Shown here in pieces: positions 1-64,000 of a stretch of DNA of 64,000 nt (position 1 is the stretch's first letter; every line of letters starts with the position of its first letter). Source of the DNA: Amphritea sp. (lineage in GTDB: Bacteria; Pseudomonadota; Gammaproteobacteria; Pseudomonadales; Balneatricaceae). The stretch is from the NCBI RefSeq assembly GCF_016744155.1, contig NZ_JADGEW010000002.1, forward strand, positions 124,001-188,000, in the 5' to 3' direction. Both the position numbers and the translations under genes were made by a program. A model generated the notes under the pieces. The model was given only the letters and a program-made list of their open reading frames with translations. It did no database searches and was not told the origin of the DNA.

Positions 1-728
1 ATTACGGTAAGACAGAAGGCGTAATGGAACATCTGGACCTGGATATCAAGCCAGGTGAAAAGGTCGGCGTAGTGGGCCGCTCAGGGGCTGGTAAATCGAC
101 ACTGGTAAATCTGTTATTACGTTTTCATGATCTTGCGGGTGGACGTATAACCATTGATGGACAAGATATCAGTCAGGTTCAGCAGGAGAGCTTACGCAGT
201 CAGATAGGCATGGTGACCCAGGATACTTCCCTGCTGCATCGCAGTGTGAGGGATAATATTCTTTATGGACATCCGGATGCGTCAGAGGAGGCAATGCTCG
301 CCGCAGCAAGGCGAGCAGAAGCCCATGAGTTTATTCTGGGGTTGAGTGATAGGAACGGACGGACAGGGTATGACGCAGAGGTGGGTGAGCGTGGTGTGAA
401 ACTTTCCGGCGGGCAGCGCCAGCGGATCGCCATTGCCCGGGTTATTCTTAAAGATGCACCTATCCTGGTTCTGGATGAAGCAACCTCGGCGTTGGATTCA
501 GAAGTGGAAGCAGATATTCAGCGTGGTCTATCTAATCTGATGCCGGGTAAAACGGTTATCGCTATCGCTCACAGGCTATCGACGATTGCAGCGATGGACC
601 GATTGATTGTGATGGATCAGGGACAAATTGTTGAACAGGGGTCCCATCAGGAACTGATCAGCCAAGGGGGGATTTACGCCCACCTTTGGGCGCATCAGTC
701 CGGTGGCTTTATCGGTATGGATACCTGA
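1..728 (+). CDS. ABC exporter ATP-binding domain, 5'-truncated by the window edge
   Basis: C-terminal part of a fused permease-ATPase ABC exporter (MsbA/multidrug type). The reading frame is open from base 3, so the membrane domain lies outside the window. The visible 241 residues form a complete nucleotide-binding domain: Walker A GRSGAGKST, signature LSGGQRQRIAIAR, Walker B ILVLDEATSALD with D-loop, and switch histidine in AHRLST. The A-loop tyrosine is probably the Tyr encoded at bases 3-5. The DNILYG and VGERG motifs are typical of homodimeric exporters rather than importers. The substrate cannot be told. It ends about 75 bp before a FetB-like permease, but it is not a FetA-type ATPase, so the two need not work together. 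Confidence 0.85.
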   Translation, partial: YGKTEGVMEHLDLDIKPGEKVGVVGRSGAGKSTLVNLLLRFHDLAGGRITIDGQDISQVQQESLRSQIGMVTQDTSLLHRSVRDNILYGHPDASEEAMLAAARRAEAHEFILGLSDRNGRTGYDAEVGERGVKLSGGQRQRIAIARVILKDAPILVLDEATSALDSEVEADIQRGLSNLMPGKTVIAIAHRLSTIAAMDRLIVMDQGQIVEQGSHQELISQGGIYAHLWAHQSGGFIGMDT

Positions 729-802
729 GTTTCTGTGTAAGATAGGCTTACTGTAATACAAGTCTGATCTGATTAAAGTCCGCTTTGCAGAGGAAAGTCT
801 GG

Positions 803-1546
803 ATGCATGTTATCTCATGGTTATCGCTTGCCTGGTGCGCGATTCCGGTTGTGTTGATCGCAATAGTCTATGCTCGCTGGTCCGGTAAGGCATCTGAAGT
901 GCTGTTATCTGCTGCCCGGATGACGCTGCAGTTGATCGGCGTGGGCTATGTGCTGGTGGCCCTGTTTGATAATCCCTCTCCCTGGATTACAGCGGCGGTT
1001 CTGACAATGATGGTTTGTATTGCCAGCTGGATTGCACTTCGCCCGTTGGGCTACCAGCGTAGCTATTTGAAGCCAACGCTGATAGCGCTGGCCAGCTCTA
1101 CGGGCTTACATCTGTTCATCTCTCTGGTGTTAGTAATAGGTGTGGAAACCTGGTATGAACCCCGGATCGTGATCCCTCTGGCAGGCATGTATTTTGCCAA
1201 TACGATGAACGCTATTAGCCTTGCCACTGAGCGTTATCATGCAGAACTGGAGGAAGGCAAGCCAGAGCCTAAAGCCAGGATTACCGCCTTTCAGACGGCG
1301 ATGATCCCCCAGATTAATAGCCTTCTGGCGGTAGGGTTGGTCTCTCTACCAGGAATGATGACCGGCCAGATCCTGTCAGGAGTCTCACCACTAATCGCCG
1401 TGCGTTATCAGATTATGATTATGACGATGGTGCTGGGTTCCGGTGGTTGTGGCGCCGCATTGATGCTCTGGCAGTTGGGGCGTGCTTATCAGGCGAATCA
1501 GCCAGAATCGAAAGGTGACAATCAAGGAGGTAAGGGTGATGAGTGA
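803..1546 (+). CDS. FetB-like ABC permease (UPF0014 family)
   Basis: Integral membrane protein of about 247 residues with roughly seven hydrophobic segments. It matches the UPF0014/FetB family, whose E. coli member is the permease of an iron exporter. Visible family features are the SAARMTLQLIGVGYVL segment near the N terminus, the central GMYFANTMNAISLA segment and the MMTGQILSGVSPLIAVRYQIMIM segment. The ATG at 803 is preferred over the TTG at 785 because an AGAGG ribosome-binding site lies 9 nt before it. A cognate FetA ATPase is not adjacent, unless the unrelated-looking exporter domain upstream substitutes. The stop codon overlaps the start of the next gene by 8 nt, so the two are co-translated. 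The iron-export role is inferred from the family only. Confidence 0.75.
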   Translation: MHVISWLSLAWCAIPVVLIAIVYARWSGKASEVLLSAARMTLQLIGVGYVLVALFDNPSPWITAAVLTMMVCIASWIALRPLGYQRSYLKPTLIALASSTGLHLFISLVLVIGVETWYEPRIVIPLAGMYFANTMNAISLATERYHAELEEGKPEPKARITAFQTAMIPQINSLLAVGLVSLPGMMTGQILSGVSPLIAVRYQIMIMTMVLGSGGCGAALMLWQLGRAYQANQPESKGDNQGGKGDE

Positions 1547-2459
1547 ACGGCCAGTCTTGTCTACAGTCCTGTTTACGGCCTTTGCATTGCTGGCCTTTGC
1601 TGGTAACTCGGTACTCTGCCGGCTGGCGTTGGGAGAGCAGAGTATTGATGCGGGTAGTTTTACTGTGATTCGGTTGCTCTCAGGAATTCTGGTTTTGTCG
1701 CTTCTGTGGTACCTGATGCAGCGTCGCAAAGGGGCACCTCAGGATAGAACGGGGCGAGGGAGTTGGGGCGCCGCTACGATGCTGTTTCTCTATGCTCTCG
1801 CATTCTCATACGCCTATATCAACCTCGATACAGGCACCGGCGCGTTGATTCTGTTTGGCGCTGTGCAGATCACCATGATTCTGATCAGCCTATTTAAAGG
1901 GCATCGTCTGCTGTGGGTTGAATGGTTGGGATTGCTGCTGGCGTTTAGTGGTTTTGTTTATCTTCTGGCACCGGTGGTTAATACACCAGGGCTTTGGGGT
2001 TTTATACTGATGACCGTGGCAGGCATAGCCTGGGGGATTTATACGCTGATGGGGCGGGAGTCCGATAACCCATTGTCAGATACCCATTATAATTTTTTCA
2101 GGACCCTTCCTTTTGTTGCTGTGATGCTAATTTTGATTCTTGTTTCCGGGGAGATGAATCTAACTTCAAAAGGTATAATACTGGCAATCCTATCGGGTGC
2201 GATCGCTTCAGGTATTGGTTATGCCGTCTGGTATCGAGCGTTAGGTGGGCTATCTGCGGTACAGGCCGCCGTCCTGCAATTACTGGTGCCGGTGATTGCT
2301 GCCTTAGGAGGTGTGCTGTTTACGGATGAAATTATCTCTATCCGACTGATGCTGGCCTCGCTGCTAGTACTGGGTGGTATTATGCTGGTTGTGACTGGCC
2401 GTTATTATCTGCTTCAGCGGCAGGCTAATCGGGCAATTTGCGGCAACAATAAACCTTAA
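1539..2459 (+). CDS. DMT-superfamily (EamA) transporter
   Basis: Inner-membrane transporter of 306 residues with about ten transmembrane helices arranged as two EamA repeats. The first contains FAGNSVLCRLALG and the second IAWGIYTLMGRES. The C-terminal helix pair (QLLVPVIAALGGVLFTDE) has the proline- and glutamate-containing signature of EamA proteins. Family members export amino acids, metabolites or drugs; the substrate here is unknown. The ATG at 1539 is chosen over an earlier in-frame start at 1482 because a strong AAGGAGG sits 8 nt upstream and the N terminus then starts at the first membrane helix. It overlaps the end of the FetB-like gene. Confidence 0.8.
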   Translation: MSERPVLSTVLFTAFALLAFAGNSVLCRLALGEQSIDAGSFTVIRLLSGILVLSLLWYLMQRRKGAPQDRTGRGSWGAATMLFLYALAFSYAYINLDTGTGALILFGAVQITMILISLFKGHRLLWVEWLGLLLAFSGFVYLLAPVVNTPGLWGFILMTVAGIAWGIYTLMGRESDNPLSDTHYNFFRTLPFVAVMLILILVSGEMNLTSKGIILAILSGAIASGIGYAVWYRALGGLSAVQAAVLQLLVPVIAALGGVLFTDEIISIRLMLASLLVLGGIMLVVTGRYYLLQRQANRAICGNNKP

Positions 2460-2497
2460 TTCACACCTTAATTTTTTTACATATGGATTGATATTTG

Positions 2498-3133
2498 ATG
2501 ATGGATACTCAGCTACTTATAACCTTTATCGTTGCGATAACGCTACTAACCCTGACGCCTGGCGTTGATACGATGGTGACTATTCGCAATAGTGCCCGGG
2601 GCGGCTGGAAGGATGGTTTTGCTACGAGTACCGGCATTTGTAGTGGACTGTTTCTACATGCGACTGTTTCTGCATTGGGGATATCGGTTATCTTATTGCA
2701 ATCGGCTAATGCATTTCAGTTTTTGAAACTGATTGGCGCCGGTTATCTCATTTGGCTGGGCATGAAAAGCTTATTTTCATTACTCAAAGGGCAGGGGGTC
2801 TTTACCCTGCCAGAGGGGAAAGAAGGTAGCTTTGTGTTGAAGCGTTCGTTCCGGGAGGGTTTTCTGTCTAATGCCCTTAATCCGAAAACAGCTCTGTTTT
2901 ATATGGCTTTTCTACCGCAATTTATTGACCCCACAGGTTCGGCACTTGTTCAGTCGTTAGGATTAGCGGCAATCCATTTCTGTATCGCTATGTTGTGGCA
3001 GTGTTTGTTGGCGCTGGCGGTTAACCGGGCTCGTCAGTGGCTTCAGCATCCATTTGTTAGCCGGGGAATCAATGGGATTTGTGGGACTGTATTGATATAT
3101 CTCGGTGCCCGACTGGCGTTGGCTGAGGAGTAG
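2498..3133 (+). CDS. LysE/RhtB-family amino-acid exporter
   Basis: Small membrane exporter of 211 residues, the usual size of the LysE/RhtB family, with about six hydrophobic segments. The N-terminal ITLLTLTPGVDTM motif and the internal FLSNALNPKTALFYMAFLPQF motif are hallmarks of the RhtB branch, which exports homoserine, threonine, leucine or related metabolites. The exact substrate cannot be assigned. The start is taken at the ATG at 2498; an ATG directly after it and a TTG before it are alternatives, and no strong ribosome-binding site decides. The next gene begins 4 nt after the stop, which suggests co-transcription. Confidence 0.8.
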   Translation: MMDTQLLITFIVAITLLTLTPGVDTMVTIRNSARGGWKDGFATSTGICSGLFLHATVSALGISVILLQSANAFQFLKLIGAGYLIWLGMKSLFSLLKGQGVFTLPEGKEGSFVLKRSFREGFLSNALNPKTALFYMAFLPQFIDPTGSALVQSLGLAAIHFCIAMLWQCLLALAVNRARQWLQHPFVSRGINGICGTVLIYLGARLALAEE

Positions 3134-3136
3134 TAG

Positions 3137-4180
3137 ATGCGAATTGAGCAGCTTTTCGGTATAGATTTACCGTTGATACAGGCGCCGATGGCAGGTGCTC
3201 AGGATGCCGCACTAGCGATTGCGGTCGCTGAAGCGGGCGGACTGGGGTCTTTGCCATGTGCAATGTTAACGCCGGATCAGCTTATAGCTGAGTTAGAGAG
3301 CATTCGTGCGGTCACAGATAAACCCATCAATCTTAATTTTTTCTCCCATACAATGCCTGCCTCTGATGCAGGCCAGGAACAGCAATGGCGTACGTGTCTG
3401 CAGCCCTACTATCAGCAGTATGATATTGATCCTGAGAAGATAGCCTCCGGAGCAACACGAACTCCTTTTGATCATAAAATGGCTGAGGTGTTAGAAAAGT
3501 ATCGCCCGGACGTGGTGAGTTTTCATTTCGGATTGCCAGAACCTGAATTGCTTCAACGGGTGCGTAACTGTGGCTGTAAGATCTTATCCAGTGCGACAAC
3601 GGTCGCTGAAGCCCGTTGGCTGGAGCAGCAGGGCGTGGATGGAATTATCGCGCAAGGGTTAGAGGCGGGTGGCCACCGGGGATTTTTCCTGAATTCCGAT
3701 CTGAATACTCAGGCAGGAACAATGGCGCTGTTGCCTCAGATCATTGCAGCAACTGATCTACCAGTCATTGCGGCCGGAGGGATCGCCGATCGCGCAGGAA
3801 TAAAAGCGGCACTCATGATGGGCGCTGCTGGCGTGCAATTAGGGACGACATTTCTCCTCTGTGATGAGTCACGAATCAGCGAAATTCATCGCCAGGCACT
3901 ACTTGATGCAGAATATCCTACAGCTCTCACCAATATTTTCTCGGGCGGGGCAGCCCGGGGTATTGTTAATCGGGTGATGGCGGAGTTAGGAGCAATGCCT
4001 TCAACAGCGCCGCCGTTTCCCTTGGCTACTGCCGCTATTGGCCCGCTGCGGGCAGCAGCGGAAGAGCAAGGGGTAGGTGATTTTTCTCCTCTCTGGAGTG
4101 GACAAAACCGCACCGGTTGCCGGCCAGTGCCCGCAGCTGAACTGGTAAATTACTTATTTGAAGGTCTGGAACGGGGATAA
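3137..4180 (+). CDS. nitronate monooxygenase-like FMN oxidoreductase
   Basis: TIM-barrel flavoprotein of 347 residues in the 2-nitropropane dioxygenase / nitronate monooxygenase family, which oxidises nitroalkanes or propionate 3-nitronate with FMN and oxygen. The N terminus has the family motif LIQAPMAG. The central VDGIIAQGLEAGGHRG carries the histidine of the active-site region, and the FMN phosphate loop is seen in PVIAAGGIADRAGIKAALMMGAAGVQLGTTFL. A GAGGAG ribosome-binding site, which lies inside the end of the previous gene, precedes the ATG. The protein is cytoplasmic, with no signal peptide. The family annotation is secure; the natural substrate is not. Confidence 0.85.
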   Translation: MRIEQLFGIDLPLIQAPMAGAQDAALAIAVAEAGGLGSLPCAMLTPDQLIAELESIRAVTDKPINLNFFSHTMPASDAGQEQQWRTCLQPYYQQYDIDPEKIASGATRTPFDHKMAEVLEKYRPDVVSFHFGLPEPELLQRVRNCGCKILSSATTVAEARWLEQQGVDGIIAQGLEAGGHRGFFLNSDLNTQAGTMALLPQIIAATDLPVIAAGGIADRAGIKAALMMGAAGVQLGTTFLLCDESRISEIHRQALLDAEYPTALTNIFSGGAARGIVNRVMAELGAMPSTAPPFPLATAAIGPLRAAAEEQGVGDFSPLWSGQNRTGCRPVPAAELVNYLFEGLERG

Positions 4181-4292
4181 ATTCTTAACAGGGGTTGATA
4201 TATTTTTACTCACCCCCAGATTAGAAATAATTCACTAATCTAGGCCTCTGTCAGCAGTGCTGCTCACGTCTTATCCTATTGAGGTCTGAACA

Positions 4293-4775
4293 ATGCAAAT
4301 TGCTGACAATAAGATTGTCCTGATTCACTACACCCTGTCTAATCTTGATGATGAAGTCATGGATTCATCTGCCGGTGGCGAACCGCTGGCATACCTTCAC
4401 GGTAAAGGTAATATCGTTCCTGGTCTGGAAAAAGAACTACTGGGTAAGAAAGTAGGCGACAAGGTCAAAGTTGAAGTCTCTCCTGAAGAGGGTTACGGAG
4501 AGCTAAACGAAGAACTGATTCAGGAAGTGGAACGTGCAGCTTTTGAAGGTGTTGAGGCTATCGAAGTCGGTATGCGTTTTATGGCCCAGACTGCCTGGGG
4601 ACAGCAGCCAGTTGTTGTGACTGCGGTGACCGAAGAGACCGTTATTGTTGATGGTAACCATCCTCTTGCTGACCAATCTTTGAAGTTTGATGTTGAAGTG
4701 GTTGAAGTACGCGATGCTTCTGAAGAAGAGCTGGAGCACGGTCATGCCCATGGTGAAGGTGGTCATCACCACTGA
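4293..4775 (+). CDS. slyD: FKBP-type peptidyl-prolyl isomerase SlyD
   Basis: Cytoplasmic prolyl isomerase and chaperone of 160 residues. The FKBP domain is split by the insert-in-flap domain typical of SlyD. The N-terminal part runs through LAYLHGKGNIVPGLEKELLGKKVGDK and SPEEGYGE, and the flap region follows at about residues 70-130. The last dozen residues form a short histidine-rich tail (HGHAHGEGGHHH) of the kind that binds nickel in SlyD; it is shorter than the E. coli tail. The gene stands alone, with 112 bp of non-coding DNA upstream and an intrinsic terminator directly downstream. Confidence 0.93.
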   Translation: MQIADNKIVLIHYTLSNLDDEVMDSSAGGEPLAYLHGKGNIVPGLEKELLGKKVGDKVKVEVSPEEGYGELNEELIQEVERAAFEGVEAIEVGMRFMAQTAWGQQPVVVTAVTEETVIVDGNHPLADQSLKFDVEVVEVRDASEEELEHGHAHGEGGHHH

Positions 4776-4792
4776 TCGATTTTCTGCTTAAT

Positions 4793-4820
4793 AAAAAAAA
4801 GGCGCTCAGCGCCTTTTTTT
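4793..4820 (+). terminator. intrinsic terminator of slyD
   Basis: A GGCGC-TCA-GCGCC hairpin is flanked by eight A on the left and seven T on the right. It lies 18 bp after the slyD stop. The A-run could let it act in the other direction too, but no converging gene is present. Confidence 0.85.
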
Positions 4821-4898
4821 GTTTGTCCCGCTCTAACATCTTTCATCCCGGTACATATATACTTGAGCGATACAGCCGTTACAGCCGAGTGAGCCCAG

Positions 4899-5819
4899 AT
4901 GAGAGAGCCGATTGAATCTGCTATAACAGAAGTGTCCAAAGTGCTTTATGGCAAGCAGGAACAGATAAAACTGGCCCTGACCTGTATCTTTAGTCAGGGG
5001 CATTTGTTGATTGAAGACCTGCCAGGGATGGGCAAGACGACACTGGCTCATGCATTGGCAAAGATACTGGGTTTAGACTATCAGCGCCTGCAGTTTACCA
5101 GTGATATGTTGCCGGCAGATATTTTAGGCGTCAGTATCTTTGAGCCTACCAGTGCTACTTTTCAGTTTCATCCGGGCCCTGTTTTTACTCAGCTATTATT
5201 GGCTGATGAGGTGAATCGAACGACCCCTAAAACCCAGTCAGCACTGCTTGAAGCGATGGAAGAGTCCAGAGTCAGTATTGATGGGCAGACCTATCCTCTG
5301 CCGCAGCCATTCTTTGTAATAGCGACGCAAAACCCGGTTACTCAACAGGGTACCTTTCCTTTGCCAGAGTCCCAACTGGACCGCTTCCTGATGCGGATTG
5401 AATTGGGTTATCCCGATGATAAAGCCGAGCGGGAGTTGCTGAAAGGAGGTGACCCCCGTGATCGTCTTAAGGATCTCCCTGCCGTTATCAGCGACGCTGA
5501 ACTGAAGCGGATAACCGCGGCCTGTGCAGCGGTTAATGTATCAGACAGTATTCTCGATTACCTCCAGCGATTGATCGCCCACAGTCGCCAAGCGCCTGAA
5601 TTCAGTTTTGGCATCTCGCCCCGTGGCGCTCTGGCGTTACTGAGTGCCAGTCGCAGCTGGGCCTATATCGAAGGACGGGATTATGTGATTCCAGAAGATC
5701 TTCAGCAACTTCTAGGGCCTGTTACCGGGCACCGGTTACGTGCCGCAGAAGATATTGGTGGCTTTGGTGCTAACGCTTTGATTCAACAGATGCTGAGTCA
5801 GGTGGATGTGGTGGCCTGA
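4899..5819 (+). CDS. MoxR-family AAA+ ATPase
   Basis: MoxR-type AAA+ ATPase of 306 residues. Walker A is at residues 43-48 (GMGKTT), Walker B around residues 99-107 (LLLADEVNR), followed by the sensor motif ATQNP and the arginine-finger region QLDRFLMR. MoxR proteins act as chaperones that help assemble or activate enzyme complexes, often with VWA-domain proteins. Here the partners are a DUF58 protein and a transglutaminase-like membrane protein directly downstream, a common three-gene arrangement of unknown purpose. MoxR takes its name from methanol oxidation, but this conserved trio occurs in many bacteria without quinoproteins, so no link to the alcohol genes should be assumed. Confidence 0.88.
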   Translation: MREPIESAITEVSKVLYGKQEQIKLALTCIFSQGHLLIEDLPGMGKTTLAHALAKILGLDYQRLQFTSDMLPADILGVSIFEPTSATFQFHPGPVFTQLLLADEVNRTTPKTQSALLEAMEESRVSIDGQTYPLPQPFFVIATQNPVTQQGTFPLPESQLDRFLMRIELGYPDDKAERELLKGGDPRDRLKDLPAVISDAELKRITAACAAVNVSDSILDYLQRLIAHSRQAPEFSFGISPRGALALLSASRSWAYIEGRDYVIPEDLQQLLGPVTGHRLRAAEDIGGFGANALIQQMLSQVDVVA

Positions 5820-5829
5820 GGGCAGGGTT

Positions 5830-6876
5830 ATGATTGCAGCGGACATAAAAGCAGGGTTAGGCGCTAGTATAAGAGCTTTTCGGCAACGACTTAAGCGAGG
5901 CTTCTTAGACTGGAGCCTGCGCCGCAGCCCACGGTTAAAGCAGCTTACCTTGAGCCAGCGGCGAATCTATATTTTACCCTCGCGGGCCGGTTTTGTGTTT
6001 TTGTTACTTCTACTCGTTATGCTGTTGCTGGCGATTAATTATCAGAACAATCTTATGTTCGCGACAACTTTTTTACTTGGCAGTTTGTTTGTTGTAGCGA
6101 TTCTGCATACCTATGCGAATCTATCAGGTATCAGGATTAACTTTATTCGCGGACATGCCTGTTTTGTCGGAGAACAGGCCGCATTCGATCTGACTTTGAC
6201 AGCCAGTGGTACTCGCCAATATGAAAGTATTCAGCTGCGCTTAGCCGAGGGTGATGGCCGTGCTATTGATCTACTTGAACAGCGGCAGTTAAATCTTAGT
6301 CTGTATCAGCATACTCACCATCGTGGGCCTCTTCAGGCGGGTGCGCTGTTGATTGAAACCTTTTATCCGCTGGGTCTTTTCAGAGCTTGGACCTGGCTGC
6401 AAGTAGACCTGCAGACTATGGTTTATCCTCGTCCTGTGGCTGGTGGGTCGCTGCCCGATCTAGTGGGTTCCGGCTCGGGTGAACAGACCCAGGAGCGTCT
6501 GGGAGAAAACTCCGGAGGCGAAGAATTTGCCGGCCTTGAACAGTATCAGCCGGGTATGTCACTCAAGCGGGTAGCCTGGAAAAACTATGCCCGTGGGCAG
6601 GGAATGCACGCTAAACACTATGTTGAGCTGAGTGATATTCGCCGCTGGTTAAATTGGCAGCTTTGGCCTGAATTGGGAACGGAAGCCCGACTATCAAGGC
6701 TTACCTGGTGGGTTTTACAGTTACACCGTATGGAGGAAGAGTATGGTTTGCTGTTGCCAGGTTTAGAGATCACTCCTAACCGGGGAGAGGTTCATCGGAT
6801 TCAGGTACTCGAAGCGCTGGCATGTTTTGCTTTGAATGCAGAAAGTGATTCAGGAACCGCGGAGAAGAAACCGTGA
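5830..6876 (+). CDS. DUF58-domain membrane protein
   Basis: Protein of 348 residues with two adjacent hydrophobic helices near residues 50-95 and a C-terminal DUF58 region. The motif EEFAGLEQYQPGMSLKRVAWKNYAR matches the DUF58 core, which resembles a degenerate VWA fold. It always accompanies MoxR ATPases and is a likely client or partner. The ATG at 5830 is preferred to one at 5806 because a purine-rich GAGGGCAGGG lies just upstream, and the shorter form leaves only a short gap after the MoxR stop. The stop overlaps the GTG of the next gene by 4 nt, so translation is coupled. Confidence 0.8.
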   Translation: MIAADIKAGLGASIRAFRQRLKRGFLDWSLRRSPRLKQLTLSQRRIYILPSRAGFVFLLLLLVMLLLAINYQNNLMFATTFLLGSLFVVAILHTYANLSGIRINFIRGHACFVGEQAAFDLTLTASGTRQYESIQLRLAEGDGRAIDLLEQRQLNLSLYQHTHHRGPLQAGALLIETFYPLGLFRAWTWLQVDLQTMVYPRPVAGGSLPDLVGSGSGEQTQERLGENSGGEEFAGLEQYQPGMSLKRVAWKNYARGQGMHAKHYVELSDIRRWLNWQLWPELGTEARLSRLTWWVLQLHRMEEEYGLLLPGLEITPNRGEVHRIQVLEALACFALNAESDSGTAEKKP

Positions 6877-8885
6877 AGCCCCTATTTCAACTAACTCGCA
6901 GTAGCATGATCTGGTTATTGGTCAGTATTCTGCTGGTGACTATTCCCTTTATTTCGATTCTGCCCGGTTGGTTGTATCTGCTGGCTTTTCTGACAGTGGG
7001 GTGGCGTCTTATGGTGCACAGTGGGCGGTGGAATTTCCCCCACTGGAGTGTCCGCTTCGGTTTGTTATTGCTGGTGCTGCTTGGTTTGTTGTTTGAGTTG
7101 CGAAGTGGTTCGGTGATGGCGGTGACGGTGGGGTTGCTAGTGTCAGCTTTTCTGCTGAAACTGACAGAGATGTATCGCCGGCGGGACGCCTTAGTGGTGA
7201 TCTTCGTAGCCTTTCTACTGACGGTATGTAGTTTTCTGTTTCATCAGTCGATTCCCATGGCGCTATATGCATTACTCTGTTTGATTGTGGTCACCGCCTG
7301 CCTGAATACGGTCTATCGTAGCCAGCAGAACAGCGATGTCTGGCGGCCTCTGAAACACTCTGTGACACTGTATATGCAAGCACTGCCAATGATGCTGGTG
7401 TTGTTTCTGATCTTTCCCAGAATTGGCCCTCTGTGGCAGGTCGATATGAATACCGGTCAGAGCTTTACCGGCTTGTCTGACTCAATGTCGCCGGGGGATG
7501 TTAGCCGTCTTACCCGTTCAGCCGAGATCGCGTTCAGAGCCCGTTTTGATGGTTTACCGCCTCCGGAAAATCAGCGCTACTGGCGGGGACTTACCTATGA
7601 CCGCTTTGATGGACGCCGCTGGACTCGATCTGAATTAAAAAAGGCCGGTGCTACCGATTCTGAGTTATCAGTTAGTGGACAGAAATACAGTTATCAGGTG
7701 GTGATGGAAGCAACAGGTCAACCCTGGCGCTATGGGCTTGATATTCCAATGGATTACCCTACTAATGTTCGCCGCATTTCTGACCTGACTTTAGTGGGCA
7801 AAGAGCCGTTGATGCAAAGAGCACAGTATCAGCTTGTGTCCCAACAAGGTCCCATAAAAGAGGCTCTGTCAGCTGACCGTTATAGCGAGTACCTACAATT
7901 GCCACAACAGGGTAATGAAAAAACTCGCCAATTAGCGTTGAAGTGGCATTCTGAAAATGCTGTAACTAAAGACTTTTCGAAACAGCTACTGGAATTCTTC
8001 GCCAGTGATTTTCGTTATACCCTGGAGCCTCCTCTATTGTTAAGCGCTGATCCCATCGATCAGCTTCTGTTTGAAAGCAAACGTGGGTTTTGTGGTCATT
8101 TTGCCAGTGCGGCAGTATTTATGTTTCGGGCCGCTGGCATTCCTGCTCGGGTTGTTGGTGGCTATCTAGGAGGGGAGATGAACCCTCTGGACGGAGCATT
8201 AACAGTTAGACAGTATGAGGCGCATGCCTGGCTGGAGTATTGGGACCGGCAGGACTTAAGTTGGCACCGGCTGGATCCTACCTCCGTGGTGGCGCCGCTC
8301 CGACTGGAGCAGCCTGCCGAGCAGTTGTTTCGTTCTGAATCAGCCTTTCTTGCAGATGCCCTGATGATGCGTAACGGTTTTCTGAGTGGCACCCTGTTGA
8401 AGCAACTAAGACTTCGTTATGAGGCGATGAACTACGGCTGGCACCGCTGGGTACTCAATTTTCATCAGCAACAGTCAGGTATTCTGCAACAGTTGTTGGG
8501 TGATATTTCAGTACTGAAGATATTATTGCTGGTTTTGGTGCCGGGAGGTTTGGTTCTGTCATGGGTTGCCGCCAGCTTGCTGTTTCGGCGAGGTCCCCGC
8601 AAGAACTCTTTATTAAAAGCACTGGAACGTTTAGATAAACAGTTAAAGCCTGCCGGGTTAGAGCGCAAACGTGGTGAGACCGTGAATCAGTTTGCTACAC
8701 GTCTGGCGGTATCATTTCCTCCTCTTACAGTTGAATTTCTAGATCTGGCCCGTTGTTATGAACAGATCAGTTATGCCGAAAATGCTGACCCTGATTTGAC
8801 TCAAAGGTTTATGGAGATCATTGGTCGCTGTATTAAGGTTAATTTAAGCTCTGTGAGCTCTGGTGGGGCAGACTTAAGTAAATGA
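6873..8885 (+). CDS. TgpA-like membrane transglutaminase (DUF3488 plus transglutaminase core)
   Basis: Membrane protein of 670 residues. An N-terminal block of about six helices (DUF3488) is followed by a periplasmic transglutaminase-like domain, a further helix near residue 550 and a C-terminal DUF4129-like tail. The catalytic triad is complete: Cys407 in RGFCGHFA, His451 in YEAHAWLEYW and Asp468 in RLDPTSVV. P. aeruginosa TgpA, the best-known member, is essential and has transglutaminase activity in vitro. The GTG start overlaps the previous stop as GTGA, and the stop overlaps the next start as ATGA, so this gene sits in a tightly coupled operon with MoxR and DUF58. Confidence 0.88.
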   Translation: MKPLFQLTRSSMIWLLVSILLVTIPFISILPGWLYLLAFLTVGWRLMVHSGRWNFPHWSVRFGLLLLVLLGLLFELRSGSVMAVTVGLLVSAFLLKLTEMYRRRDALVVIFVAFLLTVCSFLFHQSIPMALYALLCLIVVTACLNTVYRSQQNSDVWRPLKHSVTLYMQALPMMLVLFLIFPRIGPLWQVDMNTGQSFTGLSDSMSPGDVSRLTRSAEIAFRARFDGLPPPENQRYWRGLTYDRFDGRRWTRSELKKAGATDSELSVSGQKYSYQVVMEATGQPWRYGLDIPMDYPTNVRRISDLTLVGKEPLMQRAQYQLVSQQGPIKEALSADRYSEYLQLPQQGNEKTRQLALKWHSENAVTKDFSKQLLEFFASDFRYTLEPPLLLSADPIDQLLFESKRGFCGHFASAAVFMFRAAGIPARVVGGYLGGEMNPLDGALTVRQYEAHAWLEYWDRQDLSWHRLDPTSVVAPLRLEQPAEQLFRSESAFLADALMMRNGFLSGTLLKQLRLRYEAMNYGWHRWVLNFHQQQSGILQQLLGDISVLKILLLVLVPGGLVLSWVAASLLFRRGPRKNSLLKALERLDKQLKPAGLERKRGETVNQFATRLAVSFPPLTVEFLDLARCYEQISYAENADPDLTQRFMEIIGRCIKVNLSSVSSGGADLSK

Positions 8886-9643
8886 ATATTAAACACAATG
8901 TTCCGGAATATATACTGCAACGCAGTGCACGTCGCCGTACTATCGAAATTCAGGTTAGGCCTGACAGCATAAGAGTCCTGGCTCCAAAGCGGGTGGCTCA
9001 AGCCCGAATTGATAGCTTCGTGGTAGAGAAAACAGACTGGATTCGTACTCGTCAGCAAGAGCTTTTGCTTAGGCGGTCTTCGCAATTAGCGCCTGTGCTG
9101 CTTGAGCAGGACAGTCAGCTACTCTGGTTGGGGGAGCGATTCAAACTTTGTATTTCTGATAGAGCGACTCAGACCCGCGTCCAGCTTCTGCCAGACGGGA
9201 TAAAGCTGGAGTTATCGCGACGTATACGAAAACCCCAAAGCGAAGCGGTCCTTGAACAACTTGAACATTGGTATAGGGAGCAGGCTCTTCAGCTTTTCCA
9301 GCAGCGTGTGAACGACTGGAGCGGACTGATGGGTGTCGTACCATCCACGGTGGTTGTTCGCAGTTATCGACGTAAGTGGGGCTGCTGCAATAGCCGAGGT
9401 GTAGTGAGCTTTAACTGGTTGCTGATAATGGCTCCTTTAAACATTATTGATTATGTAATAGTTCATGAACTGAGCCACCTTAGAGAGATGAATCACTCTC
9501 CTCGATTTTGGTTAGAAGTTGAGAAGTTTTATCCTGACTACCCTAAGGCTAAAGTTTGGTTAAATGATCAGGGGAGAGGGCTGCAGTGGCCGCCAGTTCA
9601 GAGTGATGTAGGTAATAGATTGAATTTCCAGGGCTCTCTTTAA
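8882..9643 (+). CDS. YgjP-like metal-dependent hydrolase (DUF45/M48-type)
   Basis: Protein of 253 residues from the YgjP/DUF45 family of predicted zinc metallohydrolases. The metal site is seen as His195-Glu196-x-x-His199 (HELSH) with a third ligand at His205 in the MNHSPRFW motif. The N-terminal half has the family pattern RSARRRTIEIQVRP and the mid-region motif RRKWGCCNSRG. There is no signal peptide, so it is cytoplasmic. No substrate is established for the family. It overlaps the TgpA-like gene by 4 nt and closes the MoxR-DUF58-TgpA series; this attachment is not universal and may simply be shared transcription. Confidence 0.82.
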   Translation: MNIKHNVPEYILQRSARRRTIEIQVRPDSIRVLAPKRVAQARIDSFVVEKTDWIRTRQQELLLRRSSQLAPVLLEQDSQLLWLGERFKLCISDRATQTRVQLLPDGIKLELSRRIRKPQSEAVLEQLEHWYREQALQLFQQRVNDWSGLMGVVPSTVVVRSYRRKWGCCNSRGVVSFNWLLIMAPLNIIDYVIVHELSHLREMNHSPRFWLEVEKFYPDYPKAKVWLNDQGRGLQWPPVQSDVGNRLNFQGSL

Positions 9644-9812
9644 GGAGCACCAATGGCGGTGAAAATACCTGGATTTATAAGACTTTAGTTTTATTGGCTG
9701 CGAATTTCCAAGAAATGGGTAGTGTTTTCCTGTTTATAAATTGCGTTTTCATTTAAATATTCTTTAACGTAACAAAATAATAAAATTAACAATAACTTAG
9801 AAGCGAACGAGT

Positions 9813-11615
9813 ATGAGTCTTTACGATACAGTCGAACGGAATTTCTTTAACTCACTCACCCGCAAAATTGTCGGTAATGTACTTTTTTTACTCTTACCTT
9901 CAGTGCTGTTTGCGGGGCTTATCTGGTACAGCGCGGGTCAACTTGATCAAGTGTTAGTGCTAAAAAGTGGCTCGTCTGAGCTACAGTCCGAATTAGATAA
10001 CTTGCGGTTTATGGCCTGGCTTCTATTTGGCTTTGCTATCGTGGTAGCAACCTTTACGATCTTTTTTATGCGCCATATTTTCTTACGGCCGATTGGTAAA
10101 ATGATCGACGTCCTGAGTGCAATAAAGGACAAAGATGGTGATATCTCAGCCACGTTGCCAGACTTTACCCATGACGAAATATCTACCATGGCGTCGAGCT
10201 ATAACGGATTTTCAACCAGTCTGAAAAAAATTATATCTGATACCCGTAACCATAGTGTACGGGTCGCCCTGAGTGCGACTCAGTTGAGCAAAGTGCTACA
10301 AGAAGTGCATAAGTCTACCAGTGAGCAGGAGGAACAGGCGCAGCAGGTGTTGGTCTCCAGCCTTGAATCCACTACGGCTATTGAAGAGGTGGCTGGTAAT
10401 ACCCTTAGAATTTCTGAATATACCAGTAATAATCTGAATGAGATCAGAACCTCAAGCGATGAATTAGAAAAGGTGTTGGGCCAAGTTAGAAATATTAGTG
10501 AGTTAGCCCAAGGGTTTCAGGTGACCGTTGAAAAACTCAGTGCCAGCTCTGAAACCATTACTGAAATTCTGTCGATGGTTAAACGGTTTTCAGACCAGAC
10601 GAATCTGCTTGCTCTGAATGCTTCTATTGAAGCCGCGCGAGCGGGTGAGGCAGGAAGAGGTTTTGCTGTGGTTGCCGATGAGGTGAGAAACCTCTCACAA
10701 CAGGTACAGGTTGCGACAGCCGAGATTGATGAGAATATCTCGGTTATGGGAGAGTTGGTGAAAGATACTAAGATCAATTCTGCCAACATTCTTGAATACA
10801 CCCGCAACACAGAAGGCTTTATCGGCTCTACCAGCGAGCAATTTACACGTTTGGTACAGGACTTCGAAGGCGTTAATAATCAGTTAACGACCATTAGTTC
10901 AACCCTGGATGAGCTTTCTTATACCAATAAAGCATCGCATACCCATGTAGAGCGAATTGCGGGTATCAGTGGGGATATCCGTGATGAGATGAAGCGTTCA
11001 CGGGAGTTCTCGGGTGAGTTGGAAAGTTCAACAGAGGAAACCCAGGAGCTATTGTCCCGCTTTATTATTGGCTATGGTAGCTTTGAAGAGATCATACAAG
11101 CGGGACGTGAGTGGTCTCGTCAGGTACAGGAAGCGCTGGAAAAACTGAATAGTCAGGGATTTGATCTGTTTGACAAAAATTACCTGCGTACAAATGAGGG
11201 AAAACTGCCTGAAAAGTTTGATGTCAGCTATGTTGATGCTTTTGAATCCCTCCTGCGGCCAATGTACGATAACTGTTTAAGAGAGAAGCCTGATCTGATC
11301 TATGCCTTGGCTGTAAGCCTTGATGGCTATGCTCCTGCTCACCATCTGAAAGTGTCCGAGCCTATGACAGGTAACTTTGATATTGATAATGTGAAGAGCC
11401 GTCATCGTCGATTCTTTAAAGGTAGCCGCGCCGAAATACGACGTGTAACTAACACTGCGCCATTTCTTTTACAGACCTTTGTTCGTGACACCGGTGAGGT
11501 GTTGAACGACCTGACATTCCCTATCTATGTTAACGGTAAGCACTGGGGGGGATTTGCGGTTGGTTTCAAGCCGGAGCTGTTGCTTGATAGTGAGAGAACA
11601 ACTGAGTTGCGATAA
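9813..11615 (+). CDS. methyl-accepting chemotaxis protein with C-terminal sensor-like domain
   Basis: Chemoreceptor of 600 residues. Two membrane helices at about residues 20-40 and 70-90 enclose only a short periplasmic loop. A HAMP region follows (about 92-145), then the signalling domain with the hairpin tip [32 protein letters not shown]. After the coiled coil, residues 430-600 form a separate domain containing [49 protein letters not shown] spread over its length. That domain recurs at the C terminus of some proteobacterial receptors and is probably the cytoplasmic ligand- or redox-sensing part. No CheR-binding pentapeptide is seen at the end. An intrinsic terminator follows. Confidence 0.88.
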
Positions 11616-11644
11616 CCCTTCATTGTGTATCGTTACTCTGCAAC

Positions 11645-11677
11645 AAGCCCGCAACCTTTTGGAAGCGGGCTTTTTTA
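11645..11677 (+). terminator. intrinsic terminator after the chemoreceptor gene
   Basis: AAGCCCGC and GCGGGCTT form an eight-base-pair stem around a short loop, followed by six T. It lies about 30 bp after the stop codon. Confidence 0.88.
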
Positions 11678-11902
11678 TGTTCGCATTTTTATACGTCGTA
11701 GGTCCTGAATAGTGTGTCCTACATGGTTTTAGAGTTTCAGCACTAAAGATGTAACCGTAACGCCAGTTACAGATAAGGTACTTTCGCTTTACGCCTGCTT
11801 ATCCTTTAAGTGTGCAGCTATAGATAGGCCTGGTAGCGACTACTTTTTTAGGAGTTAAACGGCGCTAAAGTTGCCTGTTTTAGATTACTACTAACGCCAA
11901 TA

Positions 11903-11950
11903 ATGCCCTGACTCACAAAAAATAACTTTCGATGAAGAATCAGAGGGCAT
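11903..11950 (+). promoter_or_regulatory. leader inverted repeat covering the porin ribosome-binding site
   Basis: ATGCCCTGA at 11903 pairs imperfectly with TCAGAGGGCAT at 11940-11950, which contains the only ribosome-binding-like purine run (AGAGGG) before the porin ATG at 11952. If it folds in the mRNA, translation start would be masked. The rest of the 336-bp gap from 11616 holds the upstream terminator, a GTAAC/GTTAC repeat near 11752-11771 and presumably the porin promoter, which I cannot place. Confidence 0.35.
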
Positions 11951-11951
11951 C

Positions 11952-13070
11952 ATGAATAATAAGAAACTGTGGCGCAGCATGCCGTTAGCCTTGGCTGTAG
12001 TATTGAGTAACAGTGCGATGGCCGGGATCAGCCTGTATGATCAGGATGGCACAACTTTCTCTGTAGACGGACATTTCAATGCTTTCTACACCTATCAGGA
12101 TAGCGAAGATAAAGTTGCTGATACCAGCACTAAGACTTCACGCGTTCGTATGGGATTTCTGCCTAACTATATCGGCTTCAATGTATCAAAGCAGGTAGAT
12201 GACTTGAAAGTAGGCGGTCGTTCCTCTTTCTGGGTCTCTATCAACGATAGCAATCAGGATGGAGATGGCACCAAAACTGATTCAATGATCGATGTTCGTC
12301 AGTTCTACGCAACCGTCGATGGTGATTTTGGTCAGGTTCTATTTGGTAAGGATTTTGGTCTTTACGGGCGCTCTAATATCTTTGGTGATGAGCTGTTGAT
12401 GGGTGTTGGTTTTGCACCTGCCGCTTCGTCTAACACTACCTTTGGTAACATCACCACGGGTTATCCTTACGCTAATCCAACGGCCCAGATCACCTACCGT
12501 TCGCCGGTGATGAGTGGTTTACAGGTTGCTGTGGGTGTTCTTGATCCGAATACAACCGGTACTACAGCGGCTGGCGATTCAAACTCTGCACGCTTTGAAA
12601 CTGAAGTAACGTATAGCGCTGATTATGATGGTGTTGCCCTTAAAGCTTGGGTTGGCGGTGCAGCAGGAGATTCAGTTACTTCTGGTGTTGATGCTAAAGG
12701 TATCTCTTATGGTGCGCGGGTTGCCGCAGCAGGTTTTGCACTGACAGCTTCCGGTTTTGATCAGGAAGGTATCAGTCATGTCTTTGCCAGCAACACTTTG
12801 ACAGACAGTGCCGAGTCAGAAGGTTATCTGGTACAAGGTTCTTATACCTTTGATGCGAATCGTGTTGTGCTTTCTTATGGTCAGACTGAGGCTACTGCCG
12901 CAGGAAGTTCTGTAACCGGCCAGGATGATCTGACTGGCGTTGCCTTGTTCCATAAGGTAAATGACAATCTGGGATTGGTTGCTGAGTACACGGTTCATAA
13001 GACCAATAACGGTACAATCGATACCACTGAAACTGATACCTTTGCTCTGGGTGCGACTCTGAGCTGGTAA
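11952..13070 (+). CDS. outer-membrane porin
   Basis: Porin-like outer-membrane protein of 372 residues. It has a signal peptide of about 24 residues ending in NSAMA, an N-terminal strand beginning GISLYDQDGTTFSVDGHFNAFY, alternating beta-strand patterns throughout, a loop rich in Gly/Asn/Thr, and a C-terminal strand ending in Trp (FALGATLSW), as needed for BAM recognition. The size suits a 16-strand trimeric porin. It sits directly upstream of the regulators of alcohol oxidation, so it could admit the alcohol substrate, but that is inference from position only. Confidence 0.85.
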   Translation: MNNKKLWRSMPLALAVVLSNSAMAGISLYDQDGTTFSVDGHFNAFYTYQDSEDKVADTSTKTSRVRMGFLPNYIGFNVSKQVDDLKVGGRSSFWVSINDSNQDGDGTKTDSMIDVRQFYATVDGDFGQVLFGKDFGLYGRSNIFGDELLMGVGFAPAASSNTTFGNITTGYPYANPTAQITYRSPVMSGLQVAVGVLDPNTTGTTAAGDSNSARFETEVTYSADYDGVALKAWVGGAAGDSVTSGVDAKGISYGARVAAAGFALTASGFDQEGISHVFASNTLTDSAESEGYLVQGSYTFDANRVVLSYGQTEATAAGSSVTGQDDLTGVALFHKVNDNLGLVAEYTVHKTNNGTIDTTETDTFALGATLSW

Positions 13071-13106
13071 AACCCTTTGCAGCACTGATAGTGCTGTCTT
13101 GGTAGG

Positions 13107-13155
13107 AAGCATCCTTCCGGCAACCCCCTTCCTCTGTCGGCCTGGATGCTTTTTC
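13107..13155 (+). terminator. probable terminator of the porin gene
   Basis: AAGCATCC at 13107 pairs with GGATGCTT at 13144, followed by a T-run. The loop is long but contains a CCG/CGG inner pairing. A smaller AGCACT/AGTGCT hairpin precedes it at 13081-13095. Confidence 0.55.
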
Positions 13156-13169
13156 TACTTTAGCGTCTT

Positions 13170-13183
13170 AGTACTTTAGTGCT
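13170..13183. promoter_or_regulatory. candidate alcohol-regulon operator upstream of the FIST/kinase operon
   Basis: AGTACTTTAGTGCT differs at three positions from the perfect palindrome AGTACTAAAGTACT found at 18670. A -10-like hexamer TAAAAT begins 24 nt after the last base of the box (13207), the same spacing as at the other sites. The gene start is about 150 bp downstream. Assignment to the LuxR regulator encoded at 17.9 kb is inference. Confidence 0.5.
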
Positions 13184-13331
13184 GTAGTCGTTTTTGTTTT
13201 ATCTAATAAAATCAATAGCCTGTGATTTTTCAGTGTTTTAATTACTCACAAGCAGGTACTCAAGTATACTATTTTCAATCGTCTATCCCTTTTAGACTCA
13301 AAAGTCCTCTTATACTTGCGGGGTCATAGCT

Positions 13332-14495
13332 TTGACCATTGAATCATCACAGAATATATCTCAACCCGAGTTACGGACTGCATTTTCCTCCGATCGGAAT
13401 GAGCTGCGGGCCGTTGAGCAGTTGTACCAACAACTTAACGGGTCAGATCTTAACTTTGTCCTGTTTTTTTGTTCTGCGGAATATGATCTTGAAACCCTGG
13501 CTGATGCGATGCAACAGCAGTTCAAGGATGTATTGGTGGCGGGTTGTACCACCGCCGGTGAGATTACCGTAGAAGGTTATGCTCAGGGCTGTATTTCCGC
13601 GGTGGGTTTTTCCCGCGAAGCATTTGCGGTTAGTGGTGTGTTGATTGAAAGCCTGGACCATTTCAATTTCTATGATGCTCAGGGCATAGTGCAGGATCTG
13701 TCTGAACGCTGTATGGAGCAGCAGATAGCGCCTATTAAAGATCATAGCTTCGCTCTGACGTTGTTTGATGGCCTGTCGACCCAAGAAGAAAAAGTATTGA
13801 TTACGCTGGACTCTGCGCTAGGTAGTATTCCTCATTTCGGTGGATCAGCAGGGGATGATATCTGTCTTGCTAACACGCATGTCTACTTTAACGGTGCTTT
13901 TCATACCGATGCAGCCGTCATTATTCTTGTGAATACCAGTTGTGAATTCAGGGTGTTTAGTGGACATCACATGGAAAGCAGAGATAGTAAACTGGTCGTG
14001 ACAGAAGCGGATAGCGATCAACGTCGTGTTCTGGAACTCAATGCAGAGCCTGCAGCGCTGGAATATGCGCGGGTGGTGGGTCTGCCTTTGGAAGAACTAA
14101 ACCATCACGTCTTTGCGCTCAATCCGATTGCTGTGCGTATTGGTGAAGAATACTTTATTCGATCGATACAGAGCGTAAATGACGACCTGAGTCTGACTTT
14201 TTATTGCGCAGTAGAGAACGGTATTGTACTTACGTTGATGCAACCAGGCGAAATGGCCCCTCTGCTTGATCAGCAACTGACGCGGGAGGAAAACGCTCTG
14301 GGAGAACATCTGTTAACCCTTGGGTGTGATTGTTTCCTTCGACGGCTTGAAGCTGAGCTTAGAGGAGAAAGTGAACAGATCTCTGATCTTATGAGACGTC
14401 ACCGGGTGGTCGGTTTTAATACCTATGGTGAACAGGTTGATGGGATGCATATTAATCAGACATTTACCGCTGTAGCGATCGGGAGAAAAGTATGA
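13332..14495 (+). CDS. FIST-domain sensory protein
   Basis: Cytoplasmic protein of about 387 residues covering FIST_N and FIST_C, a small-ligand-binding sensory module often paired with signalling proteins. Recognisable parts are VLVAGCTTAGEIT in the N domain and PIAVRIGEEYFIRSIQS in the C domain. No ATG occurs in frame for the first 60 codons, so the start is most likely the TTG at 13332 with a GGGG element about 8 nt upstream. The stop overlaps the next gene as ATGA, tying it to the hybrid kinase. A FIST gene next to an ErcS'-type kinase is also found in the Pseudomonas ethanol-oxidation region, which supports an input role for it here. Confidence 0.85.
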   Translation: MTIESSQNISQPELRTAFSSDRNELRAVEQLYQQLNGSDLNFVLFFCSAEYDLETLADAMQQQFKDVLVAGCTTAGEITVEGYAQGCISAVGFSREAFAVSGVLIESLDHFNFYDAQGIVQDLSERCMEQQIAPIKDHSFALTLFDGLSTQEEKVLITLDSALGSIPHFGGSAGDDICLANTHVYFNGAFHTDAAVIILVNTSCEFRVFSGHHMESRDSKLVVTEADSDQRRVLELNAEPAALEYARVVGLPLEELNHHVFALNPIAVRIGEEYFIRSIQSVNDDLSLTFYCAVENGIVLTLMQPGEMAPLLDQQLTREENALGEHLLTLGCDCFLRRLEAELRGESEQISDLMRRHRVVGFNTYGEQVDGMHINQTFTAVAIGRKV

Positions 14496-17089
14496 ATGGT
14501 GAGGTGAAACCTCAATCCATCGATCTACCTGATCGCGTCGAAGAACTGGAGCGGGAAAATCGCAAACTCCAGAAAATAAACAAAGTGCTGATTGAGCGAG
14601 TCGAGGTTAGCGCCACCACCCGTACTGATCCATACGCTGCTTTCGAACACTCTGTTGTATTGGCTGAGCAAGTTCGGGAAAGAACGGCAGCATTGAATGT
14701 CGCTCTGGGTGATCTGAAAACCAGCAATACAGCGCTGAGTCAGGCAAAGCAGCAGGCCGAAGTTGCTCATCAGCGACTGACAGATGGTATTGAAAGTATT
14801 TCTGATGCTTTTGTGTTGTTTGACAGTGAGCGCCGGATTGTTCTGTATAACAGTAAGTTTGAGTCGGTATGGGCCGGTATTGGTGTGTCGATAAAGCAGG
14901 GCCTGGGAATTCAGGAAATTCGACGCCTGGCCGATCAACATCAGTTGATAGAAGAAGAGTTCTATGGTGACGAGGCGGACAACTCAGTATTTTACCGCCT
15001 TAAGGATGGACGATGGTTTCAGGTAAGCGAGAGAGGAACTCTCGATGGCGGTCTGGTTATTCTCTATACCGATATTACCGAACTAAAGCAGAATGAAACG
15101 GCCCGCCGAGAACGGGCGCTGGCTGATAAATCCCGGGTACTACAAAATACAGTCGACAACCTGTCTCAGGGGGTTGTGCTGATTAACGCAGAAGGTCGCC
15201 TGGAGGTATGGAATCAGCGTTTTCTTGAACTTTCAGGCTTTACTGAGACGGTACTGAATAAGCAGCCACTATTCAGTGACCTGATATCTCGTTGTGAGTT
15301 AATTCTACTGACGCCGTTTAGTAATCATCATAGTGGCAATGGCACTATCGAGTTGGAACAGAGCTTGCGTAACGGGCAGGTTATTGAGGTTCGCACCCAT
15401 CCTATTCCTGAAGGGGGGTTCGTTAACACCTATGCCGATATCACCGAACGCCATCAATACGCCGAGACGCTGCGTGAGAGTGAACAGTGGATACGTTTGA
15501 TTACCGATCACGTACCGGCGTTGATCGCCTATGTAGGGGATGATCTGCGCTATCAATTTACCAATAAAGTCTATGAAGACTGGTATGGCTGGTCCCGCGA
15601 AGCGCTGACGGGTAAAACGATTACTATGGTTCATGGCGGTGAGCAGTTTGTAAAACTCAAACCTTATATTGATAAGGCGCTTTCCGGTGAGAGTGTTACC
15701 TTTGAAATTGAGGAGAAAGATCCCAAGGGTGAGCCGCGGTATATGCTAAAAGCCTATGTGCCTAACCTTGATTCTGAGGGAAAAGCGGTAGGGCTTTTTG
15801 TTCTGATTCGGGATATTACCGACAGACGTAAAACGGCTCAGGCACTGCAAGAGTCTTACCAGACGATGGAGCAGCGTGTTGTTGAGCGAACCTCTGAACT
15901 TACCAAGCTGAATGATCAGCTATGGCAGGAAATCACGGAACGAAAGCAGGTTGAAGGGCGTTTACTTGAGGCGAGCAAGCATGCCGAACAAGCTAACCTG
16001 TCGAAGACTAAGTTTCTTGCGGCGGTCAGTCATGATCTGCTGCAGCCATTGAACGCAGCTCGGCTCTTTACCAGCGCGTTGCAGGAAAAGTCAGCCGTTC
16101 AGAGTGAACGTCATCTGATCGACTCAGTTGGTGCTTCGTTGGATGATGTGGAATCACTGCTCAGTACTCTGGTCGATATATCTAAGCTGGATGCCGGTGT
16201 AATCGAGCCGGATGTGACTGTTTTCCCGGTCAGTAGTTTGCTTAATAATATCGCTAATGAGTATAAACAGGTTGCCGGTAGTGAGAGGCTTAAGTTGCGT
16301 TATGTATCCAGTAGCGCAGTAATCTCTTCTGACTCTCAGTTATTGGCGCGTATTCTGAGGAATTTCCTTACCAACGCTATTCGTTATACCGATAGGGGCT
16401 CAGTGTTACTGGGTTGCCGGCGAAAGCGACACAGCCTGGTGATTGAGGTGTGGGATACCGGGCGAGGCATTCCAGAAGAGAAACTGGGAGATGTTTTTCT
16501 TGAGTTCAAACGATTGCAGGCGAGCCGGGACGAGGGTGACAAGGGGTTGGGTCTGGGACTGGCTATCGTTGATAAAATTTCCCGCATGCTGGGGCACTGT
16601 ATCAGTGTTAGTTCAATACCAGGAAAAGGCTCAATGTTCTCAGTTGAGGTGCCTTTGGCGCCTGCAGATCAATACACTGTAGAGGCAAAAACTGAGCATC
16701 AGCCGGTAGCTGATAACCTGCTTGAAGGTGCTTCAATCTGGCTAATCGATAACGATCCTGCTATCTGCCGGGGAATGCAGACACTCCTCGAAGGATGGGG
16801 TTGTCATGTTCAGACGGTTCATGACGAGGCTCAATTGCTTGGCTTGTTGAGCGAGCAGGAAGTGCCTGGTTTATTGATTGCTGATTATCATTTGGATGAC
16901 GATAAGAATGGTCTGGATGCCGCGATTAACTTTAATCAGCAATTAAGCGACCCGGTGCCGGTGCTTATGATTACAGCCAATTATACGAATGAGCTTAAGC
17001 AGGTTATTCGAGAGCAGGGGTACCTGTTAATAAACAAGCCGGTTCGGCCTATGAAGCTTAAGATGACACTGAATCACCTTCTAAAGTAA
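14492..17089 (+). CDS. PAS-containing hybrid sensor histidine kinase (ErcS'/NahK-like)
   Basis: Soluble hybrid kinase of 865 residues: N-terminal coiled coil (about 10-90), three PAS domains (about 95-210, 225-320 and 330-450), a second coiled coil, a dimerisation domain with phosphorylated His514 in the motif AVSHDLLQPLNAAR, an ATPase domain (NAIRYTDRG, DTGRGIPEE, GLGLGLAIV) and a C-terminal receiver with Asp798 in LLIADYHLDD. There is no membrane segment, so it reads an internal signal, perhaps through the FIST protein translated just before it. The layout matches ErcS', one of the kinases controlling ethanol oxidation in Pseudomonas. The likely output is the LuxR-type regulator encoded convergently 140 bp away. 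Confidence 0.88.
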   Translation: MNGEVKPQSIDLPDRVEELERENRKLQKINKVLIERVEVSATTRTDPYAAFEHSVVLAEQVRERTAALNVALGDLKTSNTALSQAKQQAEVAHQRLTDGIESISDAFVLFDSERRIVLYNSKFESVWAGIGVSIKQGLGIQEIRRLADQHQLIEEEFYGDEADNSVFYRLKDGRWFQVSERGTLDGGLVILYTDITELKQNETARRERALADKSRVLQNTVDNLSQGVVLINAEGRLEVWNQRFLELSGFTETVLNKQPLFSDLISRCELILLTPFSNHHSGNGTIELEQSLRNGQVIEVRTHPIPEGGFVNTYADITERHQYAETLRESEQWIRLITDHVPALIAYVGDDLRYQFTNKVYEDWYGWSREALTGKTITMVHGGEQFVKLKPYIDKALSGESVTFEIEEKDPKGEPRYMLKAYVPNLDSEGKAVGLFVLIRDITDRRKTAQALQESYQTMEQRVVERTSELTKLNDQLWQEITERKQVEGRLLEASKHAEQANLSKTKFLAAVSHDLLQPLNAARLFTSALQEKSAVQSERHLIDSVGASLDDVESLLSTLVDISKLDAGVIEPDVTVFPVSSLLNNIANEYKQVAGSERLKLRYVSSSAVISSDSQLLARILRNFLTNAIRYTDRGSVLLGCRRKRHSLVIEVWDTGRGIPEEKLGDVFLEFKRLQASRDEGDKGLGLGLAIVDKISRMLGHCISVSSIPGKGSMFSVEVPLAPADQYTVEAKTEHQPVADNLLEGASIWLIDNDPAICRGMQTLLEGWGCHVQTVHDEAQLLGLLSEQEVPGLLIADYHLDDDKNGLDAAINFNQQLSDPVPVLMITANYTNELKQVIREQGYLLINKPVRPMKLKMTLNHLLK

Positions 17090-17173
17090 TCATTCTGTTT
17101 TTTTAAGTTCTTCTAATGACGTTGTTTAAGTTAGATATGTGATCTGACTTAGACAGGTCGTTGAGTTGCTCAC

Positions 17174-17192
17174 CGGCGGATAGAATCCGCCG
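17174..17192. terminator. hairpin between convergent kinase and LuxR-regulator genes
   Basis: A perfect eight-base-pair stem CGGCGGAT / ATCCGCCG encloses the loop AGA. Only weak T-richness follows on the plus strand and none on the minus strand, so termination is plausible rather than certain. Confidence 0.4.
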
Positions 17193-17228
17193 AAAAATTG
17201 TTTTGTTTGTGAGCTGTTGTGTGAGGGC

Positions 17229-17897
17229 TTAGCGCTTGAGATAGTGATTGAAATCTACATTACCAGCGGTCAGTACTGCCTGAATGCGGTTGTGAACCCC
17301 AAGTTTGCGCAGAATGGCGCTGACATGAGCCTTAACCGTGGTTTCGGCGATGTTGAGGTTGTACGCTATCTGTTTATTTGACTCGCCCTCAGACATTCTC
17401 TCAAGTACCAATAGCTGTCTGCGGGTGAGGGAGGAAAGCATTTCGGGTGGTATCTTGCTTTCATCGTGACGGCGATGCATGCCATTAGAAGGTTTTTCAG
17501 AGCGAATGATATCTGAAGGCAGATAGACATTACCGTCCAGAATCTGTTGTAGTGCCTCAGTCATCTGCTCCCGAGGAGATGATTTAGTGATAAAGCCCAC
17601 CGCTCCATAGGTAATTGCCTGGAGTACGACCTGTTTGTCCTGTTCGGCGGACACGATTACCACTGGTATAGTGGGCGAATCGTTACGTAGGCTCATCAGG
17701 CCGTTAAGTCCATTCATTCCGGGCATATTAAGGTCTAGCAGAATCAGGTCAAGATCTTCTTCCTGCTGGGCGATAACCAAAGCGCTATCGAGATCTTCAG
17801 TCTCAAGTGTTTCGCAACCGGGAAAACCATTTTCGATTACGCTGCTAATCGCCTCTCGAAACAGTGGATGGTCGTCTGCAATTAAAATTTTATACAC
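17229..17897 (-). CDS. LuxR/NarL-family response regulator (AgmR/ErbR-like)
   Basis: Response regulator of 222 residues. The receiver has the acidic pair in [10 protein letters not shown], phospho-acceptor Asp55 in [13 protein letters not shown] and the conserved Lys in GFITKSSP. A LuxR-type helix-turn-helix follows at about residues 150-215 ([40 protein letters not shown]). Size and context match AgmR/ErbR (PedR1), the regulator of PQQ-dependent ethanol oxidation in pseudomonads. It faces the hybrid kinase gene and lies next to the CxxxCW gene. It is the best candidate to bind the palindromic box repeated upstream of the alcohol genes, though no copy is seen before its own start. Confidence 0.85.
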
Positions 17898-17964
17898 TTT
17901 GTTCTCCCGCTGGACGCCTGCAACAATGGCAGTTTATTGTCCATTATAATTATTCTGTAATGGG

Positions 17965-17985
17965 ACTGGGGTATTCCCCCAGTTT
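17965..17985. terminator. hairpin after the CxxxCW-protein gene
   Basis: ACTGGGG and CCCCAGT form a seven-base-pair stem in the 95-bp gap between the two minus-strand genes. No T-tract follows on the minus strand, so it may be an attenuator or processing site rather than a terminator. Confidence 0.3.
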
Positions 17986-17992
17986 AAAACTT

Positions 17993-18598
17993 TTACGGCA
18001 TGTTTACCGGAAACGGTTCAGGCTTCAGAGTCGTTTCCGGTAGTTCAGCTTCCTGCCAGCCATCGATACCCTCTTTATACCAATATAGTTCTGTATAGCC
18101 CCAACTGTGAGCTCGTCTGACAGCATTCCAGGACATCCAGCAATCAGCTGTGCAATATAAAACTATGTCACTATCTGTTTTTCCATCAGTATTTTCGTGC
18201 AGATAAAAACGAAAATAATCCAGCCATACTTGCTCCGGTTCTCCCTGACCCACATTCGGCAGCCATCGGCTGCCAGGAATTCCTACTTGTGGCTGCTGTT
18301 GCAAAAAGATGCCCTGTAGCCACTCCAACGGTTGCACATTTATCAATACCGGGGGGTGATCTGACCGGATTTTATCATGTAGTGCTGTGGTATTAATTCG
18401 CTCGCCGCCTTCTGCCTTTTTTGGTGTTGGACTGCGATACCGGGTAATGCGATAGCCATCAAAATTAAACAGGAACGGGTCGTCCTCATAATCACTCAGC
18501 CAATGCGGGCTTTCCTTCTCAGGTGAGCCTGTTACAGAAAAGCTCATTGCCAGGGCTATCAGTGTAATGAATAACCTGATTTTGCCTCTCCATTTCAC
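17993..18598 (-). CDS. PQQ-catabolism-associated CxxxCW rhodanese-like periplasmic protein
   Basis: Secreted protein of 201 residues with an N-terminal signal peptide (about 24 residues ending near VTGS) and a rhodanese-like fold. The diagnostic motif is VLYCTADCWMSWNAVRRA, where two cysteines are separated by TAD and the second is followed by Trp. This matches the family catalogued as PQQ-dependent catabolism-associated CXXCW-motif protein, which is found only near quinoprotein dehydrogenases. The spacing seen here is C-x3-C-W. The biochemical role is unknown; sulfur transfer or thiol exchange in the periplasm is a guess from the fold. It is transcribed away from the perfect palindrome at 18664. 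Confidence 0.82.
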   Translation of the reverse strand: MKWRGKIRLFITLIALAMSFSVTGSPEKESPHWLSDYEDDPFLFNFDGYRITRYRSPTPKKAEGGERINTTALHDKIRSDHPPVLINVQPLEWLQGIFLQQQPQVGIPGSRWLPNVGQGEPEQVWLDYFRFYLHENTDGKTDSDIVLYCTADCWMSWNAVRRAHSWGYTELYWYKEGIDGWQEAELPETTLKPEPFPVNMP

Positions 18599-18663
18599 TT
18601 AAACCACCTCTGACACTATTACACCTATAGAAGCGTCGAATGGATATTCAACTATACGACTGA

Positions 18664-18689
18664 AAAACCAGTACTAAAGTACTGGTTTT
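18664..18689. promoter_or_regulatory. perfect 12-bp inverted repeat: candidate divergent operator
   Basis: Two perfect 12-bp arms (AAAACCAGTACT and its complement) are separated by only two A, too tight for an RNA hairpin and typical of a dimer-binding operator. On the plus strand TATAAT begins at 18707, 24 nt past the AGTACT core. On the minus strand TATCCA begins 24 nt past the mirror core (18646 down to 18641). One operator thus appears to serve both the GGDEF gene and the CxxxCW gene. This is the best copy of the motif in the window. Confidence 0.65.
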
Positions 18690-18844
18690 ATGGGAGGCTG
18701 ATATTTTATAATAGGCGCTTCATATATGATTTATTTATGTATTGATCTATATCAATTTATTGTTAGATACATAACGTATACTGATTTAACCTATACCAAT
18801 TGAAATTTCTAACCTTTCAAGTCGCTAAAACCTGGATCTATTAA

Positions 18845-20977
18845 ATGTTGCAAAAGGTTGATTCGACTCGACTGCCTACCCAGCTTCTTTGGGGTATTTC
18901 TCTCATTGTCATCTTGCTTCTGATTGCTCAGAGTGCGTATTTTTATACCAATACTAAAGCTAACCATCAGCATCAACTCAACTCGCTTCGCGAAACTCTC
19001 ATTCAACAGCAACGTAGCCGATTGAAAACTGAGTTGCGAGATGCGGGTTATATGATTGATCAGATGCTTTCTGGAGCATCTGATCTGCTTGAACAGCAAT
19101 CTCGGATGCACACTCGTTATGCCCTGACGGTAATGAATACCCTTTATCAGCGTTACCATCTTCAACTTTCTGATAAAGAGATGAAACAGATGTTGGTTGA
19201 GGCTTTGAGGGGTATTCGCTTCTTTGATGGGCGAGGCTACTTCTTTATCGACAAGATGGATGGCACCGCTGTGCTTTTACCAACAGCGCCCCATCTCGAA
19301 GGAAAATCATTACTCGAAAATCAAGACGATACCGGCCACTTTATTATGCGCGGGCTGATTGATGCGGTGTCAAATGAGCAACGTGCTGGTTTTTCCTTTT
19401 ATCGTTGGTATGCCCCCGGTGATGATCGACAGATGAAACAGAAGATCGCTTATGCAGAGGTTTTCGAGCCCTATAACTGGATTGTCGGCACCGGAGACTA
19501 TATTCATCAGATTGAGCAAGATCTGGTTCCCAGAATTTTCGATCATATAAGAAATATCCACTTTGGAGAGACTGGCTCTATTGCTATAGCCACTCAAGAG
19601 GGGGATTTACTGGTCAGTGGAATAGCTCCAGATAGAGAGGGCGAAAACTATCTGGCAGACTTAAATCTTGTCAACAGACGTGCAGCAGAACTGGTAACTC
19701 AGACTGCTCGTAATGGTGGTGGGTTTGTGTTTTACGACTGGTATAGGCAAGGAGATGATGAAGCTAGCAAGAAGTTGTCTTTGGTGAGCCCTGCGAATGA
19801 CAGAGGTTGGATTTTGATAGCTGGGATATTTCAAGATGAGTTAAATCAACTGTTAGCAAAGCAGCAGAAGAATCTTGATAGTGAACTCCGGCAGAGTAGC
19901 GTTAACATGGTTCTGGTACTGACGATCATTGGGTTGCTCGCGATTGTTATTACTCAGTCTTATAGCCGTTGGTTAAAAAGACGATTTCATCGTTATCAGA
20001 ATAATATCGATAAACAGCAGGCGATGCTGCACCAGACTGCCGAGTCGTTGAAGCTCAGTGGCCTTATTGTGGAGTCAGCCTATGAAGGAATCGCTGTCTG
20101 TGATCCGGAAAATCGCATTCTTAAAGTTAATAGTGCCTTTACTCGTATTACTGGATATGAAGAGGCAGAGGTGGTCGGTAATACGCCAGGAACTCTGGCT
20201 TCAGGACGGCACGATAAAGAATTTTATATGCAGATGTGGGAGAGGCTCAATACGCAGGGCTTTTGGCGTGGAGAGATCTGGAATAAGCGCAAGAATGGTG
20301 AAATATATCCTCAAATATTATCGATAACTGCATATAAGGATCCTATCGGTAAAGTTCAAAACTATATTGCTATCTTTAATGATATTACCCAACGGGTAGA
20401 GTTCGAACAGCAACTGCGGTCTATGGCTGAAACTGACCCGCTGACGGGTCTGGGTAATCGACGTACTCTGATGAGTTGCCTGGACCGTGATTTAGCGGCT
20501 GCAGATCGATATGGGGCTCCCGACACGGCGCTGCTATTTGTTGATCTTGATCACTTTAAGGCTATCAATGATACCTATGGTCACGATATTGGTGATGCTG
20601 TCTTGATTGAAGTGGCAAACTGCCTCAAACGTTGTTTACGTGATTCTGATCTGGCATGTCGGATCGGTGGTGATGAGTTTGTTGCTGTTGTAAGGCTGCA
20701 GACAGAAGAAGACATCGAACAATTAAGGGCTCTAAGTAGTCGTTTATTGGACGAGTTGATGAAGCCTGTTCAATTGTCAGGTATTGAGATCGAGCTTAGT
20801 TGTAGTATCGGTGTTTCGATACGTCAGGAGGCCGGTGAGGATAGTACACGTCTTGTGAAACGTGCTGATCAGGCGCTCTACCAAGCTAAGCGCCAAGGGC
20901 GTGGCAGGGTGGTTTTCTATTCTAATAAGGGTGAAACTAACGTTTTCCCATCCCCTGTTGAGGTTGAAAACCTCTGA
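18845..20977 (+). CDS. CACHE-PAS-GGDEF diguanylate cyclase
   Basis: Membrane sensor of 710 residues. A membrane helix at about 16-35 leads into a periplasmic region with two CACHE-type modules (GIRFFDGRGYFFI, GFSFYRWYAPGD, YNWIVGTGDYIHQIEQDL; then a repeat ending GWILIAGIFQDEL). A second helix lies near residues 355-375, then a PAS domain (about 395-515) and a GGDEF domain with an intact active site (RIGGDEFVAVV) and typical DLDHFKAINDTYGHDIGD. It should make cyclic di-GMP in response to a periplasmic ligand. A close paralogue lies at 54527, after the aldehyde dehydrogenase. Its 3' end overlaps the convergent ABC permease gene by 41 bp. Confidence 0.88.
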   Translation: MLQKVDSTRLPTQLLWGISLIVILLLIAQSAYFYTNTKANHQHQLNSLRETLIQQQRSRLKTELRDAGYMIDQMLSGASDLLEQQSRMHTRYALTVMNTLYQRYHLQLSDKEMKQMLVEALRGIRFFDGRGYFFIDKMDGTAVLLPTAPHLEGKSLLENQDDTGHFIMRGLIDAVSNEQRAGFSFYRWYAPGDDRQMKQKIAYAEVFEPYNWIVGTGDYIHQIEQDLVPRIFDHIRNIHFGETGSIAIATQEGDLLVSGIAPDREGENYLADLNLVNRRAAELVTQTARNGGGFVFYDWYRQGDDEASKKLSLVSPANDRGWILIAGIFQDELNQLLAKQQKNLDSELRQSSVNMVLVLTIIGLLAIVITQSYSRWLKRRFHRYQNNIDKQQAMLHQTAESLKLSGLIVESAYEGIAVCDPENRILKVNSAFTRITGYEEAEVVGNTPGTLASGRHDKEFYMQMWERLNTQGFWRGEIWNKRKNGEIYPQILSITAYKDPIGKVQNYIAIFNDITQRVEFEQQLRSMAETDPLTGLGNRRTLMSCLDRDLAAADRYGAPDTALLFVDLDHFKAINDTYGHDIGDAVLIEVANCLKRCLRDSDLACRIGGDEFVAVVRLQTEEDIEQLRALSSRLLDELMKPVQLSGIEIELSCSIGVSIRQEAGEDSTRLVKRADQALYQAKRQGRGRVVFYSNKGETNVFPSPVEVENL

Positions 20978-21728
20978 CGGCCAGTACAGAAGCCACCACT
21001 GTCACTAGTGCGACAATGATTAACGCCTCACTGTTTCCCTGTTGATACAGTGCAAATCGAATCAGTTCTACCCCGTGACTAAAAGGGTTCCAGGCGCAGA
21101 TCCAGTACAGCCACTCGCTTGCTTCGCGCATTTTCCATAACGGATAAAGCGCAGAAGAAAGGAAGAACATCGGGAAGATCACGAAGTTCATGACACCAGC
21201 GAAATTCTCTAGCTGTTTTATCCTGGCTGAGATAAATAGCCCTATTGCACTCAGCATCATTGCGACTAGTAGAAAAGCGGGTAACGCAGTGAGGTAACCC
21301 CATAGCGGTGCTTCAACCCCCCAGAACCATGCTATAAGCAGAAAACCATAGACTTGCAGTAGTGAAATTAGGGATGTGGACATGAGCTTTGCCATCAGTA
21401 GAAACGGGCGGGGTAAAGGACTGACCAGTAAAACTCGCATACTGCCCATCTCCCGATCATAGACCATCGATAGAGAGCTTTGCATGCCATTGAATAGGAT
21501 GATCATGGCGCACAAGCCGGGTACGATATACACCTCATAGGTGATATAGGTTTGATAGGGTTCGATAATAGCGATGCCCAGCGCGGCCCGAAAGCCTGAG
21601 GCAAACACCACCAGCCATAACAGGGGTCTTACCAGGGCACTGAAAAAGCGCGAGCGCTGCTGCACGAAGCGTAAAAGCTCTCGCTGCAGTAAACCGTTAA
21701 AGCAGATCAGTCCATCTCTAAGAGTCAC
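20937..21728 (-). CDS. ABC-2 type permease of the PQQ-alcohol-dehydrogenase-associated ABC system
   Basis: ABC-2 type membrane subunit of 263 residues with about six helices and the family motif FFLSSALYPLWKM before the last helices. It belongs to the permease type that accompanies PQQ alcohol dehydrogenases (PedC-like). The start is set at the GTG at 21728, which overlaps the ATPase stop as GTGA and has GGAGAG upstream; a TTG 27 nt earlier is an alternative. ABC-2 permeases usually export, yet the operon also contains a binding protein, which is odd for an exporter. Substrate is unknown; export of a toxic intermediate or heme/cofactor handling are guesses. Confidence 0.82.
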   Translation of the reverse strand: MTLRDGLICFNGLLQRELLRFVQQRSRFFSALVRPLLWLVVFASGFRAALGIAIIEPYQTYITYEVYIVPGLCAMIILFNGMQSSLSMVYDREMGSMRVLLVSPLPRPFLLMAKLMSTSLISLLQVYGFLLIAWFWGVEAPLWGYLTALPAFLLVAMMLSAIGLFISARIKQLENFAGVMNFVIFPMFFLSSALYPLWKMREASEWLYWICAWNPFSHGVELIRFALYQQGNSEALIIVALVTVVASVLAVRGFQPQQGMGKR

Positions 21729-22465
21729 TGTTGCTCTCCGGTATCTTTTTGACAAGTAAGTTTCTGAAACAGATCGTTTAGGTTGGCGGTATTATGCTGT
21801 CTACATAATCGGCTGACCATGTCGCTGGCTAGAATTCTACCCTGATGCAGGATAGTGACCGAATCATCCTCTGTAACTTCTTCAATCAGGTGGGTTGCCC
21901 ATAATACGGTGAGTTGATCTTGCTGACACAGTTGTCGAATATGAGTATTGAGTGATATTCGGGTAGAGGGGTCTAGGCCAACGCTGGGCTCGTCTAATAG
22001 TAAAATAGTGGGTTGGTGCAGCAGCGCCCGAGCAATTTCTACCCGGCGTCGATGACCGCCGTTGAGACTGCGTACTTTGTCATGCAAGCGCTCACTGAGT
22101 CCAAAGCGTTCCAGCTCGGCGGTAATTCTTGGGGTGGCCAGACGTTTGGATATGCCGTGAAGCGCTGCGTGATAATAGAGATTCTGCGCAACCGTCAGGT
22201 CCAGATCCAGAGTGCTCTGTTGAAATACAACGCCGAGCTTGCGCATCACCTCTGCCGGATGTTGGGCGATACTGCGTCCGGCAATGGTAATGTTTCCAGA
22301 CTGTAGGGCATAGAGTCGTGTCAGCAATGCATAGAGGGTACTTTTACCGGCGCCGTTGGGCCCCAATAAGGCATTAAAGTTACCCTCCCGCAACGTTAGA
22401 TTGATCTCTTTTAGCGCCGTGCGGGGGCCGTAGCTGAAACTGAGGTTTTGGATCTCAATGCTCAT
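21725..22465 (-). CDS. ABC ATPase of the PQQ-alcohol-dehydrogenase-associated ABC system
   Basis: ABC-2 type ATPase of 246 residues. Walker A is at residues 35-43 (GPNGAGKST), the Q-loop is VVFQQSTLD, the signature is LNGGHRRRVEIARAL (LNGGH in place of the usual LSGGQ), Walker B is ILLLDEPSVGLD and the switch histidine is in WATHLIEEV. The diverged signature is typical of this PQQ-associated subgroup. The gene lies 14 bp after the beta-propeller gene and overlaps the permease gene by 4 nt, so the products clearly form one transporter. Confidence 0.87.
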   Translation of the reverse strand: MSIEIQNLSFSYGPRTALKEINLTLREGNFNALLGPNGAGKSTLYALLTRLYALQSGNITIAGRSIAQHPAEVMRKLGVVFQQSTLDLDLTVAQNLYYHAALHGISKRLATPRITAELERFGLSERLHDKVRSLNGGHRRRVEIARALLHQPTILLLDEPSVGLDPSTRISLNTHIRQLCQQDQLTVLWATHLIEEVTEDDSVTILHQGRILASDMVSRLCRQHNTANLNDLFQKLTCQKDTGEQQ

Positions 22466-22479
22466 GGTTATTTACCGGA

Positions 22480-23463
22480 TCAAGGTTTGATCCTTACCCC
22501 CCATGGATAGCGGCCAACTTTTATCGATTTGATGACCTTCATATCTTCAATGTCTATTACTGATATATCGCCGCTGATACCGTTGGTGGTGAGTAAGCGG
22601 GACTGATCGGCATTGAAATCCATATGCCATACCCGTCTGCCAACGAGCAAGTAATCCAGTACTTCGTAGGTTTTAGCGTCCACCAGAGCGATATGATTCG
22701 CCGGGCCAAGCGCGACAAAAGCGTATTTACCATCATCGGTCAGTTTTATGCCAACGGGTTGAATTTTATCCGGATGAATTCCTCTGATTTTAAAGCTGAG
22801 CTTGTGCTGAATTTTACGACTGGCGACATCGATAATAGAGACTGTTCCGCCGATCTCTGAAGAGGCCCAGACAATACTGCCCTCTTTGTTAAATTCAACA
22901 TGACGAGGGCGTTGATCTACCAGTGTATTGTCAACCAGCTGATTGGTCTCGGTATCTATCCAGTGCACCATATTTGTTGTTTCGCTGGTGCTTAGCGCCC
23001 ACTTACCATCCGGGCTGATCGCCATGCCTTCCGGTTCTACACCGACATCTATCTGGGCTAATACTTCCTGAGTTTGAACATCTACAACGGTTACCAATGC
23101 ATCATCTTCATTGGCTATGTAGAGTCGGCGGTCATCTGGATGCAGAGCGAACTGTTCTGGGTCTTCGCCAGAGGGTAACTGAGCGATAATACTGTGATCG
23201 CTGAGATCCATTACCTGTACGGTGTCGGAATCACTGGCGCAAATATAAAGCTTAGTACGGTCATGACTAAAAATTATTCCCCGAGGCCGCTCACCCACAT
23301 CGATAGTCTCCGTGACCTCCAGCGTATCAAGATCGATGATGGACAAGGTATCGTCTTTTTCATTGGAAATATATGCGGTCTCAGCGGTGGCAGCGGAGCT
23401 AAGTAGCGCACTACTTATCACGGAGATCGCCAGCAAGTTGAGAGTGAATCTTAAGGGCTTCAT
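22480..23463 (-). CDS. PQQ-catabolism-associated YVTN beta-propeller protein
   Basis: Periplasmic protein of 327 residues: signal peptide (about 27 residues, ending SSAATA) followed by a seven-bladed YVTN-type propeller. Blades are marked by repeats such as AYISNEKDDTLSIIDLDTLEV, LYIANEDDALVTVVDVQTQEV and GDISVIDIEDMKVIKSIKVG. The start at 23463 is preferred over an earlier in-frame Met because it gives a proper signal peptide, has AGGA upstream, and avoids overlap with the preceding gene, whose stop is 17 bp away. Proteins of this kind are found with quinoprotein dehydrogenases; none has a proven function. Binding of a partner or cofactor precursor is possible. Confidence 0.85.
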   Translation of the reverse strand: MKPLRFTLNLLAISVISSALLSSAATAETAYISNEKDDTLSIIDLDTLEVTETIDVGERPRGIIFSHDRTKLYICASDSDTVQVMDLSDHSIIAQLPSGEDPEQFALHPDDRRLYIANEDDALVTVVDVQTQEVLAQIDVGVEPEGMAISPDGKWALSTSETTNMVHWIDTETNQLVDNTLVDQRPRHVEFNKEGSIVWASSEIGGTVSIIDVASRKIQHKLSFKIRGIHPDKIQPVGIKLTDDGKYAFVALGPANHIALVDAKTYEVLDYLLVGRRVWHMDFNADQSRLLTTNGISGDISVIDIEDMKVIKSIKVGRYPWGVRIKP

Positions 23464-23480
23464 AAAAACAGATCCTATTG

Positions 23481-24668
23481 TTATTTTACTGCTGTATTGA
23501 ATGACACTGTGCAACTGGATTCAGGCCGGTCAAAGCCTAAAGTGTCCAGATCTGTAACCGGGTGTAGAAAGCCTTCTAAAGGAGGCTGAGATACCAGGGA
23601 TCTAGGCTGTACCAGCGGAATCGGTTGACGTAACTGACCACTCCAGCTGCGAAAATTCAGCTTGCGTCCCTTAAAGGCAGCTAACTGAAACTGGTCAGAA
23701 TTGATAAAGCTAAAGAGTGTTTCAGTGTCTGATGAACGGGTTTGAGTCACCGCTTCACCTATGGTTCTTACTGCTGCCCAGGCCGCGTAATCTTTGCTAT
23801 TCATCCAGCGATGATAATGTTTCTCGAAACGGCTCTGGAGCTGTGCTGCGCCCCATTGCTCAATAACCCGGTGCCAGGCAACCGGTGATAAGCCTTGGGT
23901 GCCTGCAACGGGCCTTGGGTACCAAGTGTTGTACATGACGTACTCACCGAAATCTCCCCGTTCATCGGCTACTACAACCAGGTCATATTCATCAGTCTGA
24001 GTAAACAGAGGGAGTTCGCGCTGGGCAGTACGACGCAGATCGGTATCAAAACTCCAGGTTTTCTCAGCGACAATCTTCACGCCAAAACGTTTAGCGCTGC
24101 GCTTCAGTGATTCAGAATAGGCAATATCCTCTGGCTGAGAGCCTTTGATCAGTAACCAGCGTTGCAGACGCCGGGCGGTACTCCATTGTCCCAGAGCATC
24201 AGTTAACATTGCCCGGCTTGGTAGGGTGTGCAGCGTATTGGTTGGACAGGCTTCTGTACGTAGCTCATTGGCGTAACTCCCCGCATTAAAAATGATGGCG
24301 CCATATTCTGTGGCGATTTTTGTGACGGTGAGTAACTCTTTTTTGGGGAGATCGGTTATCAATAGTCTGATACCACTGTCCAACCACTGAGTGACGGTTT
24401 TGCTAACCTGTTCAGGTGTTTCTGCCAGTTCTGATTCTAGCGAGTAGTGCTGCTTCAGAAATCGTCCGGTGGTGTTGTTGTCTTTAAGTCCCAGCTGGGC
24501 TCCTCTGAGCCCTCTGTCTTCAGGTTCTGGAAGCAAATTTGACAATACTGGCCCTTGATCAGGATGGTAAGCCAGGAAACCGATTCTGGTTTCCTGTTCT
24601 TCCGCAGTCACTACTATGCTGAGTAGTTGAAGGCTTAGGATAAGGGTGAAAAATTTTAATAGATGCAT
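23481..24668 (-). CDS. ABC substrate-binding protein, PQQ-alcohol-dehydrogenase system
   Basis: Periplasmic binding protein of 395 residues with a signal peptide ending near VVTAEE and a two-lobed Leu/Ile/Val-binding-type fold (GFLAYHPDQGPVLS at the N terminus, DLVVVADERGDFGEYV in the second lobe, the AAWAAVRTIGEAV segment near the C terminus). It belongs to the PedG-like group associated with PQQ alcohol dehydrogenases. It is the first gene of a four-gene minus-strand operon (binding protein, propeller, ATPase, permease) whose promoter faces the cupredoxin-like gene across the box at 24763. A type I importer-style receptor paired with an ABC-2 permease is unusual and suggests a sensing or delivery role rather than import. 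Confidence 0.82.
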   Translation of the reverse strand: MHLLKFFTLILSLQLLSIVVTAEEQETRIGFLAYHPDQGPVLSNLLPEPEDRGLRGAQLGLKDNNTTGRFLKQHYSLESELAETPEQVSKTVTQWLDSGIRLLITDLPKKELLTVTKIATEYGAIIFNAGSYANELRTEACPTNTLHTLPSRAMLTDALGQWSTARRLQRWLLIKGSQPEDIAYSESLKRSAKRFGVKIVAEKTWSFDTDLRRTAQRELPLFTQTDEYDLVVVADERGDFGEYVMYNTWYPRPVAGTQGLSPVAWHRVIEQWGAAQLQSRFEKHYHRWMNSKDYAAWAAVRTIGEAVTQTRSSDTETLFSFINSDQFQLAAFKGRKLNFRSWSGQLRQPIPLVQPRSLVSQPPLEGFLHPVTDLDTLGFDRPESSCTVSFNTAVK

Positions 24669-24762
24669 ATATAAACTCAGGGCTCAGTATTCACGACAGA
24701 CTAGTCTTTCAGAATAGGTTGTACTGAAGAAGGATTAAATATGCGAAAAGTACCGATCAATT

Positions 24763-24776
24763 AGTCCTGAAGTACT
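24763..24776. promoter_or_regulatory. candidate divergent operator between binding-protein and cupredoxin-like genes
   Basis: AGTCCTGAAGTACT matches the perfect box at 12 of 14 positions. On the plus strand TAGGAT begins exactly 24 nt after the box (24800). On the minus strand TTTAAT begins 24 nt before it (24739 down to 24734). It can therefore serve the plus-strand gene at 24841 and the minus-strand ABC operon at once, as at 18664. Confidence 0.55.
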
Positions 24777-24840
24777 ATTTTTTAAAAATGTCAGCGGCTT
24801 AGGATTAGCTGTAAGCAATGATAATCCAAAGGTGAGAGCT

Positions 24841-25281
24841 ATGATTCGAGTATTTACTAGTAGTGCTGCAGCAACAATTGTTACCTTGGCGATGACCTTA
24901 AGTGGCACGGTAATGGCAAAAGGAGACCTGACTCGTAAGCCTCAGGCCTTACCCGATCTGGTGATGGGTAGCGAAGAGAGTGATTACAGTTTTTCACAGA
25001 AAATCTATGAGTTGGAAACCGGTCAGGCCTATAAACTGGAAATCATATCCAGTGGACAGAAAGAATACGCCCTGCAAGCGCCAGATTTTTTTACCTCGAT
25101 CTACCTGCGAAAAGTTGAAGCCGGAGGATTGGAAATCAAAGCGGTTGGTCTGACGGAGTTAGAGTTTGAAGATGAAGGCAGTGCCGAAATCTACTTTGTT
25201 CCGGTAAAGCCTGGTACCTATGAATTCTATGCGAATGGTTTGCAGAACAAAGGCATGGTGGGTAAGTTTGTCGTTAAATAA
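24841..25281 (+). CDS. secreted cupredoxin-like protein lacking copper ligands
   Basis: Secreted protein of 146 residues with a signal peptide ending near TVMAKG. The C-terminal strand pattern (VKPGTYEFYANGLQNKGMVG) has the outline of a cupredoxin copper loop, but the positions where Cys and His ligands are expected carry Ala and Gln or Asn; only a Met in KGMVG remains. It is thus either a cupredoxin that lost copper or a scaffold with the same fold. The ATG at 24841 is chosen over a GTG at 24832 because AGGTGA lies 5 nt before it. Divergent from the ABC operon and 55 bp before a Sel1-repeat gene, it likely belongs to the alcohol regulon. Confidence 0.6.
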   Translation: MIRVFTSSAAATIVTLAMTLSGTVMAKGDLTRKPQALPDLVMGSEESDYSFSQKIYELETGQAYKLEIISSGQKEYALQAPDFFTSIYLRKVEAGGLEIKAVGLTELEFEDEGSAEIYFVPVKPGTYEFYANGLQNKGMVGKFVVK

Positions 25282-25335
25282 CCGATCTTTCATCTAGAAG
25301 CGCAACTGATAAAAAGCAACCTAAAGGAGCGCTTC

Positions 25336-26157
25336 ATGAGAAAAGTCTCAGTTTTACTGATGTTAATGGCGGCCATCTCTCTGTTTTCGACTAACAATTA
25401 TGCGAATACTGATACTGAACTGTCCGATGAGTTTGTCGATGCTCAACCCCGTATACAGCTATACATGGCTTACGCTGAATTTAAGATGGGTAATCATCAG
25501 CTGGCTCAGCAGATGTGGGTGAATATTGGGGGCTCGGGCAAAGCTGAAGCGTTGTTTAATCTTGCTAACATGTATACCCAGGGTGTGGGTGTAAATCAGG
25601 ATCTAATGAAAGGGTTAAAGCTATACCGGGAATCTGCTGAGGCGGGTAGTCGATCAGCAGCGTATCAGCTTGGTGTTATCTTTCTGAATAGCACCGCTTT
25701 TCAAGACCCGGAACAGGCCGATTACTGGTTAACAGTGGCTGCTCTGGATGGTGATAGCGATGCTGCAGACCTTCTGGCGGGTTTGGAGAATAACGACCCT
25801 TCAGACCCAATGTCTGAAGTACAGGCGTTACTTATTAATGGTGAAACAGAGCAGGCATTAGAGAGGTTGCAAATACTGGCTGAAACAACGCCACCCAATA
25901 TTCGGGCGATCACCCGTCTGGCCTGGCTTTATGAAAGTGGCCTGGCGGTGGAGCGCAACATTGATCGGGCCGCAGAACTGTTTATCCAGGCCGCTAAGGC
26001 AGGTGATGCCGAAGCTCAATACGCTATTTCTGTGATGTATCAAACCGGCGTGGGTAAACCACAAGATCGGCAGCAAGCTGATCACTGGTTACAGCGCTCA
26101 GCGGCTCAGGGCTTTCAGGCAGCCCTGAATAAGCTTGCCGATAAGACCAGTAAGTAA
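25336..26157 (+). CDS. secreted Sel1-repeat (TPR-like) protein
   Basis: Protein of 273 residues with a signal peptide of about 23 residues and Sel1-like repeats. Examples are AEALFNLANMYTQGVGVNQDLMKGLKLYRESAEAGSRSAAYQLG in the N half and EAQYAISVMYQTGVGKPQDRQQADHWLQRSAAQGFQAAL at the C terminus. Such alpha-solenoids mediate protein-protein contacts, here in the periplasm. A GGAG element precedes the ATG, and the gene follows the cupredoxin-like gene by 54 bp, probably in one transcript. A role in assembling the quinoprotein or its partners is possible but unsupported beyond location. Confidence 0.8.
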   Translation: MRKVSVLLMLMAAISLFSTNNYANTDTELSDEFVDAQPRIQLYMAYAEFKMGNHQLAQQMWVNIGGSGKAEALFNLANMYTQGVGVNQDLMKGLKLYRESAEAGSRSAAYQLGVIFLNSTAFQDPEQADYWLTVAALDGDSDAADLLAGLENNDPSDPMSEVQALLINGETEQALERLQILAETTPPNIRAITRLAWLYESGLAVERNIDRAAELFIQAAKAGDAEAQYAISVMYQTGVGKPQDRQQADHWLQRSAAQGFQAALNKLADKTSK

Positions 26158-26245
26158 GACCAACAAATGAGACAGACAGTTGAGCTTTATATTGCCTTTG
26201 TACGCATATGTGATCCGTCCTAGCCACCTTTCTATCCGAAGTGCC

Positions 26246-26635
26246 TTAAAGAACAGTTCTGTTAAGTTTAGTGAGATCAACTAACCGATTTTTACTGTCA
26301 TAACTCGCTTTAACTTGTTGTCTGCGACCGTTATACATCTCGATTGGCCCGCCAACTAATTCCCATAAACCGAGAGAAATTAGATCAAGTGCTCCGTGCC
26401 CCGCTGCTCGGGCAATACTTGGATCTGTCTTAGCTTCAACGTCGTAGATCGCAACCTTATGTCCATTCGCCATTGTCGTTTCTGAGATTGGTAACCCCAA
26501 AAACTGTTCAACTTCTGCACGTGAGTATTGTTGTTTAACCTGGTTGAGATCAGGACCATTTTGTCCGTTTGCTGCCATATTTGCAGCGCAACCTGACAGA
26601 ATAATGCAGAACATAAAGCCAATTAATATTTTCAT
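26246..26635 (-). CDS. small lipoprotein of unknown function
   Basis: Lipoprotein of 129 residues with a clear lipobox (ILSGCAAN, Cys about residue 16), so it is anchored in a membrane after signal peptidase II cleavage. The mature N-terminal part (YSRAEVEQFLGLPISETTMANGHKVAIYDV) resembles the SmpA/BamE-type fold often found in small outer-membrane lipoproteins. A glycine-rich hydrophobic stretch (GHGALDLISLGLWELVGGPIE) follows. No family function can be given. It converges on the Sel1-repeat gene with an 88-bp gap. Confidence 0.7.
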   Translation of the reverse strand: MKILIGFMFCIILSGCAANMAANGQNGPDLNQVKQQYSRAEVEQFLGLPISETTMANGHKVAIYDVEAKTDPSIARAAGHGALDLISLGLWELVGGPIEMYNGRRQQVKASYDSKNRLVDLTKLNRTVL

Positions 26636-26987
26636 TTCTCTATCTCATATTGTTAATAGCGGTGGAAGCCTCTAGGGCTGTCTCTGTTAATAGATAACCT
26701 GAGCCATAGTGCTGAAATAGTGAAACGGACAATATCGTTGCTGTGTATCTTTGTGTATGAGAGAGTCGCTGGAGCTTGTTTGGCTGGATAATTTGTACTG
26801 AGAAGGATAAGTAGTTATCTGCTAACGGGCGCCTACTACCATAGGCTATCTGCTAGTTTTCTTTGTGTTAGAATCACTGAATTGGATCGTTAGATCAGCT
26901 CTGTAGAATGACTTTTCTTAGCTTCGATTGTTAAACGGTAATGCGAATACACAGTGGCGTGTTAAAAGGGAATAGGTATATATCCGG
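26636..26987. other. 352-bp intergenic region before the RstA-like gene
   Basis: No convincing ORF or RNA gene is visible. A weak copy of the alcohol-regulon box (AGTGCTGAAATAGT, 26708-26721) has a TATCTT hexamer beginning 25 nt after it, about 240 bp before the RstA-like start. Promoters for the divergent lipoprotein and response-regulator genes must lie here. Confidence 0.4.
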
Positions 26988-27725
26988 ATGTCAGAAAAAA
27001 TACTGCTGATTGAAGATGATGAGAAGCTGACAGAGCTACTTAGCTTGTACCTTAGCCGCAATGGTTTCGAGGTTGAAGTGGGCCATCGGGGGACTGATGC
27101 AGAACCTATGCTACAGCGTTCTCAACCGGATTTATTAATTCTTGATCTGATGTTGCCGGGTATGGATGGGCTGAGTGTTTGCCGCCAGGTTCGTAGTCTT
27201 TTTAAAGGTAAAATCCTGATTCTTACAGCAAGCGATGACGATATGGATCAGGTGGCCGCATTAGAAATGGGCGCGGATGACTTCGTCTGTAAGCCTCTGC
27301 AGCCAAGGGTTTTACTCGCTCGGATAAGAATGCTGCTGCGCCGACAGGACAATACTTCTCAATCGACCGGCGAAAAGAGTGATGAGAAAACGGCTATCTC
27401 AGATGACAATGACTCCTTGTTGAGACTGGGTGGGCTGGAGTTGAATCCACTGACTCAGCGCTGTTTTCTAGAGGGAGAGTTAGTCAACATTACCCCCGGT
27501 GAGTTTGATCTGCTTTGGTATCTGGCATCGAATGCTGATCAGGTGTTGTCCCGAGATCAGCTGGTAAAACAGACTCGGGGAATAGAGTACGACGGTGTTG
27601 ACCGTACGATTGACAATAAAATTGTTTTGCTACGTAAAAAGCTAAATGATAACCCTTCACTGCCAAGCCGGATTATTACGGTAAGAGGCAAAGGTTATCT
27701 GCTGGTTTCTAATAAGTGGGATTAG
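26988..27725 (+). CDS. OmpR-family response regulator (RstA-like)
   Basis: Response regulator of 245 residues. The receiver shows the acidic pair IEDDEKL, phospho-acceptor Asp53 in LLILDLMLPGMDG and the conserved Lys in VCKPLQP. A winged-helix DNA-binding domain follows from about residue 140 (ITPGEFDLLWYLASNADQVLSRDQL, DRTIDNKIVLLRKKL, RGKGYLL). Sequence and order with the downstream kinase resemble RstA/RstB. Likely targets are the MipA/OmpV and RND genes that follow, a common arrangement for envelope-stress or efflux control. Confidence 0.87.
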   Translation: MSEKILLIEDDEKLTELLSLYLSRNGFEVEVGHRGTDAEPMLQRSQPDLLILDLMLPGMDGLSVCRQVRSLFKGKILILTASDDDMDQVAALEMGADDFVCKPLQPRVLLARIRMLLRRQDNTSQSTGEKSDEKTAISDDNDSLLRLGGLELNPLTQRCFLEGELVNITPGEFDLLWYLASNADQVLSRDQLVKQTRGIEYDGVDRTIDNKIVLLRKKLNDNPSLPSRIITVRGKGYLLVSNKWD

Positions 27726-27854
27726 TTATGTCACTTCCTTCCATACAAACCCATACATAAATGACTGAGACGATAGCGGGTCAAAGCTGTCAGAATATTC
27801 AGTACACGTAACTTTTAGCCGGTTACGCCTTCAAATAACTATCTGGATGGAATT

Positions 27855-29156
27855 ATGGCCAGGCTTTTTATTACTCTGTATCTCGGCGTTATTGTTGCGA
27901 TTATTACGCTGCTATTCACGGTTAGCTTTATGACAAAGACGCTACTCTATGATCTGGATGCTGTTGATACTGCGCAGACCACTATTGGTTATATGGAGAT
28001 GTTTCAGGAGATTCATAATCTAGCTGGACCTGATCGGATGCATGTTGCTATGAATCGCGTGGCGGAGCTAAATGATCTTTTAGCTGATGTAGTTACCGAC
28101 CCTGAAATACTTAACTCTGAAAAAATTAGAGCGATTCCTCAGCCGGGTATACTTAATGAAATGTCGGGTGACAGTAACAGACTCTACTTTAAATTAAATG
28201 TAAACGATAAAGTTTATGAGATAACGCCGGATAAAGACTCTGAGTTTTTTCAAGCCAGCCAGCTAGTTGACCGGGCGTCTTTAGTCGGCTTCTTTCTTAT
28301 AACGGCGCTGGTGTTAGGCATCATTATTTACCTGTTGCATCGGAAACTGAAAAAACTTGAGCTATCGGCAATACGCATTGCCGAAGGTGACTTTTCCGCC
28401 AGGGCTCCAGCGGGCTTCCGGGATAGAGTAGGTGGCTTAAGTGGGGCGTTTAACCTGATGGCTGAACGGGTAGAGCAGTTGATCGCCAGTCATAAACGGC
28501 TGACAAACGCGGTTGCTCATGAATTGCGTACGCCAATATTTCGTTTACGCTGCCAGCTAGAGCTTCTGGAGCATGGCATTGATGTTACCGAGCATCATAA
28601 ATTTGTGAATGGTATGGATGAAGACCTGACAGAGCTCGATCAGATGGTGGATGAGCTATTGAGTTATGCGCGAATGGAGCGCTCGGGTGGAGACGTTTTA
28701 GTATTTCAATCTCACGAATTAAATCAATGGCTGCGGGAGAGGCATACCGGGCTGGAGCGAAACAGCCGTAAATCGTTAACGTTGGAAACCGTTGAGCCGG
28801 TTGTTATTGAGTTTGATGGACGGTTGATACTGCGGGCCTTAACAAATTTGATCCGTAATGCAGATAAATTTGCGCAACAGCGTATTAAAATCAGTGTTAG
28901 TCAGCAAACCGACTTTGCGGTCATCTGCGTAGAGGATGATGGCGTCGGCATACCTGATGCAGACAGAGAAAGAGTGTTTGAACCTTTCGAACGGGTAGAC
29001 AATGCTCGTACCCGCGAATCAGGTGGACATGGTCTGGGGCTGTCGATCGTGCGAGAGATCATCGTGCAGCATGGGGGGCGAATACAGATCTCTGAATCCA
29101 CTTTGGGGGGAGCCCGCATCGAAATCTATCTGCCATTGGTACGGTCACTGCCCTAA
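27855..29156 (+). CDS. sensor histidine kinase (RstB-like)
   Basis: Membrane kinase of 433 residues. Helices at about residues 5-27 and 137-160 enclose a periplasmic sensor domain of roughly 110 residues. A HAMP region (AIRIAEGDFSARAPAG) leads to the phosphorylated His222 in AVAHELRTPIFRLR and an ATPase domain with LTNLIRNADKFA, EDDGVGIPDADRERVFEPFERVD and GHGLGLSIV motifs. It pairs with the response regulator 129 bp upstream. The periplasmic domain lacks a recognised ligand motif, so the signal is unknown. Confidence 0.87.
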   Translation: MARLFITLYLGVIVAIITLLFTVSFMTKTLLYDLDAVDTAQTTIGYMEMFQEIHNLAGPDRMHVAMNRVAELNDLLADVVTDPEILNSEKIRAIPQPGILNEMSGDSNRLYFKLNVNDKVYEITPDKDSEFFQASQLVDRASLVGFFLITALVLGIIIYLLHRKLKKLELSAIRIAEGDFSARAPAGFRDRVGGLSGAFNLMAERVEQLIASHKRLTNAVAHELRTPIFRLRCQLELLEHGIDVTEHHKFVNGMDEDLTELDQMVDELLSYARMERSGGDVLVFQSHELNQWLRERHTGLERNSRKSLTLETVEPVVIEFDGRLILRALTNLIRNADKFAQQRIKISVSQQTDFAVICVEDDGVGIPDADRERVFEPFERVDNARTRESGGHGLGLSIVREIIVQHGGRIQISESTLGGARIEIYLPLVRSLP

Positions 29157-29266
29157 ACGCTATCGGGTAGTGATCTGTAAATTCCTTCGCATATACAATC
29201 TGCTTACATAGCTCATACAATCCGATACAGCTTGACGATACTGTCAGCGCACGCCTCCCGTCACAA

Positions 29267-29300
29267 TAGTCTCATCGAAATCAAACAACCGATGAGACTA
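29267..29300 (+). promoter_or_regulatory. 11-bp inverted repeat immediately upstream of the MipA/OmpV start codon
   Basis: TAGTCTCATCG and CGATGAGACTA are perfect complements around a 12-nt loop; the right arm ends 4 nt before the ATG at 29305. No separate Shine-Dalgarno sequence lies outside the stem, so an RNA hairpin here would hide the translation start. It could instead be a protein operator. Confidence 0.5.
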
Positions 29301-29304
29301 ATCA

Positions 29305-30051
29305 ATGAAACAAATTCTATTACCAATTTCCGCTGCAGTAATCCTGTCTTGTTCAGCTCTGTCTGCAAGTGCCGGCGATTTTACAATCGGCGCAGGCGGT
29401 TCTGTATTTAAATCCCCTTATAAAGACTTCAAAGATGATTCAGCACCGCTGCTATTTGTAGAGTATCAGGGTGAAGATCTGAGCGTTGGAGTGGAGGGTA
29501 TTAGCTATCGAGTTCTGGGAAATGATGAATCTCCATTGAGTCTATACGCCACTCTTGCGTCTGCAGGGGAAGGTTTTGATAGTAATGATTCTAAGTTCTT
29601 TTCCGGTATGTCAGATCGGGATATGAGTGTGGACCTGGGGATGACAGCGGTATATCAGATAGGCCAGGGAGCGGTAAGTGGCTCACTATTGCACGATGTA
29701 TCCGATACGCATAAAGGTTTTGTTGCGGACGTTAACTATAGTCAGGGCTTTGATATTGCAGGTCAGGTTTATCTGACGCCTAAGGCCGGCATTATCTATA
29801 TGAATGAAGATTACGCTGACTATTATTTTGGTGTACGTAGTTCTGAAGCAACCGCTAGCCGTGCTGCATACACGGCCGATGCCGCCTTTAATCCTTATGT
29901 CGGTGTAGAGATGATGGTTCCTCTGGGTGAAAGCTGGCAGATAGTGAGCAGTGCTAGTTATGTATGGCTTGGTGATGAAATAGAAAACTCTTCAATTGTT
30001 GAACGCGACAATGCCTGGGGTGCAACCCTGGGTCTTGCATACACCTTCTGA
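29305..30051 (+). CDS. MipA/OmpV-family outer-membrane protein
   Basis: Outer-membrane beta-barrel of 248 residues with a signal peptide ending SASAG and the MipA/OmpV pattern: FTIGAGGSVFKSPYKDFKDD at the start, alternating strands, TPKAGIIYMNEDYADYYFGV in the middle, and a C-terminal Phe (TLGLAYTF). Family members act as scaffolds for murein-synthesising complexes or as induced barrel proteins beside two-component systems. The position between the RstAB-like pair and the RND pump suggests control by that pair. The leader contains the hairpin at 29267. Confidence 0.83.
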   Translation: MKQILLPISAAVILSCSALSASAGDFTIGAGGSVFKSPYKDFKDDSAPLLFVEYQGEDLSVGVEGISYRVLGNDESPLSLYATLASAGEGFDSNDSKFFSGMSDRDMSVDLGMTAVYQIGQGAVSGSLLHDVSDTHKGFVADVNYSQGFDIAGQVYLTPKAGIIYMNEDYADYYFGVRSSEATASRAAYTADAAFNPYVGVEMMVPLGESWQIVSSASYVWLGDEIENSSIVERDNAWGATLGLAYTF

Positions 30052-30069
30052 TAATCGCTCTGTCAATAG

Positions 30070-30116
30070 TTCAGGTGAACTTCAGCAACCTAGGTCAGGT
30101 GCTGAGTTCACCTGAA
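30070..30116 (+). repeat. long hairpin between MipA/OmpV and RND genes
   Basis: The arms at 30070-30087 and 30100-30116 pair over 17 base pairs with one bulged base (TTCAGGTGAACT against AGTTCACCTGAA, extended by TCAGCA/TGCTGA). No T-tract follows, so it is not a standard terminator. It may protect the upstream mRNA 3' end or attenuate reading into the pump genes. Confidence 0.5.
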
Positions 30117-30153
30117 TGCAATGATGTCTCGCTACTAAGGCAGGAGAAAAATA

Positions 30154-31293
30154 ATGAAAGGTTCCAATCTACTAGCGCTGGGTGTTTTTGCCGTGGTGGC
30201 TGTCTGGATGATGACGGGAGAAGTCAGAAGTAGTCTGAGTGTTACTGAAGAGAGTTCATCAGTAACAGATTCAGCTGAACATCTCTCAACGTTACCGGGT
30301 AACGAAGCTAACGATTCCCATGTGCCGGTTCAGGTTGAAACCTTGATTGCTACAGAGATAGACCGACGGTTGGTGTTACAGGGGCAGGTCTTACCTTATC
30401 GTACTGCGACATTGCGCGCTGAGACATCAGGCAGGGTCATCGAACTCCCCGGACGACGTGGTCAACGGGTATTAACCGATCAGTTATTACTAAAGCTCTC
30501 GCCGGATGATCGTACTGTCCGTTTATTGCAGGCTAAAGCGGTATTGCGGCAGCGTAAAAGTGAATTGGCTGCCAATGAGTCGCTGCTGGCTAAAGGTTTG
30601 AAAGCCAAGAATCATGTAATTCAGAGTAAAGCGCATCTGGCTGTTGCAGAAACTGAGCTAGAGCAGGTCAGAATTGAACTGAATAATACCCGCATTCTGG
30701 CACCTTTCGCTGGAATCCTCGAACAGAGAAAACTGGAAATAGGTGATTTTGTTGACCGGGCAGACCCGATAGCAACCATTGTCGATGACAGTAAGGTGTT
30801 GCTGGTCGCGCAGGTTTCTCAGCGAAATTTGGGAAGTCTTCAGCTGGGTCAGCAGGTGAATGCGGAGCTGATTTCAGGAATAAAACTGAGTGGCCGTTTG
30901 AGTTATATCGCTACTGTTGCAGATGACGAGACCCGCAGCTATCGAATTGAGGTTGAAGTGCCTAACCCTGATGGTGAACGTTGGATAGGTTTGAGCAGCA
31001 GTCTTGATATCCCGGTAGAGCAGCTTAAAGCGCATCTGTTGTCAGCAGCACTGTTGAATCTTAACAGTGATGGTGGGCTGACGATTAAAACGCTGAACAC
31101 TGATCTTCAAGTGGTTGCTATGCCGGTCAACATCATTCGCACTGAAACGGAAGGTATCTGGGTATCCGGGTTGCCGGATAAGGTCAGGGTCATAACCCGT
31201 GGTCAGGGTTTTTATCAGTCGGGAGATAACCTACAGGCTGCTTCTGTAATGCACTCTCCTGCAATTTTCACTGCTGCTGTAGGAGATGAGTAA
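30154..31293 (+). CDS. RND efflux periplasmic adaptor (membrane fusion protein)
   Basis: Membrane-fusion adaptor of 379 residues with an N-terminal membrane helix. It shows the lipoyl half-motifs around RAETSGRVIELPGRRGQRV and NTRILAPFAGILEQRKLEIGDFV, separated by a short alpha-hairpin, then a beta-barrel domain. It links an inner-membrane RND pump to an outer-membrane channel. AGGAG precedes the ATG, and its stop overlaps the pump start by one base. No TolC-like gene is nearby, so a channel encoded elsewhere must be used. Confidence 0.87.
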   Translation: MKGSNLLALGVFAVVAVWMMTGEVRSSLSVTEESSSVTDSAEHLSTLPGNEANDSHVPVQVETLIATEIDRRLVLQGQVLPYRTATLRAETSGRVIELPGRRGQRVLTDQLLLKLSPDDRTVRLLQAKAVLRQRKSELAANESLLAKGLKAKNHVIQSKAHLAVAETELEQVRIELNNTRILAPFAGILEQRKLEIGDFVDRADPIATIVDDSKVLLVAQVSQRNLGSLQLGQQVNAELISGIKLSGRLSYIATVADDETRSYRIEVEVPNPDGERWIGLSSSLDIPVEQLKAHLLSAALLNLNSDGGLTIKTLNTDLQVVAMPVNIIRTETEGIWVSGLPDKVRVITRGQGFYQSGDNLQAASVMHSPAIFTAAVGDE

Positions 31294-34200
31294 TGGGATC
31301 TTTTATTGAAGCTGCAATCAACCGTAGTCGTACCGTTGTATTGATTCTCCTGTTTCTGTTGATCGCAGGAGCCTTTGCATTTATCGCTATCCCTAAGGAA
31401 TCGGATCCTGATGTCGCGATTCCAATTATATATGTTTCTATGAACCATGAAGGTATCGCGCCGGAAGATGCAGAGCGACTGTTGGTACGCCCAATGGAGA
31501 ATGCTCTGCGTGATGTGGCAGGGATTAAAGAGATACGCTCCGTTGCTGGGGAAGGACATGCTTCAGTGACTCTGGAGTTTGATGCTGGATTTGATGCTAA
31601 ACAGGCACTCCAGGATGTGCGGGAAAAGGTTGATGTAGCAAAATCAGAACTGCCTGCCAGTACTGATGAACCAACCGTTAATGAAGTTAATATTGCACTT
31701 TTTCCGGTGATGACGTTGAGCCTTTCAGGGGTGATGGGGGAGCGTGAACTGGTTAATATTGCCCGTAAGCTGAAAGATGAAATCGAAGCGTTGCCAAACG
31801 TTTTAAAAGTCGATGTAGGGGGGGACCGCGAAGAAGTGATGGAGATTCTGGTTGATCCTTTAGCGCTGGAAAGCTACCGCATTGATTTTCAGACGGTTCT
31901 CAATATTGTCAGTAGAAATAATCAGTTAGTCGCGGCAGGTGCTATGGATTCAGGTGCTGGTCGCATGTTGCTGAAAGTGCCCGGCGTGATAGAAAACCTG
32001 GATGACATGCTCAACCTTCCGATAAAGGTTCAGGGTGATACCGTGGTGACCTTTGCCGATGTGGCTACTATCAAAAATAGCTTCAAAGATCCTGAAGGCT
32101 TTGCCAGGGTAGATGGGCAACCGGCGATTGCATTGGAAATCTCAAAGCGCTCCGGTGCCAATATCATCGAAACCATTGAGCAGGTACGCGCTATTGTTGA
32201 TGTTGCCGAACAGCGTTTACCAAAAGCTGTGCGCTTCACCTATATTCTCGACCAGTCAAAGCAGATAAGTTCGATGTTGAATGACCTGCTCAACAATGTC
32301 GTCAGTGCCATTGTTTTAGTGATGTTGATTATTATTGCCGCTCTAGGATTTCGTTCGTCGCTGCTGATCGGCCTGGCTATTCCAGGATCATTTCTGACCG
32401 GTTTGCTGTTTCTCTATCTAATGAACATGACATTGAATGTGGTGGTGCTTTTCAGCCTCATATTGGTTGTCGGCATGTTAGTCGATGGGGCTATTGTCGT
32501 TATTGAACTGGCCGATCGGCGTTTGAAAGAGGGAGCCAATGCCGTTGATGCCTTTAGCTTTGCGGCCAGACAAATGGCCTGGCCCGTGATCGCTTCAACG
32601 GCTACGACTCTGGCTGTATTCATCCCCTTGGCGTTCTGGCCCGGTATTGTCGGAGAGTTTATGAAGTATCTTCCGATCACAGTGACACTCTGTCTACTGG
32701 CGTCATTGATGATGGCATTGATATTTCTACCGGTTATCGGAGGGCTGCTGTATCGAGGGCATAAGGTTCAAGCAACCCCTGAAACTGTAATTGAGGCAGG
32801 TTTGTTTAAGCGAGGATACATGTGCTTACTAACTTACCTGATTGGGCACCCCGGTAAAACTCTGTTGCTTACCCTGACAGTGGTAATAGTAACCGGGTAT
32901 GCCTACAGTGTTTTTGGCCGAGGGGTGGAATTCTTTCCCGAAGTAGAGCCTGAAACCGCTCTGGTAAATATACATGCCCGTGGCGATCTGTCAGTGGTTG
33001 AGAAAGACCTGATGGTCAGACAGGTAGAAGAACGAATTATGGGTATGCCCGAACTAAAATCTGTTTATGCTCGCTCGTTTAATCAGGGTGGCGGTGAGGA
33101 TGTTATCGGTGTTATTCAATTCCAATTTACCGACTGGTTTGCCCGTAGAAGCGCAAAGGAAATTATCAGTGAGATGCGGTTAAAAACAGTTTCGGCAGTT
33201 CCCGGCGTGTCTCTGGAATTTCGGGAGCAGGAGTCAGGCCCCTCAGGAGGTAAGCCGATACAGTTACAGATAAGTGGTCCAAGTATCGTAGATATTAATC
33301 AAGCTGCGGGGCAGATAAGGGCTTTGATAGACACTTTGGGTGGCTTTCAGAATGTGGAGGATAACCGAGCATTGCCAGGCATTGAGTGGCGACTGAAAGT
33401 GAATAGAGAGGATGCCGCTCGTTACGGTGCTGATATTTCTCAATTGGGAAGCGCTGTACAGATGCTGACTAGCGGCATAAAGCTTACTGATTACAGACCC
33501 GATTATACGGAAGATGAGGTGGATATACTGGTTCGTTTTCCAAAAGGAGAGCGACAGTTGGATCAGCTCAGTCAGCTGCGTATTAAAACAGCCAAGGGGA
33601 TGATTCCTATTAGCAACTTTATGGAGTTCGAACCCGCCGCTAAAACGGGCTCAATTATCCGGGTTGATGGGGTAAAAGTGATTACCCTGGGAAGTGAAGT
33701 TGAGGAGGGTCTATTGGTCAGTGACAAGCTGAGTGAGTTACAGGAAGAACTGAGCAGTATTACCCTGCCTGAAGGCGTTAAGTTAACTTTCAAAGGGGAG
33801 GATGCCGACCAAAAAGAGACGGGCGAGTTTTTACTTAAGGCTTTCCTAATTGCACTGTTCATGATGCTGCTAATACTGGTTACCCAATTTAATAGCCTCT
33901 ATCAGAGTTTGCTGATACTCAGTGCTATTTTATTTTCAACGGCAGGTGTCTTACTGGGATTACTGATTACGGCGCAGCCGTTTGGCATCGTTATGGTCGG
34001 CATAGGGGCCATTGCGCTAGCGGGCATCGTGGTGAACAACAATATCGTACTGATAGACACCTTTAATAGTTTGCGTAAAGAGGGGCTAAAGGTGGCAGAA
34101 GCCGCAATAAAAGCGGGTGAGTTACGCTTCAGGCCAGTACTGCTAACCGCGATTACGACGGTATTGGGCCTGGTTCCTATGGTCTTTGCTTTAAATGTTG

Positions 34201-34364
34201 ATCTGATTAACCGGCAGATTGATATAGGTGCGCCCTCAACACAGATGTGGACACAGTTGGCCAGTGCGATAGCCGGTGGGCTTAGCTTTGCAACACTGCT
34301 AACCCTATTACTAACGCCTTGTATGTTAGTGCTGGGTGAGAAGTTTGTTAAGACTTCGGAGTAG
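31293..34364 (+). CDS. RND-family efflux permease
   Basis: Inner-membrane proton-driven RND transporter of 1023 residues, the normal length. Twelve helices are arranged as helix 1, large periplasmic loop (about 35-330), helices 2-6 (about 335-490), helix 7 near 520, second loop (about 545-840) and helices 8-12. The helix-4 motif VVVGMLVDGAIVVIELADR contains the proton-relay aspartate, and the ALAGIVVNNNIVLIDTFNSL segment lies in the second half. It clusters with the HAE1-like/heavy-metal-distinct group, so organic substrates are likely. It is co-translated with the adaptor and probably under the RstAB-like system. Confidence 0.88.
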   Translation: MGSFIEAAINRSRTVVLILLFLLIAGAFAFIAIPKESDPDVAIPIIYVSMNHEGIAPEDAERLLVRPMENALRDVAGIKEIRSVAGEGHASVTLEFDAGFDAKQALQDVREKVDVAKSELPASTDEPTVNEVNIALFPVMTLSLSGVMGERELVNIARKLKDEIEALPNVLKVDVGGDREEVMEILVDPLALESYRIDFQTVLNIVSRNNQLVAAGAMDSGAGRMLLKVPGVIENLDDMLNLPIKVQGDTVVTFADVATIKNSFKDPEGFARVDGQPAIALEISKRSGANIIETIEQVRAIVDVAEQRLPKAVRFTYILDQSKQISSMLNDLLNNVVSAIVLVMLIIIAALGFRSSLLIGLAIPGSFLTGLLFLYLMNMTLNVVVLFSLILVVGMLVDGAIVVIELADRRLKEGANAVDAFSFAARQMAWPVIASTATTLAVFIPLAFWPGIVGEFMKYLPITVTLCLLASLMMALIFLPVIGGLLYRGHKVQATPETVIEAGLFKRGYMCLLTYLIGHPGKTLLLTLTVVIVTGYAYSVFGRGVEFFPEVEPETALVNIHARGDLSVVEKDLMVRQVEERIMGMPELKSVYARSFNQGGGEDVIGVIQFQFTDWFARRSAKEIISEMRLKTVSAVPGVSLEFREQESGPSGGKPIQLQISGPSIVDINQAAGQIRALIDTLGGFQNVEDNRALPGIEWRLKVNREDAARYGADISQLGSAVQMLTSGIKLTDYRPDYTEDEVDILVRFPKGERQLDQLSQLRIKTAKGMIPISNFMEFEPAAKTGSIIRVDGVKVITLGSEVEEGLLVSDKLSELQEELSSITLPEGVKLTFKGEDADQKETGEFLLKAFLIALFMMLLILVTQFNSLYQSLLILSAILFSTAGVLLGLLITAQPFGIVMVGIGAIALAGIVVNNNIVLIDTFNSLRKEGLKVAEAAIKAGELRFRPVLLTAITTVLGLVPMVFALNVDLINRQIDIGAPSTQMWTQLASAIAGGLSFATLLTLLLTPCMLVLGEKFVKTSE

Positions 34365-34457
34365 AGACTATGGCTCTACTTCGCCGCTTCTTTAGAAATA
34401 TATAATCACATAACTATTTGATAGCATTAAATTAATTTATTTTTGAGAATCTGGATT

Positions 34458-34471
34458 AGTACCAAGGTACT
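34458..34471. promoter_or_regulatory. candidate alcohol-regulon operator upstream of the cytochrome c operon
   Basis: AGTACCAAGGTACT is a perfect palindrome with six-base arms and an AA spacer. It is followed by GGTTTT, as at 18684, and by TTTCAGCACCAAAG, a string nearly repeated at 52571 and, without the box, at 11735. The start of the cytochrome gene is 150 bp downstream. No good -10 hexamer sits 24 nt away here; TAGCAT at 34500 is the nearest. Confidence 0.55.
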
Positions 34472-34540
34472 GGTTTTTCAGCACCAAAGCAGAATTCTTT
34501 AGCATTACCCTCTTGTTTTATTATTTCACCTATAGCGATA

Positions 34541-34580
34541 TTCCGACTTTTCCTGTTCGTCCCCACAGGTTAAGTCGGAA
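34541..34580 (+). promoter_or_regulatory. leader inverted repeat before the cytochrome c gene
   Basis: TTCCGACTT at 34541 and AAGTCGGAA at 34572 pair perfectly and the stem extends inward through CTGT/ACAG after two mismatches, giving about 14 paired bases around an eight-base loop. It lies about 40 bp before the start codon and may be an operator or an mRNA leader structure. Confidence 0.4.
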
Positions 34581-34620
34581 AATCCAAGAATACTAAAACT
34601 CTAATAAGACTGGTGAAGTG

Positions 34621-35064
34621 ATGAGAATGCCAACTAAAACCCTTGGTGCTGTAACTGCAGGTGCTCTTTCTATACTGCTTTCTGCTCAAGTGATGGCGCA
34701 TGGTGATGTAACGCCTCAGACAATGGATACTCATGAACTACAACAACTGGGTGAAGAATGGCTTGAGGAGAACCCTTATACGCCAGAATATGAGAAACAT
34801 AATGTTGCAGTTGAGATAGGCTTTTCTGCTTATACCCAAAACTGTGCCCGTTGTCATGGCTTAGAAGCTATCTCTGGTGGTATCGCACCTGATCTGCGCT
34901 ATCTTGAGCCGGGTATTGAAGGTGATGAGTGGTACAAATACCGGGTTCTTAACGGTGCGGTACGTGATGGCCGTGTGTATATGCCGAAAATGGCTGAATA
35001 TTTGAGCCAGGAAGCACTGTGGGCTATTCGTGCCTGGTTAGAAACCGTAGCGACCACTGAATAA
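34621..35064 (+). CDS. PedF-like periplasmic cytochrome c
   Basis: Monoheme cytochrome c of 147 residues. A signal peptide ends near AQVMA, the heme site is Cys75-Ala-Arg-Cys78-His79, and the probable Met axial ligand is in RVYMPKMAEYL. It matches the cytochrome c-550 (PedF) type that takes electrons from PQQ alcohol dehydrogenases. The ATG at 34621 is used; a GTG just before it and an ATG two codons later are alternatives. It starts a five-gene operon with MoxJ-like, SoxYZ-like, metallo-hydrolase and PqqD-like genes, ending just before the dehydrogenase gene. Confidence 0.85.
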   Translation: MRMPTKTLGAVTAGALSILLSAQVMAHGDVTPQTMDTHELQQLGEEWLEENPYTPEYEKHNVAVEIGFSAYTQNCARCHGLEAISGGIAPDLRYLEPGIEGDEWYKYRVLNGAVRDGRVYMPKMAEYLSQEALWAIRAWLETVATTE

Positions 35065-35078
35065 GCAGGGCTGATCTA

Positions 35079-35996
35079 GTGAAGCTAACGAGACGCGTCC
35101 TTATCCTGATAACCGTATTGGCCCTAAGCTGGATTGGTACGGTTCAGGCACGCTATTACGATGATGTGATTGCCAGTGGTGCGATCTATATCGGTGCCTA
35201 TAAAAATTTTCCTCCTTACTCTTTTGAGCAGGATGGAAAGCCTGCAGGTGTCGATATTGAGATTGGACGCCGTATTGCAGACGCGTTCGGCCTGCAGATG
35301 AAAGTTCACTGGATTACCCCAGATGAAAATCTGGAAGATGATCTCCGTAACAATGTCTGGAAAGGCCACTACCTCGATAAGAATGAGGAAAATCCGCTAG
35401 CGATGAAGCGCCTCGCTGACGTGATGATGCGGGTACCTTATGACCGTGAGTATGCATTTAAACGTGGGGATTTAGACCTTCTTATCAACGATCAGGTAGT
35501 GCTCTTTGGCCCCTATCAGCGTGAGCGCTGGCAGGTGGCATTTGACAGCGAGAAGCTTGAACGTGTGGGTACTGTTGCTGTATTTCAATATCACCCCATT
35601 GGTGTCGAAATTGACAGTCTTCCAGATTTCTATCTGACTTCAGCCTTTGGCGGAAGAATGAGAAAAAATACCCATCACTATCCAACGATACATGACGCGT
35701 TTTTTGCTATGCAGGAAGGTAAGGTCGATGCCGTGATGGGTATGCGAGCCGAAATAGATTGGCGACTCACCCAGGCTGAAAGCCCTCGCTACCAGTTGGC
35801 AGAAAACGGTTTTCCTTCGATGGGAAAGCAGCAATGGGATATTGGTATGGCGGTAAAGCAGAGCTACCGTCAGCTTGGTCACGCCGTTGAAGAGGTTGTT
35901 GACGGGCTAATCCGTAGTGGTGAAATTGAGAAAATATATTCCCGTTATGGCTTACGTTATGAGCTGCCGGGGCTGTATCAGGATGTAGTCCAATAA
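35079..35996 (+). CDS. quinoprotein-dehydrogenase-associated binding protein (MoxJ/XoxJ-like)
   Basis: Periplasmic solute-binding-type protein of 305 residues. A signal peptide ends near VQARY, then a family 3 binding fold begins (IYIGAYKNFPPYSFEQDGKPAGVDIEIGRRIADAFG). MoxJ/XoxJ proteins look like solute receptors but are thought to help mature or activate the quinoprotein rather than transport anything. The GTG at 35079 lies 14 bp after the cytochrome stop. No ABC permease of the matching type is encoded nearby, in line with a non-transport role. Confidence 0.82.
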   Translation: MKLTRRVLILITVLALSWIGTVQARYYDDVIASGAIYIGAYKNFPPYSFEQDGKPAGVDIEIGRRIADAFGLQMKVHWITPDENLEDDLRNNVWKGHYLDKNEENPLAMKRLADVMMRVPYDREYAFKRGDLDLLINDQVVLFGPYQRERWQVAFDSEKLERVGTVAVFQYHPIGVEIDSLPDFYLTSAFGGRMRKNTHHYPTIHDAFFAMQEGKVDAVMGMRAEIDWRLTQAESPRYQLAENGFPSMGKQQWDIGMAVKQSYRQLGHAVEEVVDGLIRSGEIEKIYSRYGLRYELPGLYQDVVQ

Positions 35997-36057
35997 TAGA
36001 TATTTGAGTATTAAATAATGGCTGGTTGGCCTACATGACCGATGTATGGAGGTACAG

Positions 36058-36855
36058 ATGATGATCAGGTTGTTACTTCTGACGTTACTAGTCACTGTTT
36101 CTGCTGTTTCTGCTGTTTCTGCTGTTTCTGCTGTTCAGGCTGTAGAGTCTGATCCAATTCAATCACCGATGTGGGACTATACCCGTCAGCAGTTCATTGG
36201 CTCAGCGCCTTATCACTTTGATGAGCGGGTTAAAGTTTTGCTTCCAGCATTCGCTGAAAACCCCACCCAGGTACCTCTCCAGATAGACGCTACAGCACTG
36301 GCAGGCGATATTGAACGCATTGTTGTTTGGGCAGATCTCAATCCTATCCAGCATATTTTTACCTACTATCCCCATCCAGATGTGATTCCAAAAGTATCGC
36401 TTCGTTTTAAGGTTCAGCAGGGCACTGCCGTTAGGGCTGCTGTGCTCACACAATCAGGTGTGTGGCATGTGGGTTCTGCATATCTTGATGCGGCGGGTGG
36501 TGGGTGTACGACTCCTAGTACTACCGGTAATGGCAGCCCTTTTTGGGAGAGTCATCTGGGTGAGACCCAGAGTCGGTCATTCCCGCTAGCCTCAAAGGGC
36601 GGAGTCAGATTCAAATTCAGAGTTATTCATCCAATGGATACGGGTTTGGCGGATGCGATCCCTGAGTTTTATATCCAGCAGGTGATACTGCAAAATGCCA
36701 AGAAAGAGAGTCTGGCGCGCTTAGAGCTATCTCAGCCGGTGGCTGAAAACCCGGTAATTAGCTTTGATCTTAGGGATGATCTGAATGATCAGGCTGGTCA
36801 GTATCAACTGTGGATGCGGGATAACAACGGTAATGAATTTGAGAAGGCTCTGTAG
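36058..36855 (+). CDS. quinoprotein-associated SoxYZ-like fused carrier protein
   Basis: Periplasmic protein of 265 residues in which a SoxY-like and a SoxZ-like domain are joined. The SoxY part (about 35-150) ends in AAGGGC, with Cys150 corresponding to the swinging-arm cysteine of SoxY, here internal rather than C-terminal because of the fusion. The SoxZ-like part (about 165-265) contains FKFRVIHPMDTGLAD. The signal peptide holds four exact Val-Ser-Ala repeats. GGAGG lies 5 nt before the ATG at 36058; 36061 is an equal alternative. The family is known only from its link to quinoprotein dehydrogenases. A covalent carrier function on Cys150 is inferred from SoxY. Confidence 0.8.
   Translation: MMIRLLLLTLLVTVSAVSAVSAVSAVQAVESDPIQSPMWDYTRQQFIGSAPYHFDERVKVLLPAFAENPTQVPLQIDATALAGDIERIVVWADLNPIQHIFTYYPHPDVIPKVSLRFKVQQGTAVRAAVLTQSGVWHVGSAYLDAAGGGCTTPSTTGNGSPFWESHLGETQSRSFPLASKGGVRFKFRVIHPMDTGLADAIPEFYIQQVILQNAKKESLARLELSQPVAENPVISFDLRDDLNDQAGQYQLWMRDNNGNEFEKAL
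36097..36132 (+). repeat. four tandem copies of a 9-bp repeat in a signal-peptide coding region
   Basis: GTTTCTGCT is repeated four times without change, encoding Val-Ser-Ala four times in the hydrophobic core of the SoxYZ-like signal peptide; a diverged fifth copy (GTTCAGGCT) follows. Gain or loss of a unit keeps the frame. Confidence 0.9.
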
Positions 36856-36866
36856 GGGGTACGCTG

Positions 36867-37784
36867 ATGAAATCATTATTTGCTGTTTTCCTCTTAGTGC
36901 TTTGTAGCTCTGTATACAGCGCACCGCTCCAATATAATCTGACTGCTCGGGAAATCGCTAAAGATACCTGGGTAGTTGAAGGTAAAACCGAAGATTTCAG
37001 CCCTGCAAACGGTGGCAATATTGTTAATACCGCGTTTGTTGTCACCGGTGATGGTGTGGTTCTTATTGATACGGGTCCCTCTCTACGGTATGGCACTGAG
37101 TTACGACAGCTTATCGGCTCAGTAACGGATAAGCCGATACTATATGTGCTGAATACCCACCATCACCCCGATCATTTCCTCGGAAATCAGGCATTTCAGG
37201 ATAGTCCTATCTACGCGTTGCCCGAGACCGGCAAACTGATTGCCCAACAGGGTAATGCCTTTTCTGAAAATATGTATCGATTGGTGGGTGACTGGATGCG
37301 CTCTACTGAGGTGCATCTACCCGGTCAGCCTTTGAGTGTAAGTCAGTTGAAGCTGGGCCAACATCGTTTTCGTTTTATCAGCATGACCGGGCACGCGGGA
37401 GCCGATCTGGTTGTACTGGATGAAACTACCGGAGTGCTTTTTACGGCGGATATGGTGTTTTATCAGCGCGCGCTGACAACCCCACATACGCCTGATCTGA
37501 AACAGTGGATAGCTGATCTTAAGCGTCTGGAAACATTGGATTTTAAACTGCTGGTACCCGGGCATGGTCCGGTATCTGAAGGTAGGGTGGCCATTGTTCA
37601 GACGCATGCTTACCTCAGTTGGCTCGATAAGCGCCTGAGCCAGGCTGCAGAGCAGGGGTTGAGCATGAATGAGGTCATTGAATTACCCCTGGATAAACAT
37701 TTTGATCAGCTCGCTGTAGCCAGAAAAGAATATGTACGCAGTGTGGCGCATCTTTATGAGCGTTATGAAAATGCGATGTTTTAG
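36867..37784 (+). CDS. quinoprotein relay metallo-beta-lactamase-fold hydrolase (SoxH-like)
   Basis: Periplasmic MBL-fold protein of 305 residues with a signal peptide ending near VYSAP. The zinc motif is His98-x-His100-x-Asp102-His103 in NTHHHPDHFLGN; further ligands are likely His in MTGHAGAD, Asp in LFTADMVF and His in VPGHGPV. It belongs to the SoxH-related group named quinoprotein relay zinc metallohydrolase. Its gene lies 11 bp after the SoxYZ-like carrier, whose bound group it may hydrolyse. The substrate has not been shown. Confidence 0.83.
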   Translation: MKSLFAVFLLVLCSSVYSAPLQYNLTAREIAKDTWVVEGKTEDFSPANGGNIVNTAFVVTGDGVVLIDTGPSLRYGTELRQLIGSVTDKPILYVLNTHHHPDHFLGNQAFQDSPIYALPETGKLIAQQGNAFSENMYRLVGDWMRSTEVHLPGQPLSVSQLKLGQHRFRFISMTGHAGADLVVLDETTGVLFTADMVFYQRALTTPHTPDLKQWIADLKRLETLDFKLLVPGHGPVSEGRVAIVQTHAYLSWLDKRLSQAAEQGLSMNEVIELPLDKHFDQLAVARKEYVRSVAHLYERYENAMF

Positions 37785-37809
37785 CCATCAGAGAAAAGGA
37801 TAATTCGTG

Positions 37810-38100
37810 ATGATTGCAGCTATGCCAGAGTTGGTGCCGATTTTTAATGCTGACTGCAGGCTCTATTTTGATGGGCGGCATAATCGCTGGGTGCTTAAAG
37901 CACCGCAACAGATCATATTCCCGGACCAGCTAACATTGATTGTACTGCAGGCCTGTGACGGCAGTTGTAGTGGGAAACAGATAGCCCATTCACTCGCATT
38001 ATTTTCAGCGTTGGACAGTGTTACTGAAGAAGGTGTGTTGGATGTATTAGACGAGTTTGAGCGGCGAGGGTTTATCTCTGCTCAGCGTGTTGGCCTATGA
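37810..38100 (+). CDS. second PqqD-like protein
   Basis: Small protein of 96 residues with the PqqD fold: an N-terminal strand pair (PIFNADCRLYFDGRHNRWVL) and a helical part (VLQACDGSCSGKQIAHSLA, VLDVLDEFERRGFI). PqqD binds the PqqA precursor for the radical SAM enzyme PqqE. A normal PqqD is encoded in the pqq operon, so this copy, which diverges strongly in sequence, probably serves another peptide or only expression of this operon. A GTG one codon earlier could be the start; AAGGA lies 6-9 nt before either. Confidence 0.75.
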   Translation: MIAAMPELVPIFNADCRLYFDGRHNRWVLKAPQQIIFPDQLTLIVLQACDGSCSGKQIAHSLALFSALDSVTEEGVLDVLDEFERRGFISAQRVGL

Positions 38101-38270
38101 GTTTTGATACCTGTTTAGTAAGTATTAGTACTAAGTATGTATAAAACTCATTCCCCCGGTTAATTGTTGTAAAGCTGGTATTTTCCCAAAATATGGGTAG
38201 GTCTGGGGTCTGTATCCAGCCCTCTCGATAGTCAGAAAATAAGAACAATCCTTAATCAAGGAGCATTGCA

Positions 38271-40034
38271 ATGAAAAAGTTCGGCGGCAGTTTTGCTGTA
38301 ACAGCATTGGTAACGGCAATGTCTGTATCAGGTATCGCTCAGGCAGGCGTAACTGATAAAGACATCATGCAAGATCAGATGACTGTAGAAGACGTGGTAT
38401 CCAACGGTATGGGCCCAAGGGGGCAACGTTACAGCCCGCTGGATATGATCAATGCTGATACCGTGCAGGATATGCGCCCGGTATGGGCTTTCTCTTTCGG
38501 TGGTGAGAAACAACGGGGTCAGGAATCCCAGCCCATGGTTAAAGATGGCGTTATGTATGTAACTGCATCTTACTCACGGGTATTTGCGGTAGACACAAAA
38601 ACGGGTGATGAACTTTGGGAATATAACGCTCGTCTACCCGATGGCATCATGCCTTGCTGTGACGTAATTAACCGGGGTGTTGCACTTTACGGTGATCTGG
38701 TCATCTTTGGTACGTTGGATGCTAAGTTAGTCGCTCTGGATGCTAAGACCGGTAAAGTGAAGTGGAAGAAAAAGGTAGCTGACTACAAAGAGGGCTACTC
38801 AATCACAGCAGCCCCACAGGTGGTTAATGGCAAAATCATTACCGGTGTTTCCGGTGGTGAGTTTGGTATCGTAGGTAAGGTTGAAGCATACGATGCGACG
38901 ACCGGTAAGATCCTCTGGACCCGGCCGACTGTAGAAGGTCATATGGGTTACATCTGGAAAGATGGCAAGAAGGTTGAAAACGGTATCTCCGGTGGCAAAG
39001 CGGGTCAAACATGGCCTGGCGATCTGTGGAAGAGCGGTGGTGCAGCAACCTGGTTGGGCGGAACTTATGATCCGGATACCAATTCGCTGTTCATCGGTAC
39101 GGGTAACCCTGCCCCATGGAACTCTCACATGCGTCCTGGCGATAACCTGTTCTCCTCATCTCGTCTGGCGATCGATCCTGATACCGGTAAGATCAAGTGG
39201 CACTTCCAGACTACACCACATGATGGTTGGGATTACGATGGCGTAAACGAGCTTATCTCATTCGATTATAAGGCTGATGGTAAAACGGTTAAAGCGGCAG
39301 CAACGGCTGACCGTAACGGATTTATGTACGTTTTGAACCGTACTAACGGCGACTATATCCGTGGCTTCCCATTCGTTGATGAGATCACTTGGGCGAAAGG
39401 CCTGGACAAGAACGGTCGGCCTATTTACGACGAGGCGTTCCGTCCGGGTAACCCAACGGTCACTGAAGATGGCAAGAAAGGTTCATCTGTACGTGCTGTC
39501 CCCGCATTCCTAGGTGGTAAGAACTGGATGCCGATGGCTTATAGCCAGGATACAGAGTTATTCTATGTGCCTTCTAATGAGTGGGCGATGGATATCTGGA
39601 ATGAGCCAACAGCCTATAAGAAAGGCGCGGCATACTTAGGTGCAGGTTTCACTATCTCGCCTATGAATGACAGTCATATCGGCGTTCTGAAAGCGATGGA
39701 TCCGAAAACGGGTAAAGAAGTATGGCGCTACCAGAACTACGCTCCACTTTGGGGTGGTGTACTGGCAACTGCTGGTAACCTGGTCTTCATCGGTACGCCT
39801 GAAGGCTACCTGAAAGGTTTTGATGCTAAGACAGGTGAGCTGAAATATCAGTTCAACACCGGTTCCGGCATCGTTGGTTCACCTATTACCTGGAAGCAGG
39901 ATGGCGAGCAGTTCCTATCAGTTCTATCCGGCTGGGGTGGTGCAGTACCGCTTTGGGGTGGTGAAGTTGCTAAGCGTGTTAAGCATCTGAACCAGGGTGG
40001 TTCTGTCTGGACTTTCAAGCTACCTAAGTCTTAA
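38271..40034 (+). CDS. PQQ-dependent alcohol dehydrogenase with lanthanide-type active site
   Basis: Periplasmic eight-bladed quinoprotein of 587 residues with a signal peptide ending IAQAG. The vicinal disulfide next to PQQ is Cys129-Cys130 ([12 protein letters not shown]). By alignment from memory with XoxF and PedH, metal ligands are Glu197 (SGGEFG), Asn279 (GTGNPAPW) and catalytic Asp321, with a second Asp at 323 (WDYDG). The extra Asp two residues after the catalytic one marks lanthanide-dependent enzymes; calcium enzymes have Ala or Ser there. Length and motifs fit the ethanol-type ExaA/PedH family more than methanol-type XoxF, but substrate range is inferred. It has its own leader and a strong terminator. 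Confidence 0.9.
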
Positions 40035-40049
40035 ACGTAGCTAATTAAA

Positions 40050-40076
40050 AAAGGAGCCGAAAGGCTCCTTTTTTTG
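40050..40076 (+). terminator. intrinsic terminator of the alcohol dehydrogenase gene
   Basis: AAGGAGCC and GGCTCCTT form an eight-base-pair stem closed by a GAAA tetraloop, followed by a T-run. It lies 16 bp after the stop. Confidence 0.92.
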
Positions 40077-40121
40077 TTTTGCACGATTTGGTTTTTACCG
40101 TTCTGATCAGTGAATAGAAAA

Positions 40122-40958
40122 CTATTCGTCGACCAGTTGATCACACCGGTAAAGTGCACCATCACCGGTGTCCAGCGCCTTGCTGAGACGGGGCAACAGC
40201 TGAGTCATTTTGCCCATCAGTTTCCAGGGTGGGTTTATAACGATCATTCCAGATGATGTCATGCCTCGTTCAACTGAATCAGGCTCTAGACCCAGCTCAA
40301 ATCGTTGGATGTTTTTAATTCCGCTGTTAATAAAGCGTCTTTCCAATTTATTGATCCGCTGGCGATCTACTACCGGATACCAGAGCGCATAGGTACCTGT
40401 AGAAAATTTGCTATGGGCCTGTTTTATTAATTTGAATACATCTTCGTAATCAGATTTTATCTCGTAGGATGGGTCAACCAACATTACGCCTCTTCGTGAA
40501 GCTGGTGGAATTAGCCCTAAAACATTACTCAGGCTATCCTCATTGGTTGCTATAACCTGGCGGTGTCTGGCGGTATTTTGCTTGAGTAATTGGTAATCTT
40601 TCGGATGAAGCTCATATAACCAGGCTTTATCTTTCTGTCGCAGGTACTGAGTAGCGATAAGCGGGGAGCCGGGATAGAAACGTAGCTTTCCATCTTTGTT
40701 GCACCCATCGATAGCATCAAAATAGCTTTTCAGCTCGGGCCATTTGTCCGCTTTGAGCTTACTGATCCCACCCTGATGTTCACCGAGTTTAGTGGCGGTT
40801 TCAGAGTAGAGGTCGTAAAGACCTGCACCAGAGTGGGTGTCGATATAGCCAAAAGGTTTATCTTTTTGGCTTAGATGTTCAAGAATCTCGACCAGCACTA
40901 TGTGTTTAAGAACGTCGGCAAAGTTGCCTGCATGAAAAGAGTGGCGATAGCTTAGCAA
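40122..40958 (-). CDS. rlmJ: 23S rRNA (adenine2030-N6)-methyltransferase RlmJ
   Basis: Methyltransferase of 278 residues that modifies A2030 of 23S rRNA. The N terminus LSYRHSFHAGNFADVLKH, the SAM-binding YIDTHSGAGLYDL and the catalytic LVDPSYE are family hallmarks. The family start (Met-Leu-Ser-Tyr-Arg-His) falls on a TTG at 40958 and gives the usual length. An ATG at 41054 would add 32 residues not seen in the family, so the TTG is preferred, although its ribosome-binding site is poor. Confidence 0.88.
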   Translation of the reverse strand: MLSYRHSFHAGNFADVLKHIVLVEILEHLSQKDKPFGYIDTHSGAGLYDLYSETATKLGEHQGGISKLKADKWPELKSYFDAIDGCNKDGKLRFYPGSPLIATQYLRQKDKAWLYELHPKDYQLLKQNTARHRQVIATNEDSLSNVLGLIPPASRRGVMLVDPSYEIKSDYEDVFKLIKQAHSKFSTGTYALWYPVVDRQRINKLERRFINSGIKNIQRFELGLEPDSVERGMTSSGMIVINPPWKLMGKMTQLLPRLSKALDTGDGALYRCDQLVDE

Positions 40959-41142
40959 TGTAGTGTTCCAGATTAGTGAGGGTTTAGCTGAAAAAGGTAG
41001 AGTATGAGGACTATCGTTATTTACCCTTCCTGGGTCAAGCTTTTCTAATGCCATAATTTCAAGCTTATCAGTGAAAACCTTTGTTTAAGGTGTAATAGCA
41101 TGGGTACAATATCGGCATGTCATCTCTGCTTGGAAAGCCCCT

Positions 41143-42120
41143 ATGAAGTACGCTGTTATATTGGTTGGTTTGCTATCGTTTTTGTTATCTCCTTTTTCAG
41201 CTGCCGAGTACAAAGTGCTGGTTGTTATGAGTTATGAGGAAAATAACCCTTGGTGTAAAGAGATACGAGAAGGCATTGATTCTACACTGGCGGATTCGAC
41301 TGATTTAACCTACTTCTATATGGATACTAAAGCGTCTCCTGCAGGGGGGATGGCAAAAGCTAAACAAGCTTTAGCTGTATTCAATAAGCTTAATCCTGAC
41401 GGTGTTATTACCGTGGATGATAATGCTCAGGCTATGTTCGTTGTTCCCTCTCTTAAAGATCAGGTCAGCACGCCAATAATGTTTGCGGGTGTTAATTCTG
41501 ATGCGGCTAAATACGGCTACCCCAACGGCCATATATCCGGCATTCTTGAACGTGCACATGTTCGTGAGTCATTGGCGTTTGCTAAACAGCTGTTACCTTC
41601 AATCAGCTCTGCCTGCGTTGTCACTAATGATGTTCCTTCGGGTAGGGCGTTAGCGCATCAGGTTGAGGCTGAGAAAACCACATTCCCGGTCAAATTGAAT
41701 GACGTTTTTCTGGTGAGTGATTTTGCGCAGCTGGATAGTATAGCTGAGCAGTTGAAGGCCTGTGATACCTTATTTGTCGACAGCCTGGAGGGCATCAAAA
41801 ATCACAGCGATAGTGCTTCAGGTAATAGTGAAGTTCTGACTTATTTAAGTGAGGTATATGATGGCCCACTACTTGGCGGAAACCGCTATCAGGTTGAACA
41901 AGGGGCTTGGGCTGCCGTTGTGAAAACAGGCCAGGAGCAAGGTGCAACAGCTGCAGAGATGTTATTAACAGCGATGCAGGGAACGCCGGTATCTCAAATA
42001 CCGGTGGTTAAGAATTCTAAGGGTGAACGAATCGTTAATGTTACTGCATTAGATCAGCATAAGGTTCCTTTGAAACCGCTGGTATTGCGTGGCGCCACAC
42101 TAGTGAGGCAGCAGCCCTGA
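41143..42120 (+). CDS. periplasmic ABC-type substrate-binding-like protein
   Basis: Secreted protein of 325 residues with a signal peptide ending near PFSAAE and the two-lobed fold of COG2984-type binding proteins (VLVVMSYEENNPWCKEIREGID, NPDGVITVDDNAQAMFVVPSL, PIMFAGVNSD). No ABC permease or ATPase is nearby. The gene is 12 bp before a large GGDEF-EAL sensor protein, so it most likely acts as a periplasmic receptor that presents a ligand to that sensor. The ligand is unknown. Confidence 0.8.
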   Translation: MKYAVILVGLLSFLLSPFSAAEYKVLVVMSYEENNPWCKEIREGIDSTLADSTDLTYFYMDTKASPAGGMAKAKQALAVFNKLNPDGVITVDDNAQAMFVVPSLKDQVSTPIMFAGVNSDAAKYGYPNGHISGILERAHVRESLAFAKQLLPSISSACVVTNDVPSGRALAHQVEAEKTTFPVKLNDVFLVSDFAQLDSIAEQLKACDTLFVDSLEGIKNHSDSASGNSEVLTYLSEVYDGPLLGGNRYQVEQGAWAAVVKTGQEQGATAAEMLLTAMQGTPVSQIPVVKNSKGERIVNVTALDQHKVPLKPLVLRGATLVRQQP

Positions 42121-42131
42121 GCTATCTGCCG

Positions 42132-45100
42132 ATGTTCAAGTTTATATCCAAAATATCCAGTAAGCTGGTTGGTCTTGCTGTCCTGAATACGGCTGCTTTT
42201 GCAGCGGTTGCTCTAATTGCGGGTATTGGCTTCTTTCAGGTTGAGACCTTGTCTAGTGATATCGTCGGTAAAGAAGTTGCAGCGATAAATGACAATGCTC
42301 ACCTTGGACGAGAAATATCGAGTTTATTTTCTGATATAGAAGGGCACACCCGTGTATGTAACGAGAAAAATTACAGTAACAACATGGGGAAACAACTAAC
42401 AAATAATATGTCCAGGCTATTTGACTCTGTTCAAAATCCGGCATTAAGGAGAGCGCTAGGTCACTTCCAGATCACTGCAACTTCGCTGATACAAGAGTGC
42501 CTCCAGTTAAATACAGCCCTTATCAATCTGCGGGAGGCCGATCAGCAAACTGAAACGACTATTACTTTGCTTGAACAAGCGATTGGTAGTGCTCTAATAA
42601 AAGAAACCCTGGACGGTAAATTAACCAATCATTTTGATCAACTGATGGTACTTGTGGCAGGGCTGCGTGAAACGCAGTTACTGATAGGCAAGTTAACGGC
42701 GGAACAAGCGCATCTTAATACCCCGGATTCCTCACTATTACTATCCTCAGAAAATCTTGTTGATGATATGTCTTTACGTTTACAGACATTGACTGCTTCA
42801 ACAACCGATATCGCAAATGCCAGCGGCTTACTGGGTCAGAATCTGAAGCGTTATCGTGATTCGCTATTTCAATATCAGCAGGCCAATATGAGTCTGGAAA
42901 AACGTGTATTAGAAGTACATGAAACGAAGAGAAATGTACTCGATGAAATGCGTCGTATCGACCTGGAATCTTACAATCAGGCAGCCGAAATACAGGATGA
43001 AATAGTTACCGTTGTACGCAATCTGAACTTTAACGTAGTGGCATTATCACTTGTTATAGGGCTGTTCACCCTGCTGATTGTCGGGCGGATCAACCGCCGG
43101 GATATTAAAGAGCCATTAAACAGAACCCTCGGGCTTATTCAGGGAATTCGTCATGATAGCGCTATTGATGAACCAACATATCGAGATGATGAATGGGGTG
43201 TAATACAAAAATCCCTAGTTGATATGGCCTTTGAATTAAAATCCTCTCAATTAGCGCTTATAACTAGCCGTGATCGTCTTGAAACAGCCCTAGATGGCTC
43301 TAATGATGGGCTATGGGACTGGAATCTTGAAACCGATGAGGTGTATTCCTCACCGCGATTGAAGTCAATGTTAGGTTATGCCCCGGATGAACTGGAAGGT
43401 GATTTCAGTTCTTGGCTGCAGCTGATTGATCCTTTACAGAAAGAGAAGGTCTTGGCATTTGTAACCGAGTACCTGGAAGGTGAGGTAGGTAAGTATGATA
43501 TCGAGTTTCGAATGCTGCATAAGCATGGTCACTGGGTCGAAATTTTATCGCGAGGAAAGCTAGCTCATGATGCCGAAGGTCGGGTTTCATCTCCCAGGCG
43601 GTTGATTGGGACGCATACAGATATTACTGCCCGGAAAACGGCTGAAAGGCAGTTGCAGCGAAGTGAAAAAGAGCAGCGTACATTAATAACCGCGCTACCA
43701 GATGTCATCATGCGATTCGATAGTGATGCCAGGTATCTGTTTATGTCAGAGAATGTTTCTTCCGTTTTAGATTTGAAAGCGGCTTATTTTGTTGGTAAAT
43801 CTCATACCGAATTAGGTTTTCCTGAAGAGGCGTGCCAAGCGTGGGACTCTGCGATTAAGCATACTTTTGAGACCGGTAAACCTTGTGATATTGAGCTCGT
43901 TTTAGATGGCGCTCATGGGAATAAGACGTTTAACTGGAAACTCACTCCTGATTTCGATGAACATAACAATGTTCGCTCTGTGTTGGGTGTTGCCCGGGAT
44001 ATCTCCTTGCTTAAAGAGCATCAAAAACGTCTGGAGAAAATTGCCCACTATGATGTATTGACGGGCCTGCCTAACAGGATTTTGTTGTCAGACCGGTTGT
44101 TGCAGATGATGAACCAGGTATTACGACGTAATGCAAAATTGGCGGTGGTTTATATTGATCTGGATGGTTTTAAAGAGGTGAATGATCAATACGGGCATGA
44201 TGCGGGGGATAGGCTACTTAAAATTGTTGCGGCTCGTATGAAGTTAACGCTGCGGGAGGGAGATACTCTGGCTCGTTTAGGCGGCGATGAGTTCGTCGCG
44301 GTACTTCAGGATTTAGCGGATGTTTCATCTTGCGAACCGATGCTACACCGCCTGTTAGAGGCGGTCTCTGCTGATGTGATGGATAACGGAGTCGTACTCA
44401 ACGTAACTGCCAGCCTGGGAGTTACATTTTTTCCTCAAGTCGAAGAAATCAATGCTGATCAGCTATTACGTCAGGCAGACCAAGCGATGTATCAGGTTAA
44501 GTTATCAGGGAAAAATAGGTTTCATCTGTATGATATGGATCATGACCGGTCCATGCGTGGACAGCATGAAAGTATCGAACGGATTCGGGAGGGTTTGAAT
44601 AAAAGCGAATTTTTACTCTATTACCAACCAAAAGTGAACATGAGCACTGGTCAGGTAGTCGGTGTTGAAGCGCTGATTCGTTGGCAGCATCCTGAAAAGG
44701 GTTTGCGTCCACCTGCTGAATTCTTGCCAATAATAGAAGAACAACCTTTAAGTGTAGAAATGGGCAACTGGGTTATCAAACAGGTGTTCGAACAGAGTAG
44801 TCTCTGGCGAAAGGCGGGGGTGAAATTGCCGGTGAGTATCAATATCGGTGCTCTTCAGATTCAGCAGGCAGACTTTGTTGTTAAGCTAACTAAGATGCTG
44901 AGCGACTTTCCCGATGTCCCCCCCAAAGAGATTGAGTTAGAGGTTCTGGAAACCAGCGCTCTGGATGATATTGTTCAAACCTCTAAGGTAATCCGCGACT
45001 GTATTGAGCTGGGGCTTCAGGTCTCCATTGATGATTTTGGTACGGGATACTCATCGTTAACTTATCTCAAACGTTTGCCGGTAAATACTTTAAAAATTGA

Positions 45101-45698
45101 TCAGAGTTTTGTGCGTGACATGTTGGATGATCCCGATGATCTGGCTATTCTTGAAGGGGTTATTGGTCTGGCTCGGGCCTTTCGTCGAAATGTTGTTGCT
45201 GAAGGTGTTGAAACTACTGCTCATGGCAGTATGTTATTGGACTTCGGGTGTGAACTTGCTCAAGGGTATGCCATAGCTTATCCGATGCCAGCAAATAATA
45301 TTCCTGAGTGGATTAGTTCATGGCGTACACCGGATGAGTGGTTTAACCGGAAAGTTAAAAGTAGGCATGAGCAGCAGATTCAGTTTGCAGCGGTGGAGCA
45401 TCAGGCCTGGATAAGGCAGGTAGAGGCTGCTCTTAATGACGGAGCTGAAGCTCCGCCAATGAGTTGTGATGCCTGTAGATTCGGCTCTTGGTTTTATCAT
45501 GAGGGGCAGGCATATTATGGCGACTCCTCTGCATACGAAGCAGTGGACCGTATACACCGTCAAGTACACTCTCACGCAAATAACTTACTGGTGCTGAAGA
45601 GCGAAGGCGATGAAAGTGGAGCGAGAGACGGTATTCTCGATCTACACCAGCTGAAACATTCGCTTTTGAAACAGCTGGATAAGTTGAACTCTGCATAA
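42132..45698 (+). CDS. PAS-GGDEF-EAL cyclic di-GMP protein with C-terminal CZB zinc-sensor domain
   Basis: Large membrane protein of 1188 residues. Helices at about 12-35 and 295-318 enclose a helical periplasmic domain. Two PAS domains follow (about 378-510 and 515-635), then GGDEF (intact, residues 717-721) and EAL (Glu846-Ala-Leu, with SIDDFGTGYSS and ELEVLETSAL). The last 110 residues form a CZB domain: His in VEHQAWIRQ, Cys1115 in CRFGSWFY, and His residues in RIHRQVHSHAN. CZB domains bind zinc and inhibit diguanylate cyclases such as DgcZ. Both catalytic sites look intact, so zinc could tip the balance. The partner binding protein is encoded directly upstream. Confidence 0.88.
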   Translation: MFKFISKISSKLVGLAVLNTAAFAAVALIAGIGFFQVETLSSDIVGKEVAAINDNAHLGREISSLFSDIEGHTRVCNEKNYSNNMGKQLTNNMSRLFDSVQNPALRRALGHFQITATSLIQECLQLNTALINLREADQQTETTITLLEQAIGSALIKETLDGKLTNHFDQLMVLVAGLRETQLLIGKLTAEQAHLNTPDSSLLLSSENLVDDMSLRLQTLTASTTDIANASGLLGQNLKRYRDSLFQYQQANMSLEKRVLEVHETKRNVLDEMRRIDLESYNQAAEIQDEIVTVVRNLNFNVVALSLVIGLFTLLIVGRINRRDIKEPLNRTLGLIQGIRHDSAIDEPTYRDDEWGVIQKSLVDMAFELKSSQLALITSRDRLETALDGSNDGLWDWNLETDEVYSSPRLKSMLGYAPDELEGDFSSWLQLIDPLQKEKVLAFVTEYLEGEVGKYDIEFRMLHKHGHWVEILSRGKLAHDAEGRVSSPRRLIGTHTDITARKTAERQLQRSEKEQRTLITALPDVIMRFDSDARYLFMSENVSSVLDLKAAYFVGKSHTELGFPEEACQAWDSAIKHTFETGKPCDIELVLDGAHGNKTFNWKLTPDFDEHNNVRSVLGVARDISLLKEHQKRLEKIAHYDVLTGLPNRILLSDRLLQMMNQVLRRNAKLAVVYIDLDGFKEVNDQYGHDAGDRLLKIVAARMKLTLREGDTLARLGGDEFVAVLQDLADVSSCEPMLHRLLEAVSADVMDNGVVLNVTASLGVTFFPQVEEINADQLLRQADQAMYQVKLSGKNRFHLYDMDHDRSMRGQHESIERIREGLNKSEFLLYYQPKVNMSTGQVVGVEALIRWQHPEKGLRPPAEFLPIIEEQPLSVEMGNWVIKQVFEQSSLWRKAGVKLPVSINIGALQIQQADFVVKLTKMLSDFPDVPPKEIELEVLETSALDDIVQTSKVIRDCIELGLQVSIDDFGTGYSSLTYLKRLPVNTLKIDQSFVRDMLDDPDDLAILEGVIGLARAFRRNVVAEGVETTAHGSMLLDFGCELAQGYAIAYPMPANNIPEWISSWRTPDEWFNRKVKSRHEQQIQFAAVEHQAWIRQVEAALNDGAEAPPMSCDACRFGSWFYHEGQAYYGDSSAYEAVDRIHRQVHSHANNLLVLKSEGDESGARDGILDLHQLKHSLLKQLDKLNSA

Positions 45699-45735
45699 CG
45701 AGGCAATCATTTAAAGAAGGCGCTTATTTTTTTGA

Positions 45736-46245
45736 TTAAAGGAGATCTTCGATAAACCATGCTGAAAAGGCGTGCCGCCCAGGTACTGATGCTTTGTGAT
45801 AGATAGAAGACGCTTGCTGGCGGATAGTTTTTTCAGCGGTACCTCGTAAGCCTGCGATCTCTTTAAGACTGTAGCCTTTAAGTAGCATCTGTCCGACATC
45901 TTTTTCGCTTGAGGTTAATTTCCAATCACTGAACTGCTCTGTAATTGCCTGGCGTAGCTGATGACGAGCAGCGAGTACTACCTCTGACTCTGGTGTAGGC
46001 ATAATCTTCATTTCTTCCAGGTCTTGATTTAATTGCCTGATTTGTCGACGATTGAGAAAATTATCCAAGATTAGCCAGCAAAGCATAAGAAAGGCAATAA
46101 GCAGAATCGTGGCCTCTTGCAACAGGTGGGTTGTACTTGCACCGTGGGATATGTCTGCCGCTATGTCGCTGCCGATGGCGATTACAATCACCGCCAGAAA
46201 AAGCATCATCAAGTAATCTTGTAAAAAATGCTTAAACACTGTCAT
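45736..46245 (-). CDS. membrane-anchored LuxR-type HTH protein
   Basis: Protein of 169 residues with two N-terminal hydrophobic helices (about 12-30 and 42-62), a short coiled coil and a C-terminal LuxR-type helix-turn-helix (KLTSSEKDVGQMLLKGYSLKEIAGLRGTAEKTIRQQASSIYHKA). There is no receiver domain. Such membrane-bound LuxR proteins are probably one-component sensors that must act on DNA from the membrane or be released. Nothing shows the target. It converges on the GGDEF-EAL gene with a 37-bp gap. Confidence 0.78.
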   Translation of the reverse strand: MTVFKHFLQDYLMMLFLAVIVIAIGSDIAADISHGASTTHLLQEATILLIAFLMLCWLILDNFLNRRQIRQLNQDLEEMKIMPTPESEVVLAARHQLRQAITEQFSDWKLTSSEKDVGQMLLKGYSLKEIAGLRGTAEKTIRQQASSIYHKASVPGRHAFSAWFIEDLL

Positions 46246-46723
46246 TTCCTATTTTATTTTTGTTATACGTCTATAGAGCACAGATGTTGAAACTTTCAAT
46301 TATTTGATTTGATTAAGCTTGGTTTTCATTAAGCATATATTAGTACGGACGGCAGATAAAATTAACTAGTGAAATAAGTATGTCTGAAAATGATTGTGTT
46401 CGGGTAAATTTGTATCTGTGTTAACGGGTTTCAACCTAGTTGTTTGTCATCAGTTAATCTGGCGACTTTTCCGATGCATCCGGTAGTTTAAGCGGGTCCT
46501 ATAATGAATCTCCAATGGAAAGGCTGTAAATGGGCTACAAAGAAAGACAGTGAGCTTATTCTTTGGATTAAGAGAGGGGTATATATCTTGTTTAAAATAA
46601 TTGGCAGTGGCAATATTAGATAAATATTATATATCGGTAGTATATGGATATTGATCTGTTTCGCCTAGGGGTGGGGGGAAGAGCTGGCGAGGAGCCTAAT
46701 CCGGATAGCCAGAATACAGGTCT
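46246..46723. other. 478-bp intergenic region
   Basis: AT-rich non-coding DNA between divergent genes. A TATAAT at 46500-46505 may be a -10 element for the downstream GGDEF gene, but no good -35 is present. A 39-codon ORF at 46504-46623 has no ribosome-binding site. A single half-box (TTAGTACG near 46340) is not a convincing operator. Confidence 0.4.
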
Positions 46724-49120
46724 ATGTTAGCCAACAATAAAATAATGAATATTAGCAATCGTGCTCCACTGTTAGTTGTCGTTGCCGGTTTTCTTATCAC
46801 CGTTTTTACCTACCAGTATAAGGTTGGCATCGAGCAACAGCAGCGGCAGTCGCTTATGGCTTTAGCTGCGACTGAACAGCGAGCTCATCTACAAAATCAT
46901 GTGGATAATACAGTTGAGATTCTTGATTCAATCGCAAGCTATGTAACCTACAGTAAGCAGATAAATCGAGCTGATTTTCATTCCTTTACCCAACCTGTTA
47001 TTCAACGACATTCAGAACTGTATGCACTTCATTGGATACCTCGGGTGCTCGATGAAGATAGGGCGCTCTTCGAGCAGCTATTACTTGAGCAGGGGTTTAA
47101 CAGTGGAATAACGGCGGTGAAGTCGGAGGCGAATGGTCTGGTAAAAGCGCCGGAAAGTGAAGTGTACTATCCAGTACTTTATTCTGAACCTTTAGCGTTA
47201 AACAACAGTGTTATCGGTTTAGACGCTTACTCACGAAACCTCAATGCTGAGGTGATTGATCAGTTGTTAGACGGCTCCGCCAAATTTTTGTCGAGCGCTC
47301 CTTTTCACCTTGTTCAGGATGAAATGGCTAGTTCATCAGTCGTTTTCTTTCGACCTGTTTATTACGTTGCCCCGACTCAAGAAGCGTTAGTACTTCGAGG
47401 CTTTATTGCTGCGGTTGTTAAGCCCCAGCGCTTGATAGATAAACAGGTAATGGGTCACGATATCGTGGCGATGAAGCTTGATGATGTGACCAGTGAAAAC
47501 TCTGTAGAGATTGCATCGATGGGTTCTATTCCTACCGACATAAATAAAACATCATATGTCTCAGAGTTTAGGGTGCTTGGCCGTAGCTGGGCACTACGGG
47601 TTTGGAATGGTAAATCTCAGCACCTTGATGGATACCGTGTTGAATACTGGATACTGTTTTTTGGATTTTTGTTTACCTTCTTCTCGGCAATGGGGCTATC
47701 ACGTTTGAAGGTATCCCATCGGCAGGTGTTGCTGGAACGGGATAAAGCCCAAAGTTACCTGGATACGGTTGATACCATCATGTTGGCGCTAGACCAGCGG
47801 GGCGAGATCACGATGATCAATCGAAAAGGCAGTGAAGTTCTGGGATATACCCCGGCAGATCTGTTGGGAAAGAACTGGTTTAGTGAAGATTTTGTTATTG
47901 ACAGTATCGAAGAGAAAAAAGGTTTTAATCTTTTCATAAACAGTTCTTCAGCGGATAGTGATCTCTATCTGAGCGAGAGTAAAATTCGTGCCCGTAATGA
48001 CCAGATACGTCTGATCACCTGGCGAAATAAAAGGCGTACAGATCAAAGCGGTGATGTTGTTGGAATGCTCTGTTCCGGTAGTGACATTACTGAACAACGA
48101 CATAACGAGAGATTGGATAAACTCAGAAGCAGTGCGATGGAGGCGGCACTGAGAGGTGAGTCTCTGAGTTATGTGCTTAATCTAGTGCTTACGGGTATTG
48201 AAGAACAATATCCGGGAGCTTTATGTAGTATTTTACTTCTGGATAAAACAGGTAAACACTTACTGAATTGTGCTGCACCCTCATTGCCAAAAGATTACCA
48301 AAATGCGATTCATGGGATTGAGATAGGTGAAGGAGTTGGGTCATGCGGTACGGCGGCATTCCGTCGTGAGCGTGTAATTGTTGAAGATATTGAAACTCAT
48401 CCGTTCTGGGCTTCCTTTAAAGATTTAGCGCTTAGTCATAACCTGGGAAGCTGCTGGTCTGAACCAATTTTTGGTAAGAAACATCGCCTCAAAGGAACTT
48501 TTGCTATCTACCACCAGGAACCCTCGCTACCCAGTGATGAAGACCTGGAACTTATCACCAGTATGGCAGCATTTGTCAGCATGCTGATTGAAGAGTTCCA
48601 GGTAGAAGAGGCTCTGGTACAGATGGCAAATACGGATGCCCTGACCGGGTTGAATAATCGGCGGAAACTCTTAGCATCTCTTGAGGAGGAGTTTGCCCGG
48701 ACAAAGCGTTATGGGCGACATTTTAGTCTCTGTATGCTGGATCTGGATCACTTTAAAATGGTTAACGATCAGTATGGGCATGATGCAGGGGATCTTGTGC
48801 TAAAAGCGATATCTGAGATTATTACCCAAGAGCTGCGTGAAAGTGATATTTCCGGACGTATTGGTGGCGAAGAGTTTGCTTTGTTGTTGCCAGATACAGA
48901 GCTTCACAAAGCGGGCGAATTGTCAGAAAGGTTGAGACTGAAGATAGAGCAGTTTACGGTGAAACTCAGAACCGGAGAGTCAGTAAAGCTAACGGCTTCT
49001 ATCGGAGTGGCTGAGTATGCATCTAGTATGGAGCTCTCTACTGACATGCTCGGTCTGGCGGATAAACGACTTTACTGGGCTAAAGATAATGGCCGAAACC
49101 AGATAAGTATAGAGCCTTAA
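46724..49120 (+). CDS. CHASE-PAS-GAF-GGDEF diguanylate cyclase
   Basis: Membrane protein of 798 residues. Helix at about 14-30, periplasmic CHASE domain (about 65-275, containing ALHWIPRVLDEDR), second helix near 308-330, PAS (about 345-470), GAF (about 490-625, GIEIGEGVGSCGTAAFRRERVIVEDIE) and GGDEF. The active-site signature is GGEEF (RIGGEEFALLLPD), which is catalytically competent. CHASE domains bind small extracellular ligands. It shows three sensory inputs for one output. There are no co-transcribed neighbours. Confidence 0.87.
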   Translation: MLANNKIMNISNRAPLLVVVAGFLITVFTYQYKVGIEQQQRQSLMALAATEQRAHLQNHVDNTVEILDSIASYVTYSKQINRADFHSFTQPVIQRHSELYALHWIPRVLDEDRALFEQLLLEQGFNSGITAVKSEANGLVKAPESEVYYPVLYSEPLALNNSVIGLDAYSRNLNAEVIDQLLDGSAKFLSSAPFHLVQDEMASSSVVFFRPVYYVAPTQEALVLRGFIAAVVKPQRLIDKQVMGHDIVAMKLDDVTSENSVEIASMGSIPTDINKTSYVSEFRVLGRSWALRVWNGKSQHLDGYRVEYWILFFGFLFTFFSAMGLSRLKVSHRQVLLERDKAQSYLDTVDTIMLALDQRGEITMINRKGSEVLGYTPADLLGKNWFSEDFVIDSIEEKKGFNLFINSSSADSDLYLSESKIRARNDQIRLITWRNKRRTDQSGDVVGMLCSGSDITEQRHNERLDKLRSSAMEAALRGESLSYVLNLVLTGIEEQYPGALCSILLLDKTGKHLLNCAAPSLPKDYQNAIHGIEIGEGVGSCGTAAFRRERVIVEDIETHPFWASFKDLALSHNLGSCWSEPIFGKKHRLKGTFAIYHQEPSLPSDEDLELITSMAAFVSMLIEEFQVEEALVQMANTDALTGLNNRRKLLASLEEEFARTKRYGRHFSLCMLDLDHFKMVNDQYGHDAGDLVLKAISEIITQELRESDISGRIGGEEFALLLPDTELHKAGELSERLRLKIEQFTVKLRTGESVKLTASIGVAEYASSMELSTDMLGLADKRLYWAKDNGRNQISIEP

Positions 49121-49136
49121 AAATACGTTATCAGGG

Positions 49137-50033
49137 TTAGGTTTTAGGTTGTTCTAACTGCACATGGCAGTATTTCACCAGTTGTTGCTTTAGTTGCTGA
49201 CCGAGTTCAGTGGATAAATTCCAACTGTGCCAATAAAGAGGTACTTCAAGACTCTTACCGGCCGCAATCTCTTTTACCTGCCCGCTTTTAATTTGAGCTT
49301 TCATCTGAAGATCAGGCACCATTCCCCAGGCAAACCCTCGTTGTATTAGTTCAGTAAAGGCTTCAGACGATGGAACCCGGTGGCGCTGGTAGTCCTGAAC
49401 CCCTGGAAAAAACTTATTGATGAAGGTGTCCTGGAGGTCGTCTTTTTCGTTGTATTCCACCGCCGGCGCATTTGACAGTGTTTCAGCGGTTACGCCCATA
49501 GGAAAGTAGCGATCAATATATTCTGGGCTGGCCAAAGCAAGATATCGACTGATACCTAGTGGTACAGCGTTGCCCCCTTGTAACGACTTACTACTTGCAC
49601 TGATACAGCCTAAGACATCGCCTTGTCGCAACAGTTGATGAGTCTGATCCTGATCATCGACCCTAAGGTCTAACAGTATCGGGCTTTGTTCTAGTAATGG
49701 CTGCATCGCTGCCATAAACCAGGTGGCAAGAGAATCAGCGTTGAGACCAATAGTAAGTCTGGTAAACCCTTGTTCACGGGCGTCATAGAGGCTGTTTAAT
49801 AACTCGTTCTGGAGCAGACTGACCTGATGATAATGACGTAGAAGCTTTTGCCCTACGGACGTCAGTTGTAGGGGTTGGCTTCGTATTAATAAAAGCTGTC
49901 CGGTTGTTTCTTCAAGCTGTTTAATACGTTGAGAAATAGCAGATTGAGTCAGAAATAGTCGTTTAGCTGCACGATCAAAACTTTGTTCCTCCATCACTGT
50001 GGCTAAAGCCTGAAGTTGACGATAATCCAGCAT
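49137..50033 (-). CDS. argP: LysR-type regulator ArgP
   Basis: LysR-family regulator of 298 residues. The N-terminal helix-turn-helix (DYRQLQALATVMEEQSFDRAAKRLFLTQSAISQRIKQLEE) is followed by a co-inducer-binding domain. Identity as ArgP rests on length, the sequence VMEEQSFDRAAKRL typical of ArgP, and divergent pairing with an ArgO-type exporter. ArgP responds to arginine and lysine. Two 13-bp repeats in the 110-bp divergent region are likely binding sites. Confidence 0.85.
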   Translation of the reverse strand: MLDYRQLQALATVMEEQSFDRAAKRLFLTQSAISQRIKQLEETTGQLLLIRSQPLQLTSVGQKLLRHYHQVSLLQNELLNSLYDAREQGFTRLTIGLNADSLATWFMAAMQPLLEQSPILLDLRVDDQDQTHQLLRQGDVLGCISASSKSLQGGNAVPLGISRYLALASPEYIDRYFPMGVTAETLSNAPAVEYNEKDDLQDTFINKFFPGVQDYQRHRVPSSEAFTELIQRGFAWGMVPDLQMKAQIKSGQVKEIAAGKSLEVPLYWHSWNLSTELGQQLKQQLVKYCHVQLEQPKT

Positions 50034-50044
50034 GGCACACCATA

Positions 50045-50086
50045 TTAGTTTTGCTAATGAAATATAAATATTATTAGTTTTACTAA
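50045..50086. promoter_or_regulatory. two repeated palindromes, candidate ArgP operators
   Basis: TTAGTTTTGCTAA at 50045-50057 and TTAGTTTTACTAA at 50074-50086 are near-identical palindromes 29 bp apart, close to three helical turns, in the argP-argO divergent region. The first begins 12 bp upstream of argP. This fits LysR-type activation and autoregulation. Confidence 0.6.
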
Positions 50087-50143
50087 CGTTAGTCGACTTA
50101 TTATGCTGCTATCACTTGTATATAGATGTGAAAAAGAGTCTCT

Positions 50144-50767
50144 ATGTTGTTTTCTTTACCTACACCGTTCTTTACCGGATTAGCGACCAGTGCCGGACTC
50201 ATTATTGCGATAGGCGCTCAGAATGCATTTGTATTGAGCCAGGGCGTCAGACGTGAGCATCACTGGCCTATAGCGGCTCTGTGCAGCTTTATCGATGCGG
50301 TGCTTATTACATTAGGCATTGCAGGCATGGGAGTACTAATAGGGCAATCAGAGGTGACACTTCAACTAATCACCTGGGGCGGTGCTCTGTTTCTGTTTTG
50401 GTATGGCGCGAATGCGCTCAGGTCCGCATTTCGTGACGAAGTCCTTGATCTGTCTGAGAATCAGTTTTCTGGCCTCCGTTCAGCATTGTTGACTACTTTG
50501 GCGTTGAGTTTACTGAATCCCCACGTGTATCTGGATACGGTGGTTTTACTCGGTGGAATAGGGGGGCAATATCCTGAATATGATCGTTACTGGTTTGGGG
50601 CTGGAGCGGCGTTGTTTTCTTTTCTTTGGTTCTTTTCACTCAGCTTAGGTGCCCGCTGGCTGGCCCCGCTGTTCCGCAGGCCAGTTAGTTGGCGTGTGTT
50701 GGATGGGCTTGTCTGCCTGATGATGTGGGCGCTTGCCGGGTTACTGCTTAGCGACAATCTGGTGTAG
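50144..50767 (+). CDS. argO: arginine exporter ArgO (LysE family)
   Basis: Membrane exporter of 207 residues with about six helices. The N-terminal GLIIAIGAQNAFVLSQGVRREH and the SLLNPHVYLDTVVLLGGIGGQ motif are specific to the LysE/ArgO branch, which exports arginine and lysine. It is divergent from argP. The E. coli argP-argO genes are also regulator and target, although not always adjacent. Confidence 0.88.
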   Translation: MLFSLPTPFFTGLATSAGLIIAIGAQNAFVLSQGVRREHHWPIAALCSFIDAVLITLGIAGMGVLIGQSEVTLQLITWGGALFLFWYGANALRSAFRDEVLDLSENQFSGLRSALLTTLALSLLNPHVYLDTVVLLGGIGGQYPEYDRYWFGAGAALFSFLWFFSLSLGARWLAPLFRRPVSWRVLDGLVCLMMWALAGLLLSDNLV

Positions 50768-50815
50768 AGCGACTTATTACACCTGACTGATCGCTATCAG
50801 TTTCCCGCAAGCCGT

Positions 50816-52378
50816 TTAACGTTTCAGTGTGCGGTTTACAATTTGAGACAGATCGGTCACCAGCTTCTCGAGTTTATCCGTGGCACTGTTTGTCCGGGCA
50901 ATGGAGTCTTTATTGCTGTCGGAAATATCACGGATTGAAATGACAGAGCGACTCAGGCTTTCAGCGGTGCCGCTCTGTTCTTCTGCAGATACCGCTATCT
51001 GTTGGCTTTGTTGAGAGATGAGGTCCAGTGACTGGCTTAGTTGGTCAAAAGCCTTGCCTGCGGTTTCCGCACGGCTAATACTTTCTTTTGCCTGAGTATG
51101 GGTTTTATTCATACTGCTGGCGGTTTGCTCGACCTGATGTTGAATAGCATCGATGCTGGTTTTAATCTGATTAGTGGCTTCCTGAGTTCGGGTTGCAAGG
51201 GTCCGAACCTCGTCGGCGACGACGGCAAACCCGCGGCCATTGTCACCGGCCCGAGCGGCTTCGATTGCAGCATTCAGTGCCAGTAGGTTGGTTTGATCGG
51301 CAATGTCGTTGATCATGGTGGTAATGTTGCCGATCTCTTCGGTCTGGCTGTGCAGCTGATCTGATAACTCAGCAGCCTGGGCTACTTCTACCACCAGGAG
51401 CTCGATTGTCTTCATCATGTCATTAACCGAAGTACGGCCGATCAGTGCATCCTGAGCGGCTTGAAGTGTGACTTCTGAGGTTCGAGAGGTGTTTTCTGCC
51501 ACATGGTGGGATGATGAGGCCATCTCGGTACTGACAGACGCGAGCATATCGCTTTCAAGGTTTTGCTGTTCAATGCCTGAGGTTGTCTGGTCAAGGCTTT
51601 GATGAGTCACTCCCATCACGTTTCTCACCGTTACAATAGCGTCTTCAACACGCCCGGTAACTGTTCTCAGGCGTGCTTCAAGCACCAGGTTTGATAACTG
51701 GAAAGTTCCAATCTCATCCATTCGACCGGTCAACGCCTTTTGTGCAATTGGGTTGTTAAAAATCTTGAGTGCTTGCGCTGAACGGTTGCTCAGTGGCGAT
51801 AGTAGCCAATAGATAAGCCCGGTAAACGACAGAGTCATCAAGCTGGACAGAATAAGCTTCAACGCGTTGTCCAGTGGGGCGACATTAACCAGTGTGACGC
51901 CGAGCAGGCCGCAGAAAGCAGAGGCTACAATTCTATTACTAAGCTGAACCCGTGAAAACGATACCCGTTTGGGCTTGGTATTAACTTGATCGTAGAGTCG
52001 TTGAGCGGACTCTTTTATCTCATCGGGAAGCCTTGTGCGGACCGACTGATAGCCTATCTTTTTCCCTGCTTCATCGTACAGTGGCGTGACATAGGCTAAT
52101 ACCCAGTAGAAGTCACCATTCTTACAGCGGTTCTTTACAGCCCCTAACCAGGGCTCATCAATCTTAAGATTCTTCCACAGGTCTTCAAAGGCGGCTGCAG
52201 GCATATCAGGGTGTCGGACAATATTATGGTTCTGGCCTATAAGCTCATCGTTGCTGTAACCGGCGATATCAATGAAGTTTTTATTGGCGTAGGTAATACA
52301 TCCAGTGAGAGTTGTTGTAGAAATTAAACGGCATCCTTCTGGGACAAGCTGTTCATTCTGCTTCTGGTATGTAGACAT
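50816..52378 (-). CDS. Aer-like PAS chemotaxis receptor
   Basis: Chemoreceptor of 520 residues. An N-terminal PAS domain (about 15-120) has the Aer features [31 protein letters not shown] and [18 protein letters not shown] hydrophobic region at about 150-200 forms a membrane hairpin with no periplasmic domain, then the signalling domain with the tip [32 protein letters not shown]. Aer proteins bind FAD and steer cells by redox state, so it may report on respiratory electron flow. FAD binding is inferred. Confidence 0.88.
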
Positions 52379-52679
52379 TATTTCCTCTTACTGAGCCGTT
52401 AGATGCTCATATCCTGACTCACTGACACTGGTCGTTGTCTTAAGCCTGTTATGGCTTTAAGTCGATGATGTGAATATAGCTTTGTTCTGCTGCAATTGCT
52501 TATGAAAAGGTGCTCAGTTTGGGTGGGGGCTCCGTGCTTCAGCTCAAGAATTACTACTAAATAACTAATTTTTCAGTGCCAAGGGAGCATGGCTGGGTAT
52601 CGGGTCTACTGATTACTATTAACAGGTACTCAAAACAGCACCGCGAAGTGCGCTGTATAACAAAAAAGAGGCTTAGAAA
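52379..52679 (+). promoter_or_regulatory. 301-bp promoter region of the aldehyde dehydrogenase gene
   Basis: Non-coding. It contains the diverged box at 52553 and, just after it, TTTCAGTGCCAAGG, which resembles TTTCAGCACCAAAG after the box at 34458. No clear ribosome-binding site except a purine-rich GAGGCTTAG before the start. Confidence 0.4.
52553..52566. promoter_or_regulatory. weak alcohol-regulon operator upstream of the aldehyde dehydrogenase
   Basis: ACTACTAAATAACT matches the perfect box AGTACTAAAGTACT at 11 of 14 positions. The T-rich sequence after it and the shared downstream string support homology to the site at 34458. No -10 hexamer is found at the 24-nt spacing. Confidence 0.35.
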
Positions 52680-54200
52680 ATGATTTACGCACAGCCAGGA
52701 ACCGAAGGTTCAGTTGTTTCTTTTAAAGACCGTTACGCTAACTATATTGGTGGTGAGTGGGTTGCGCCTGTTAAAGGTCAGTACTTCCAGAATGTTACCC
52801 CAGTTACCGGTGAAGTGTTTTGTGAAATTCCACGTTCAACAGAAGAAGATATTAATCTGGCGCTAGATGCAGCGCATGCAGCTAAGGATGCCTGGGGTAC
52901 TACCTCAGTAACCGAACGCTCTAATTTACTGCTTAAAATTGCAGATCGCATCGAACAAAATCTTGAACTGCTGGCTGTTGCCGAAACTTGGGACAACGGT
53001 AAAGCAGTACGTGAAACGATGGCCGCTGACGTGCCACTTTGTGTTGACCACTTCCGTTACTATGCCGGTTGTATCCGTGCCCAGGAAGGTTCAATCGGTG
53101 ATATCGATCAGAATACTGTTTCTTACCAGTTCCATGAGCCACTAGGTGTAGTGGGTCAGATTATTCCTTGGAACTTCCCATTGCTGATGGCTGCCTGGAA
53201 ACTGGCACCAGCACTAGTAACAGGCAACTGTGTTGTTCTGAAGCCTGCCGAGCAGACGCCGGTATCTATCCTGAAACTGATGGAAGTGATTGGTGACCTG
53301 TTACCACCGGGTGTACTGAACGTAGTTAACGGTTTTGGTAAAGAAGCCGGTGAAGCGCTGGCGACCAGTACTCGTATCGCGAAGATCGCATTTACCGGTT
53401 CTACGCCTGTAGGTTCGCACATTCTTAAGTGTGCTGCTGAAAATATCATTCCGTCTACGGTAGAGCTGGGCGGTAAGTCACCAAACATCTTCTTTGCTGA
53501 CGTAATGAATCAGGAAGATGAGTTTGTCAGTAAAGCGGTAGAGGGTGCAGTGCTGGCATTCTTTAACCAGGGTGAGGTGTGTACCTGTCCTTCCCGTTTG
53601 CTGATTCAAGAAAGTATGTATGATGAGTTTATCGCTAAGGTTGTCGAGCGTGCTAAGCAGATCAAGCGTGGTAATCCACTGGATACCGACACTATGGTGG
53701 GTGCTCAGGCTTCTGAACAGCAATTCGATAAGATCATGTCTTATATGGATATCGGTAGAGAAGAAGGCGCTGAATTCCTGATCGGTGGTGATGCTCATGT
53801 AAACGATGGTGAGTTTGGTTCTGGCTACTACGTCCAGCCTACGCTGATGAAAGGTCATAACAAAATGCGCGTTTTCCAGGAAGAGATTTTCGGTCCTGTT
53901 GTTGCAGTAACTACCTTTAAAGATGAAGCTGAAGCGCTTGAAATCGCGAACGATACTGAGTTTGGTTTGGGTGCCGGTGTCTGGACCCGTGATATGAACC
54001 TTTCTTATCGTATGGGTCGTGGAATCCAGTCTGGTCGTGTTTGGACTAACTGTTATCACCTATATCCTGCACACGCAGCATTCGGTGGTTACAAGAAGTC
54101 TGGTGTAGGCCGAGAGACTCATAAAATGATGTTGGATCACTACCAGCAGACCAAGAACTTGTTGGTTAGCTACGATATCAATCCATTAGGTTTTTTCTAA
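52680..54200 (+). CDS. NAD-dependent aldehyde dehydrogenase (ExaC/AcoD-like)
   Basis: Aldehyde dehydrogenase of 506 residues, a cytoplasmic enzyme that oxidises acetaldehyde or similar aldehydes to acids with NAD. Visible motifs are the NAD-binding [10 protein letters not shown] and [17 protein letters not shown], the general base Glu in [12 protein letters not shown], the catalytic Cys301 region [13 protein letters not shown] (Cys301 and Cys303), and [10 protein letters not shown]. The [11 protein letters not shown] form is typical of the ExaC/AcoD group paired with PQQ ethanol dehydrogenases. It completes the alcohol-to-acid route started by the enzyme at 38271, although it lies 12.6 kb away. 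Confidence 0.9.
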
Positions 54201-54213
54201 GCCGATCTGTTGA

Positions 54214-54402
54214 AGCTATAGCGATATAGCTGACGCAATTCCCGGGGTAGCCATGCTGCCCCGTTTGCAAATCTCCTACCGTCGTTTTGGAGACTTCGCA
54301 CCGTAACCAGCTATTCATGGGCTGGTTGCATTCCGCAACTGGTATAGCACTTTGTACCGGGATTTGTCGGTGTTCTTTGGCGGCCCTTGGCCGCCCTTTT
54401 TC
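54214..54402 (+). ncRNA. candidate structured RNA: four successive hairpins after the aldehyde dehydrogenase gene
   Basis: Four stem-loops follow in order: AGCTATA/TATAGCT (54214-54231), CGGGGTAGC/GCTGCCCCG (54243-54263, one G-T pair), AACCAGC/GCTGGTT (54305-54327) and GGCGGCC/GGCCGCC (54379-54395), the last with a T-tract. A GTTGC/GCAAC stem (54325-54339) competes with the third. The region may be an independent small RNA or a processed 3' UTR. No conserved family is recognised. Confidence 0.35.
54379..54402 (+). terminator. intrinsic terminator
   Basis: GGCGGCC and GGCCGCC form a perfect seven-base-pair stem with a CTT loop, followed by CTTTTT. It ends the transcript of the aldehyde dehydrogenase or of the structured RNA, 179 bp past the stop. 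Confidence 0.88.
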
Positions 54403-54526
54403 GTTCTTAACATGCCATCTTGAGTAGTCCACGCCTGAACCGCCTTGTATAGGCTATTCAACTCCAACTAAGCTGATATAAACGCCTCTATCATTAGAGT
54501 CGATCTGTTTTCTTGCTGGAGCAGGA

Positions 54527-56653
54527 ATGGAATTTACAAAAAAAATTTATAAATCACAGATGCGAACGCTCTGGTCGGTAATGGCGCTGATCGTTCTCTC
54601 TCTGGCCGCATTGTTGGCGTATTTCTTTACGATCAGTCATCAACATAGTGAGGCCCGTCTTAATACCTTCCAACAATCAATTGAGATGCAAATAAGCCGT
54701 AGGTTGAAGGGTGAAGTATTGGCTGCCAGTGGTTATGCCGAAGCTAAGTATCAGCGCGCAGAGCAGGTACTCATGGCGCGCGCTCAGGATGAGGTGTTGC
54801 AAGCGTTAGAGGTGATGGAAGGCATTTATCAGCAGAACAAAAACATAATTTCAGAGGCTCAACTAAAACAGATTATGCTCGAATCTTTGCGCGGCGTTCG
54901 TTTTTTTAATGGGCGCGGATACTATTTTGTCGGTGACTCTCAGGGGCAAAGTCTGCTTCTACCGACTCAGCCGGAACTGGAGGGAACATCGTTAATAGAT
55001 CTTAAAGATGACAAAGGTAATTATTTCGTTCGCCGCTTTACTCAGGTGATCGCTTCGGATGAAGGCAGAGGTTATGTTCGCTATCGCTGGTATCCCCCCG
55101 GCGATCAGCAAAATATGCAGGATAAAATCACCTATATTGCTCGCTTTGAACCTTTCAACTGGATGATTGGCGCGGGGGATTATGTTTTTAGAATTCAGAA
55201 CGACCTGCAACATGACATTATTGAATATCTTCAAAATATTCAGTTTGGCGAAGATGGTTATATCTCAGTGCTGGATAGCAAAGGGGGTATCATCGCTGGC
55301 AAAGGGGTGAGTCGATTAGTCGGGAAATACTCCTCTTTGCTGGAATCAGCAGAAGACCGAAAGCGCCTTGCAGCGGTTGCTTATCACGTAGGCACGGAAG
55401 GCTTCTTTCGCAGTGACTGGTATCAGGCCGACGGTACTCCGGTTAGTGATCAGCTGATATATGCAAAACCATTACCTATGTGGAACTGGGTTTTATTGGC
55501 AGGGGCTTATACGGACTCAAGTTTGGCGCTGTTGGAAACGCAGCGACAAGCCATTAGTCAGCAAGAGCGAAGTGATAGCTTACAGCTGATGGCTATGCTG
55601 GGCCTGATAATGGCTATCGCTTTACTCACAATGAGGTACTTCGCTCGCGGGTTTCAGCGAGTTTTTAGCGGCTATCAAACAGACCTCGATCAGCAGAACA
55701 AAGTGCTGATAGAAAATGCTCACTCCTTGGAGATCAGCGCCCGCATCGTCCAGGCGGCCCATGAAGGCATAATGGTAACGGATACGAATAACCGAATTAT
55801 CAGTATTAACGAATCATTCACTCGAATTACGGGTTATGAACTGGACGAAGTCATTGGGAAAGACCCTAAGTTATTAAAATCTTTCCGCCAGGACAGTGAT
55901 TTCTATCGAGCACTATGGGATGTTCTGAAGCGTAAGGGTGTATGGCATGGAGAGGTTTGGAATCGCCGTAAGAATGGCTCTCTCTATCCTCAGGCTCTGT
56001 CGATTACATGTCTTCGTAATGATGCGGGGAACGTGGAGAACTATATTGGTACCTTTACCGATATAAGCCAGCGAAAAGCCTTCGAAGAGCAGTTGGAACA
56101 TATGGCGCAAAGTGACTCTTTGACCGACCTTCCCAATCGTCGAACACTCACCGCCCGCTTGCAACACGAACTGGCCATTATTGGGCGAAACCCTGGGCGG
56201 CAGCTGGGTATCATCTTTATGGATCTTGATAATTTCAAACCGATTAATGATACCTATGGCCATGGGGTGGGCGACCAGGTATTGATTACCATTGCCCGTC
56301 GGTTGAATGAAACCGTCCGTAGTATTGATATGGTTAGCCGGGTAGGGGGAGATGAATTCGTTATTATGCTGGGTAACCAGCCTGGTGATATGCAGCAGAC
56401 AGCGATCAAGCTGGCTGAACGAATTATTCAGGTTGTATCTGAGCCTATTATGATTGCCGGGGAGAGCTTTTCATTAACAGCGAGTCTTGGGATCTCTTTG
56501 GCGCCAGGTGATAGTAGCGATGAGAGCCAATTGCTGGAATATGCTGATCTGGCGCTGTACCAGGCAAAGCGGCAAGGACGTAATAACTATAAACTGTTTG
56601 CCCTCTGGATGGCTGAAAAGCAGCAGGAACAAAGAGATCAGGGGAATAAATGA
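54527..56653 (+). CDS. CACHE-PAS-GGDEF diguanylate cyclase, paralogue of the 18.8-kb gene
   Basis: Membrane sensor of 708 residues with the same layout as the protein at 18845: helix at about 15-35, two periplasmic CACHE-type modules (GVRFFNGRGYYFV, YVRYRWYPPGD, NWMIGAGDYVFRIQNDL; second ends NWVLLAGAYTDSS), helix near 350, PAS (about 395-515) and GGDEF (RVGGDEFVIMLG, intact). The CACHE motifs align one-to-one with the paralogue, which points to related ligands. Its place after the aldehyde dehydrogenase suggests sensing of a substrate or product of alcohol oxidation. That is inference. Confidence 0.88.
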   Translation: MEFTKKIYKSQMRTLWSVMALIVLSLAALLAYFFTISHQHSEARLNTFQQSIEMQISRRLKGEVLAASGYAEAKYQRAEQVLMARAQDEVLQALEVMEGIYQQNKNIISEAQLKQIMLESLRGVRFFNGRGYYFVGDSQGQSLLLPTQPELEGTSLIDLKDDKGNYFVRRFTQVIASDEGRGYVRYRWYPPGDQQNMQDKITYIARFEPFNWMIGAGDYVFRIQNDLQHDIIEYLQNIQFGEDGYISVLDSKGGIIAGKGVSRLVGKYSSLLESAEDRKRLAAVAYHVGTEGFFRSDWYQADGTPVSDQLIYAKPLPMWNWVLLAGAYTDSSLALLETQRQAISQQERSDSLQLMAMLGLIMAIALLTMRYFARGFQRVFSGYQTDLDQQNKVLIENAHSLEISARIVQAAHEGIMVTDTNNRIISINESFTRITGYELDEVIGKDPKLLKSFRQDSDFYRALWDVLKRKGVWHGEVWNRRKNGSLYPQALSITCLRNDAGNVENYIGTFTDISQRKAFEEQLEHMAQSDSLTDLPNRRTLTARLQHELAIIGRNPGRQLGIIFMDLDNFKPINDTYGHGVGDQVLITIARRLNETVRSIDMVSRVGGDEFVIMLGNQPGDMQQTAIKLAERIIQVVSEPIMIAGESFSLTASLGISLAPGDSSDESQLLEYADLALYQAKRQGRNNYKLFALWMAEKQQEQRDQGNK

Positions 56654-56746
56654 CAGAGAAAATGCTTGAAATGTGCTTAAATAATGTCGATTAATAATTA
56701 AGTTTTATGGTTGTTATTTGTAATAAGTTTTTAAGGACCTTGCCTA

Positions 56747-57196
56747 ATGCCTGTTGTTTGGATGCCAAAGATTTCTACTGGAAATGACCTGATAGACCTG
56801 GATCACAAATATCTGATTGCGCTGTTTAATTCTGTTGAATTAGCGATTAGTAAGCCTGAAAATTTAAAATTTCTGCCGGTTTTCTTTCGTCAGCTGGTGG
56901 ACTACACCCGAGAGCACTTTGACCGGGAAGAAAAGATCCAGTTAAAGATTCGCTACCCTCACTATGCTGAACATAAGATTGAGCATCAGCAGATTGTTGA
57001 ACATCTGGAAAAACTTTATCTTGAGGTTCAGACGTTGGTTGGCTCCGGTGATGCTAAGACTGCCCCAGAGGAGATTAGCGCTAAGTTAAATAATGAGATT
57101 ATTAGTCTGGCGCGGGAATGGATAATCGATCACCTGATCAAGACTGATGGTAAAATGGCGGTATTTCTGCGCAAACATCCACAGGATCTGAGTTGA
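56747..57196 (+). CDS. bacteriohemerythrin
   Basis: Oxygen-binding di-iron protein of 149 residues. Iron ligands are visible as His20 (LDHKYL), His57 and Glu61 (HFDREE), His76 and His80 (HKIEH), and His/Asp in the DHLIKTD motif near residue 131. It has no fused domain and no signal peptide, so it is cytoplasmic. It may store, deliver or sense oxygen. It lies 93 bp after the GGDEF gene, but joint function is not shown. Confidence 0.9.
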   Translation: MPVVWMPKISTGNDLIDLDHKYLIALFNSVELAISKPENLKFLPVFFRQLVDYTREHFDREEKIQLKIRYPHYAEHKIEHQQIVEHLEKLYLEVQTLVGSGDAKTAPEEISAKLNNEIISLAREWIIDHLIKTDGKMAVFLRKHPQDLS

Positions 57197-57246
57197 AACA
57201 GCTGAGACTGTTATAATGGATTACGCTGATTAACATGGGTTGAGTT

Positions 57247-57660
57247 GTGCTGAAAATTTCCAATACTGTATCTATCCCGGATGATGAGATTGAATTGAGT
57301 GCGATTCGTGCTCAGGGTAGTGGTGGGCAGAATGTTAATAAAGTCTCGTCTGCGATCCACCTGCGTTTTGATATTGCTGCCTCATCACTGCCTGAAGTTT
57401 ATAAAGAGCGTCTATTGCAACTGAAAGACTCCCGTATCACCAAGGAGGGCGTGATTGTTATCAAGGCGCAGCAATTTCGAACCCAGGAAAAAAACCGGGA
57501 TGATGCATTCAATCGTCTTCAGTTGCTGATAAAAACGGTTACCGTTGTGCAAAAAGCGCGTAAAGCGACTAAACCGAGCCGTTCAGCTAAGCGAAAGCGG
57601 GTGGATAGTAAGACTAAACGGGGTAAGGTCAAGGTTATGCGGGGACGGGTAACAGATTAA
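57247..57660 (+). CDS. arfB: peptidyl-tRNA hydrolase ArfB (stalled-ribosome rescue)
   Basis: Protein of 137 residues related to class I release factors. The catalytic GGQ motif is at residues 26-28 (RAQGSGGQNVNKVSS), and the C-terminal tail is rich in Lys and Arg (KPSRSAKRKRVDSKTKRGKVK), which enters the mRNA channel of a stalled ribosome. It hydrolyses peptidyl-tRNA on ribosomes lacking a stop codon. The start is the GTG at 57247. Confidence 0.92.
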   Translation: MLKISNTVSIPDDEIELSAIRAQGSGGQNVNKVSSAIHLRFDIAASSLPEVYKERLLQLKDSRITKEGVIVIKAQQFRTQEKNRDDAFNRLQLLIKTVTVVQKARKATKPSRSAKRKRVDSKTKRGKVKVMRGRVTD

Positions 57661-57692
57661 ATTCTTATTGGAAAAAACAAGGAAAAAACGAT

Positions 57693-57869
57693 ATGAAACT
57701 GATTAAACAGCTGGGTCTGCTCGCCGCTATGGGCGTTGCTGTAGTGTCATTGCAGGGCTGTTCTCCTGAAGTGGGGTCGAAAGAATGGTGTGCAGAGCTG
57801 AAAGAGAAGCCTAAAGGTGACTGGTCCGCTAATGAGGCCAAAGACTTTGCTAAAAGTTGTCTTTTCTGA
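57693..57869 (+). CDS. small DUF3012-type lipoprotein
   Basis: Lipoprotein of 58 residues. The signal sequence ends in a lipobox (SLQGCSPEV, Cys23), and the mature part (GSKEWCAELKEKPKGDW, then ANEAKDFAKSCLF) matches the DUF3012 family, with two conserved cysteines. It is preceded by an AAGGAAAAAA element and followed directly by a terminator. The function of the family is unknown. It is shorter than many automatic gene-calling cut-offs and may be missed elsewhere. Confidence 0.85.
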   Translation: MKLIKQLGLLAAMGVAVVSLQGCSPEVGSKEWCAELKEKPKGDWSANEAKDFAKSCLF

Positions 57870-57884
57870 AAATCAGTAAGTATA

Positions 57885-57911
57885 GAAAACCGCCTTATGG
57901 CGGTTTTTTTA
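57885..57911 (+). terminator. intrinsic terminator after the DUF3012 gene
   Basis: AAAACCGCC and GGCGGTTTT form a nine-base-pair stem with loop TTAT, followed by T-residues. It insulates the pqq promoter region from upstream transcription. Confidence 0.93.
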
Positions 57912-57934
57912 TAGACTAAAACAGGAGGGAGTTT

Positions 57935-57948
57935 AGTTCCAAAGTACC
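57935..57948. promoter_or_regulatory. candidate alcohol-regulon operator upstream of pqqA
   Basis: AGTTCCAAAGTACC matches the perfect box at 11 of 14 positions (12 if the T/C pyrimidine position is allowed). TATTAT begins 25 nt after it (57973), about 50 bp before the pqqA start, which would suit a promoter with a short leader. Confidence 0.5.
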
Positions 57949-58028
57949 ATATGGGTTTGGCCGTTCACTTCATATTATTAATAACAGTCATAAGACTGGA
58001 AAATCTAATAACAATAGAGGTAATGCAT

Positions 58029-58100
58029 ATGTGGACTAAACCAGCTTACACAGATCTGCGCATCGGTTTTGAAGTAACAATGTACTTCGCTAACCGCTAA
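58029..58100 (+). CDS. pqqA: PQQ precursor peptide PqqA
   Basis: Peptide of 23 residues from which PQQ is made. The diagnostic Glu-Val-Thr-Met-Tyr motif is present at residues 15-19 ([11 protein letters not shown]); the Glu and Tyr become the PQQ skeleton. An AGAGG ribosome-binding site lies 8 nt before the ATG at 58029, which rules out the ATG 6 nt earlier. Genes pqqB, C, D and E follow in the usual order, with a hairpin terminator between pqqA and pqqB that should keep PqqA expression high. Confidence 0.96.
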
Positions 58101-58110
58101 GCAATCTATC

Positions 58111-58138
58111 AAGCTCCGCCCTAGGGTGGAGCTTTTTA
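58111..58138 (+). terminator. attenuating terminator between pqqA and pqqB
   Basis: AAGCTCC-G-CCC and GGG-T-GGAGCTT pair over eleven positions including one G-T pair, followed by five T. It lies 10 bp after the pqqA stop and 39 bp before pqqB, so only part of the transcripts should continue. This would give more precursor peptide than enzymes. Confidence 0.85.
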
Positions 58139-58176
58139 GTTTTTGCCCCTTCAGAATTGCCGACAAGATAATAACA

Positions 58177-59097
58177 ATGAAAATTCAGATTCTAGGTTCC
58201 GCAGCCGGTGGCGGGTTCCCTCAGTGGAATTGTAACTGCCGCAACTGTGCCGGCTATCGTGCCGGAACGCTCAATGCAAAGGCTCGCACTCAGTCATCCA
58301 TCGCGATAAGCGCAAACGGTGAAGACTGGATTCTATTTAATACCTCACCTGATATACGTCAGCAGCTGGCAGACTTCTCGCCGATGCAGCCTAATCGTAA
58401 GATCCGTGATACCGGTATAGCGGCAATTGTCTACATGGATAGCCAGATTGACCATACCACCGGCCTGCTGATGTTGCGGGAAGGTTGTCCCCATGAGGTC
58501 TGGTGTACCGATATGGTCTATCAGGATCTGACCACCGGTTTTCCTGTTTTTAAAATGCTGGAACACTGGAACGGCGGCATTAAACGTAACGCTATCCCGG
58601 TAGAAGAGGGAAACAACAGCTTCGTGATTCCTCAGGTCCCCGAATTTAAGCTGACAGCGGTTGCGCTGCTTAGTAGTGCGCCCCCTTATTCACCGCATCG
58701 TAACGATCCCCACCCAGGGGACAACATAGGTATCCTGATAGAAGATACCCGCAGCGGGAAAAAACTGTTCTATGCACCTGGCCTTGGCCAGATTGAACCC
58801 CACCTGAAACCGATTATGAAAGACGCGGATTGTTTGCTGGTTGATGGCACTATCTGGCGTGACGATGAGCTGCTCACCACCGGTGTTGGCGATAAGCTCG
58901 GTGTCACTATGGGTCATCTGGCTCAGTCGGGAGAGGGTGGCATGATTGAATTTCTGGATACGCTGGAAAAGCCCCGGAAAGTTCTGATCCACATAAACAA
59001 TACCAATCCGATTCTGGATGAAGATTCACCGGAACGGGCTGAAGTTTTCGTCCACGGTATCGAAATCTCCCATGACGGAATGAGTATAGAGCTGTAA
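58177..59097 (+). CDS. pqqB: PQQ biosynthesis protein PqqB
   Basis: Metallo-beta-lactamase-fold protein of 306 residues, the usual size. It begins [24 protein letters not shown], a sequence specific to PqqB with its structural cysteines. PqqB hydroxylates the tyrosine of the processed PqqA product. The ATG at 58177 is chosen because the earlier in-frame start at 58126 falls inside the terminator. The gene ends 10 bp before pqqC. Confidence 0.95.
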
Positions 59098-59107
59098 GAG
59101 GTTAGCT

Positions 59108-59893
59108 ATGAACGCACAAGTTAACGAAGCAGGTAAAAACAAGCCCCTGCCACCAATGAACCGGGATGAATTTGAACAGGCACTGCGGGCTAAAAGTGCT
59201 TTCTATCATACCCAGCACCCGTACCATGTCGCTATGTATAACGGCAGCTGTACGAAAGAGCAGATTCAGGGCTGGGTTGCTAATCGGTTTTACTATCAGA
59301 TCTCGATACCGGTTAAAGATGCGGCCATTATGGCCAACTGTCCTGATCGCGATGTACGCCGTCACTGGGTGCAGCGAGTACTGGATCATGATGGCTATGA
59401 TGGTGCTGTCGGGGGGATCGAAGCCTGGTTACAGCTGGGTGAAGCGGTTGGCTTGACCCGCGAAGAGATTCTCTCCCAGGAGCATGTATTGCCGGGTGTG
59501 CGTTTCGCTGTGGATGCTTATGTAAACTTCGCCCGTCGGGCGACCTGGCAGGAAGCGGCCAGCTCCTCTCTGACTGAACTGTTTGCGCCAACTATCCACC
59601 AGAATCGTTTGGACAGCTGGCCTGGGCACTATCCCTGGATCAAAGAGGATGGCTATCAGTACTTCCGTAATCGTCTGACCGAAGCGCGTCGTGATGTGGT
59701 TCATGGGTTAGAAATTACCCTGGAGCATTACACTACCCGGGAGCAGCAGGAACGGATGCTGAATATCCTTCAATTTAAGCTGGATGTGCTCTGGAGTATG
59801 CTGGATGCAATGACCATGGCCTATGAGATGGAACGTCCTCCTTACCATACGGTGACCGATAAAAAGGTCTATCACAAAGGGTTGTTTTCATGA
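59108..59893 (+). CDS. pqqC: pyrroloquinoline-quinone synthase PqqC
   Basis: Helical-bundle oxidase of 261 residues that performs the last step, ring closure and eight-electron oxidation to PQQ without a metal or cofactor. Family segments seen are [59 protein letters not shown] and [12 protein letters not shown]. The stop overlaps pqqD as ATGA. Confidence 0.96.
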
Positions 59894-60183
59894 GTGGCCC
59901 AGCTGAAGTGACGGAGATTACTCTGGACCAGACGCCCACCCTCAACAGCATGTTTCGCTTCCAGTGGGAGAAGGCGCAGGACTGTTATGTGCTGCTCTAT
60001 CCCGAAGGGATGGTGAAACTGAATGGCCCTGCCGGTGAGGTATTGGCCTTGGTCGATGGGCAGCGTACTGCAGCAGATATTGTCCAGGCTCTGCAGTCTA
60101 AATTCCCCGATGCCGAAGGGATCGACCGGGATATTCTTGATTTCTTAGGAGACGCTCGTGAGCAACTCTGGATCAGCCTGTAA
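59890..60183 (+). CDS. pqqD: PqqA-binding chaperone PqqD
   Basis: Protein of 97 residues that binds PqqA and presents it to PqqE. Typical parts are [32 protein letters not shown] and [14 protein letters not shown] at the C terminus. The gene overlaps pqqC by 4 nt and pqqE by 26 nt. It is distinct from the diverged PqqD-like gene at 37810. Confidence 0.95.
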
Positions 60184-61333
60184 CGGTCAGCCTTCAATGG
60201 CACCGACCTTAAGTAATGTCCCAACCCACGGCCAGCCACTTTGGTTGCTGGCCGAGTTAACCTACAAGTGTCCGTTACAGTGTCCTTACTGTGCTAACCC
60301 GGTGGATTTTGCCAGCAAGACAGGTGAGCTGACAACGGCCGAGTGGATCGACGTCTTTACCCAGGCTCGGGAACTGGGGGCGGCACAATTAGGTTTCTCT
60401 GGTGGTGAGCCGTTAGTCCGTCAGGATCTGATAGAACTTATCCGTGAAGCGCGTCAGTTAGGCTACTATTCAAACCTGATCACCTCCGGTGTTGGCCTCA
60501 ATGAGCGTAAGATTGCTGATTTTCGCGAAGCAGGGCTAGACCATATTCAGGTCAGTTTTCAGGCGGCAGACCCGGAAGTAAATAACCTTCTGGCGGGTTC
60601 TAAAAAAGCCTTTAATCAAAAAATGGCGATGGCCAAAGAGGTTAAAGCCCAGGGTTATCCGATGGTGCTTAACTTTGTAACCCATCGTCATAACATCGAT
60701 CAGATTGATCGTATCATTGAACTCTGTGTTGAACTGCAAGCCGATTACGTTGAGCTGGCAACCTGTCAGTACTACGGTTGGGCCTATGAAAACCGTAATG
60801 ATCTGCTGCCGACTCAGGCGCAGCTGGAAAGAGCCGAGCGAATTACCAATGAGTATCGTGATCGTCTTGCTGCTGAAGGTAACCAGATCAAGATCATCTT
60901 CGTGACGCCGGATTACTATGAAGAGCGCCCGAAGGGGTGTATGAACGGTTGGGGGCAGGTGTTTCTTACCGTGACCCCCGATGGCACAGCGTTACCCTGC
61001 CACAGCGCCCGTATGTTGCCGATAGAGTTCCCCAATGTGCGCGAACAGAGTATTGAGGCGATCTGGAACAAGTCGAATGGTTTTAATCACTACCGTGGTT
61101 ACGAGTGGATGAAGGAACCTTGCGCTTCCTGCGATGAGAAAGAGAAAGACTTTGGTGGTTGTCGCTGCCAGGCCTTTATGATGACCGGCGATGCCAATAA
61201 TGCCGACCCGGTGTGCAGCAAATCCTCCCATCATGATCTGATTGTGAAGGCCCGTGAAGAAGCAGAGCTACCCTCGCACAAAGAGCCCATCTACCGTAAC
61301 GAGCGTAACTCCAAGGTATTCTGTAAAGGCTGA
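60158..61333 (+). CDS. pqqE: PqqA peptide cyclase PqqE (radical SAM)
   Basis: Radical SAM enzyme of 391 residues that cross-links the Glu and Tyr of PqqA. The SAM iron-sulfur cluster cysteines are Cys38, Cys42 and Cys45 (CPLQCPYC), followed by the SGGEPL motif. The C-terminal SPASM region carries further cysteines ([35 protein letters not shown]). The GTG at 60158 is preferred over an ATG at 60197 because AGGAG lies 6 nt before it inside pqqD. Confidence 0.95.
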
Positions 61334-61393
61334 TATGCTAGGCTGAAGTGATCACCTACCACAGTCTTTAGTCACAAAGGATAGGCCTGGAAT

Positions 61394-63448
61394 ATGCCCA
61401 GATATGGTTTTTTTGATTCCCCACTCTCAGCTGCGGATGCGGTAACAGCTGGGTTGGAATATGGCCAGCTGCATGCCTGTGAGCAGGGCCTGTATTGGGT
61501 TGAGTTCAGACCCTTAGAGAGCGGTCGAAATGTCTTAGTTCACCGTAACTGGCAGGGTGAAATAGCCTGTCTGATTCCACCCGGCTTCAACGTACGTAGT
61601 GGGGTGTATGAATACGGCGGTAAAAGCTGGTGCAGGTTGGCGCTGCAGACAGCTTTTGTTAACGCGGCAGATCAACAGATCTGGCTGTTGAATGACGAAC
61701 AGCCAGGCCAAAAACCAAACCAACAGCATCCACCACTATCGACATCAGTCCCTGAGACTCTCTCTAGTTCAAAGCCACAGCAACTGACTCATCAGGCTGA
61801 TTGTCGCTACGGAGACCTTCTGTATGATCGCTTTCGCCAGCGCATTATTGCGGTGCAAGAGCAAGCGATGGCAGACCCTACCCAGCCTCGACATTCTCTG
61901 GTGTCGATCTCAATTAAGACCGGAAAAGTAACGCAACTGGCAAGCGGCGATGATTTTTATGCTGCGCCAACGCTCAGCGCTGATGGCCATCGGTTTGCCT
62001 GGATAAGCTGGGACCATCCCCATATGCCCTGGGTGAGTACTCGCCTTAACAGCGCGCGCATTAACGCTGACAGCAAGCTGACCGATCGGAAAATACTAGC
62101 AGGAAGTTCATCTCCTGAAGCGATTCAACAACCCCGTTTTATAAGTGACAACAGTCTGGTGGCATTGAGTGATAAAACCGGCTGGTGGAATTTATACCGT
62201 TATCTATGCGAGGAGAAGTTTACAACGAGCGGAGAGCCTGGAGGCCGGACTAGTTATTCAGGATCAGGAACAGGAGAGCTAAGTGAGCAGAGCGTTCGAA
62301 CAGAGTCTCTCTGGCCCCGTGAAAACGATTTCGGCATTCCCCAATGGCAATTGGGTGTATATACCTGGGATGAACTGACAAAAACTCAGCAGGCAGGAGA
62401 CCAACCGGCTGAAAAGCGTTGGGTTGCCTGTTATATGGAGCGGGGTGAAGGGCGGCTGGTAATAGGCTCAGCTTCAATGCAGGAACAGCTAGTCGCTGAA
62501 GAGTACAGTTTGTTCCGCCATGTCTGTAGTTTTAACGAAAAGGTTTACTGCATCGCTGCTTCAAACGATCATGCCGCCGCGATCATTGAGATAACACCCG
62601 ACAGTCCTTCCCATGAGGCAATTCAAGTGATTGCGGGTGGACAGTTACCGGCTATAAAAGTTGATCTGCCGCAGCCGATTACTTATCCGGTTGGTGATGA
62701 ATCTGCCTACGGATTTCTCTATCTGCCACAACCGCTAGCGCAATCTGAGTCAGAAGGGCCAGGTAGTAAACCTCCGCTGATTGTATTCACCCACGGGGGG
62801 CCGACAGGTGCGACCTATCCGGTATATAACCCCAAGATTCAGTTCTGGGTCAGTCGGGGCTTTGCGGTGGTTGATCTAAACTATCGGGGCAGCACCGGTT
62901 ATGGTCGGGATTACCGGTTGAGGTTAGCCGGTAGTTGGGGCGAGACTGACTGGCAGGATGCGGTGGCGGCAGTTGATTATCTTGCCAAGCGTGAACTGAT
63001 AGATCCCGACAATGTTTTCATTCGCGGCGGCAGTGCAGGCGGTTATACAACCCTCTGTGCGCTGGTTTATAGCGAACACTTTAAGGGGGGCGCTAGTTAT
63101 TACGGGGTGAGTGACCCTGTCGCGTTAACCCGGGATACCCATAAATTTGAAAGTCATTACCTGGACTGGCTGATCGGTGACCCTGAACAGGAAGCAGAAC
63201 TCTATCTGCAGCGCAGCCCGTTAGAACATGCTGACCGGGTTAACTGTCCGATGATCTTCTTTCAGGGGGGCAAAGACCGGGTGGTGGTGCCTCAACAAAC
63301 CGAAGTTATGGTGAACGCTCTGAAGCGTCAAAATATACCGGTTGAATATCATCTCTATCCAGACGAACAGCACGGTTTTCGACAGGCAGAGAACCAGATT
63401 CATAGTCTCGAAGCGGAACTAGCGTTCTACCGTGGCCTGCTTACCTGA
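61394..63448 (+). CDS. S9-family prolyl-oligopeptidase-like peptidase linked to PQQ synthesis
   Basis: Protein of 684 residues: a beta-propeller-type N-terminal domain (to about 420) and an alpha/beta-hydrolase domain with nucleophile Ser547 in RGGSAGGYT, the acid in GGKDRVVVPQQ and His in DEQHGFRQ. There is no signal peptide. A gene of this kind follows pqqE in Pseudomonas (PqqH-like), and such peptidases are suspected of trimming the cross-linked PqqA peptide. It begins 60 bp after pqqE, with no terminator between, so it likely belongs to the same transcript. Confidence 0.85.
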   Translation: MPRYGFFDSPLSAADAVTAGLEYGQLHACEQGLYWVEFRPLESGRNVLVHRNWQGEIACLIPPGFNVRSGVYEYGGKSWCRLALQTAFVNAADQQIWLLNDEQPGQKPNQQHPPLSTSVPETLSSSKPQQLTHQADCRYGDLLYDRFRQRIIAVQEQAMADPTQPRHSLVSISIKTGKVTQLASGDDFYAAPTLSADGHRFAWISWDHPHMPWVSTRLNSARINADSKLTDRKILAGSSSPEAIQQPRFISDNSLVALSDKTGWWNLYRYLCEEKFTTSGEPGGRTSYSGSGTGELSEQSVRTESLWPRENDFGIPQWQLGVYTWDELTKTQQAGDQPAEKRWVACYMERGEGRLVIGSASMQEQLVAEEYSLFRHVCSFNEKVYCIAASNDHAAAIIEITPDSPSHEAIQVIAGGQLPAIKVDLPQPITYPVGDESAYGFLYLPQPLAQSESEGPGSKPPLIVFTHGGPTGATYPVYNPKIQFWVSRGFAVVDLNYRGSTGYGRDYRLRLAGSWGETDWQDAVAAVDYLAKRELIDPDNVFIRGGSAGGYTTLCALVYSEHFKGGASYYGVSDPVALTRDTHKFESHYLDWLIGDPEQEAELYLQRSPLEHADRVNCPMIFFQGGKDRVVVPQQTEVMVNALKRQNIPVEYHLYPDEQHGFRQAENQIHSLEAELAFYRGLLT

Positions 63449-63587
63449 CCTTGATGCCTGGGAAGGACTGGTTCGCAGCTTTCCTCTGTTCTGATACAAT
63501 GCGCGACTTTGATCCACTGCCTGCCTGTATTCGTTAGTTGCACTAAACTTTCAGACAGCGGCGTCCTGACCAACTATCGGAGTAATC

Positions 63588-64000
63588 ATGAGTACAGAGC
63601 AAGCCTTACGTGACCGCAGCGAATCTAAATGTGAACTGTGTAGCGCGACTGACAACCTGAGTGTTTATGAAGTACCGCCAGGCTCTAAAGGCAGTGTGGA
63701 TGACTCTATATTGGTATGTGACACCTGTAAGGGCCAGATTGAAAACCCAGACACCATCGATGCTAACCATTGGCGTTGTCTGAATGACAGCATGTGGAGC
63801 CAGGTACCAGCAGTTCAGGTGATGGCATGGCGTATGCTGAACCGTCTGCGCAGTGAAGGCTGGCCACAAGACCTGCTGGATATGTTGTATCTGGACGATG
63901 AAACATCGCTCTGGGCGCAAGCCACCGGTGACCATCTGGATGACTCTGAGAAAGTGATTCATCGCGATAGCAACGGCGCAGTGCTTGAAGCCGGGGACAA
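63588..64000 (+). CDS. PhnA/YjdM-like zinc-ribbon protein, 3'-truncated by the window edge
   Basis: First 137 residues of a PhnA/YjdM-type protein. A zinc ribbon is formed by CELCSATDN and CDTCKG, then the conserved HWRCLNDSMWSQVPAVQVMAWRML segment. The family was once linked to phosphonate use, but PhnA has no proven role in it. CGGAG lies 7-8 nt before the ATG. The stop lies outside the window. Confidence 0.88.
   Translation, partial: MSTEQALRDRSESKCELCSATDNLSVYEVPPGSKGSVDDSILVCDTCKGQIENPDTIDANHWRCLNDSMWSQVPAVQVMAWRMLNRLRSEGWPQDLLDMLYLDDETSLWAQATGDHLDDSEKVIHRDSNGAVLEAGD

Follow-up and report, generated by a model that had tools for sequence, protein, structure and literature searches.

A conserved palindromic box in the alcohol-oxidation region of Amphritea sp. 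as the probable operator of its AgmR/ErbR/PedR1-type response regulator

The window (the whole stretch of Amphritea sp. DNA that was analysed, 64,000 nucleotides in length) carries what its genes indicate to be a ped/exa-type alcohol-oxidation region. The following genes were identified, with the source of each name in brackets:

11952, strand not given: porin (Pfam and translations)
13332–17089, plus strand: FIST-domain protein and PAS hybrid histidine kinase (Pfam)
17229–17897, minus strand: AgmR/ErbR/PedR1-type response regulator with receiver and GerE/LuxR helix-turn-helix, the likely binder of the box described below (Pfam Response_reg, GerE)
17993–18598, minus strand: rhodanese-like CxxxCW protein, upstream of agmR on the same strand (Pfam and translation)
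18845–20977, plus strand: Cache-PAS-GGDEF protein (Pfam)
20937–24668, minus strand: ABC-2 permease, ABC ATPase, YVTN beta-propeller and substrate-binding protein (SBP), PedA1A2BC-like (Pfam)
24832–25281, plus strand: cupredoxin-like gene, so named in the initial annotation and with no Pfam hit (translation)
34618–38100, plus strand: cytochrome c, SBP3, SoxYZ, metallo-hydrolase and a small PqqD-like gene (Pfam and translations)
38271–40034, plus strand: PQQ alcohol dehydrogenase (Pfam)
52680–54200, plus strand: aldehyde dehydrogenase, ALDH (translation and orthologues)
54527–56653, strand not given: second Cache-GGDEF-like protein (translation)
58029–58100, plus strand: pqqA (23 codons), first gene of pqqABCDE, which runs to 61333 (translation and orthologues)

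The neighbourhood matches the ped cluster gene table in the accessible part of one Pseudomonas study, including the order ABC-2 permease, ATPase, beta-propeller and SBP (PMC12997753). The Pseudomonas AgmR/ErbR/PedR1 regulon, as described in the available portions of two papers, has a regulator of the same family, the same neighbours (porin, FIST/NosP, hybrid kinase, rhodanese, PedABC-like genes, cytochrome, SoxYZ, metallo-hydrolase and dehydrogenase) and a link to pqq (PMC12997753, PMC13390443). The regulator at 17229, in which the receiver and LuxR-type helix-turn-helix were confirmed, shares 72–79% identity with several regulators from records titled Pseudomonas that lie in a ped-type setting, a comparison made with these records rather than with PP_2665 or PA1978 directly. 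The closest named records with a regulator of this type include an Oceanospirillales MAG (91%) and Neptuniibacter, Neptunomonas and Pontibacterium (83–84%), and DevR is among its solved relatives. The products of 18845–20977 and 54527–56653 are of similar Cache-PAS-GGDEF make-up (the second by translation), the first standing behind an exact copy of the box; the presence of two such proteins in an alcohol region suggests that alcohol oxidation may be connected with cyclic di-GMP.

It had been proposed in the initial annotation that a recurring palindrome, AGTAC-Y-AA-R-GTACT, ties these genes into one regulon. The box is real at the positions given, where it was seen exactly or with one to three mismatches. 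Scanning the window with AGTACYAARGTACT gave exact matches at 18670 and 34458 (the latter had been called perfect), one mismatch at 13170 (minus strand), two at 24763 and 57935 and three at 52553, and the perfect 12-bp arms described at 18664 are present. The sites are as follows:

13170–13183, no strand assigned: box with one mismatch, upstream of the FIST/kinase genes
18670–18683, no strand assigned: exact box (AGTACTAAAGTACT) in the divergent gap between rhodanese-agmR on the left and the Cache-PAS-GGDEF gene on the right
24763–24776, no strand assigned: box with two mismatches in the divergent gap between the SBP-ABC genes on the left and the cupredoxin-like gene on the right
34458–34471, plus strand: exact box (AGTACCAAGGTACT) upstream of the cytochrome c operon, with counterparts in relatives
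38127–38140, plus strand: half-conserved box (ASTACYAAGTRAGT-like) upstream of the PQQ alcohol dehydrogenase gene
52553–52566, plus strand: weak box with three mismatches, upstream of the aldehyde dehydrogenase gene
57935–57948, plus strand: variant box AGTTCCAAAGTACC upstream of pqqA, the same variant being found in several relatives

Some other matches were rejected. The weak copy reported at 26708 could not be upheld, as it falls in an alignment gap of G015, the single relative aligned there, and a match at 22650 lies within the beta-propeller ORF. At 58073–58086 a strong-looking decoy (two mismatches) is built by the pqqA codons E-V-T-M-Y-F, and it recurs in relatives because these codons are conserved.

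Short palindromes of this kind might be chance matches which were given meaning by the choice of coordinates. The loose scan of the window fits such a reading, being not significant by itself (19 matches at up to three mismatches compared with 13.3 ± 3.7 in shuffled sequence, with 8 of 100 shuffles reaching 19), as do the loss of the 26708 copy and the behaviour of weak matches to ASTACYAARGTAST, which at up to two mismatches are not enriched genome-wide (101/109 versus 220/222 for the reversed control, i.e. the box is the rarer). Under a stricter threshold of one mismatch, nine sites of AGTACYWWRGTACT were found in the genome searched (4.15 Mb in 48 contigs) and four of the reversed-pattern control. 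The three sites within the window are all intergenic; outside it, five of six lie in ORFs and the sixth straddles a stop codon. At the same threshold ASTACYAARGTAST gave 12 sites, nine of them outside the window. Seven of these nine are in ORFs; of the remaining two, one is located ~400 bp upstream of a GNAT-like ORF and the other comes after the end of an AMP-ligase ORF, with the next ORF convergent. Genome-wide, the box at up to one mismatch is therefore not common in unrelated intergenic regions (one of six sites outside the window, itself half in an ORF, or two of nine, depending on the pattern), and the proposed regulon was not refuted on this point. Its significance is drawn from this rarity and from conservation rather than from the loose window scan and, as there is no genome-wide enrichment at two mismatches, the argument for the weak sites is one of conservation. 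The recurrence of the box at orthologous promoters in many genera and its joint occurrence with the regulator, both set out below, make chance a hardly credible explanation of the whole; regulator co-occurrence and the counts from Pseudomonas-type loci speak against it for the strong sites, while single weak sites could still fall.

Conservation was followed at orthologous promoters. The rhodanese gene was matched in 24 genomes, and in the 23 scored (G072, with no regulator match, stands outside this set) the best upstream site had zero to two mismatches in 20 and three in the other three. At the cytochrome c, ALDH, pqq and SBP/cupredoxin-like promoters counterparts occur at similar distances in many relatives, some of them stronger than the window copy (several at ALDH, the promoter of the 52553 box), and some relatives have weak matches only. 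The FIST box is found as exact copies in L066 and L089 and is variable in other relatives. For the site at 38127, 32 of 33 genomes were matched and 30 loci obtained; all 30 orthologous promoters have counterparts with one to four mismatches to ASTACYAARGTAST and, when ASTACYAAGTNAGT is used to select the counterparts, 6 of 14 columns show no variation, a figure which is biased upwards, as for box columns in general, by picking the best pattern match (the downstream columns are unselected). The weak sites at 52553, 57935 and 38127 thus have conserved counterparts in orthologous promoters.

The box also extends to more distant loci of Pseudomonas type. This set consists of 29 loci, of which 26 are titled Pseudomonas, two are Pseudomonadaceae MAGs and one is titled Paucimonas, and it was scanned with ASTACYWWRGTAST at up to one mismatch within 300 bp upstream of each gene. 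A box was found before the rhodanese gene in 22/22 loci, SBP in 17/19, the cupredoxin-like gene in 5/6 and cytochrome c in 12/17, compared with 0 to 0.1% for shuffled sequence; the cytochrome and SBP counts are not independent because the divergent gap is common to both in some loci. The agmR gene itself is preceded by a box in 5 of 29. No box at this threshold was detected before FIST (0/21), porin (0/14), SBP3 (0/10), ALDH (0/4) or pqqB (0/1), and dehydrogenase counts were left out, two rows (L175 and L181) being slicing artefacts at locus ends (distances >11 kb). Save for these FIST, porin and SBP3 genes and the few ALDH and pqqB genes, the box was therefore found upstream of orthologous targets in other genera. 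The promoters on the contig titled Paucimonas sp. MAG (L188) closely resemble those of P. putida L185, and this contig may be mislabelled or contaminated.

The distribution of the box follows that of the regulator. Ninety-five genomes, including that of Amphritea sp. itself, were compared, and a regulator orthologue, defined by E<=1e-70 to the 17229 protein, was present in 46. An exact AGTACYWWRGTACT occurs in 25 of the 95, namely in 24 of the 46 genomes with an AgmR-type regulator versus 1 of the 49 without (Fisher 7e-9), in 24/43 versus 0/16 within the family (4e-5) and in 10/13 versus 0/4 within the genus (0.015), where the p values are only a guide as the genomes share descent. The reversed-pattern control was found in 7/46 and 8/49, respectively. 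Twenty-two of the 46 regulator-bearing genomes have no exact box, and in L090, the single regulator-less genome with one, the site lies between ORFs. The exact sites (n=33) are concentrated near the regulator gene, with 15 at most 1 kb upstream of it and 25 within 20 kb; in three of nine box loci opened (L067, L076 and L080) the site lies within an ORF and is probably there by chance. In three genomes where the rhodanese search was empty (G021, G035 and G053) the box stands directly upstream of agmR (L087, L081 and L083), an arrangement also seen in Pseudomonas L179 and L189. Around 55 AgmR-type regulators (1060 kb) 82 sites were counted at up to one mismatch, and around 25 regulators of <50% identity (468 kb, with a differing background because Azospirillum and similar GC-rich records are included) only two, both in the same locus. 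Four control palindromes gave 0–5 and 0–3 sites, respectively. In a Sphingopyxis sp. MAG (L231) two box-like sites at 5432 and 5630, 200 bp apart and with zero and one mismatch to ASTACYWWRGTAST, lie near a regulator only 44% identical to AgmR, and a TAGACCATTGTCTA site lies at 7813.

On the basis of (i) co-occurrence across genomes, (ii) the box before the regulator gene or operon, and (iii) orthologous promoters as far as Pseudomonas, it is very probable that the AgmR/ErbR/PedR1 response regulator encoded at 17229, which had been suspected as the binder, has the box as its operator. A single regulon of alcohol-oxidation genes is likewise supported, AgmR/PedR1 being described in the accessible P. 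putida texts as the master activator of such genes (PMC12997753, PMC13390443). According to these texts it activates ped and pqq genes in Pseudomonas (PMC12997753), and in P. putida deletion of pedR1 strongly lowers pedE, pedF, pedI and pedS2R2 (PMC13390443).

Another NarL-type regulator, either the acetate regulator CrbR/ErdR or a PedR2/ExaE-like protein, could bind the box instead, with AgmR acting only upstream. The closest known element is the ACTU motif of CrbS/CrbR (MxtR/ErdR) in Pseudomonas fluorescens SBW25, where, in the text available, a regulator likewise of the LuxR/NarL family recognizes an imperfect palindrome with the core ACYAARGT (sites TACTACCAAAGTCTAAT and TAATACTAAGGTCGTCT); the motif lies just upstream of the -35, as the box does, and also activates carbon-oxidation genes (PMC5715377). 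CrbR activates acs through this inverted repeat at -52 to -36, and four point mutations abolished activity (PMC5715377). The window boxes have the same core abutting the -35, a likeness which favours the rival, as does the reported response of P. putida dehydrogenase genes to PedR2 (PMC13390443); because of the latter, the half-conserved 38127 site could belong to a PedR2-like protein. However, the flanks and targets differ. ACTU flanks are TAG/CTA-like and found at acetate genes (acs, actP), whereas the window boxes have AGT/ACT-like flanks and precede alcohol genes.

Both types of site occur in the Amphritea sp. genome. Only three AgmR matches at E<=1e-15 were detected in it, and the CrbR-like paralogue (47% identical to AgmR) adjoins acs, which has its own TAG/CTA-flanked site, TAGACCAATGTCTA. 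With TAGACYWWRGTCTA at up to one mismatch, three sites were found genome-wide versus 32 for the reversed control:

G000:C15:19010, C39:39175 and C43:4443 (L289, L290 and L288), strand not given: TAG/CTA-flanked sites from the genome scan

These precede acs, an isocitrate-lyase-like ORF and (by ~100 bp) a reductase-like ORF, the last two named from translation. The recognition-helix regions of AgmR and the CrbR-like paralogue (the latter compared as SEATIKAHVTAILRKL) differ. The ACTU palindrome was not enriched around the 25 regulators of <50% identity, with two sites at up to one mismatch, as in the AgmR loci. In P. aeruginosa, a survey of ErdR binding found acsA and, in the text consulted, neither the agmR nor the ercS promoter (PMC9927353), and in P. 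putida catabolic genes are reported to drop more in a pedR1 than in a pedR2 deletion (PMC13390443). Binding by such a relative in place of AgmR is consequently considered improbable.

The DosR/DevR box of mycobacteria, TTSGGGACTWWAGTCCCSAA, is likewise recognized by a NarL-family regulator. It has the same AC-YWWR-GT core layout and differs in being longer, with GGG/CCC flanks, and in serving hypoxia genes of a distant organism.

The spacing between the box and the putative -10 was also determined, with the offset taken as the best mean match to TATAAT counted past the box. A -10-like hexamer beginning 24 nt past the box had been noted at three sites, and it is present in the window (TAAAAT at 13170, TATAAT at 18670 and TAGGAT at 24763) but does not hold as a general rule. 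In relatives the 24-nt register is clear to the right of 24763, second-best to the right of 18670 (n=5, best 17, then 24, for the GGDEF promoters) and not discernible for FIST (n=14, two dropped; nothing clear). An offset of 19 scored best for rhodanese (n=21, two dropped), cytochrome (21), ALDH (22) and dehydrogenase (30), 20 for SBP (10), 24 for the cupredoxin-like gene (11) and 25 for pqq (18, one dropped). Pseudomonas-type loci gave 19 for cytochrome (n=17), 20 for SBP (19) and 25 for the cupredoxin-like gene (6), with rhodanese (22) split between 13 and 18. As more promoter sets have a -10-like hexamer at 19–20 nt, 24 nt is one of two registers. With the hexamer taken as -12 to -7, the first register places the box at ~-44 to -31, where it overlaps the -35, and the second at ~-49/-50 to -36/-37, where the ACTU motif sits. 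These -10 assignments are likely, not sure, because scoring instead for A at position 2 together with T at 6 favours other offsets, with 14 above 19 for rhodanese and cytochrome and 22 best for dehydrogenase. A promoter scan of 18400–18900 gave no more than shuffles.

In relatives, the box of the rhodanese and cytochrome promoters, and less clearly that of the ALDH promoters, is followed by N2, a T-run, a CCAARG-like hexamer at 13–18 and a -10-like hexamer at 19. The window copy is:

34484–34495, plus strand: downstream element CCAAAGCAGAAT, with CCAAAG at 13–18 and a -10-like hexamer at 19–24 past the box

CCA at 13–15 was present in 10/21 rhodanese, 19/21 cytochrome, 14/22 ALDH and 17/17 Pseudomonas-type cytochrome promoters; the nine other sets lack it. 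The repeat CCAARGTA (CCAAAGCA in the window, 34484–34491) has the sequence of the box's right half, 22 bp further downstream, where it overlaps the -10-like hexamer. It is conserved in the cytochrome promoters of relatives and in some of their rhodanese and ALDH promoters, and may be either another contact of the regulator or an element of the core promoter.

A palindrome followed by a T-run, as in the rhodanese and cytochrome promoters, might act as an RNA hairpin, e.g., a two-way terminator or attenuator, and the copies at 18670 and 13170 do form more stable folds than shuffled sequence (z -5.0 and -3.0; plus strand). However, four of the six copies fold no better than shuffles (z -1.1 to +0.4; plus strand only) and so lack the stable hairpin of an intrinsic terminator, and a terminator scan of 18400–18900 left the box unflagged. 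The sites are also positioned in front of genes, twice within a divergent gap, and keep a set spacing to -10-like hexamers. A role as hairpins is thus very unlikely, and the operator remains the preferred reading.

From the sites, their rarity, their conservation and their tie to the regulator gene, we infer how AgmR may act and where transcription would start. A kinase would signal alcohol, leading to phosphorylation of AgmR, which would then bind as a dimer to ASTAC-YWWR-GTAST. Seated on the palindrome and abutting or overlapping the -35, the dimer would stand in for a poor -35 and recruit RNA polymerase. Predicted targets are rhodanese-agmR (giving positive feedback), SBP-ABC and the cupredoxin-like gene, the cytochrome c operon, alcohol dehydrogenase, aldehyde dehydrogenase and pqq; the GGDEF and FIST/kinase genes may be added with less support. 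A more speculative scheme, which we hold to be possible but doubtful, is that NarL-type regulators share the core ACYAARGT while the flanks sort the targets (AST/AST for alcohol and AgmR, TAG/CTA for acetate and CrbR, in the same genome), that one box drives two divergent promoters in two fixed registers (-10 at 18–20 nt to one side and at 24–25 nt to the other), and that CCAARGTA, 22 bp downstream and overlapping the -10 in cytochrome and many rhodanese promoters, is a second regulator contact.

It had been stated that no described operator of this form was known for the regulator. For AgmR/ErbR/PedR1 this stands, in that none was found in the accessible literature (supplements and most subscription journals lie outside this scope), including the available text of PMC12997753, PMC13390443, PMC9023270, PMC8041468, PMC13086498, PMC9927353 and PMC4686015; a closely similar operator, the ACTU motif, is, however, described for the paralogue CrbR (PMC5715377). 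Where the accessible Pseudomonas regulon texts yielded no operator (PMC12997753, PMC13390443), there is here a concrete box, also placed before diguanylate-cyclase and FIST/kinase genes. ErbR/AgmR is likewise absent from the main text, as far as available, of the P. aeruginosa HT-SELEX and ChIP-seq papers. A DAP-seq survey of P. aeruginosa response regulators may hold an ErbR motif.

In Pseudomonas, which is widely used as an engineering host, AgmR/ErbR/PedR1 acts as the master switch for alcohol oxidation, and its direct action on catabolic genes was still being argued in 2026; the paper in question, in its accessible part, makes the case for direct PedR1 action and says that this had been reported once before, in P. 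putida HK5 (PMC13390443). The box would be useful here because direct AgmR control becomes testable base by base: it names the bases to mutate at each promoter and predicts positive feedback on agmR. It also gives a route to regulon prediction in Nitrincolaceae-like bacteria, Marinobacter and Pseudomonas and, set beside the CrbR motif, provides an example of how regulators that arose by duplication may be held to separate targets.
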